In this document: positions 1 through 20,561 of the stretch, in pieces
Layout of the letters: each line of letters begins with the position of its first letter
Numbering within the stretch: position 1 is the first letter of the stretch
Source of the DNA: a virus
Reading direction: 5' to 3' (one strand)
DNA: 20,561 nucleotides
Virus record (IMG/VR): IMGVR_UViG_3300035698_023415
Coordinates: 1-20,561 of that record
The notes under the pieces: generated by a model
The model's input: only the letters and a program-made list of their open reading frames with translations
Told to the model about the DNA's origin: nothing
Databases searched by the model: none
Made by a program: the position numbers and the translations under genes

Positions 1-185
1 ATAAGCCTAAAGCTGGAGTTGATGTTTCTATTGGTACTGATTTAGCACCTATTTGGTATGAAGGCGATAAAAAATATGTTTTATATTTAGGTGGAGATGA
101 ACATTATGTTAAAGATGATAATGAAGCTAACGCAAGAGCCAAAATGCTAATCTATTTAATCAAAGAAGGACTGGTGAAACTATGA
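1..185 (+). CDS. Unknown phage protein, C-terminal part (5' end outside window)
   Basis: Reading from base 3, an open frame of 60 codons ends at TGA 183-185. The visible part is acidic and rich in G, D and Y, with one long hydrophilic stretch and no recognisable motif. Its stop overlaps the next start as ATGA, so the two genes are probably translationally coupled. The start lies before the window, so neither length nor family can be judged. Confidence 0.7.
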   Translation, partial: KPKAGVDVSIGTDLAPIWYEGDKKYVLYLGGDEHYVKDDNEANARAKMLIYLIKEGLVKL

Positions 186-826
186 AAATTCACATATCAA
201 AGAATGGTTCAGATGAAAATGGAAATGGGTCTAAGGAAAATCCTTTAAAAACAAAAGAGTTTGCAGAGAAACAGATGTCCAATGGTGATGACATAATTGA
301 CAAGGATAAGTTAGACGAGAAAATAATTGGTGATGTTATATCAGGAATATTTAATACAATGGAAAAAGAACATGCTGATTTATTCAAACCAATTATTGAA
401 AGTTCAAAACTTAATTTAAAACAGATTGATGATTTTGAAATATTTTATTTAAAATTTATCTATACTTATTCTAATTTTCTTGATGTGCTGATAAAAAATT
501 GTATTTCTGAAAATAAAGATGTAAAGTTCATTTTTAAACATAGTGATTTTATAGAAGCCCATTATCAAAAAATTATTCAACAAAAGGAAGGCTTTGCTTG
601 TTGTGCCGATAAATCAAGAACTATAATGAATAAATTACTTAATTGGTTTTTGTCTGGCGAAGAAATAGTATTTAATTATGAACAAGAATATACTTTTCAT
701 CTACCAAGTAAGGTTTTTACAAAACATATAGACATTGTTGATTTTTATGATGGTTTAAAACATTTGTATTATGGTAATCCAGAAAAATATATGAAAACCC
801 TTTTAAGTGTTCACAAAATAGGATAA
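182..826 (+). CDS. Hypothetical phage protein, 214 aa
   Basis: The gene starts at the ATG overlapping the preceding stop and gives a 214-residue protein that I do not recognise. The first 45 residues are polar and look disordered. The remainder is mixed helical with many F, Y and K residues and a CC pair near residue 140. There is no signal peptide, membrane segment or catalytic motif that I can identify. It belongs to a run of short same-strand genes, so an accessory phage function is likely but cannot be specified. Confidence 0.75.
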   Translation: MKIHISKNGSDENGNGSKENPLKTKEFAEKQMSNGDDIIDKDKLDEKIIGDVISGIFNTMEKEHADLFKPIIESSKLNLKQIDDFEIFYLKFIYTYSNFLDVLIKNCISENKDVKFIFKHSDFIEAHYQKIIQQKEGFACCADKSRTIMNKLLNWFLSGEEIVFNYEQEYTFHLPSKVFTKHIDIVDFYDGLKHLYYGNPEKYMKTLLSVHKIG

Positions 827-830
827 ATTT

Positions 831-986
831 ATGGATTTAAAGCAAAAGTATCTAGATTATAAGCATATAATAAATATAGGTAGAGAGAGAGCAATAAGAA
901 AATGTGGAATACTTAAAGACCCATTTTTTAACAAATATCATAAATTAAGTGTTAAAGATGGCTATATAGTATTTGATAAAAAATAA
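831..986 (+). CDS. Small hypothetical protein, 51 aa
   Basis: An ATG four bases after the previous stop opens a 51-codon frame ending in TAA. The product is basic (many K, R, Y) with no clear motif. The upstream sequence AAAATAGGAT, which lies in the end of the previous gene, could serve as a weak ribosome binding site. The tight spacing and shared strand support a real gene; its function is unknown. Confidence 0.55.
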   Translation: MDLKQKYLDYKHIINIGRERAIRKCGILKDPFFNKYHKLSVKDGYIVFDKK

Positions 987-1010
987 TTTATAAAGATAGG
1001 AGAATAAGGA

Positions 1011-1148
1011 ATGATTAAAAAAGTTGGAGCTACGATTGGACAGATACAATGGTTATTGTTTTGGATTTCTATGGTAGATAATAGATTTTTTATAGTATGG
1101 ATTATTTCTTTATTTTTTGAGAATAAAATGGAGGATGAAGTAGAATGA
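1011..1148 (+). CDS. Small membrane protein, 45 aa
   Basis: The ATG follows a good Shine-Dalgarno (AGGAGAATAAGGA). The 45-residue product has a hydrophobic core from about residue 13 to 37, rich in W, L, F and I, flanked by K residues at the start and an acidic tail (MEDEVE). It probably has one or two membrane-spanning segments. Its stop overlaps the next gene start in an ATGA junction. Small inner-membrane proteins of this kind are common in phage accessory regions; no specific role can be assigned. Confidence 0.6.
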   Translation: MIKKVGATIGQIQWLLFWISMVDNRFFIVWIISLFFENKMEDEVE

Positions 1149-1471
1149 TTTGTAAAAATATTATCTGGTTTGATATTGATGCAACATTAATTTGTGATGG
1201 TAACTGTAAAAAAGCTTGGGGTATTAACACACGAGCTAGAAATCAGTTGTCAAAAAGTAATGAAGATGATTTTGAATGGTTATCTGACAAAGAGTTAGGA
1301 ATCGCTCCAATAGATCCAGGAACAGAAGAGGGTGTTGATAAAAAACCTCAAATAGAAAAAGACAGATTAAATAGATGGTGTGCTAGAGAATGTGAACATT
1401 CTACTATAATCGAAAATAATATAGAATTTAAATTAAAAAACTTTAATACAAGAGTGAAAAATATTGGATGA
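1145..1471 (+). CDS. Conserved phage protein of unknown function, cysteine-rich
   Basis: This 108-residue protein has a Cys-containing N-terminus ([12 protein letters not shown]), a central segment ending [14 protein letters not shown], and a Cys motif [10 protein letters not shown] near residues 92-101. I recognise this layout from phage and prophage hypothetical proteins that share the CKKAWGIN, PxDPGT and WCARECER elements; their function is unknown. The cysteines may bind a metal. Starts and ends overlap both neighbours by four bases, so it sits in a coupled operon with the GGQ protein downstream. Confidence 0.75.
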
Positions 1472-1806
1472 AAGAATTAATATTTAGTTTAACAAAAAAG
1501 GATTTTAAAATAGACACTTTTCGAGCAGGCGGTAAGGGTGGTCAAAAACAGAACAAAACAGATTCTGCTGTTAGAATAACTCATATAACTACAGGAATAT
1601 CCTATGAGTCTAGAAACCACAGAGAGCAGTTGAGAAATAAAAAAGAAGCATTTATAAAATTATGTAAAGATAAGAAATTTATACAGTGGTTAAAAATAAG
1701 AGCTTTGAAAATACCTTCTGTTGAAGAGATTGTAGATGAAATGATGAAGCCAGAAAATTTAAAAATAGAAAGTTTCAATCCAACCAATAAAACTTGTAAT
1801 ACCTAA
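1468..1806 (+). CDS. Release-factor-like protein with GGQ domain (peptidyl-tRNA hydrolysis)
   Basis: This 112-residue protein carries a class-1 release factor catalytic domain: residues 17-38 read [20 protein letters not shown], with the GGQ tripeptide at 24-26, followed by the typical [20 protein letters not shown] helix. In this family GGQ enters the ribosomal peptidyl transferase centre and hydrolyses the peptidyl-tRNA ester. Codon-recognition domains of RF1/RF2 (about 360 aa) are absent. It is nearer in size to ArfB/ICT1-type rescue factors (about 140 aa) but lacks an obvious long basic tail. A ribosome-rescue or translation-quality role fits a phage with a large tRNA array. Whether it acts with or without a stop codon cannot be read from sequence. 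Confidence 0.9.
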
Positions 1807-1875
1807 TATTAGTTGTTTTAAGTCCTTTTAATTAAAAACCTATAGTAACCTACCAGTAACTTTTGTTTTTTTTTA

Positions 1876-1937
1876 TTATTTTACATAACTTGTTATTATC
1901 AAACAAGTTACAATAAATAGGTTATTTTACATAACTT
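1876..1937. repeat. 16-base direct repeat, two copies
   Basis: TTATTTTACATAACTT occurs at 1876-1891 and again at 1922-1937, start to start 46 bases apart, inside the gap between two genes. Between and around them are repeated GTTAC/GTAAC words. Such repeats can be regulator or replication-protein binding sites; there is no direct evidence which. Confidence 0.7.
1886..1910 (+). other. Hairpin between repeat copies
   Basis: TAACTTGTT (1886-1894) and AACAAGTTA (1902-1910) are perfect reverse complements around a 7-base loop. No T-run follows, so it is not a standard terminator. It overlaps the first copy of the 16-base repeat and could be an RNA hairpin or a dyad binding site. Confidence 0.5.
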
Positions 1938-1985
1938 ATTGGTAACAAAAGAGTTACAAAACTACAACGAAATTAACCGAGAAAT

Positions 1986-2002
1986 CATGTTTTTAAAACA
2001 TG
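1986..2002. promoter_or_regulatory. Palindromic operator-like site
   Basis: CATGTTTTTAAAACATG is a perfect 8+1+8 palindrome located 38 bases before the GTG start of the next gene. Perfect dyads of this size just ahead of a gene are typical repressor operators. No clear sigma-70 pair of boxes is visible beside it. Confidence 0.45.
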
Positions 2003-2039
2003 TATTTATACAACATATTTATAGAAAGGAAATTTTTAA

Positions 2040-2948
2040 GTGGATTTAGACAAGAAATTTAAACAATTAAGAGCTTTGAAATCTTATAAAAAGTTTTCAG
2101 ATACAGAATTAAAAGAGAAGATAAAGGAAAAAAGAGATAAAGATATTGGTATTGTTTTTAAAAACAAAAAGGAACAGAAATTAGCTGATAATTTAGTAAC
2201 TAAGTATTTTGATGATTTTAATATACAAACTATTTCTGACAAAAATACTTTAAAAGAATTAATATATTTAGAAATAATTCAAATACGATTACATGAGAAG
2301 TTAAATAGCATGTATGATACAGCAAAGGCAGTTCCTACAGGCATGTTAGATGTAATCCAAAAAAATTCTAAAGCTATTATAGAATTAAAAACCACTTTAG
2401 GTTTAAATAGAAAAAATGAAGAGAAGAAAAGTTCTTATGACGCTTTAGAGCATTTACAAGAAAGAGCTAAAGTTTGGAGAGACAATAATGTTGGAAGTAG
2501 AACTATGGTGTGTCCACATTGTAGTAAGATGATTTTAATGAAAATTAGAGTTGACAAATATGATGCTCAGAAGCATCCTTATTTCGAAGACAAAGTTTTA
2601 TTTAACAAACATTTGTTATTTTTATATTTAACTAAGAAAATAACTAAAACAGATATTACATTAATTTTAGAGTGTTCAGAAGATTATATAGATTGGATGG
2701 TGAAAACTATTTGGAAAACAAATTCTAAATATGAGGCTATCTGTTTAAAAGCAAAAAAAGCTAATGAAACTAGTATTCAGAAAAAACTAGAGACAACAGA
2801 ATCTGAAACACCTGCAACTAAGATAATTGAAGAAATAACCACAGAACCACAAAATACAGAAGACATCACAGAGATAGATGTTTCAGAAAATAATGCACCG
2901 CAAGGATCGGCAAATGAAGTTCAAACACAAGGGAAGAAAGAAGTATGA
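2040..2948 (+). CDS. Zinc-ribbon protein, possible small terminase subunit
   Basis: The GTG start follows GAAAGGAAATTTTTAA and gives a 302-residue protein. Residues 1-35 are a charged helix. About 70-125 is helical and contains MLDVIQKNSKAIIELKTTLGL, a layout I associate with phage small terminase-like proteins. A CPHC pair at 158-161 begins a possible zinc knuckle, although no second Cys pair is close by. Around 200-225 is a helix-turn-helix-like segment (KITKTDITLILECSEDYIDWM). The last 70 residues are acidic, low-complexity T/E-rich sequence. The small-terminase idea is an inference. It lies 12 kb from the large terminase with the tRNA array between, which is unusual for a terminase pair. 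Confidence 0.75.
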   Translation: MDLDKKFKQLRALKSYKKFSDTELKEKIKEKRDKDIGIVFKNKKEQKLADNLVTKYFDDFNIQTISDKNTLKELIYLEIIQIRLHEKLNSMYDTAKAVPTGMLDVIQKNSKAIIELKTTLGLNRKNEEKKSSYDALEHLQERAKVWRDNNVGSRTMVCPHCSKMILMKIRVDKYDAQKHPYFEDKVLFNKHLLFLYLTKKITKTDITLILECSEDYIDWMVKTIWKTNSKYEAICLKAKKANETSIQKKLETTESETPATKIIEEITTEPQNTEDITEIDVSENNAPQGSANEVQTQGKKEV

Positions 2949-3363
2949 AATTTTTATTGAAGCTTTTAAGTTTTGGGCTATAAAATTAGGATTTGGTAAT
3001 ATCTCTGTAACTAGAGACAACAGATACAAAGGTCATCTTATTACTGAATTTATAGGTAAAAGAAAAGTACAATTAAAATATAATGTTAGAAGATTAGCGA
3101 AATGGAGTTATCCATTAATATTATTAGGGGTTTTTCATGAATTGGGTCACATAAAACATGATTTACCTTATGGAACAGATAAAGAAATAATAAAATCTGA
3201 ATACGAAGCAGAAAAATTTGCTTTAAAATTAATGAAGATACATTATCCAGAATTCATGGAAGAGGTTTCTGCTCACTATAAATATAAGTTATCAACAAAA
3301 AGATTTAAGAGAACATTCCCTTTACATTGGGTGGCTTTCAATAAAATTAAAAAATATAAATAA
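2914..3363 (+). CDS. HELGH metallopeptidase-like protein
   Basis: I place the start at ATG 2914 because AAGGA lies 8 bases before it. An in-frame start at 2878 has no such site. The 149-residue product has a zinc-peptidase motif FHELGHIKHD (HExxH at 75-79) and a downstream acidic helix SEYEAEKFAL (95-104) that could supply the third zinc ligand. This pattern resembles ImmA/IrrE-type peptidases, which in mobile elements often cleave repressors. No helix-turn-helix is present in the protein. The gene overlaps the upstream one by 35 bases. The palindrome ahead of the upstream gene may be the regulated site, but that link is inference. Confidence 0.75.
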   Translation: MKFKHKGRKKYEIFIEAFKFWAIKLGFGNISVTRDNRYKGHLITEFIGKRKVQLKYNVRRLAKWSYPLILLGVFHELGHIKHDLPYGTDKEIIKSEYEAEKFALKLMKIHYPEFMEEVSAHYKYKLSTKRFKRTFPLHWVAFNKIKKYK

Positions 3364-3365
3364 TA

Positions 3366-3403
3366 CCCCTTTACTTTTTTTGTGGTTTAGGTATTATATA
3401 AAT
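3366..3403 (+). promoter_or_regulatory. Promoter-like element, copy 1 of 2
   Basis: The element has CCCCTTTACTTTTT, then GTTTAGGTATTATATAA. A -35-like TTTACT (3370-3375) and a -10-like TATTAT (3392-3397) are 16 bases apart. It follows a gene end and points into the tRNA array. The second copy downstream has the same boxes and spacing. Confidence 0.6.
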
Positions 3404-3431
3404 GAAGCTAATAAAATATTTATTTTTTACC

Positions 3432-3469
3432 CCCCTTTACTTTTTAGCAAGTTTAGGTATTATATAAGT
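3432..3469 (+). promoter_or_regulatory. Promoter-like element, copy 2 of 2
   Basis: This repeats copy 1 at an offset of 66 bases: CCCCTTTACTTTTT, TTTACT at 3436-3441, 16-base spacer, TATTAT at 3458-3463, and the shared GTTTAGGTATTATATAA. The middle of the spacer differs while the boxes and flanks match, as expected for conserved promoter contacts. Transcription would begin near 3470. Confidence 0.65.
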
Positions 3470-3492
3470 ATAGGGTAGTAAGTTTTTTAGGC

Positions 3493-3540
3493 AATAAGAG
3501 GTAGCTCCTTTTCCAAAGCCTAATCTTTGGATAGCTTATT
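3493..3540 (+). other. Structured leader before first tRNA
   Basis: AATAAG (3493-3498) pairs with CTTATT (3535-3540), and inside lies CCAAAG/CTTTGG (3513-3518, 3525-3530) around a 6-base loop. The fold ends four bases before tRNA-Pro and could be a processing signal for the primary transcript. Confidence 0.4.
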
Positions 3541-3543
3541 TAT

Positions 3544-3618
3544 CTGCGGGTAGGCGAGTGGCAAGCCACACCGTTTGGGGCGGTGACGTCGGTGGTTCGA
3601 TCCCATCTCTGCAGACCA
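3544..3618 (+). tRNA. tRNA-Pro (TGG)
   Basis: All arms fold. Acceptor CTGCGGG pairs with TCTGCAG with two G-T pairs; the anticodon stem CACCG/CGGTG encloses TTTGGGG; the T-loop is TTCGATC; CCA is encoded. It is the first tRNA after the two promoter-like elements. Confidence 0.95.
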
Positions 3619-3622
3619 TTTT

Positions 3623-3716
3623 TGTACATGTGAGCGAAAATATCCCTCCTTTCTTTGGGAGTATTTATATAAATATTCTTTTTTTGCTGCTCCCAACTCA
3701 CATGTACATTTTTTTA
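3623..3716 (+). terminator. Large two-part stem with T-run; terminator or attenuator-like RNA
   Basis: TGTACATGTGAG (3623-3634) pairs perfectly with CTCACATGTACA (3697-3708), followed by seven Ts. TTGGGAG (3655-3661) pairs with CTCCCAA (3690-3696), directly extending the 3' side to 19 paired bases, with a 20-base bulge on the 5' side. The GGGAG strand could alternatively pair with ATCCC at 3642-3646, giving a competing hairpin. It lies between tRNA-Pro and a new promoter-like sequence. Confidence 0.6.
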
Positions 3717-3727
3717 AAAATAATCCT

Positions 3728-3756
3728 TTGTGGGTTAATGTAAAATATAGTATAAT
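3728..3756 (+). promoter_or_regulatory. Sigma-70-like promoter
   Basis: TTGTGG (3728-3733), a 17-base spacer and consensus TATAAT (3751-3756) lie just after the T-run of the preceding stem and 10 bases before tRNA-His. It would restart transcription of the array after partial termination. Confidence 0.55.
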
Positions 3757-3766
3757 GAAAACATAT

Positions 3767-3841
3767 GGGGATTGTAGTGTAATGGCAGCACGACAGTTTG
3801 TGAAGCTGTTTGAATGGGGTCAGAACCCATCATTCCTCCCA
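3767..3841 (+). tRNA. tRNA-His (GTG)
   Basis: The anticodon stem ACAGT/GCTGT encloses TTGTGAA. An extra 5' G at 3767 faces C73 before CCA, the G-1:C73 pair that identifies tRNA-His. The acceptor has one T-T mismatch. The T-loop GTCAGAA inside ATGGG/CCCAT departs from the usual TTCRA sequence. Confidence 0.9.
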
Positions 3842-3872
3842 AATTTAAATTGTGACAAAAAAAGGAGATAAT

Positions 3873-4340
3873 GTGAAAAAATTTATAATTAGTTTTTTAG
3901 TAGCAACATTAATGTTTTGCACTTTAGGCATTGAAGAATCGGCAGCACAAGTAACACCAGATGTTGACCCAATGTTAAATCCTGTTTATAGAGCAATTCC
4001 TATTGATGTAGGAGATTGGTTAGAAGCATTGCCTAATTTAAAACAAGGTGGCATGTATTCTGTTCCTGATAGTGTAATTAAATATATTTCAACTACAGTG
4101 TTAGTTGAAGAGCCATTTGAAGCAAAAGGATTAAATATAGAATTTGGAGTTGCTCCAAGTGATAATGAATTATTGTTAGGTGCTTCTTATGAAGTAATAA
4201 AACTTAGAGATTATTTTGACATCCCTATTTTAGATTTAATTGAGTTGAATGTAGGTTATACTTTAGGTGTTATAAATTTGCTTGAAGACAATGAATTTGA
4301 CCATGGACCATGGGTGACAGCTGTTAATGTTAAGTTCTAA
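3873..4340 (+). CDS. Exported protein, possible small outer-membrane beta-barrel
   Basis: I choose GTG 3873, preceded by AAGGAG at 5-base spacing; an in-frame GTG at 3852 has no such site. The 155-residue product begins with a signal peptide (KK, hydrophobic stretch to about residue 19, probable cleavage near SAAQ at 23-26). The mature part has alternating strands in its second half (IEFGVAPSDNELLLGASYEV, then LIELNVGYTLGVINLL) and ends in NVKF. A C-terminal aromatic residue after an alternating strand is a hallmark of outer-membrane barrels, although about 130 residues is small. It lies within the tRNA array and may modify the host envelope, for example in superinfection exclusion; that role is speculation. 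Confidence 0.75.
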   Translation: MKKFIISFLVATLMFCTLGIEESAAQVTPDVDPMLNPVYRAIPIDVGDWLEALPNLKQGGMYSVPDSVIKYISTTVLVEEPFEAKGLNIEFGVAPSDNELLLGASYEVIKLRDYFDIPILDLIELNVGYTLGVINLLEDNEFDHGPWVTAVNVKF

Positions 4341-4375
4341 CAAAGATAATCATTTATTTATACATAGAAAAATTG

Positions 4376-4495
4376 ATGATAAAAAAAAGAGTATCAAGTG
4401 TATATATGGCTTTTTATTTTTGGGTAAATGAGACATTACAATGTACTAAATATTGTTTGTCTGCAAAATTTGATAATAAAAAAAACAAGAAATAA
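4376..4495 (+). CDS. Possible small protein, 39 aa
   Basis: A 39-codon frame opens at ATG 4376, with an internal ATG at 4406. It contains WVNETLQCTKYCLSAKFD, with a CxxxC pair, and ends in a lysine-rich tail. No convincing ribosome binding site precedes either start. It fills an otherwise empty 181-base gap on the coding strand. Confidence 0.35.
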   Translation: MIKKRVSSVYMAFYFWVNETLQCTKYCLSAKFDNKKNKK

Positions 4496-4521
4496 AATTG
4501 TAATTTAAGTAGGAGAAAAAG

Positions 4522-4788
4522 ATGGGCAAGGAAATTAAAGTTGATAAGAAAAATGCTGAAATTGAAATTGAAAATTCTGAAAGATTTGGACCTTTTGTTA
4601 TTGCATCTGCAATATTTAAAGATAAAAATATTTCTAGAAAAAAAGGTTATGGTATTTCTAAGTGTTCAAGATTAGATAGATTTGATGCTAGACAGGGTTT
4701 TCCACGTGCCGAGGGTAGAGCTAAACAAGCTTTATTAAAGAAAGTCAAAAAAGGCAAATCTAAAATACATGAGATTTATTTAGGATGA
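4522..4788 (+). CDS. Hypothetical basic protein, 88 aa
   Basis: The ATG follows AGGAGAAAAAG. The first half is charged and strand-like; the second half has a basic region (KKGYGISKCSRLDRFDARQG) and a lysine-rich helix. I do not recognise a family. The basic C-terminal half could bind nucleic acid. It overlaps the next gene by four bases. Confidence 0.7.
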   Translation: MGKEIKVDKKNAEIEIENSERFGPFVIASAIFKDKNISRKKGYGISKCSRLDRFDARQGFPRAEGRAKQALLKKVKKGKSKIHEIYLG

Positions 4789-5006
4789 TTGAAGATAATT
4801 ATTTATACTATAGTGTTTTAACTAAAAAGATTGAAGATATTAAAAAGCTAAAAAAAAGAATAAAAGAATTAGAAAAACAATTAATGGCAACAGGAAGAAA
4901 AAAGTTTGTTCCAGATATACGTTTGGACTCAATAGCTTCCGAAAGTTGCCAAATAAATTTTCCTAACGAAATTTATACATTGGAAATAAAAAGTGGAACA
5001 TCTTAA
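4785..5006 (+). CDS. Hypothetical coiled-coil protein, 73 aa
   Basis: The start overlaps the upstream stop as ATGA. Residues 12-35 form a strongly charged amphipathic helix (KKIEDIKKLKKRIKELEKQL) typical of a short coiled coil, followed by a strand-rich tail with one Cys. It is coupled to the preceding gene and the pair probably act together; their function is unknown. Confidence 0.65.
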   Translation: MIEDNYLYYSVLTKKIEDIKKLKKRIKELEKQLMATGRKKFVPDIRLDSIASESCQINFPNEIYTLEIKSGTS

Positions 5007-5015
5007 GTAATATTC

Positions 5016-5090
5016 TGCACGATGGTATAATGGCATTATACTGGACTGTTAATCCATGTGATATAGGTTCGAATCCTATTCATGCAGCCA
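5016..5090 (+). tRNA. tRNA-Asn (GTT)
   Basis: The anticodon loop CTGTTAA sits in a TGGA/TCCA stem. The T-arm ATAGG/CCTAT has loop TTCGAAT. The acceptor TGCACGA/TCATGCA has one C-A mismatch. G73 and CCA are encoded, as expected for Asn. Confidence 0.95.
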
Positions 5091-5096
5091 ATAATC

Positions 5097-5309
5097 ATGA
5101 AGACTCAACAACAAAAAATAATTGAAGCTTTAGATTCTTGTGGATGTGAAAAAGGTGAAACTTATGTTTTTACTAAAGAAGATATTAAAACTATGGATAA
5201 AAGATATCAAGTTTTAGATAAATTTTTAAAAGTTAAACGTAAACACGAGAAGCAGTCTTTAAAAAATAAAACAGAATTTAAGTCTTTAGGAGAATATCAA
5301 TATGTTTGA
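5097..5309 (+). CDS. Hypothetical protein, 70 aa
   Basis: An in-frame ATG at 5082 lies inside tRNA-Asn, so I take ATG 5097, six bases after the tRNA CCA. There is no Shine-Dalgarno in the short gap, so once the tRNA is cut out the message would have almost no leader. The product is a charged, helical 70-residue protein with a CGC motif near residue 15. No family is recognised. Confidence 0.6.
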   Translation: MKTQQQKIIEALDSCGCEKGETYVFTKEDIKTMDKRYQVLDKFLKVKRKHEKQSLKNKTEFKSLGEYQYV

Positions 5310-5382
5310 TAGAATGGAAGAAATGAGAATTTTATTTGATAAAAATAGTGCAGATTTTGATGATAGAGGTGTACTTGTATGA
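5302..5382 (+). CDS. Small peptide, 26 aa
   Basis: ATG 5302 overlaps the preceding gene end by 8 bases and has TAGGAG eight to nine bases upstream. The acidic 26-residue product (FDRMEEMRILF then DFDDRG) has no recognised family. Its stop overlaps the next ATG. Confidence 0.45.
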   Translation: MFDRMEEMRILFDKNSADFDDRGVLV

Positions 5383-5438
5383 AACCTACACAAAGTGAAG
5401 GACCCCAAATTATGGAGGAAGAAACTAATACTAGATAA
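5379..5438 (+). CDS. Possible small peptide, 19 aa
   Basis: A 19-codon frame begins MKPTQSEG and overlaps the previous stop as ATGA. An 8-codon TTG frame about 17 bases later, behind GGTGGAG, also begins (M)KPT, suggesting a degenerate duplication. It is too short for a firm call. Confidence 0.3.
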   Translation: MKPTQSEGPQIMEEETNTR

Positions 5439-5488
5439 AAAAGGTGGAGCAAGTTGAAACCAACAGATGCAGGAAAATAAAAATATAA

Positions 5489-5565
5489 TGGACAATAACT
5501 CAAATGGTTAAGAGTGTCTGGTTGAAGCCCAGAAAGTCTAGGCTCGACACCTAGTTGTCCAACCA
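5489..5565 (+). tRNA. tRNA-Phe (GAA)
   Basis: The acceptor TGGACAA/TTGTCCA pairs fully. The anticodon stem TCTGG/CCAGA encloses TTGAAGC. The T-arm CTAGG/CCTAG has loop CTCGACA. A73 and CCA are encoded. Confidence 0.95.
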
Positions 5566-5591
5566 AGTAGACAAGAGCTTTATTTAAAATT

Positions 5592-5810
5592 ATGAAGAAA
5601 AAAGAAAATAATTTTTTAGGTAAAATGAAAGAAATTGTAAATAAAATATCTTTCAACCAAGAAGATCGTTCTTATAATCATAAAAGAATAGTTAGACCAA
5701 AATGTAGATTTTGTGGTAAAGATATTAGAGCATTGAATAACAATGGAATTATTGGTCCAGGTTATTGTGAATGGAATTATGTTTGTAAATCTTGTGGTAA
5801 AGTACAATAA
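5592..5810 (+). CDS. Zinc-ribbon protein, 72 aa
   Basis: This 72-residue protein has a basic N-terminal half and a C-terminal zinc ribbon: CRFCGKDI near residues 38-45 and CKSCGKV near 65-71, two CxxC knuckles about 24 residues apart. Such ribbons in small phage proteins usually bind nucleic acid or partner proteins. It lies between tRNA-Phe and tRNA-Leu(TAG). The specific function is unknown. Confidence 0.7.
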   Translation: MKKKENNFLGKMKEIVNKISFNQEDRSYNHKRIVRPKCRFCGKDIRALNNNGIIGPGYCEWNYVCKSCGKVQ

Positions 5811-5818
5811 AAAAATAT

Positions 5819-5903
5819 GCCTTTGTGGTGAAACTGGTAAACGCCCTTGCCTTAGAAGCAAGCACAGAAATGTTTGAAGGTTCGACTCCTTCCGAAGGCA
5901 CCA
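5819..5903 (+). tRNA. tRNA-Leu (TAG)
   Basis: Class II tRNA of 85 bases. The acceptor GCCTTTG/CGAAGGC pairs fully; the anticodon stem CTTGC/GCAAG encloses CTTAGAA; there is an extended variable arm; the T-arm is GAAGG/CCTTC; A73 and CCA are encoded. Confidence 0.95.
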
Positions 5904-5912
5904 AAATTAAAG

Positions 5913-5989
5913 GTCTCATTAGTGTCAACAGTTGAGCACGTTAGTTTTCCAAACTAACAGGGAGAGCGCAAGTCTCTCATGGGACTCCA
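5913..5989 (+). tRNA. tRNA-Gly (TCC)
   Basis: The anticodon loop TTTCCAA sits in TTAGT/ACTAA. The T-arm GAGAG/CTCTC has loop CGCAAGT, lacking the usual TTC start. The acceptor GTCTCAT/ATGGGAC pairs with one wobble; T73 and CCA follow, consistent with Gly. Confidence 0.93.
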
Positions 5990-6003
5990 AAAATGGGTTA
6001 AAT

Positions 6004-6085
6004 AGCCTTGTGGTGGAATTGGAATACACAGTAGGTTTAAGCCCTACTGCCTTCGGGATTGAGAGTTCAAATCTCTCCGAGGCTA
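6004..6085 (+). tRNA. tRNA-Leu (TAA), CCA not encoded
   Basis: The anticodon stem GTAGG/CCTAC encloses TTTAAGC. It has a class II variable arm and T-arm GAGAG/CTCTC with loop TTCAAAT. The acceptor AGCCTTG/CGAGGCT pairs with one wobble, then A73. The following bases are CTT, so CCA must be added after transcription, unlike most tRNAs here. Confidence 0.93.
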
Positions 6086-6136
6086 CTTTTTAATAACAAT
6101 ATAGTTGTTTAACAAGTAAGAAAGGAAAGGTATGAT

Positions 6137-6877
6137 ATGGGAAAGTTACATGAGGTATTAGCAGTAGAGGGTAGTTTAAAATCAACTAGTGATAAAATTT
6201 TAAAAGAAGCACATCACACATTTACTCAGAAAAGAGGTCATTTTTTAGGACAGCATAGAGAGTATGAAGTTTTGGTGGAAAATGGTCTTAAACTTGCTCC
6301 AGAGTCGAAAGAGATGGAGACAACAGTAAAAGAAAAGTTAGATTATGTTTCTGAAAATTTTAAGAATGCAATAGATTGTATTCTTCAAAAAGAAATAACT
6401 AACACAAAAGCTTCTGCTGATTTAGTTGTTAATGGTAAAATTTTAGCAAAGGGACTTCCTGCAACTTTTTTATTAACATTGGAAGGAAAGTTGAAAGATT
6501 TACGTTTAGTTTATGATGTTATCCCAACTTTGGATCCAGGTAAGGATTGGAAAAAAGATACAACTAGGGATAATGTTTATGTGTCATCAGATGCAACACA
6601 GCTTAAAACTCAGAAAGTTACTGAACCATTAGTATTGTATCCAGCTACTGAAAAGTTTCCAGCACAAGTTGATAAAATAACAATAGATAAAAATATTGGA
6701 CAATGGACAACTAAGAATTGGAGTGGAGCATTAACACCAACTGATAAATCAAAACTTTTAGGAAAACTTGATACTTTAATTCGTGAAGTCAAAAAAGCTA
6801 GATGTAGAGCTAATGAACAAGAAGTAGATAGTAGCTTGAAAATTTGTAGCAAGTTGATTGATTATATCAATGAATAA
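6137..6877 (+). CDS. DUF7873-like conserved phage protein, 246 aa
   Basis: This 246-residue soluble protein starts MGKLHEVLAVEGSLKSTSDK, has AHHTFTQKRGHFLGQHREYE at 25-44, a middle KASADLVVNGKILAKGLPATFLLTLEGKL, and an acidic or charged helical C-terminus with RANEQEVD. I recognise the overall layout (KLHE-LAVE start, F-GQHR motif, later LP-TFLL-LE) from a conserved family of unknown function seen in phages. There is no signal peptide or catalytic motif. A GAAAGGAAAGG site precedes the ATG. It is one of the longer, better conserved proteins inside the array, so it likely has a real infection-time role. Confidence 0.8.
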   Translation: MGKLHEVLAVEGSLKSTSDKILKEAHHTFTQKRGHFLGQHREYEVLVENGLKLAPESKEMETTVKEKLDYVSENFKNAIDCILQKEITNTKASADLVVNGKILAKGLPATFLLTLEGKLKDLRLVYDVIPTLDPGKDWKKDTTRDNVYVSSDATQLKTQKVTEPLVLYPATEKFPAQVDKITIDKNIGQWTTKNWSGALTPTDKSKLLGKLDTLIREVKKARCRANEQEVDSSLKICSKLIDYINE

Positions 6878-6883
6878 AATATA

Positions 6884-7015
6884 TGGGGTCTGAAAGGATT
6901 GAAACATCCAAGTAGGATTCCACCAATTGTGACAAACTTAAACTGAAACTTAGGATGCTACTTACGCCATGCGCTGAGCAAGTACTGTGAAATTAAAATT
7001 AAACTTATTGTCACA
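6884..7015 (+). other. Structured noncoding segment, first part of 480-base gap
   Basis: No reading frame is convincing here. GGAT/ATCC hairpins lie near 6896-6919. TGTGACAA (6928-6935) pairs perfectly with TTGTCACA (7008-7015), enclosing TACTT/AAGTA (6959-6963, 6980-6984) and a small CGC/GCG hairpin. The heptamer AAACTTA occurs at 6934, 6946, 7001, 7017 and 7146. The fold suggests a structured RNA; I cannot name a family. Confidence 0.45.
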
Positions 7016-7063
7016 CAAACTTATTAAAAAATGGTACATAATGTCTTGTAGTTGTTTAGAAGA

Positions 7064-7145
7064 GAAAGACGGTGTGGGTTCAAATCCCGCTCGAGCCTCC
7101 AAAAAAATCAATGGCTCGATAGCTTAATGGTAGAGTAGCTTTTTT
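7064..7145 (+). tRNA. Permuted tRNA-like gene: 3' half precedes 5' half; anticodon unclear
   Basis: Bases 7064-7101 are a tRNA 3' half: GAAAG, variable ACGGT, T-arm GTGGG-TTCAAAT-CCCGC, acceptor strand TCGAGCC, T73, CCA. After an 11-base linker, 7113-7145 is a 5' half: acceptor GGCTCGA, perfect 7-base complement of TCGAGCC, then TA, D-arm GCTT-AATGGTA-GAGT, and CTTTT, which can pair with GAAAG. No other matching 5' half or 3' half is visible nearby. The anticodon cannot be read because the joint lies in the anticodon loop. It may be a working permuted tRNA or a relic of tandem duplication. Confidence 0.6.
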
Positions 7146-7174
7146 AAACTTAAAAAATGACTTACATAATTTAT

Positions 7175-7217
7175 GAGACTAAATTCATATCGAATTAGAT
7201 ACAGAGACATAGTTCTC
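7175..7217 (+). other. Small fold after tRNA 5' half, weakly group I intron-like
   Basis: GAGACTA (7175-7181) pairs with TAGTTCTC (7210-7217) with one bulged T, and a hairpin (TATC/GATA or AATTC/GAATT) lies between. This resembles the P7/P8 part of a group I intron, but the partner elements P3 to P6 are not evident, so the resemblance may be chance. Confidence 0.25.
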
Positions 7218-7282
7218 TAGTAGAAAATGACATAAGAAACGGATTGTAGTGGTGGGCATAATCACTATAATTCATTCAAATG

Positions 7283-7327
7283 TTGGGGCAGGGAAGAGTG
7301 AAAATAATTTCATTCTTCCCACCTCAA
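7283..7327 (+). other. Long hairpin before small zinc protein
   Basis: TTGGGG/CCTCAA (7283-7288, 7322-7327) and GGGAAGAGTG/CATTCTTCCC (7291-7300, 7311-7320) stack with a small internal loop, about 16 pairs around a 10-base loop. CCA follows but no T-run, so it is neither a standard terminator nor a T-arm. It could be a processing or stability element. Confidence 0.5.
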
Positions 7328-7357
7328 CCATAAAATTTAATAAGAAAGTATTTTATA

Positions 7358-7516
7358 ATGAAAGCGAAAATCACTAAAAAATGTAGTAGATGTGATGGAA
7401 CAGGAATAATTACTAAAACAAACATACATCTAGGATATGAAACTTCTTTTGCTTGTAAGAAATGTTTTGGAACAGGAACAATTAAAGAATTAGTTGAAAT
7501 TGAAATCGAAGAATAA
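7358..7516 (+). CDS. DnaJ-type zinc finger peptide, 52 aa
   Basis: The 52-residue product carries two CxxCxGxG repeats, CSRCDGTG (9-16) and CKKCFGTG (33-40), the signature of the DnaJ central zinc-binding region. The tail is acidic (ELVEIEIEE). No J-domain is present. In DnaJ these repeats bind two zinc ions and help substrate binding; in small phage proteins they probably serve binding or folding. The ATG follows an AAGAAAG site. It lies just after the structured gap and before a homing endonuclease gene. Confidence 0.7.
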   Translation: MKAKITKKCSRCDGTGIITKTNIHLGYETSFACKKCFGTGTIKELVEIEIEE

Positions 7517-7532
7517 AAATTATTAAAATTTT

Positions 7533-8159
7533 ATGAAGAAAAAACGAACACCTTGGAATAAAAATAGAAAAACAGGACAAATACCAGCGAAACCTTTTAA
7601 AAAAGGTAATGTTCCTTGGAATAAAGGATTACCTTGTAGTGAAGAAACAAAAAGGAAAATAAGAAAAACTTTAAAAAGTAATCCAAATATTACAGGTAAA
7701 GCTTCTACACCAGAAAAAGAAATAGAGCGTAGATTAAAAATTTCTAAAAAAATGAAAAAGGTTGGTGGTGGCTATAGGAAAGGTTCTGGTAGAGGTAGGA
7801 AAGGTTGGTATAAAGATTATTGGTGTGATTCATCTTGGGAATTAGCTTTTGTGATATATTGTGTAGATTATAATATACCAATAGAAAGAAATACAAAAAT
7901 TTTCCCATATACTTATAATAATAAAATTTATAAATATATTCCAGATTTTGTTAGATTAGATAGGAAAAATTATTATATTGAAGTTAAAGGATATTTTACT
8001 GAACAAGTAAAAGAAAAGGTAAAACAATTTCCATATAAATTGAAAATTTTTTGTGGTAATGGAATGAAAAAATATTTAAATTATGTTATTAAAAAATATG
8101 GTAAAGATTTTATAAAATTATATAAGGAGAAATTGACCCCAGTGGGCTGCGGGGACTAA
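7533..8159 (+). CDS. Homing endonuclease: NUMOD3 motif plus PD-(D/E)xK nuclease
   Basis: This 208-residue protein has a basic N-terminus with a NUMOD3-type DNA-binding motif (NVPWNKGLPCSEETKRKIRK, about 26-45). A nuclease fold follows, with W-E at 102-103, IPDF with D138, and YIEVKG with E150 and K152: the E, D, ExK residues of a PD-(D/E)xK site. Such proteins are free-standing homing endonucleases of phages that cut alleles lacking the gene. The last 11 codons lie inside tRNA-Ser(TGA): the stop is 34 bases into the tRNA gene. This suggests insertion right against, or partly derived from, the tRNA. The N-terminal motif assignment is by resemblance. Confidence 0.85.
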   Translation: MKKKRTPWNKNRKTGQIPAKPFKKGNVPWNKGLPCSEETKRKIRKTLKSNPNITGKASTPEKEIERRLKISKKMKKVGGGYRKGSGRGRKGWYKDYWCDSSWELAFVIYCVDYNIPIERNTKIFPYTYNNKIYKYIPDFVRLDRKNYYIEVKGYFTEQVKEKVKQFPYKLKIFCGNGMKKYLNYVIKKYGKDFIKLYKEKLTPVGCGD

Positions 8160-8219
8160 TCTTGAAAATTAGCGAACATTAATAGTGTTTTGTTGGTTCG
8201 AATCCAGCTTTCTCCGCCA
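8126..8219 (+). tRNA. tRNA-Ser (TGA)
   Basis: Class II tRNA of 94 bases. The acceptor GGAGAAA/TTTCTCC pairs perfectly; the anticodon stem CTAAT/ATTAG encloses CTTGAAA; it has a long variable arm, G73 and CCA. Its first 34 bases also encode the end of the homing endonuclease. Confidence 0.95.
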
Positions 8220-8238
8220 AAATTAGAAAGATTAAGAT

Positions 8239-8430
8239 ATGACAAGCTCTAATATTATAATTAATGAAAGTTTAGAAACAGAAAAATTAAACATTGAGTT
8301 TGATGGAGCTGAAGGTGGAAGAGTTTGGTTTATGGATAAAAATAGTGATGAGTGGGTTTGGATTAGAGCAGATGAAATTCCTAAAGTTATTAAATTTTTA
8401 AAGCAATTTGATAAAATTATTAAAAAATAA
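8239..8430 (+). CDS. Hypothetical acidic protein, 63 aa
   Basis: The ATG follows AGAAAGATTAAG, 19 bases after tRNA-Ser. The product is a 63-residue acidic protein with several W residues and strand-rich centre (GRVWFMDKNSDEWVWIRADE) and a C-terminal lysine helix. I do not recognise a family. It might be a small single-domain beta fold. Confidence 0.65.
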   Translation: MTSSNIIINESLETEKLNIEFDGAEGGRVWFMDKNSDEWVWIRADEIPKVIKFLKQFDKIIKK

Positions 8431-8441
8431 GTTAATTATAG

Positions 8442-8515
8442 TGCCTTATAGTTCAACGATAGAACCTTCGGCTGATGACCGAATGATGAAAGTTTAATTC
8501 TTTCTGAGGCTACCA
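8442..8515 (+). tRNA. tRNA-Ile (GAT)
   Basis: The anticodon stem TTCGG/CCGAA encloses CTGATGA. The D-arm is GTTC/GAAC and T-arm GAAAG/CTTTC. The acceptor TGCCTTA/TGAGGCT has an unpaired T1-T72 and six other pairs; A73 and CCA are encoded. Confidence 0.92.
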
Positions 8516-8534
8516 AAATTTTTATAATAATTAT

Positions 8535-8609
8535 ACTTGTGTAGCCAAACAGTAAGGCAACAGTTTTACATACTGAGGACTGAGGGTGCAATTCCTTCCA
8601 CAAGTACCA
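8535..8609 (+). tRNA. tRNA-Val (TAC)
   Basis: The acceptor ACTTGTG/CACAAGT pairs perfectly. The anticodon loop TTTACAT sits in a four-pair stem (CAGT/ACTG). The T-arm is GAGGG/CCTTC with loop TGCAATT. A73 and CCA are encoded. Confidence 0.92.
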
Positions 8610-8636
8610 AAAATATTATTTTATAGGAGTTGTGAT

Positions 8637-8909
8637 TTGGGAAAGTCGTATAAAAAACATTCTTATTCTGGAATTGCTTTTGGTTCTGAAAAAAAAGACA
8701 AGAGATTAGCAAATAGAAAATTAAGAAAATCGGTTAATCAAAAATTAAAATATTTTACAGAAGAAACCATATTACCAGTTATGAGAGAAGTTAGCGATGT
8801 GTGGTCAATGAATAAAGATGGAAAATTATATCATAATAAACAAGATTTGATAGATAGATTTGGTGAAGTAGATGCTGAACGATATTGGAGAGAGATAGTA
8901 GGTAAATAA
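8637..8909 (+). CDS. Hypothetical basic protein, 90 aa
   Basis: I choose TTG 8637, with AGGAG seven bases upstream. A longer in-frame version starting at 8586 would begin inside tRNA-Val. The product is a lysine- and arginine-rich N-terminal half (GKSYKKHSYSG, then KKDKRLANRKLRKSVNQK) and a mixed C-terminal half ending in a W-containing helix. Charge suggests nucleic-acid or ribosome contact, but no family is recognised. Confidence 0.65.
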   Translation: MGKSYKKHSYSGIAFGSEKKDKRLANRKLRKSVNQKLKYFTEETILPVMREVSDVWSMNKDGKLYHNKQDLIDRFGEVDAERYWREIVGK

Positions 8910-8922
8910 TATTTAAACATAA

Positions 8923-8998
8923 GCCCTATTAGTATAAAGGCACATTATGTCTGTTTTGTAATCAGATGATGAGGGTTCGATTCCTTCATGGGGCTCCA
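8923..8998 (+). tRNA. tRNA-Thr (TGT)
   Basis: The acceptor GCCCTAT/ATGGGGC pairs fully with one wobble. The anticodon loop TTTGTAA sits in TCTGT/TCAGA, where the innermost pair is T-T. The T-arm is GAGGG/CCTTC with TTCGATT. T73 is unusual for Thr. CCA is encoded. Confidence 0.9.
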
Positions 8999-9007
8999 AA
9001 AATATAC

Positions 9008-9081
9008 AGAGGTTTGGTGTAATGGCAACACAAGTGCCTCCAAAACACTTGATGTGGGTTCGATTCCTACATCCTCTGCCA
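9008..9081 (+). tRNA. tRNA-Trp (CCA)
   Basis: The anticodon loop CTCCAAA sits in AGTGC/ACACT with one mismatch. The acceptor AGAGGTT/ATCCTCT has one T-T mismatch. G73, the Trp discriminator, and CCA are encoded. T-arm loop TTCGATT. Confidence 0.9.
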
Positions 9082-9106
9082 AAATAAAGAAAAGGAGCAT
9101 ATAATA

Positions 9107-9250
9107 ATGCCTAATAGAGACAGAACAGGACCTGATGGATTAGGACCTAGAAGTTTGAATTGTCCATTTAATCCAAATCCAAGACGTAGAAATCTTAGAA
9201 ATAGAATTGCTGATAGACCTCGTTCTTTAAGAAACAGAAGAGCAGATTAA
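9107..9250 (+). CDS. Small arginine-rich MPNRDR peptide, copy 1
   Basis: Behind AAAAGGAGCATATAATA, this 47-residue peptide starts MPNRDRTGPDGLGPRSLNCP and continues in an arginine-rich tail. The first 24 or so residues match a second gene at 10729. The MPxxDxTGPxGxGP start recalls small proteins of the DUF5320 type. The basic tail suggests RNA or DNA binding; function unknown. Confidence 0.7.
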   Translation: MPNRDRTGPDGLGPRSLNCPFNPNPRRRNLRNRIADRPRSLRNRRAD

Positions 9251-9253
9251 ATT

Positions 9254-9361
9254 ATGGGATTAAAAGAGTTTAGAAGAAGTAAAGACAAAAATCCAACTTA
9301 TAGTTGTTCAAATTGTAAGTGTAAAAGATATTCTCCTTGTGGATGTATAAAGAAAAAATAA
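9254..9361 (+). CDS. Small Cys-rich peptide, 35 aa
   Basis: Starts three bases after the preceding stop. The product has CSNCKCKR and then CGC in its C-terminal half, five cysteines in 14 residues, likely a zinc-binding knuckle, and a basic KKK end. It directly precedes tRNA-Ser(GCT). No family recognised. Confidence 0.5.
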   Translation: MGLKEFRRSKDKNPTYSCSNCKCKRYSPCGCIKKK

Positions 9362-9363
9362 AT

Positions 9364-9455
9364 GGAAGAGTGGCAGAGTCAGGCTTATCGCACTGGTTTG
9401 CTAAACCAGCGAAGTAGAAATACTTCCCAAGGTTCAAATCCTTGCTCCTCTGCCA
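9364..9455 (+). tRNA. tRNA-Ser (GCT)
   Basis: Class II, 92 bases. The anticodon stem CTGGT/ACCAG encloses TTGCTAA; it has a long variable arm; T-arm CAAGG/CCTTG with TTCAAAT. The acceptor has one A-C mismatch. G73 and CCA are encoded. Confidence 0.94.
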
Positions 9456-9461
9456 AAATAT

Positions 9462-9532
9462 TGACCTATAGGACAATGGTAGTCCAGTCGGCTCATAACC
9501 GAACTATCTAGGTCCGATTCCTGGTGGGTCAA
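9462..9532 (+). tRNA. tRNA (CAT): elongator Met or Ile2, CCA not encoded
   Basis: The acceptor TGACCTA/TGGGTCA, D-arm GGAC/GTCC, anticodon loop CTCATAA and T-arm CTAGG/CCTGG all fold; A73 is followed by CTT, so CCA is not encoded. Position 1-72 is paired, unlike the initiator-like CAT gene at 12931. ATA codons are common in these genes, so this could be a lysidine-modified Ile tRNA reading ATA. Confidence 0.9.
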
Positions 9533-9537
9533 CTTTT

Positions 9538-9900
9538 ATGAATATAAATATTAAGAATAAATGTAAAAAATTAAAGTTGTCTGATTTAAAATTTAATCAA
9601 TACGATACTACAAGAATTCAAATGTTAATAGAGATTATGGAATTTTGGGATTTGATGAGAGAAAAATATAATGTTAAATTTGATAATTTTTATAAAAACA
9701 TCATAACTTATGATAGTATCAAAGCAGTTGGTATAAATAATCCAGTTATTTTAGAAAAATTAGACAATGGGATTTATGAAATAATAAGAGGAAGAAATAG
9801 AATTGCTTGTGCTATTAAATTAGAACATGAAAATATTTATGTTTTAATTAAAGGTGAATCAAGTGAAGGTTTATTGATGCAATTTAAAAATATAATATGA
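9538..9900 (+). CDS. ParB-like domain protein, 120 aa
   Basis: The ATG lies five bases after the tRNA end, without a Shine-Dalgarno. The C-terminal half has the ParB N-terminal domain pattern: GINNPVILEKLDNGIYEI, then IRGRNRIACAIKL, then IYVLIKG, about residues 65-106. In ParB and related nucleases the GxxR segment contacts nucleotide. It is only 120 aa and has no DNA-binding HTH region, so it is a single-domain protein rather than a partition protein. It overlaps the next gene as ATGA. Confidence 0.7.
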   Translation: MNINIKNKCKKLKLSDLKFNQYDTTRIQMLIEIMEFWDLMREKYNVKFDNFYKNIITYDSIKAVGINNPVILEKLDNGIYEIIRGRNRIACAIKLEHENIYVLIKGESSEGLLMQFKNII

Positions 9901-10040
9901 AAAAAAATATTGAAAAAATAATTTATGATGTTTTACAAACAAGACCTTTTTCTAAAGAATGCATTAAAGAAAAAGATATATATTCAGCTTATTGTTTAAG
10001 AGTTGCAGAAACAGTTGATATGAAATTAAATGAAGAGTAA
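9897..10040 (+). CDS. Hypothetical protein, 47 aa
   Basis: Coupled to the ParB-like gene by an ATGA overlap. The 47-residue, helical and charged product has two Cys (EC and YC) and no recognised motif. The partnership with the ParB-like protein is implied only by the overlap. Confidence 0.55.
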   Translation: MKKNIEKIIYDVLQTRPFSKECIKEKDIYSAYCLRVAETVDMKLNEE

Positions 10041-10060
10041 TTTAGTTATAACTAAAATAT

Positions 10061-10137
10061 GGTAATGTAGCATAACTGGTCAATGCACTACCCTGTCAAG
10101 GTAGATTATGAGGATTCGACTTCCTCCGTTATCGCCA
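10061..10137 (+). tRNA. tRNA-Asp (GTC)
   Basis: The anticodon stem CTACC/GGTAG encloses CTGTCAA. The acceptor GGTAATG/CGTTATC pairs with two wobbles. The T-arm is GAGGA/TCCTC-like with TTCGACT. G73, as expected for Asp, and CCA are encoded. Confidence 0.94.
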
Positions 10138-10142
10138 ATTTT

Positions 10143-10217
10143 GTCTGTATAGTGTAGTGGTTAGCACGTTAGGTTTTCAGCCTAAAGTCACAGGTTCGAA
10201 TCCTGTTATGGATACCA
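10143..10217 (+). tRNA. tRNA-Glu (TTC)
   Basis: The anticodon stem TTAGG/CCTAA encloses TTTTCAG. The T-arm ACAGG/CCTGT has TTCGAAT. The acceptor GTCTGTA/TATGGAT pairs with three wobbles, unusually weak. A73 and CCA are encoded. It starts only five bases after tRNA-Asp. Confidence 0.93.
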
Positions 10218-10235
10218 GATAGACAGGAGTTTTAT

Positions 10236-10310
10236 ATCCCTTTAGTTCAATGGACAGAACACAGAGCTACGAACTCTGAGACGAAGGTTCAAATCCTTCT
10301 TGGGGTTCCA
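10236..10310 (+). tRNA. tRNA-Arg (ACG)
   Basis: The anticodon stem CAGAG/CTCTG encloses CTACGAA. D-arm GTTC/GAAC and T-arm GAAGG/CCTTC fold well. The acceptor ATCCCTT/TTGGGGT has two T-T mismatches at its inner end. T73 and CCA follow. A34 would need host TadA to become inosine. Confidence 0.9.
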
Positions 10311-10329
10311 AATTTGAAAGGAGCATAAT

Positions 10330-10485
10330 ATGAGTTTAGCTAGTTGTCCACATTGTTGGGACGATTTATGTTGCTGTGGTTATGAATATAGAAATTGGAC
10401 TGTTGAACAATTAAAAGAACAAATAAAAATGTTACAGGAAGTTTTAAAAGGAACAAATCAATATTGTAAGAAAGAGCCATTATGA
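10330..10485 (+). CDS. Small Cys-rich protein, 51 aa
   Basis: A GAAAGGAGCATAAT site precedes the ATG. The 51-residue product has CPHC at 6-9 and a CCC run at 14-16, a likely zinc-binding head, followed by an amphipathic helix (VEQLKEQIKMLQEVLK). It overlaps the next gene as ATGA, so the pair are probably co-translated. Family not recognised. Confidence 0.6.
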   Translation: MSLASCPHCWDDLCCCGYEYRNWTVEQLKEQIKMLQEVLKGTNQYCKKEPL

Positions 10486-10724
10486 AAAAAGAATATTCTG
10501 TAGATGATTTAGAAATGCAATTAGATGAATTGTTAGACAATAATATGTTTGTAAAAATTAATTGTCCTGTTGTAGATGAAAGTAAGAAAAAAAGATATTT
10601 GCAAGTAGCTATATCTTTATGTAAAGTAGTTAATATTGAATATATAAAACTGACAGATTTAGCAAATGCAAGTAACAATAAAAAAGAATTAAGAAAAATA
10701 GTTAAAAAATTAAAGGAAGAATAA
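10482..10724 (+). CDS. Hypothetical protein, 80 aa
   Basis: An 80-residue acidic-to-basic helical protein, MKKEYSVDDLEMQLDELLDN at the start, a central CPVVDESKKKRYLQVAISLC and a lysine-rich end. No motif is recognised. It is coupled to the Cys-rich gene upstream and followed by the second MPNRDR peptide. Confidence 0.65.
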   Translation: MKKEYSVDDLEMQLDELLDNNMFVKINCPVVDESKKKRYLQVAISLCKVVNIEYIKLTDLANASNNKKELRKIVKKLKEE

Positions 10725-10728
10725 AAAA

Positions 10729-10908
10729 ATGCCAAATAGAGACAGAAGAGGACCTGATGGATTAGGACCATTAGGATTAAATTGTCCAGTAAATCCAGGA
10801 AAACCTGCAAGAACAGTAAGCCCAGCAAGACCAAGAAGATCGGCTCCTGTTGGACCTGGACGTGGAAGAGGAATAAACAGATTAATAAATAGAAATAGAA
10901 CTAAATAA
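10729..10908 (+). CDS. Small arginine-rich MPNRDR peptide, copy 2
   Basis: A 59-residue paralogue of the peptide at 9107: MPNRDRRGPDGLGPLGLNCP against MPNRDRTGPDGLGPRSLNCP, then a proline-, glycine- and arginine-rich tail that differs. AAGGAAG lies before the ATG. Retention of two diverged copies in one array suggests a shared conserved N-terminal function and variable basic tails. Confidence 0.7.
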   Translation: MPNRDRRGPDGLGPLGLNCPVNPGKPARTVSPARPRRSAPVGPGRGRGINRLINRNRTK

Positions 10909-10931
10909 TTTTAAAAAATAGGAAAAACAAA

Positions 10932-10994
10932 ATGTTAACAAGGCGAAGACAAAAACACAAACCTAAACATTCTGGCGATAGGTCAGGAATGTAA
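10932..10994 (+). CDS. Possible basic peptide, 20 aa
   Basis: A 20-codon frame (MLTRRRQKHKPKHSGDRSGM) follows the MPNRDR gene behind a weak AGGA. The strongly basic content echoes its neighbour. It is too short to be sure it is translated. Confidence 0.3.
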   Translation: MLTRRRQKHKPKHSGDRSGM

Positions 10995-11014
10995 CAATAG
11001 GGGGTGTTAAACTA

Positions 11015-11698
11015 TTGATAGTTTTAGAATGTAGATATTGCAGACAGTCTTTCGATGGTTATAATCCAGGTTGTAAATCAACCCATACTAAATATTGTAA
11101 ACAAAATCCAAATTATGAATTTAATTTGAATAGTTGCATCAATCAATTTTCTAAAGCTAGATTAGAAGGAAGAGTAGTACCAATATCTAAAATCAAAGGT
11201 ATGAAGGGAAGAGTAGGAGGAAAAGCTTCAACTGTTGAGAAAGAATTAAAACGTAGAGATGCAATATCTAAATGGCGACAAAAATTTTTAAAAAATAATC
11301 GAAATAAACATAACTGGTCTTTGTATAGAAATAAAGAAAGTAAACCAGAGGAAAAATTCAGATTATTTCTTGACATTAGAAATATAAAGTATGCTCAGTA
11401 CTATATACCTGAAAATAGCAAAAGAAATTTTGAGATTGATTTTTCTTTAGTTGATTTAAAAATAGGTTTTGAAGTAAATGGAAATCAGCATTATAAAAAA
11501 AATGGTGATTTAAAAGAATATTATGATAAAAGAAATAAGTATTTGAACTCTATAGGTTGGACAATAATAGAAGTTTATTATTTATTTTGTTTTAAAGAAA
11601 ATATATTAAAAGAGATATTTGAAAATGGATTACAAAAAAACACTCTGTATAGTGAAAATAAAACGAAGATATTTTTTAAAGAAAAATTTTCTTCTTAA
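11015..11698 (+). CDS. Homing endonuclease of the Vsr/EDxHD type
   Basis: I choose TTG 11015 because AGGGGGTG lies about eight bases upstream. The 227-residue protein opens with a CRYC...C...C zinc finger-like head (6-28) and a basic linker. The nuclease domain follows: PEEKF (E113), FEIDF (D142), FEVNGNQHY (H159) and YYDKRNKYL (D171), matching the E, D, H, D order of Vsr-like phage homing endonucleases, then GWTIIEV. Such enzymes cut a target allele so their gene spreads. It sits just before tRNA-Arg(TCT), as the first endonuclease sits against tRNA-Ser. Start assignment is the main uncertainty. Confidence 0.85.
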   Translation: MIVLECRYCRQSFDGYNPGCKSTHTKYCKQNPNYEFNLNSCINQFSKARLEGRVVPISKIKGMKGRVGGKASTVEKELKRRDAISKWRQKFLKNNRNKHNWSLYRNKESKPEEKFRLFLDIRNIKYAQYYIPENSKRNFEIDFSLVDLKIGFEVNGNQHYKKNGDLKEYYDKRNKYLNSIGWTIIEVYYLFCFKENILKEIFENGLQKNTLYSENKTKIFFKEKFSS

Positions 11699-11704
11699 TT
11701 TTTT

Positions 11705-11779
11705 AGGGGTGTAACTTAATGGATAAAGTAATAGTTTTCTAAACTATAAATGTTGGTTCAATTCCAGCCATCCCTACCA
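11705..11779 (+). tRNA. tRNA-Arg (TCT)
   Basis: The anticodon stem ATAGT/ACTAT encloses TTTCTAA. The acceptor AGGGGTG/CATCCCT pairs with one wobble. T-loop TTCAATT. A73 and CCA are encoded. It reads AGA, the dominant Arg codon in these genes. Confidence 0.95.
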
Positions 11780-11784
11780 ATTTT

Positions 11785-11860
11785 TGATTGGTAGTTCAAT
11801 GGCTAGAACAATGGACCTTTAATCCATGAGATGAGAGTTCGAATCTCTCCCAATCAACCA
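11785..11860 (+). tRNA. tRNA-Lys (TTT)
   Basis: The acceptor TGATTGG/CCAATCA is perfect; the anticodon stem ATGGA/TCCAT encloses CCTTTAA; the T-arm GAGAG/CTCTC has TTCGAAT. A73 and CCA are encoded. It starts five bases after tRNA-Arg(TCT). Confidence 0.96.
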
Positions 11861-11875
11861 CATAGAAAGAGTATT

Positions 11876-12124
11876 ATGAATAGCGTGATAGAAGAAATTT
11901 TAGGTTGTTTTGAAGTTAATGGAAAAGAATATAATATAGTTGTAACTCCAGGAAATGAAAAAGGTAAATGTAAATTATACATTGCCGATGTTAAAACTAC
12001 TGCACTTGTTAATCCATATAATATTAATTTAATTATAGAAGAAAAGTTAGAAACACATTATTTAGCAAGAGCAAAAGTGAAATTATTAAGAAAATTAAAA
12101 AGTTATTTAGGAAAATTAAAATGA
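11876..12124 (+). CDS. Hypothetical protein, 82 aa
   Basis: The start is ATG 11876, with AAAGAG four bases upstream; earlier in-frame starts fall in tRNA-Lys. The product has a strand-rich middle (CFEVNGKEYNIVVTPGNEKG) and a helical, lysine-rich end. No family is recognised. It overlaps the next small frame as ATGA. Confidence 0.65.
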   Translation: MNSVIEEILGCFEVNGKEYNIVVTPGNEKGKCKLYIADVKTTALVNPYNINLIIEEKLETHYLARAKVKLLRKLKSYLGKLK

Positions 12125-12207
12125 AAATGATACAGAGTTTACAAGAAAAATCACAATTGGCAGAAGATAAGAATGTTATTTTGTTTTCTGGTTATTATAG
12201 TCGCTAA
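12121..12207 (+). CDS. Small hypothetical peptide, 28 aa
   Basis: A 28-codon frame coupled to the previous gene by an ATGA overlap and ending six bases before tRNA-Tyr. The product is MKMIQSLQEKSQLAEDKNVI plus a short hydrophobic/aromatic tail. No motif is visible. Confidence 0.45.
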   Translation: MKMIQSLQEKSQLAEDKNVILFSGYYSR

Positions 12208-12212
12208 CCTTC

Positions 12213-12297
12213 GGGTGTGTGACAGAGTAGTAATGTGCCAGTCTGTAAAACTGTAGCTGGGTCGCCCTCGGAAGTGCAAATCTTCCCGCACCCACCA
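12213..12297 (+). tRNA. tRNA-Tyr (GTA)
   Basis: Class II. The acceptor GGGTGTG/CGCACCC pairs with one wobble. The anticodon stem CAGT/ACTG encloses CTGTAAA. It has an extended variable arm, T-arm loop TGCAAAT, A73 and CCA. Confidence 0.94.
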
Positions 12298-12320
12298 AAT
12301 TTATTGGAAAGGAACTTATT

Positions 12321-12713
12321 GTGGAAAAATTATTTACTTATTTATTAAGTATTTTATTGTTTTTTAATTGTGCTAGTATGGTATTTGCTGGTAATGAAAT
12401 GGCAACAGATAGTTATAGTTTTACAGTTATAACATTATCTCAAGCTGACCAAGAACCTCCACGAATCATAGCACGAAGTCCAACCCCAAATCAAATAGGT
12501 GTAGGTAGATTAGAAAGTTTAGTATATCAATTAACCGATAATTTAGCTGGAGTGAATTGGACTACTATTGATATGAAAATAAATGGTATATCTGTAACAA
12601 CAAATAAAAGTGGTACTCCACTTGATACAACTGTTACTTATACTCCTGTGACACCTTTTGTATATGGAGAATATGTATATGTCACACTTGATGCAGAAGA
12701 TTTGGCAGATTAG
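12321..12713 (+). CDS. Exported Ig-like domain protein, 130 aa
   Basis: GTG start behind GGAAAGGAAC. Residues 1-23 form a signal peptide ending SMVFA. The mature part has an Ig-like fold layout: PPRIIARSPTPNQIGVGRLE, VYQLTDNLAGVNWTTIDMKI, then YTPVTPFVYGEYVYVTLDAE. Related repeats normally finish near DxAGN and continue; here the protein stops at DLAD, so it is one repeat, possibly cut short. Ig-like domains in phage proteins usually help attachment to carbohydrate. Here a signal peptide sends it to the periplasm or surface. It overlaps the next gene in another frame by 35 bases. Confidence 0.75.
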   Translation: MEKLFTYLLSILLFFNCASMVFAGNEMATDSYSFTVITLSQADQEPPRIIARSPTPNQIGVGRLESLVYQLTDNLAGVNWTTIDMKINGISVTTNKSGTPLDTTVTYTPVTPFVYGEYVYVTLDAEDLAD

Positions 12714-12840
12714 TATTATATTGGTTATTTGTTTTTCGTTGTCTAGCTGTACTTGGTTTAAACCAAAACCAGATCCACCTATAAATACTAATTTAGAGTT
12801 ACATGACGAAATGAAATACCAAATAGAATTGGAAAATTAA
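12679..12840 (+). CDS. Small lipoprotein, possible outer-membrane spanin-like
   Basis: I choose ATG 12679, nine bases after GGAG; ATG 12691 is an alternative. The product has a short K-containing start, a hydrophobic segment ISIILVICFSLSSC with lipobox LSSC, then a short proline-rich mature tail (TWFKPKPDPPINTN) and a charged end. Small Pro-rich lipoproteins overlapping another gene out of frame recall Rz1-type outer spanins, which disrupt the outer membrane at lysis. No inner spanin partner is recognised here, so this role is tentative. The lipobox itself supports a diderm host. Confidence 0.65.
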   Translation: MSHLMQKIWQISIILVICFSLSSCTWFKPKPDPPINTNLELHDEMKYQIELEN

Positions 12841-12849
12841 TAAATAAAT

Positions 12850-12923
12850 TGGGATATGGTGTAGAGATAGCACGTTAGATTTTGAATCTAAAAGCTATGG
12901 TTTGATTCCATGTATCTCAGCCA
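12850..12923 (+). tRNA. tRNA-Gln (TTG)
   Basis: The anticodon stem TTAGA/TCTAA encloses TTTTGAA. The acceptor TGGGATA/TATCTCA pairs with one wobble. T-arm loop TTTGATT. G73, as expected for Gln, and CCA are encoded. Confidence 0.93.
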
Positions 12924-12930
12924 ACTTTAT

Positions 12931-13007
12931 TGCGGGTTCGACTGGAGGCGGTTCCAGCCAAGTCTCATAAGCTTAGTAGATGAGTTCGATTCTCATACCC
13001 GCTACCA
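12931..13007 (+). tRNA. tRNA-Met (CAT), initiator-like
   Basis: The anticodon loop is CTCATAA. The acceptor TGCGGGT/ACCCGCT leaves T1-T72 unpaired above GCGGG/CCCGC, matching the C1-A72 mismatch and GCGGG acceptor of bacterial initiator tRNA-fMet; length 77 is also the same. The anticodon stem CAAGT/GCTTA lacks the three G-C pairs of initiators. A73 and CCA are encoded. Confidence 0.88.
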
Positions 13008-13051
13008 TAAATTAATTATAAATAAATAACAGTAAACAAAGGAGAGTATTG

Positions 13052-13456
13052 ATGATAAGATATTTTATGTTATTAGTGATTTTAAGTATGTTTTTTTGCA
13101 GTTCTAATGTATATGCTTGTAATAAATGTGTAGATGGCAAAGATGGAGCAGATGGTTATACTCCAATTAAAAATGTAGATTATTTTGATGGCAAAGATGG
13201 ACAGAATATCAAAGGTGACAAGGGTAACATTGGATTAGATGGCAAAGCTGGTATTGATGGACAAGATTTTTATAAAAATAATGAAGTTGGAGTAGGAATT
13301 GATTTAATTTTATATGAATATGGAGATGATGTTGGAAATTTAAAAGATGTAACTTGGTTGAAAGAATTAAATGTTGAATATAGATGCGATGGAAATAATG
13401 GAAAACCTAATCATAAAGTTTATTTTATAAGTAGAATTAAACTTTGGAATAAATAA
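13052..13456 (+). CDS. Exported collagen-like protein, 134 aa
   Basis: ATG 13052 has GGAG seven bases upstream (TTG 13049 is possible). A signal peptide (MIRYFMLLVILSMFFCSSNVYA) is followed by CNKCVDGKDGADGYTPIKNV and further G-x-y collagen-like triplets (KGDKGNIGLDGKAGIDG). The C-terminal part is strand-rich (VGVGIDLILYEYGDD, then VYFISRIKLW). Collagen repeats are common in phage tail fibres, but a signal peptide implies export from the host cell. Similar signal-collagen-strand proteins occur in phages. It might assemble as a trimer at the cell surface; that is inference. Confidence 0.75.
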   Translation: MIRYFMLLVILSMFFCSSNVYACNKCVDGKDGADGYTPIKNVDYFDGKDGQNIKGDKGNIGLDGKAGIDGQDFYKNNEVGVGIDLILYEYGDDVGNLKDVTWLKELNVEYRCDGNNGKPNHKVYFISRIKLWNK

Positions 13457-13463
13457 AATAATT

Positions 13464-13496
13464 AGTTGCAATAAAATGCCAGTAGGTATTGTAACT
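13464..13496 (+). other. Hairpin after collagen-like gene
   Basis: AGTTGCAATA (13464-13473) and TATTGTAACT (13487-13496) pair over ten positions with one G-T around a 13-base loop. No strong T-run follows; it may stabilise the mRNA end. Bases 13500-13568 show no gene. Confidence 0.4.
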
Positions 13497-13568
13497 TAAA
13501 AAAAATAATGATAAAAATGTGACCATGAATAGCACAGAGTATATAACGAAGGCAGAATTTTAAAATAA

Positions 13569-13642
13569 GGCTATATGGCAGAGTGGCTATGCATCGGATT
13601 GCAAACCCGATAACACTGGTTCGATTCCAGTTCTAGTCTCCA
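13569..13642 (+). tRNA. tRNA-Cys (GCA)
   Basis: The anticodon loop TTGCAAA sits in TCGGA/CCCGA (one mismatch). The acceptor GGCTATA/TCTAGTC has one mismatch. The T-arm is CTGG/CCAG-based with TTCGATT. T73, the Cys discriminator, and CCA are encoded. Confidence 0.92.
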
Positions 13643-13798
13643 ATGAAGAAATTAAAAATTTGTCATAATATATTTTTGATAAAAATAAGATTTTGGTTTT
13701 GTAATCTATTTCATGGAAAACTTTCTTATAATATAGATGATGATTATAAAACTTATTATTGCAAGAAATGTAAACAAACATATTTTATACCAAGATAA
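13643..13798 (+). CDS. Zinc-ribbon-like small protein, 51 aa, starting at the tRNA-Cys 3' end
   Basis: The ATG is the very next base after the tRNA CCA, with no leader at all after tRNA release. The 51-residue product is basic and hydrophobic in its first half and carries YYCKKCKQTYF at 38-48, a CxxC knuckle (C40, C43); a more distant pair could come from C8 and C20. No family recognised. Translation before tRNA cleavage would have to use the tRNA sequence as leader. Confidence 0.5.
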   Translation: MKKLKICHNIFLIKIRFWFCNLFHGKLSYNIDDDYKTYYCKKCKQTYFIPR

Positions 13799-13801
13799 TA
13801 T

Positions 13802-13879
13802 GGGGTCGCATGTACCAAGGCAAGGCGACAGACATTTGCAATGTCCGTGAGGTGAGTTCGATTCCCACCGATTCCACCA
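13802..13879 (+). tRNA. tRNA-Ala (TGC)
   Basis: The anticodon loop TTTGCAA sits in a GACA/TGTC stem. The acceptor GGGGTCG/CGATTCC contains G3-T70, the alanine identity pair. A73 and CCA are encoded. T-loop TTCGATT. It is the last tRNA, just before the terminator. Confidence 0.95.
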
Positions 13880-13884
13880 AATTT

Positions 13885-13922
13885 ATAGATAATGTTGATA
13901 CCCAATGTTATCTATTTTTTTT
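13885..13922 (+). terminator. Rho-independent terminator of the tRNA array
   Basis: ATAGATAA pairs with TTATCTAT, and with two G-T wobbles the stem continues into TTG/CAA, about 13 pairs around a 5-base loop, then eight Ts. It follows tRNA-Ala by five bases and closes the array. Confidence 0.85.
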
Positions 13923-13952
13923 ATACACTTATTAAAGAGATTTAAAAACTTT

Positions 13953-14087
13953 ATGGCAAGTTCCAATTTTAGTATTGAAGTAGAAATTATTGATTGTGGG
14001 ACAATAACAGATGATAAATTTAATTATAGTATTTTTGTTTTATTCATAATTGCAAATAAGATGTATGTTGCAACAATAGAAACTTGA
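13953..14087 (+). CDS. Small protein, 44 aa
   Basis: ATG 13953 is chosen because an earlier in-frame start lies in the terminator. The product MASSNFSIEVEIIDCGTITD plus a hydrophobic C-terminal half (YSIFVLFIIANKMYVATIET) could be a single beta domain or membrane peptide. The ribosome site is weak (AAAGAG, far upstream). It ends at the left inverted repeat. Confidence 0.45.
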   Translation: MASSNFSIEVEIIDCGTITDDKFNYSIFVLFIIANKMYVATIET

Positions 14088-14102
14088 GACAAAGGTTTCT
14101 CC
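14086..14102. repeat. Inverted repeat, left copy
   Basis: GAGACAAAGGTTTCTCC matches the reverse complement of 14685-14701 at 16 of 17 bases. The two copies flank one complete gene. Here AGGTTT/AAACCT (14093-14108) also makes a local hairpin. Confidence 0.75.
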
Positions 14103-14130
14103 AAACCTATAATAAAGGAGAAAAAAACAA

Positions 14131-14676
14131 ATGAATGATAAATATAAAAAGGCATACAAGGATGCCGAAAAAGAACTTGAAGAAAAAGAAATAAGTGAAG
14201 TTAAGGATATTGTTAAAGGATGTTTAAAAAAATTGAAGAAATTAAAAGAAGAAAAAGCCATATTAGATGAAAAGATTAAATATGTAAAAATGGATTTAGA
14301 AGATTTAAAGCTAGGACATCTAGAAAGAATTGAAGAACGTCAGAAAAAAGATCCTAAAGCTAAAAATAATTCTGTTATCATTGTTGTGAAAGAAAAAGTT
14401 GTTAAAGAAGTAAATCCTTGGTACATGCCTTATGCAGTGTATTGGAATACTTATCCTAGTATTACAACAGGAGGTAATTTTTATTGTGACGGAAGTACAG
14501 CAGAATTGAATAATAACAATTGTACTTTGACAACTAGTAATAGCGGAGCAATAGGATGTGCTACTGGAAGTAATTTAGGAAATGCACAAAGTTTTTCAAT
14601 TAGTTGCTCAGTGGCAAAAAGGAATAGTGTTGGGACTTATGATTTAAATGGTGATGGAGTTGTAAATTTTAGATAA
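14131..14676 (+). CDS. Coiled-coil protein with C-terminal DxNxDG calcium-like motif
   Basis: AAAGGAGAAAAAAACAA precedes the ATG. Of 181 residues, about 1-75 are a long charged coiled coil. About 85-100 is hydrophobic and W/Y-rich (VVKEVNPWYMPYAVYWNT), then a Ser/Thr/Asn/Gly-rich region with several Cys. The end, YDLNGDGVVNFR, resembles one half of a dockerin or EF-hand loop (DxNxDG). A dockerin needs two such loops, so a docking role is not established. It could be a virion or surface protein. Inverted repeats flank it exactly, raising the idea of a mobile or swapped cassette. Confidence 0.7.
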   Translation: MNDKYKKAYKDAEKELEEKEISEVKDIVKGCLKKLKKLKEEKAILDEKIKYVKMDLEDLKLGHLERIEERQKKDPKAKNNSVIIVVKEKVVKEVNPWYMPYAVYWNTYPSITTGGNFYCDGSTAELNNNNCTLTTSNSGAIGCATGSNLGNAQSFSISCSVAKRNSVGTYDLNGDGVVNFR

Positions 14677-14684
14677 TTAATTTC

Positions 14685-14701
14685 GGAGAAACCTTTGTTT
14701 C
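14685..14701. repeat. Inverted repeat, right copy
   Basis: GGAGAAACCTTTGTTTC is the partner of 14086-14102. It begins eight bases after the stop of the enclosed gene. Confidence 0.75.
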
Positions 14702-14722
14702 AAAAAGAATAGAGAAAAAAAG

Positions 14723-14872
14723 ATGTCAAAAGACGGAAAAAATAAATTTTATAGGCAACTAGAGTTAGACAAGCAAGCTAAAGAAGCTATAAAGTTTTAT
14801 AGAATAATAAAAAAAAGTTTGTTAGCAAATTTAGATAGAAAAATAAATATCTATAACGAAGCTGAGATATAA
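14723..14872 (+). CDS. Small hypothetical protein, 49 aa
   Basis: AGAGAAAAAAAG precedes the ATG. The product is a basic, mostly helical 49-residue protein (FYRQLELDKQAKEAIKFYRI) with no known motif. It ends seven bases before the large terminase start. A small terminase would sit here in many phages, but 49 residues is too short to claim that. Confidence 0.55.
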   Translation: MSKDGKNKFYRQLELDKQAKEAIKFYRIIKKSLLANLDRKINIYNEAEI

Positions 14873-14879
14873 AAGTTTT

Positions 14880-16463
14880 ATGGAAATTAAACTTTCAGAA
14901 GAAGAATTAGATTTTATAGAATCTTATAATGATCCTGTATGTATGTCGGAGATATTATTTACAAATTATGATAATTTAGCTTTAATGCATAAGAACGATT
15001 TGGCACATATTCGTTTAGGGCAAATTCCTTTGCTTTCTTTCGAATATTTATTAGATGACCAGGAAGACCTATCAGAAAAAGAAAATTTTCAGTTAAAAAA
15101 AGGTTCTGGTGATTTATATTGTATGGGAGGAAGAAATTTCGGCAAAACGATGGTTGTAGAAAAAGTTGATGTTATAATATCAATGTTACTAGTACCAAAT
15201 GTAAGAGTAGGATTTAGTTCATGTGACCATGGACAGATAAAAGGTGTTTTAGAGGATATTGTTCCTTGTTTAGAGCATCACCCTATTTTAAAATTATTTA
15301 AGAAAAATGCGAATAGGTCTCCTTATAGACTTAGTTTGAAAAATGGTTATGTTCTTGAAAGTATTAACATGAATGTTTTTGGACAAAAACCAGGAGCTCA
15401 ATTTTTTCAGAAACATTTTCACAGACTTTATATAGAAGAATGTTCATTCGAGACTAATGAAGTATATGAGCAACGTCGAGATTCTATTTCAGAAAAAGGA
15501 TGTATTTTTCGTGTAGCTGGAATGTGCAATTTTACTCGTTATAGTCCTGCAGGTAAAATGTTTTATGATCCAGCTAATAGAGTAAAGGTTTTAAATTTAC
15601 CTCAATACATTAATCCTAATTGGGATGAAAAAGAAAAAGAAAAAGCTGTAAAAGATTTTAATGGAGAACAATCTGTTAATTTTCGTGTTTTTATTGCAGG
15701 AGAAGTTGTTACTGATGGAGTTTCTGTTTTTGATATGGAAAGAGTAAAAACTAATTTTAATTATAATAAGAAAATAAAGAATTTTGAAATAGGAAAACAA
15801 GAGTTTAATAATTTTTCTAATCTAATTGTAATTGAAAGACCAAAAAACACAGAGACTTGTTATGTGTTTGCCGATATTGGAGAAACAGCAGCAACTGAAA
15901 TTGGTATTATTTTTCAGTATGGTGGAAAGTATAGGTATACATATAATATCACAATATATAATTTGACAGATAAACAGTTATATGAAGTGTTTAAATGGAT
16001 AGCAGAAGAAGTTGGAGCAAATTTTATTGGATTAGATTGTACAGATGGAACAGGAAGAGCTGTTTTTAGAAGACTAGAGGAAGTTTTTCCTAAAGAGAAT
16101 CTTGTATATGTTTCTTTTGTAGAAAAAATTCCTGTAGGATTTGAAAAAGATAGCAATGGTAATATTAAATATGAAAATAATCTTCCTGTGTATAAACATG
16201 AATTTATTTCTGATTGGTCTGTTAAAAATTTAAGAACTTTATTTTATGATAACAGATTTGAAATTCCAACAGATTTTAAACTTGAGTCTCAGTTAAGTTC
16301 TATAATTTCAACGCAATCTGGTAAAAGAACTATTTATGAATGTGTGTTAAAAGAGAACCATTCTTATCAGTCTTTTCAGGTATTCAGTATAATGCAATGG
16401 CAGTGTGAATTTAATCTTAACAAGCCTATCATGAAAAAGAAGTTCTCGAAGACAGGTTTTTGA
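14880..16463 (+). CDS. Terminase large subunit (DNA-packaging ATPase-nuclease)
   Basis: This 527-residue protein has a Walker A-type loop GGRNFGKT at 83-90, a Walker B LYIEE at 183-187 with the catalytic Glu, and a C-terminal nuclease part with ADIGE (D332) and LDCTDGTG (D386), acidic residues of the RNase H-like metal site. The length is usual for the family. The enzyme packages genome DNA through the portal and cuts concatemers. It is followed by the portal gene after a 111-base gap. The motor and nuclease motifs make this call secure; subfamily (pac, cos or headful) cannot be judged. Confidence 0.93.
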   Translation: MEIKLSEEELDFIESYNDPVCMSEILFTNYDNLALMHKNDLAHIRLGQIPLLSFEYLLDDQEDLSEKENFQLKKGSGDLYCMGGRNFGKTMVVEKVDVIISMLLVPNVRVGFSSCDHGQIKGVLEDIVPCLEHHPILKLFKKNANRSPYRLSLKNGYVLESINMNVFGQKPGAQFFQKHFHRLYIEECSFETNEVYEQRRDSISEKGCIFRVAGMCNFTRYSPAGKMFYDPANRVKVLNLPQYINPNWDEKEKEKAVKDFNGEQSVNFRVFIAGEVVTDGVSVFDMERVKTNFNYNKKIKNFEIGKQEFNNFSNLIVIERPKNTETCYVFADIGETAATEIGIIFQYGGKYRYTYNITIYNLTDKQLYEVFKWIAEEVGANFIGLDCTDGTGRAVFRRLEEVFPKENLVYVSFVEKIPVGFEKDSNGNIKYENNLPVYKHEFISDWSVKNLRTLFYDNRFEIPTDFKLESQLSSIISTQSGKRTIYECVLKENHSYQSFQVFSIMQWQCEFNLNKPIMKKKFSKTGF

Positions 16464-16574
16464 TTTTATGAAGCATGGTTATAATACATTAATTATTTGT
16501 GAAAGTGAATTGAAAAATATTTAGAAAGTAACAAAAAAAAATTATAAAATTTAATACAAAGGGAAGCTTAAATA

Positions 16575-18590
16575 ATGAGTAAAACAATTAAAGGGATGAA
16601 CCCATCGTTAACTTGGTTATCGGATCTTTTATCGATGTTTTCTTCTGAAATCATAACTATACCAACTAATTATCGTGACAGAGTTCTGCAAACAAAGAAG
16701 TTGTTGGAAGATGATACATCTGGACTTATTAATTGTATTTTAGATTTTGGTATTAATTCTGCATTAGTTCCTTTTTATATAAAATCAGACAATGAGAATT
16801 TAGAAAAATTTTTAAATGATTGGTTGTCAAATATAAATGCAGAAATGAGAGGAAAAATTCCAACTGGTTTAAGTTCTTTATCTAAACAATATTATATGGA
16901 GCGTTGGAAAGGTTCTTCTAATTTATTATTAAGAACATTTTGGAATACTAGAGATGGAATAGAATTACCTACCACTTTATTTTTCTTAGCTGGTGAAGAT
17001 ATAAAAGTAAAATCTAAGGACAAAGAGAATAAAGCTATAGTGCTTGGTGAAGAAGAGTATTTCATTAGAGTAGATAATATCCAAGAGCATGATGTTGCAT
17101 TACCTAAAGACAGAACAGAAAAAATTTATATACAAAGACCTTATGAAAGCTGGAGTAGCTTTACATCTGTTCCTTTTCTTATTAGACGAGGTTTGTTTAA
17201 AAATCTTAGTTTCTTGAAACTAATGTCTCAAAAAGGTGAACATATTGTTGGAAAAGCATTAGAATATTTATTTCTTATTAAGAAAGGTACTAAAGAAATG
17301 GCTATGTCTAATAATCCAGATTTTGTTTATAGTGCAGATGATTTAAAAAAAGTAAGTGATGATTTGGCAGATTTATTAAGAGATAAGAAAAATCAAGATG
17401 GACCACCAACTTATTCTACAAACTTTGATACTGAAATGTCACATTTGATACCAGAATATGAAAAGGCTGTAAGCCAAGCTCTTTTTGAACCTATTGAGAG
17501 AAAAATAATGGCAGGTCTTGGATTGGTTGATGTTTTACAAGGTATGGGAGCAACTAGAAAAGAATCTACTATTAATCCTAAACCCTTTATGTCAGAAGTA
17601 GTACAAAGCAGTGATGATTGGAAAGCTATGCTTAATGATATTATTCAAGACATCAAGTTAGCTAATAAAGAATCCCATCCTAAATGGATGAAAGCCACAA
17701 TTGAAATAGCTTCTCATCCAATAAAAGAATTTTTAACCGAAAAAGACAGAACTTATCTTCGTAGTTTATATGATAGAGGTAGATATTCTAGTAGATCTTT
17801 AATTGAAGTTACTACTGATTCTAGTTATAAAGAAGAATTGAAGAGAATAAAATCTGAAAAAGATAACAAAGAAGACAAAACACTTTTTCCACCTGTTACA
17901 CAGAATCAAGAGAAAGATATTGAACCAATTGCAGCTCCTGCAGAACCTACTACAAAAAAAGAAGAAGTTCCTGAAGACAAGAAGAACATAGAGAAAAAGA
18001 ATTTTAAAATGGCAAAGTGGGAAGAATTAAATATTGGTTCTGGTTTGTCGATGAGATGCTTATTGTGTGAATATGAAGATGATCTTTCTATATTCTTAGA
18101 TAATTTAGTAGAGAGCGAGGATCACAATCAAATAGTTTCAGTGTGTCCTGGATGTGGACAAGAATTAATGGAAGAGGATGCAGAATTTGTAGTTATAGAA
18201 ACATCTAAAGTAATAGAAAAATCAAATAAAAAGTTAAAAGAAGAAACTGGTAAAGAGTTTGAACAAGCTCCATATACCAAAAAAAATTATCCAGAACAAT
18301 TAAAAGGTCTACCTGTAGGTGCTAGAAATATTTGGATTGATACCTTTAATACTGTTTTAAGTGAGACAAATAGTGAAGACCAAGCTAGACAAGCAGCATG
18401 GAGAAATGTTAAACTTAAATACAAAAAAGATGGTGATAAATGGATTAGAAAAACTAAAGGTGAAGTGGAACAGTCTTTTCAAGGATTAGAGTTAGATGAG
18501 TTAATAAAATTAAAAAAATTGCAGATTTTAGGTAAACAAGATAAGCTTTTAAACGAAATTATTAAAGAGGCTGAAAATGAAAATAATTGA
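16575..18590 (+). CDS. Portal protein with C-terminal zinc finger and ChaB-like domain
   Basis: This 671-residue protein lies directly after the large terminase, behind AAAGGGAAG. Residues 1 to about 430 have portal-type features: LLEDDTSGLINCILDFGINS near the start, helix EHIVGKALEYLFLIKKG, and QALFEPIERKIMAGLGLVDV. About 430-485 is an E/K/P-rich linker. A zinc finger follows with C495, C498, C524 and C527 (CLLC, CPGC). Residues about 572-626 read YPEQLKGLPVGARNIWIDTF and then DQARQAAWRNVK and DGDKWIRK, the ChaB family pattern. The last 40 residues are a charged helix. Portals form the dodecameric ring for DNA entry; typical ones lack the last two domains, so this is an extended or fused form. 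It overlaps the next gene by 14 bases. Confidence 0.85.
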   Translation: MSKTIKGMNPSLTWLSDLLSMFSSEIITIPTNYRDRVLQTKKLLEDDTSGLINCILDFGINSALVPFYIKSDNENLEKFLNDWLSNINAEMRGKIPTGLSSLSKQYYMERWKGSSNLLLRTFWNTRDGIELPTTLFFLAGEDIKVKSKDKENKAIVLGEEEYFIRVDNIQEHDVALPKDRTEKIYIQRPYESWSSFTSVPFLIRRGLFKNLSFLKLMSQKGEHIVGKALEYLFLIKKGTKEMAMSNNPDFVYSADDLKKVSDDLADLLRDKKNQDGPPTYSTNFDTEMSHLIPEYEKAVSQALFEPIERKIMAGLGLVDVLQGMGATRKESTINPKPFMSEVVQSSDDWKAMLNDIIQDIKLANKESHPKWMKATIEIASHPIKEFLTEKDRTYLRSLYDRGRYSSRSLIEVTTDSSYKEELKRIKSEKDNKEDKTLFPPVTQNQEKDIEPIAAPAEPTTKKEEVPEDKKNIEKKNFKMAKWEELNIGSGLSMRCLLCEYEDDLSIFLDNLVESEDHNQIVSVCPGCGQELMEEDAEFVVIETSKVIEKSNKKLKEETGKEFEQAPYTKKNYPEQLKGLPVGARNIWIDTFNTVLSETNSEDQARQAAWRNVKLKYKKDGDKWIRKTKGEVEQSFQGLELDELIKLKKLQILGKQDKLLNEIIKEAENENN

Positions 18591-18864
18591 TAGTAATGGA
18601 AATGAAATAAAAAAGTTAGATCTTGGTATTGTAGAGGCTGGTAAAACTAAAGAATTTACTTATAAGCTTTATAATGAAACTTCAGCTGAAGTAACTGAAA
18701 TAAATTTTACAATAGAACATTCTGAAGTAGAAATTATACAAGCATCAAAAAAATTATATCCAAAAAGTGATGGTAGTCTTAAAATAAGATGGAGTCCTTC
18801 TTTAACTTTAAAAAAAGGATTACATGCAACTATTAAAGTCAATGCCACAGAGTTATATTACTAA
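18577..18864 (+). CDS. Small Ig-like beta-sandwich protein, 95 aa
   Basis: Overlaps the portal end by 14 bases behind AAAGAGGCTG. The 95-residue product has alternating strands (KKLDLGIVEAGKTKEFTYKL, VTEINFTIEHSEVEII, then SLKIRWSPS and HATIKVNATEL), resembling small Ig-like or MSP-type beta-sandwich domains. The start of a protein with DLGIVEAG then T-rich strands is typical of such folds. It may be a head decoration or connector component because it sits inside the head module. Confidence 0.65.
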   Translation: MKIIDSNGNEIKKLDLGIVEAGKTKEFTYKLYNETSAEVTEINFTIEHSEVEIIQASKKLYPKSDGSLKIRWSPSLTLKKGLHATIKVNATELYY

Positions 18865-19070
18865 TGGCTTTTAGATACCATAAAGATTTAGAAGGCACTA
18901 TAACAAAATTTTTTGAAAAGTTTGAACCTATACAAGGAACAAAACAATTTTTTGGACAAATGCAATTAGATGCAGAAGGAATTAAAAAGATAATATCCAA
19001 ACATAAATATGAAACAAATGGAAAAAAAGATATAGCTAAGATAATATTATCTTTAATGAAAATAGAATAA
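18864..19070 (+). CDS. Hypothetical protein, 68 aa
   Basis: The start ATG shares one base with the preceding TAA. The 68-residue product is basic and helical (GIKKIISKHKYETNGKKDIA) with no recognised motif. It lies in a series of head genes, so a small structural or assembly factor is possible. Confidence 0.55.
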   Translation: MAFRYHKDLEGTITKFFEKFEPIQGTKQFFGQMQLDAEGIKKIISKHKYETNGKKDIAKIILSLMKIE

Positions 19071-19083
19071 AGGAAACAAAAAA

Positions 19084-19692
19084 ATGCCAAATTATAATAA
19101 ATCTGAAAGAGATGGAGATTTTGCCAATCCTATAGTTATATATGCACATAAACCAGGAGGAGGATTGGTAAGACCTGTTGTCGATCCTATAACTCATACC
19201 TTAAAAACAATAACAGAGAAAAAATCTGAATTACATCAAGGAAATGCTTTCACAGTATCTCAAGTGACAGCTATAGATGCTTTTGATATTGCTGCTGCTA
19301 TGACATATTACATAGTTACTCCAAATACATCTGTTTGGTCGCATATAGTTATATCTGGAGATGCAAATACTGCTGCTTATTGGGAATTATTTGAAGACGA
19401 CGGTGATACTAATCATTTTAATGTCGCTGGAGGAGCTCTTGTAACTCCTAGAAATAGAAATAGAAATAGTGGAGATCATGCTGATCTTTTAATTTATAGT
19501 GGTGCAACAGTTACCACCGCAACTACAGACGCTCGTTTAGAGGCAGGTTCTTTAGGAAAGTCTGTTAATGGAGAGCTAATAGCTAAGTTTGTATTGAAAC
19601 AAAATACAAAATATTTAGTTAGAGCTACTTCTTATGCAGATGATAATGAAGGTAATTTAACTGTCAGTTGGACTGAACAGATTAGTTTGTAA
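19084..19692 (+). CDS. Virion structural protein (head/decoration type)
   Basis: AAAGGAAACAAAAA precedes the ATG. The 202-residue product is beta-rich: HQGNAFTVSQVTAIDAFDIA, then YYIVTPNTSVWSHIVISGDA, a central acidic loop, RNRNRNSGD, a strand pair (LLIYSGATVT), and a final QNTKYLVRATSYADDN. I recall phage virion proteins with the same elements (GNAFT, TPNT, NRNRNS, LKQNTKYL) encoded near portal and capsid genes. The exact role (decoration, neck or fibre) is not fixed by sequence. Confidence 0.7.
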   Translation: MPNYNKSERDGDFANPIVIYAHKPGGGLVRPVVDPITHTLKTITEKKSELHQGNAFTVSQVTAIDAFDIAAAMTYYIVTPNTSVWSHIVISGDANTAAYWELFEDDGDTNHFNVAGGALVTPRNRNRNSGDHADLLIYSGATVTTATTDARLEAGSLGKSVNGELIAKFVLKQNTKYLVRATSYADDNEGNLTVSWTEQISL

Positions 19693-19721
19693 TAAAAATA
19701 TCAATTTTAATGAGGAGTAAC

Positions 19722-20561
19722 ATGAAAAACAGAATAGAATTGTTGTTAGAAGACATGACTTACAATAGTAAGTTTGAGATTCTAGAAGAAGCAAAAAATA
19801 AGGATGAATTAGCTGATATAGCTAAAAAAAGAGGTATTGTCCTACCAGCACATGATCTTGCAGTATTTAAATGCACCTACGCTTTTGTAGATAGGATGAA
19901 TTTAAATGGCTGTAATCTTCCAAAAGGAGAAGTTGAAAAATCCTTAGAGACATTAGTTGGAAAAGCAATTGATTTCGATCATTTTAGAAAAAGTGTCGTT
20001 GGATTTTGGATTGATTCTAAAATAAAAAAAGACGAGATTATAGCTTATGGTATCTTTTTTAAAGGAAATTTCGAAGAAGATTATGAAACAGTTAAAGATT
20101 TGATGAAAAATGATACACTGGCTATTTCTTTTGAAGCATATGGAGATCGTGAAAACTTTAATGAAAAAGGCGAATATGATCTTACTAACATTGAATGGGC
20201 TGGAGGTGCTTTATTGTTAAAAACTTCTCCTGCATTTCCTGGAAGTCAAGTAACTGAGATGTCAAATAAACGAGTTCTTGAATTTGCCAAAGTCATGACT
20301 GCTCCAGACAAGTTTGTGCATTCTGGAGAAGAGAAGGAAAAAATTAATTCTGGAAAACAAAAAATAGAACTTGCTTACACATGTACATGTGTTGATTGTG
20401 GTTATAAGATAGATTCAGGAGATACTCATTGTAAAGATCTTAAATGTAAAAAATGTGGTGGAACAATGAGACGAGCTGAAAGACCTGGACCTGGACAAGC
20501 AGCAAAAAATCTTCCAGAGTTAGCTCAATTTCATGTTTATGACACAGAAAATATAATCAGA
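19722..20561 (+). CDS. Prohead protease-like protein with zinc ribbon (3' end outside window)
   Basis: A TGAGGAGTAAC site precedes the ATG and 280 codons run to the window edge without a stop. Residues 80-140 contain AIDFDHFRKSVVGFWIDSKI (H87) and TLAISFEAYG (S137), the His and Ser positions typical of HK97-type prohead serine proteases, which cut scaffolding and capsid protein during head maturation. A later segment, CTCVDCGYKIDSGDTHCKDL then CKKCGGTMRR, is a zinc ribbon (C221, C223, C226, C237, C242, C245) followed by ERPGPGQ. The major capsid gene is expected next. Catalytic assignment is by position and resemblance only. Confidence 0.75.
   Translation, partial: MKNRIELLLEDMTYNSKFEILEEAKNKDELADIAKKRGIVLPAHDLAVFKCTYAFVDRMNLNGCNLPKGEVEKSLETLVGKAIDFDHFRKSVVGFWIDSKIKKDEIIAYGIFFKGNFEEDYETVKDLMKNDTLAISFEAYGDRENFNEKGEYDLTNIEWAGGALLLKTSPAFPGSQVTEMSNKRVLEFAKVMTAPDKFVHSGEEKEKINSGKQKIELAYTCTCVDCGYKIDSGDTHCKDLKCKKCGGTMRRAERPGPGQAAKNLPELAQFHVYDTENIIR

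Follow-up and report, generated by a model that had tools for sequence, protein, structure and literature searches.

The tRNA array between terS and terL

The window, meaning the whole stretch of 20,561 nucleotides analysed here, is a 20.6 kb fragment of viral record IMGVR_UViG_3300035698_023415 and carries 24 tRNA genes, a nearly minimal set that serves all 20 amino acids, mostly with one tRNA per codon box; the total refers to this fragment, not to the whole genome. All features described lie on the plus strand. ARAGORN called 21 of these genes (Rfam bits in brackets): tRNA-Pro(UGG) at 3544-3618 (45.0), His(GUG) at 3768-3841 (46.1), Asn(GUU) at 5016-5090 (56.3), Phe(GAA) at 5489-5565 (56.9), Leu(UAG) at 5819-5903 (53.0), Gly(UCC) at 5913-5989 (41.8), Leu(UAA) at 6004-6086 (51.1; CCA not encoded), Ser(UGA) at 8126-8219 (28.6, against the RF00005 cut-off of 29), Ile(GAU) at 8442-8515 (57.2), Val(UAC) at 8535-8609 (57.5), Thr(UGU) at 8923-8998 (53.5), Trp(CCA) at 9008-9081 (56.0), Ser(GCU) at 9364-9455 (39.4), a tRNA(CAU) for elongator Met or Ile2 at 9462-9533 (54.3; C4:G69, C5:G68, C29:G41; CCA not encoded), Asp(GUC) at 10061-10137 (62.1), Glu(UUC) at 10143-10217 (66.2), Arg(ACG) at 10236-10310 (54.7), Arg(UCU) at 11705-11779 (68.3), Lys(UUU) at 11785-11860 (67.8), Gln(UUG) at 12850-12923 (59.0) and Cys(GCA) at 13569-13642 (52.7). 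Rfam added Tyr(GUA) at 12213-12297 (51.8), which ARAGORN missed. Both programs missed an initiator-like tRNA(CAU) at 12931-13007, which has a weak Rfam clan match, and tRNA-Ala(UGC) at 13802-13879, which were assembled manually from the sequence.

With two isoacceptors each for Leu (UAG, UAA), Ser (UGA, GCU) and Arg (ACG, UCU) and two CAU tRNAs, the set agrees with the preliminary description, which had counted 24 tRNAs for every amino acid with these same extras. In the covariance check proposed there, run on the fragment, RF00005 alone produced 21 matches, 20 of them over the gathering score, with Ser-UGA just below it and the initiator-like and Ala genes escaping. A tmRNA, which would have a tag reading frame and pseudoknots besides its tRNA-like ends, was ruled out at 12934 and 13802, as the RF00023 matches of 17.8 bits (E 6.6e-4, at the Ala gene) and 12.3 bits (cut-off 47) each cover only a tRNA-sized piece. 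Stop-codon reassignment was likewise ruled out: read with table 11 the ORFs stay open, and none of the tRNAs called is a suppressor.

The array forms an insert of ~11.9 kb that separates a terS-like gene (2040-2948, 33-49% identity) from a terL-like gene (14880-16463, 41-52% identity to relatives). In five relatives terS and terL are adjacent and the insert is absent; relatives carry zero to two tRNAs, and one of 89.8 kb carries none. The lineage thus had no need of tRNAs, which indicates that the array is an extra, either gained or relocated. No terL relatives were found in the annotated phage collection or in genome contigs. Upstream lie a gene for a 112-aa release or rescue factor with the GGQ (RF-1) domain (1468-1806; PF00472, E 2e-20; PHROG 3122) and two 36-nt repeats that contain TTTACT-16-TATTAT (3366-3467), possible tandem promoters of the array. 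At 3623-3708, 3' of tRNA-Pro, the 12-bp inverted repeat TGTACATGTGAG/CTCACATGTACA is followed by a T-run and resembles a terminator or processing signal. About 15 small ORFs are scattered among the tRNA genes, whose single transcription unit in the preliminary description is thus a putative one. Two ORFs inside the array are endonuclease-like and, with weak profile matches, are candidates for homing endonuclease genes among the tRNAs: the one at 7533-8159 (PHROG endonuclease families, E 4e-9), possibly free-standing, whose 3' end is overlapped by tRNA-Ser(UGA), and the one at 11015-11698 (DUF559, Pfam PF04480, E 8.9e-5).

The initiator-like and alanine tRNAs

The initiator-like tRNA has the acceptor TGCGGGT/ACCCGCT, the anticodon loop CTCATAA, an ACCA end and a poor D arm. 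Its unpaired T1·T72, already singled out in the preliminary description, is confirmed, with the start of the gene corrected to 12931. The formylation determinants G2:C71 and C3:G70 are kept, as is G4:C69; the first two pairs have a role in formylation (PMC7949028). The tRNA is 71% identical to T5 tRNA-fMet as annotated and shares with it T1·T72 and the anticodon arm AGT-CTCATAA-GCT. E. coli metZ also has the 1:72 mismatch, G2:C71, C3:G70 and the CTCATAA loop, but its anticodon stem is GGG/CCC rather than AGT/GCT.

The 3GC anticodon stem of initiators is considered nearly universal. The initiator-like tRNA of the window lacks it, pairing A:U at 29:41, G:C at 30:40 and U·G at 31:39, and it is absent as well from T5 tRNA-fMet. 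Our sample comprised 54 distinct viral tRNAs that combine a CAU anticodon with a mismatch at 1:72, and none of them has it. That sample was picked by acceptor and loop only, because BLAST matches of the initiator are biased towards the anticodon arm. VapC-type nucleases cut the host initiator where the anticodon stem meets the loop. One tentative reading, possible rather than probable, is that phages of unrelated lineages possess a distinct class of initiator tRNA, with a 1:72 mismatch and formylation determinants but no 3GC stem, which would initiate on phage mRNAs once host tRNA-fMet is depleted and would resist such nucleases. These viral tRNAs make it directly testable whether 3GC is needed for initiation once the host initiator is gone, and also whether phages have shed it to evade nucleases.

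The alanine tRNA combines the acceptor GGGGTCG/CGATTCC, including G3·U70, with the loop TTTGCAA, an ACCA end and a poor, degenerate D arm. The degenerate D arms of this tRNA and of the initiator, together with the endonuclease-like ORFs inside the array, are what one would expect if tRNAs and endonuclease ORFs had piled up in a tolerated hotspot through homing and recombination, with several genes decaying and few that matter; in phage T6, tRNA segments are mobilised by a homing endonuclease (PMC13096335). We regard such accretion as quite unlikely, given that all 20 amino acids are present with almost no duplicates and that G3·U70 of the alanine tRNA and T1·T72, G2:C71 and C3:G70 of the initiator have been kept, which suggests selection on identity elements.

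A circularly permuted tRNA mimic within the array

The array also contains, at 7046-7170, a circularly permuted tRNA mimic with the topology of a Y RNA (YrlA). The element runs from a T arm (7074-7090) through the 3' acceptor TCGAGCC, a linker, the 5' acceptor GGCTCGA and a D arm, enclosed by an outer helix of 11 bp; its fold has a z of -2.63. As in YrlA (RF02553), a permuted tRNA module lies within an outer helix, whereas the score of 26 bits (E 0.002) stays under the gathering cut-off of 69, the acceptor linker is long and no Ro/Rsr gene is seen in the window; profile scans of most ORFs in the 20.6 kb fragment named no Rsr-like protein. YrlA Y RNAs are bound by Ro60/Rsr, whose gene often lies nearby.

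The low YrlA score and the tRNA-like TCCA after the 3' acceptor would also fit a chance join, or what is left of a single tRNA once present in two tandem copies. Moreover, 15 of 50 array contigs have YrlA matches scoring 20-35 bits, some of which are probably tRNA junctions. We consider this the less probable origin. All seven acceptor pairs form, the outer helix is unlikely by chance (p 0.011) and no tandem partner was found at 7046-7170; moreover, phage tRNA arrays hold 11 permuted modules against one in a rotated-acceptor control, none overlapping a called tRNA. An orthodox permuted tRNA with an anticodon was ruled out at this site, where the open end has no 7-nt loop. RNA1 and RNA2 of phage T5 were dismissed as kin, RNA1 being tRNA-like but unpermuted and neither matching YrlA, and a BLAST match in mycobacteriophages proved to span two adjoining ordinary tRNAs with acceptors that do not pair.

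Codon coverage and proposed function

Allowing superwobble, the 24 tRNAs can read 59 of the 61 codons. CGG, the sole codon beyond the reach of any tRNA in the set, is unused (0 of 191 Arg codons). AUA, which makes up 175 of 383 Ile codons, is readable only if the CAU tRNA at 9462 is lysidine-modified Ile2, in which case elongator Met is missing.

At 29% GC the phage strongly prefers A/T-ending codons, and its U34 tRNAs suit A/G-ending ones, so the tRNAs might serve codons that are more frequent in an AT-rich phage than in its host. This kind of compensation seems unlikely to account for the array: it does not require a set of one tRNA per box that has tRNAs for Trp, Met and initiation as well as G34 tRNAs for boxes ending in C/U.

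The reading that we favour, at a probability of about 0.6, is that a complete array of the T5 type was acquired by, or moved within, this phage to a site between terS and terL, and that it supplies replacement tRNAs against depletion of the host pool. It is preferred because the set offers one tRNA per codon box without weighting to frequent codons and can read 59 of the 61, with CGG unused, because its architecture matches that of T5, because the insert is an addition that five relatives lack, and because T1·T72 and the anticodon arm of the initiator recur in T5 tRNA-fMet. Host enzymes would transcribe the phage tRNA genes and then process and charge the products, which would stand in for the host's elongators and, to some extent at least, for its initiator. 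The trigger may be cleavage of host tRNAs by defence nucleases or their loss with destruction of the host genome; phage tRNAs, including T5 tRNA-Tyr, overcome tRNA-cutting defences (PMC11555353). The GGQ factor may rescue ribosomes stalled by cut tRNAs, and the permuted mimic may act as a decoy for nucleases or processing. Independence from degraded host tRNAs, as suggested in the preliminary description, is consistent with the full set, the initiator and the T5 precedent, from which we infer it.

Three points weigh against replacement: the coverage of AUA would come at the cost of elongator Met, the Ala and initiator genes, with their poor D arms, both escape standard gene finders, and the genome is represented by a fragment.

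Comparison with known phage tRNA sets

A complete phage tRNA array is a known kind of locus, and that of T5 (AY543070, 28-37 kb) has the same plan. Its stretch covers nearly all amino acids and includes both Ile2 and a T1·T72 initiator; interspersed with the tRNAs are small ORFs, tRNA-like stable RNAs and HNH endonucleases. The two phages are unrelated, and RNA1 of T5 is not permuted. Near-complete or complete sets are also found in XacN1, whose 56 tRNAs serve 20 amino acids (PMC5852040), and in Gordonia phage Boopy, whose array resembles ours further in containing a YrlA match (52 bits); Boopy has a tmRNA and a gene for a Ro-like protein, neither of which was seen in the window fragment. Full coverage of the 20 amino acids occurred in 5 of 129 viral loci sampled, and the earlier statement that such a set is rare even for large phages is to be tempered by these cases.

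What is specific to the phage of the window is the position of its array, as an insert between terS and terL. Here a complete, non-redundant set lies in the packaging region of a lineage for which the annotated phage collection yielded no relative, in support of the idea that full sets have emerged time and again as a safeguard for phages whose tRNA supply is lost.

A tRNA set for all 20 amino acids

ARAGORN called 21 tRNAs in the window between 3544 and 13642, every one on the + strand, and Rfam added a tRNA-Tyr at 12213. Two more were read from the sequence: the initiator-like tRNA(CAU) at 12931-13007, missed by ARAGORN and, as a tRNA, by Rfam; and tRNA-Ala(UGC) at 13802-13879, missed by both programs and carrying the alanine identity pair G3·U70. 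Both have poor D arms, and their sole program signal was weak Rfam matches to tmRNA, since tRNA and tmRNA belong to one clan. The resulting 24 tRNAs serve all 20 amino acids, in agreement with the full set claimed in the preliminary description. Pseudogene calls would have spoken against that claim; 20 of the 21 RF00005 matches in the window exceed the gathering score, and wholesale pseudogenes are therefore excluded by covariance score. CCA addition is needed by tRNA-Leu(UAA) and by the CAU tRNA at 9462..9533.

Nearly each codon box is served by one tRNA of the array. With superwobble assumed, 59 of 61 codons are readable, the remainder being CGG and AUA. Among 191 Arg codons, CGG is never used, nor is CGC, which is readable through inosine only; AUA accounts for 175 of 383 Ile codons. 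AUA would be readable if the 9462..9533 tRNA were a lysidine-modified Ile2. This tRNA carries C4:G69, C5:G68 and C29:G41, which we take, as a lead only, to be Ile2 features of E. coli. Because AUA reading hinges on this identity, the set is complete for amino acids and unproven as such for codons.

Genomic location

TerL and portal searches recovered six relatives in IMG/VR, and none in the annotated phage collection or the species genomes. In all five relatives showing both genes, terS adjoins terL; in the window, the terS-like (2040..2948) and terL-like (14880..16463) genes lie 11.9 kb apart, with all 24 tRNAs, about 15 small ORFs, two endonuclease-like ORFs and a permuted tRNA-like element between them. 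The relatives have 0 to 2 tRNAs, with none in an 89.8 kb relative. Thus, the array was gained or moved in the window lineage, or lost from the relatives. Two promoter-like repeats lie upstream of the array, and the first tRNA is followed by a 12-bp inverted repeat and then a T-run.

In one relative (L013), terL comes in two pieces with about 1.2 kb between them (residues 1-91 encoded at 4059-4331 and residues 90-524 at 5493-6803), pointing to an intron or some other insertion; in another (L012), the second part alone is visible. Elsewhere in the window, a 112-aa GGQ protein (1468-1806), which has an RF-1 domain and lacks one for codon recognition, is a possible ribosome-rescue factor, two 38-nt direct repeats (TTATTTTACATAACTT...GTTACAA; 1874-1959) lie upstream of the terS-like gene, and the portal-like protein (16575-18590) has a ChaB domain at residues 573-626. 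Two paralogous small ORFs (9107-9250, weakly like DUF5320, and 10729-10908; about 81% identical over 94 nt of DNA) are duplicated within the array, and a 22-nt inverted repeat, 91% complementary (14084-14105 / 14682-14703), flanks ORF 14131-14676.

An initiator-like tRNA lacking the conserved G:C pairs

The initiator-like tRNA shares with the annotated T5 tRNA-fMet both the acceptor TGCGGGT/ACCCGCT (T1·T72, G2:C71, C3:G70, G4:C69), including the unpaired T1-T72 reported earlier, and the arm AGT-CTCATAA-GCT. Overall identity is 71% to T5 tRNA-fMet versus 59% to E. coli metZ. Initiators have two hallmarks, a 1:72 mismatch and three anticodon-stem G:C pairs (29:41, 30:40, 31:39; 3GC), and 3GC shows high conservation across all domains (PMC7949028). 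Here the mismatch is present and 3GC is absent. When viral contigs were scanned with one acceptor type and the loop fixed and the anticodon stem free, counting distinct sequences irrespective of kinship, GGG/CCC occurred in 1 of 102 pattern matches, among the matches listed. In the sampled loci, ARAGORN called 54 distinct CAU tRNAs that are mismatched at 1:72; none of them has GGG/CCC and 28 have U·G at 31:39, again among the matches listed. The same procedure returned C1·A72 and GGG/CCC for E. coli metZ. Judging from sequence, these viral CAU tRNAs presumably function as initiators; the window initiator, although unusual, turns out to be typical of those sampled. We found no description of 3GC-less phage initiators in the open literature, the scope of our search.

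VapC toxins cleave tRNA-fMet at the anticodon stem/loop border (PMC8522696), and because the cut falls there, the altered 31:39 pair could hypothetically matter for cleavage. Initiators with 3GC mutations are reported to function in E. coli once host initiator genes are deleted (PMC7949028), which would fit phage initiator use after host tRNA depletion.

A permuted tRNA-like element

The element at 7046-7170 has its T arm and 3' acceptor strand ahead of its 5' acceptor strand and D arm, the topology of the bacterial Y RNA YrlA (RF02553). All 7 acceptor pairs form, the 11-bp outer helix has p 0.011 under flank shuffling, and the whole fold has z -2.63. Because it scores 26 in Rfam, where the cut-off is 69, the element is YrlA-like and is not filed as a YrlA member. 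Weak YrlA matches are frequent, occurring in 15 of 50 contigs with tRNA arrays, and alone cannot be trusted. Searching 1,527 T arms directly for the permuted module gave 11 instances in 10 records, versus one with a rotated acceptor; none of the 11 overlaps a called tRNA, and no tandem-tRNA partner was found for the window element, which is probably a tRNA mimic. Within 9.5 kb, a 100.9 kb viral contig (L029) combines four tRNAs with YrlA-like elements at 2116-2223 and 8498-8607.

In Gordonia phage Boopy, the array contains a YrlA match that is stronger (52 bits) and lies beside a Ro-like protein gene. This match, at 4692-4791, overlaps the record's tRNA-Leu annotation, possibly a misannotated Y RNA. 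Mycobacteriophage Y RNAs have been reported, as cited in PMC12282133, and the YrlA tRNA-like domain has been suggested to competitively inhibit a tRNA nuclease (PMC7790460); such inhibition would suit an anti-depletion role.

Comparison with other complete arrays

The preliminary description called such a set rare even for large phages. Rarity stands, and the sets are also recurrent: XacN1 covers all 20 amino acids with 56 tRNAs (PMC5852040), and among the matches listed, 5 of 129 viral loci, fetched for having a similar initiator, do so with tRNAs lying within 15 kb. Phage tRNAs, T5 tRNA-Tyr included, rescue infection from a tRNA-cutting defence (PMC11555353), and T6 tRNA genes are amplified by a homing endonuclease to counter one (PMC13096335). 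By analogy, the window array may act likewise. It is a real, well-described feature of a known kind in a lineage-specific location, and phage T5 follows the same plan, with tRNAs, an initiator, small ORFs, HNH endonucleases and tRNA-like stable RNAs.
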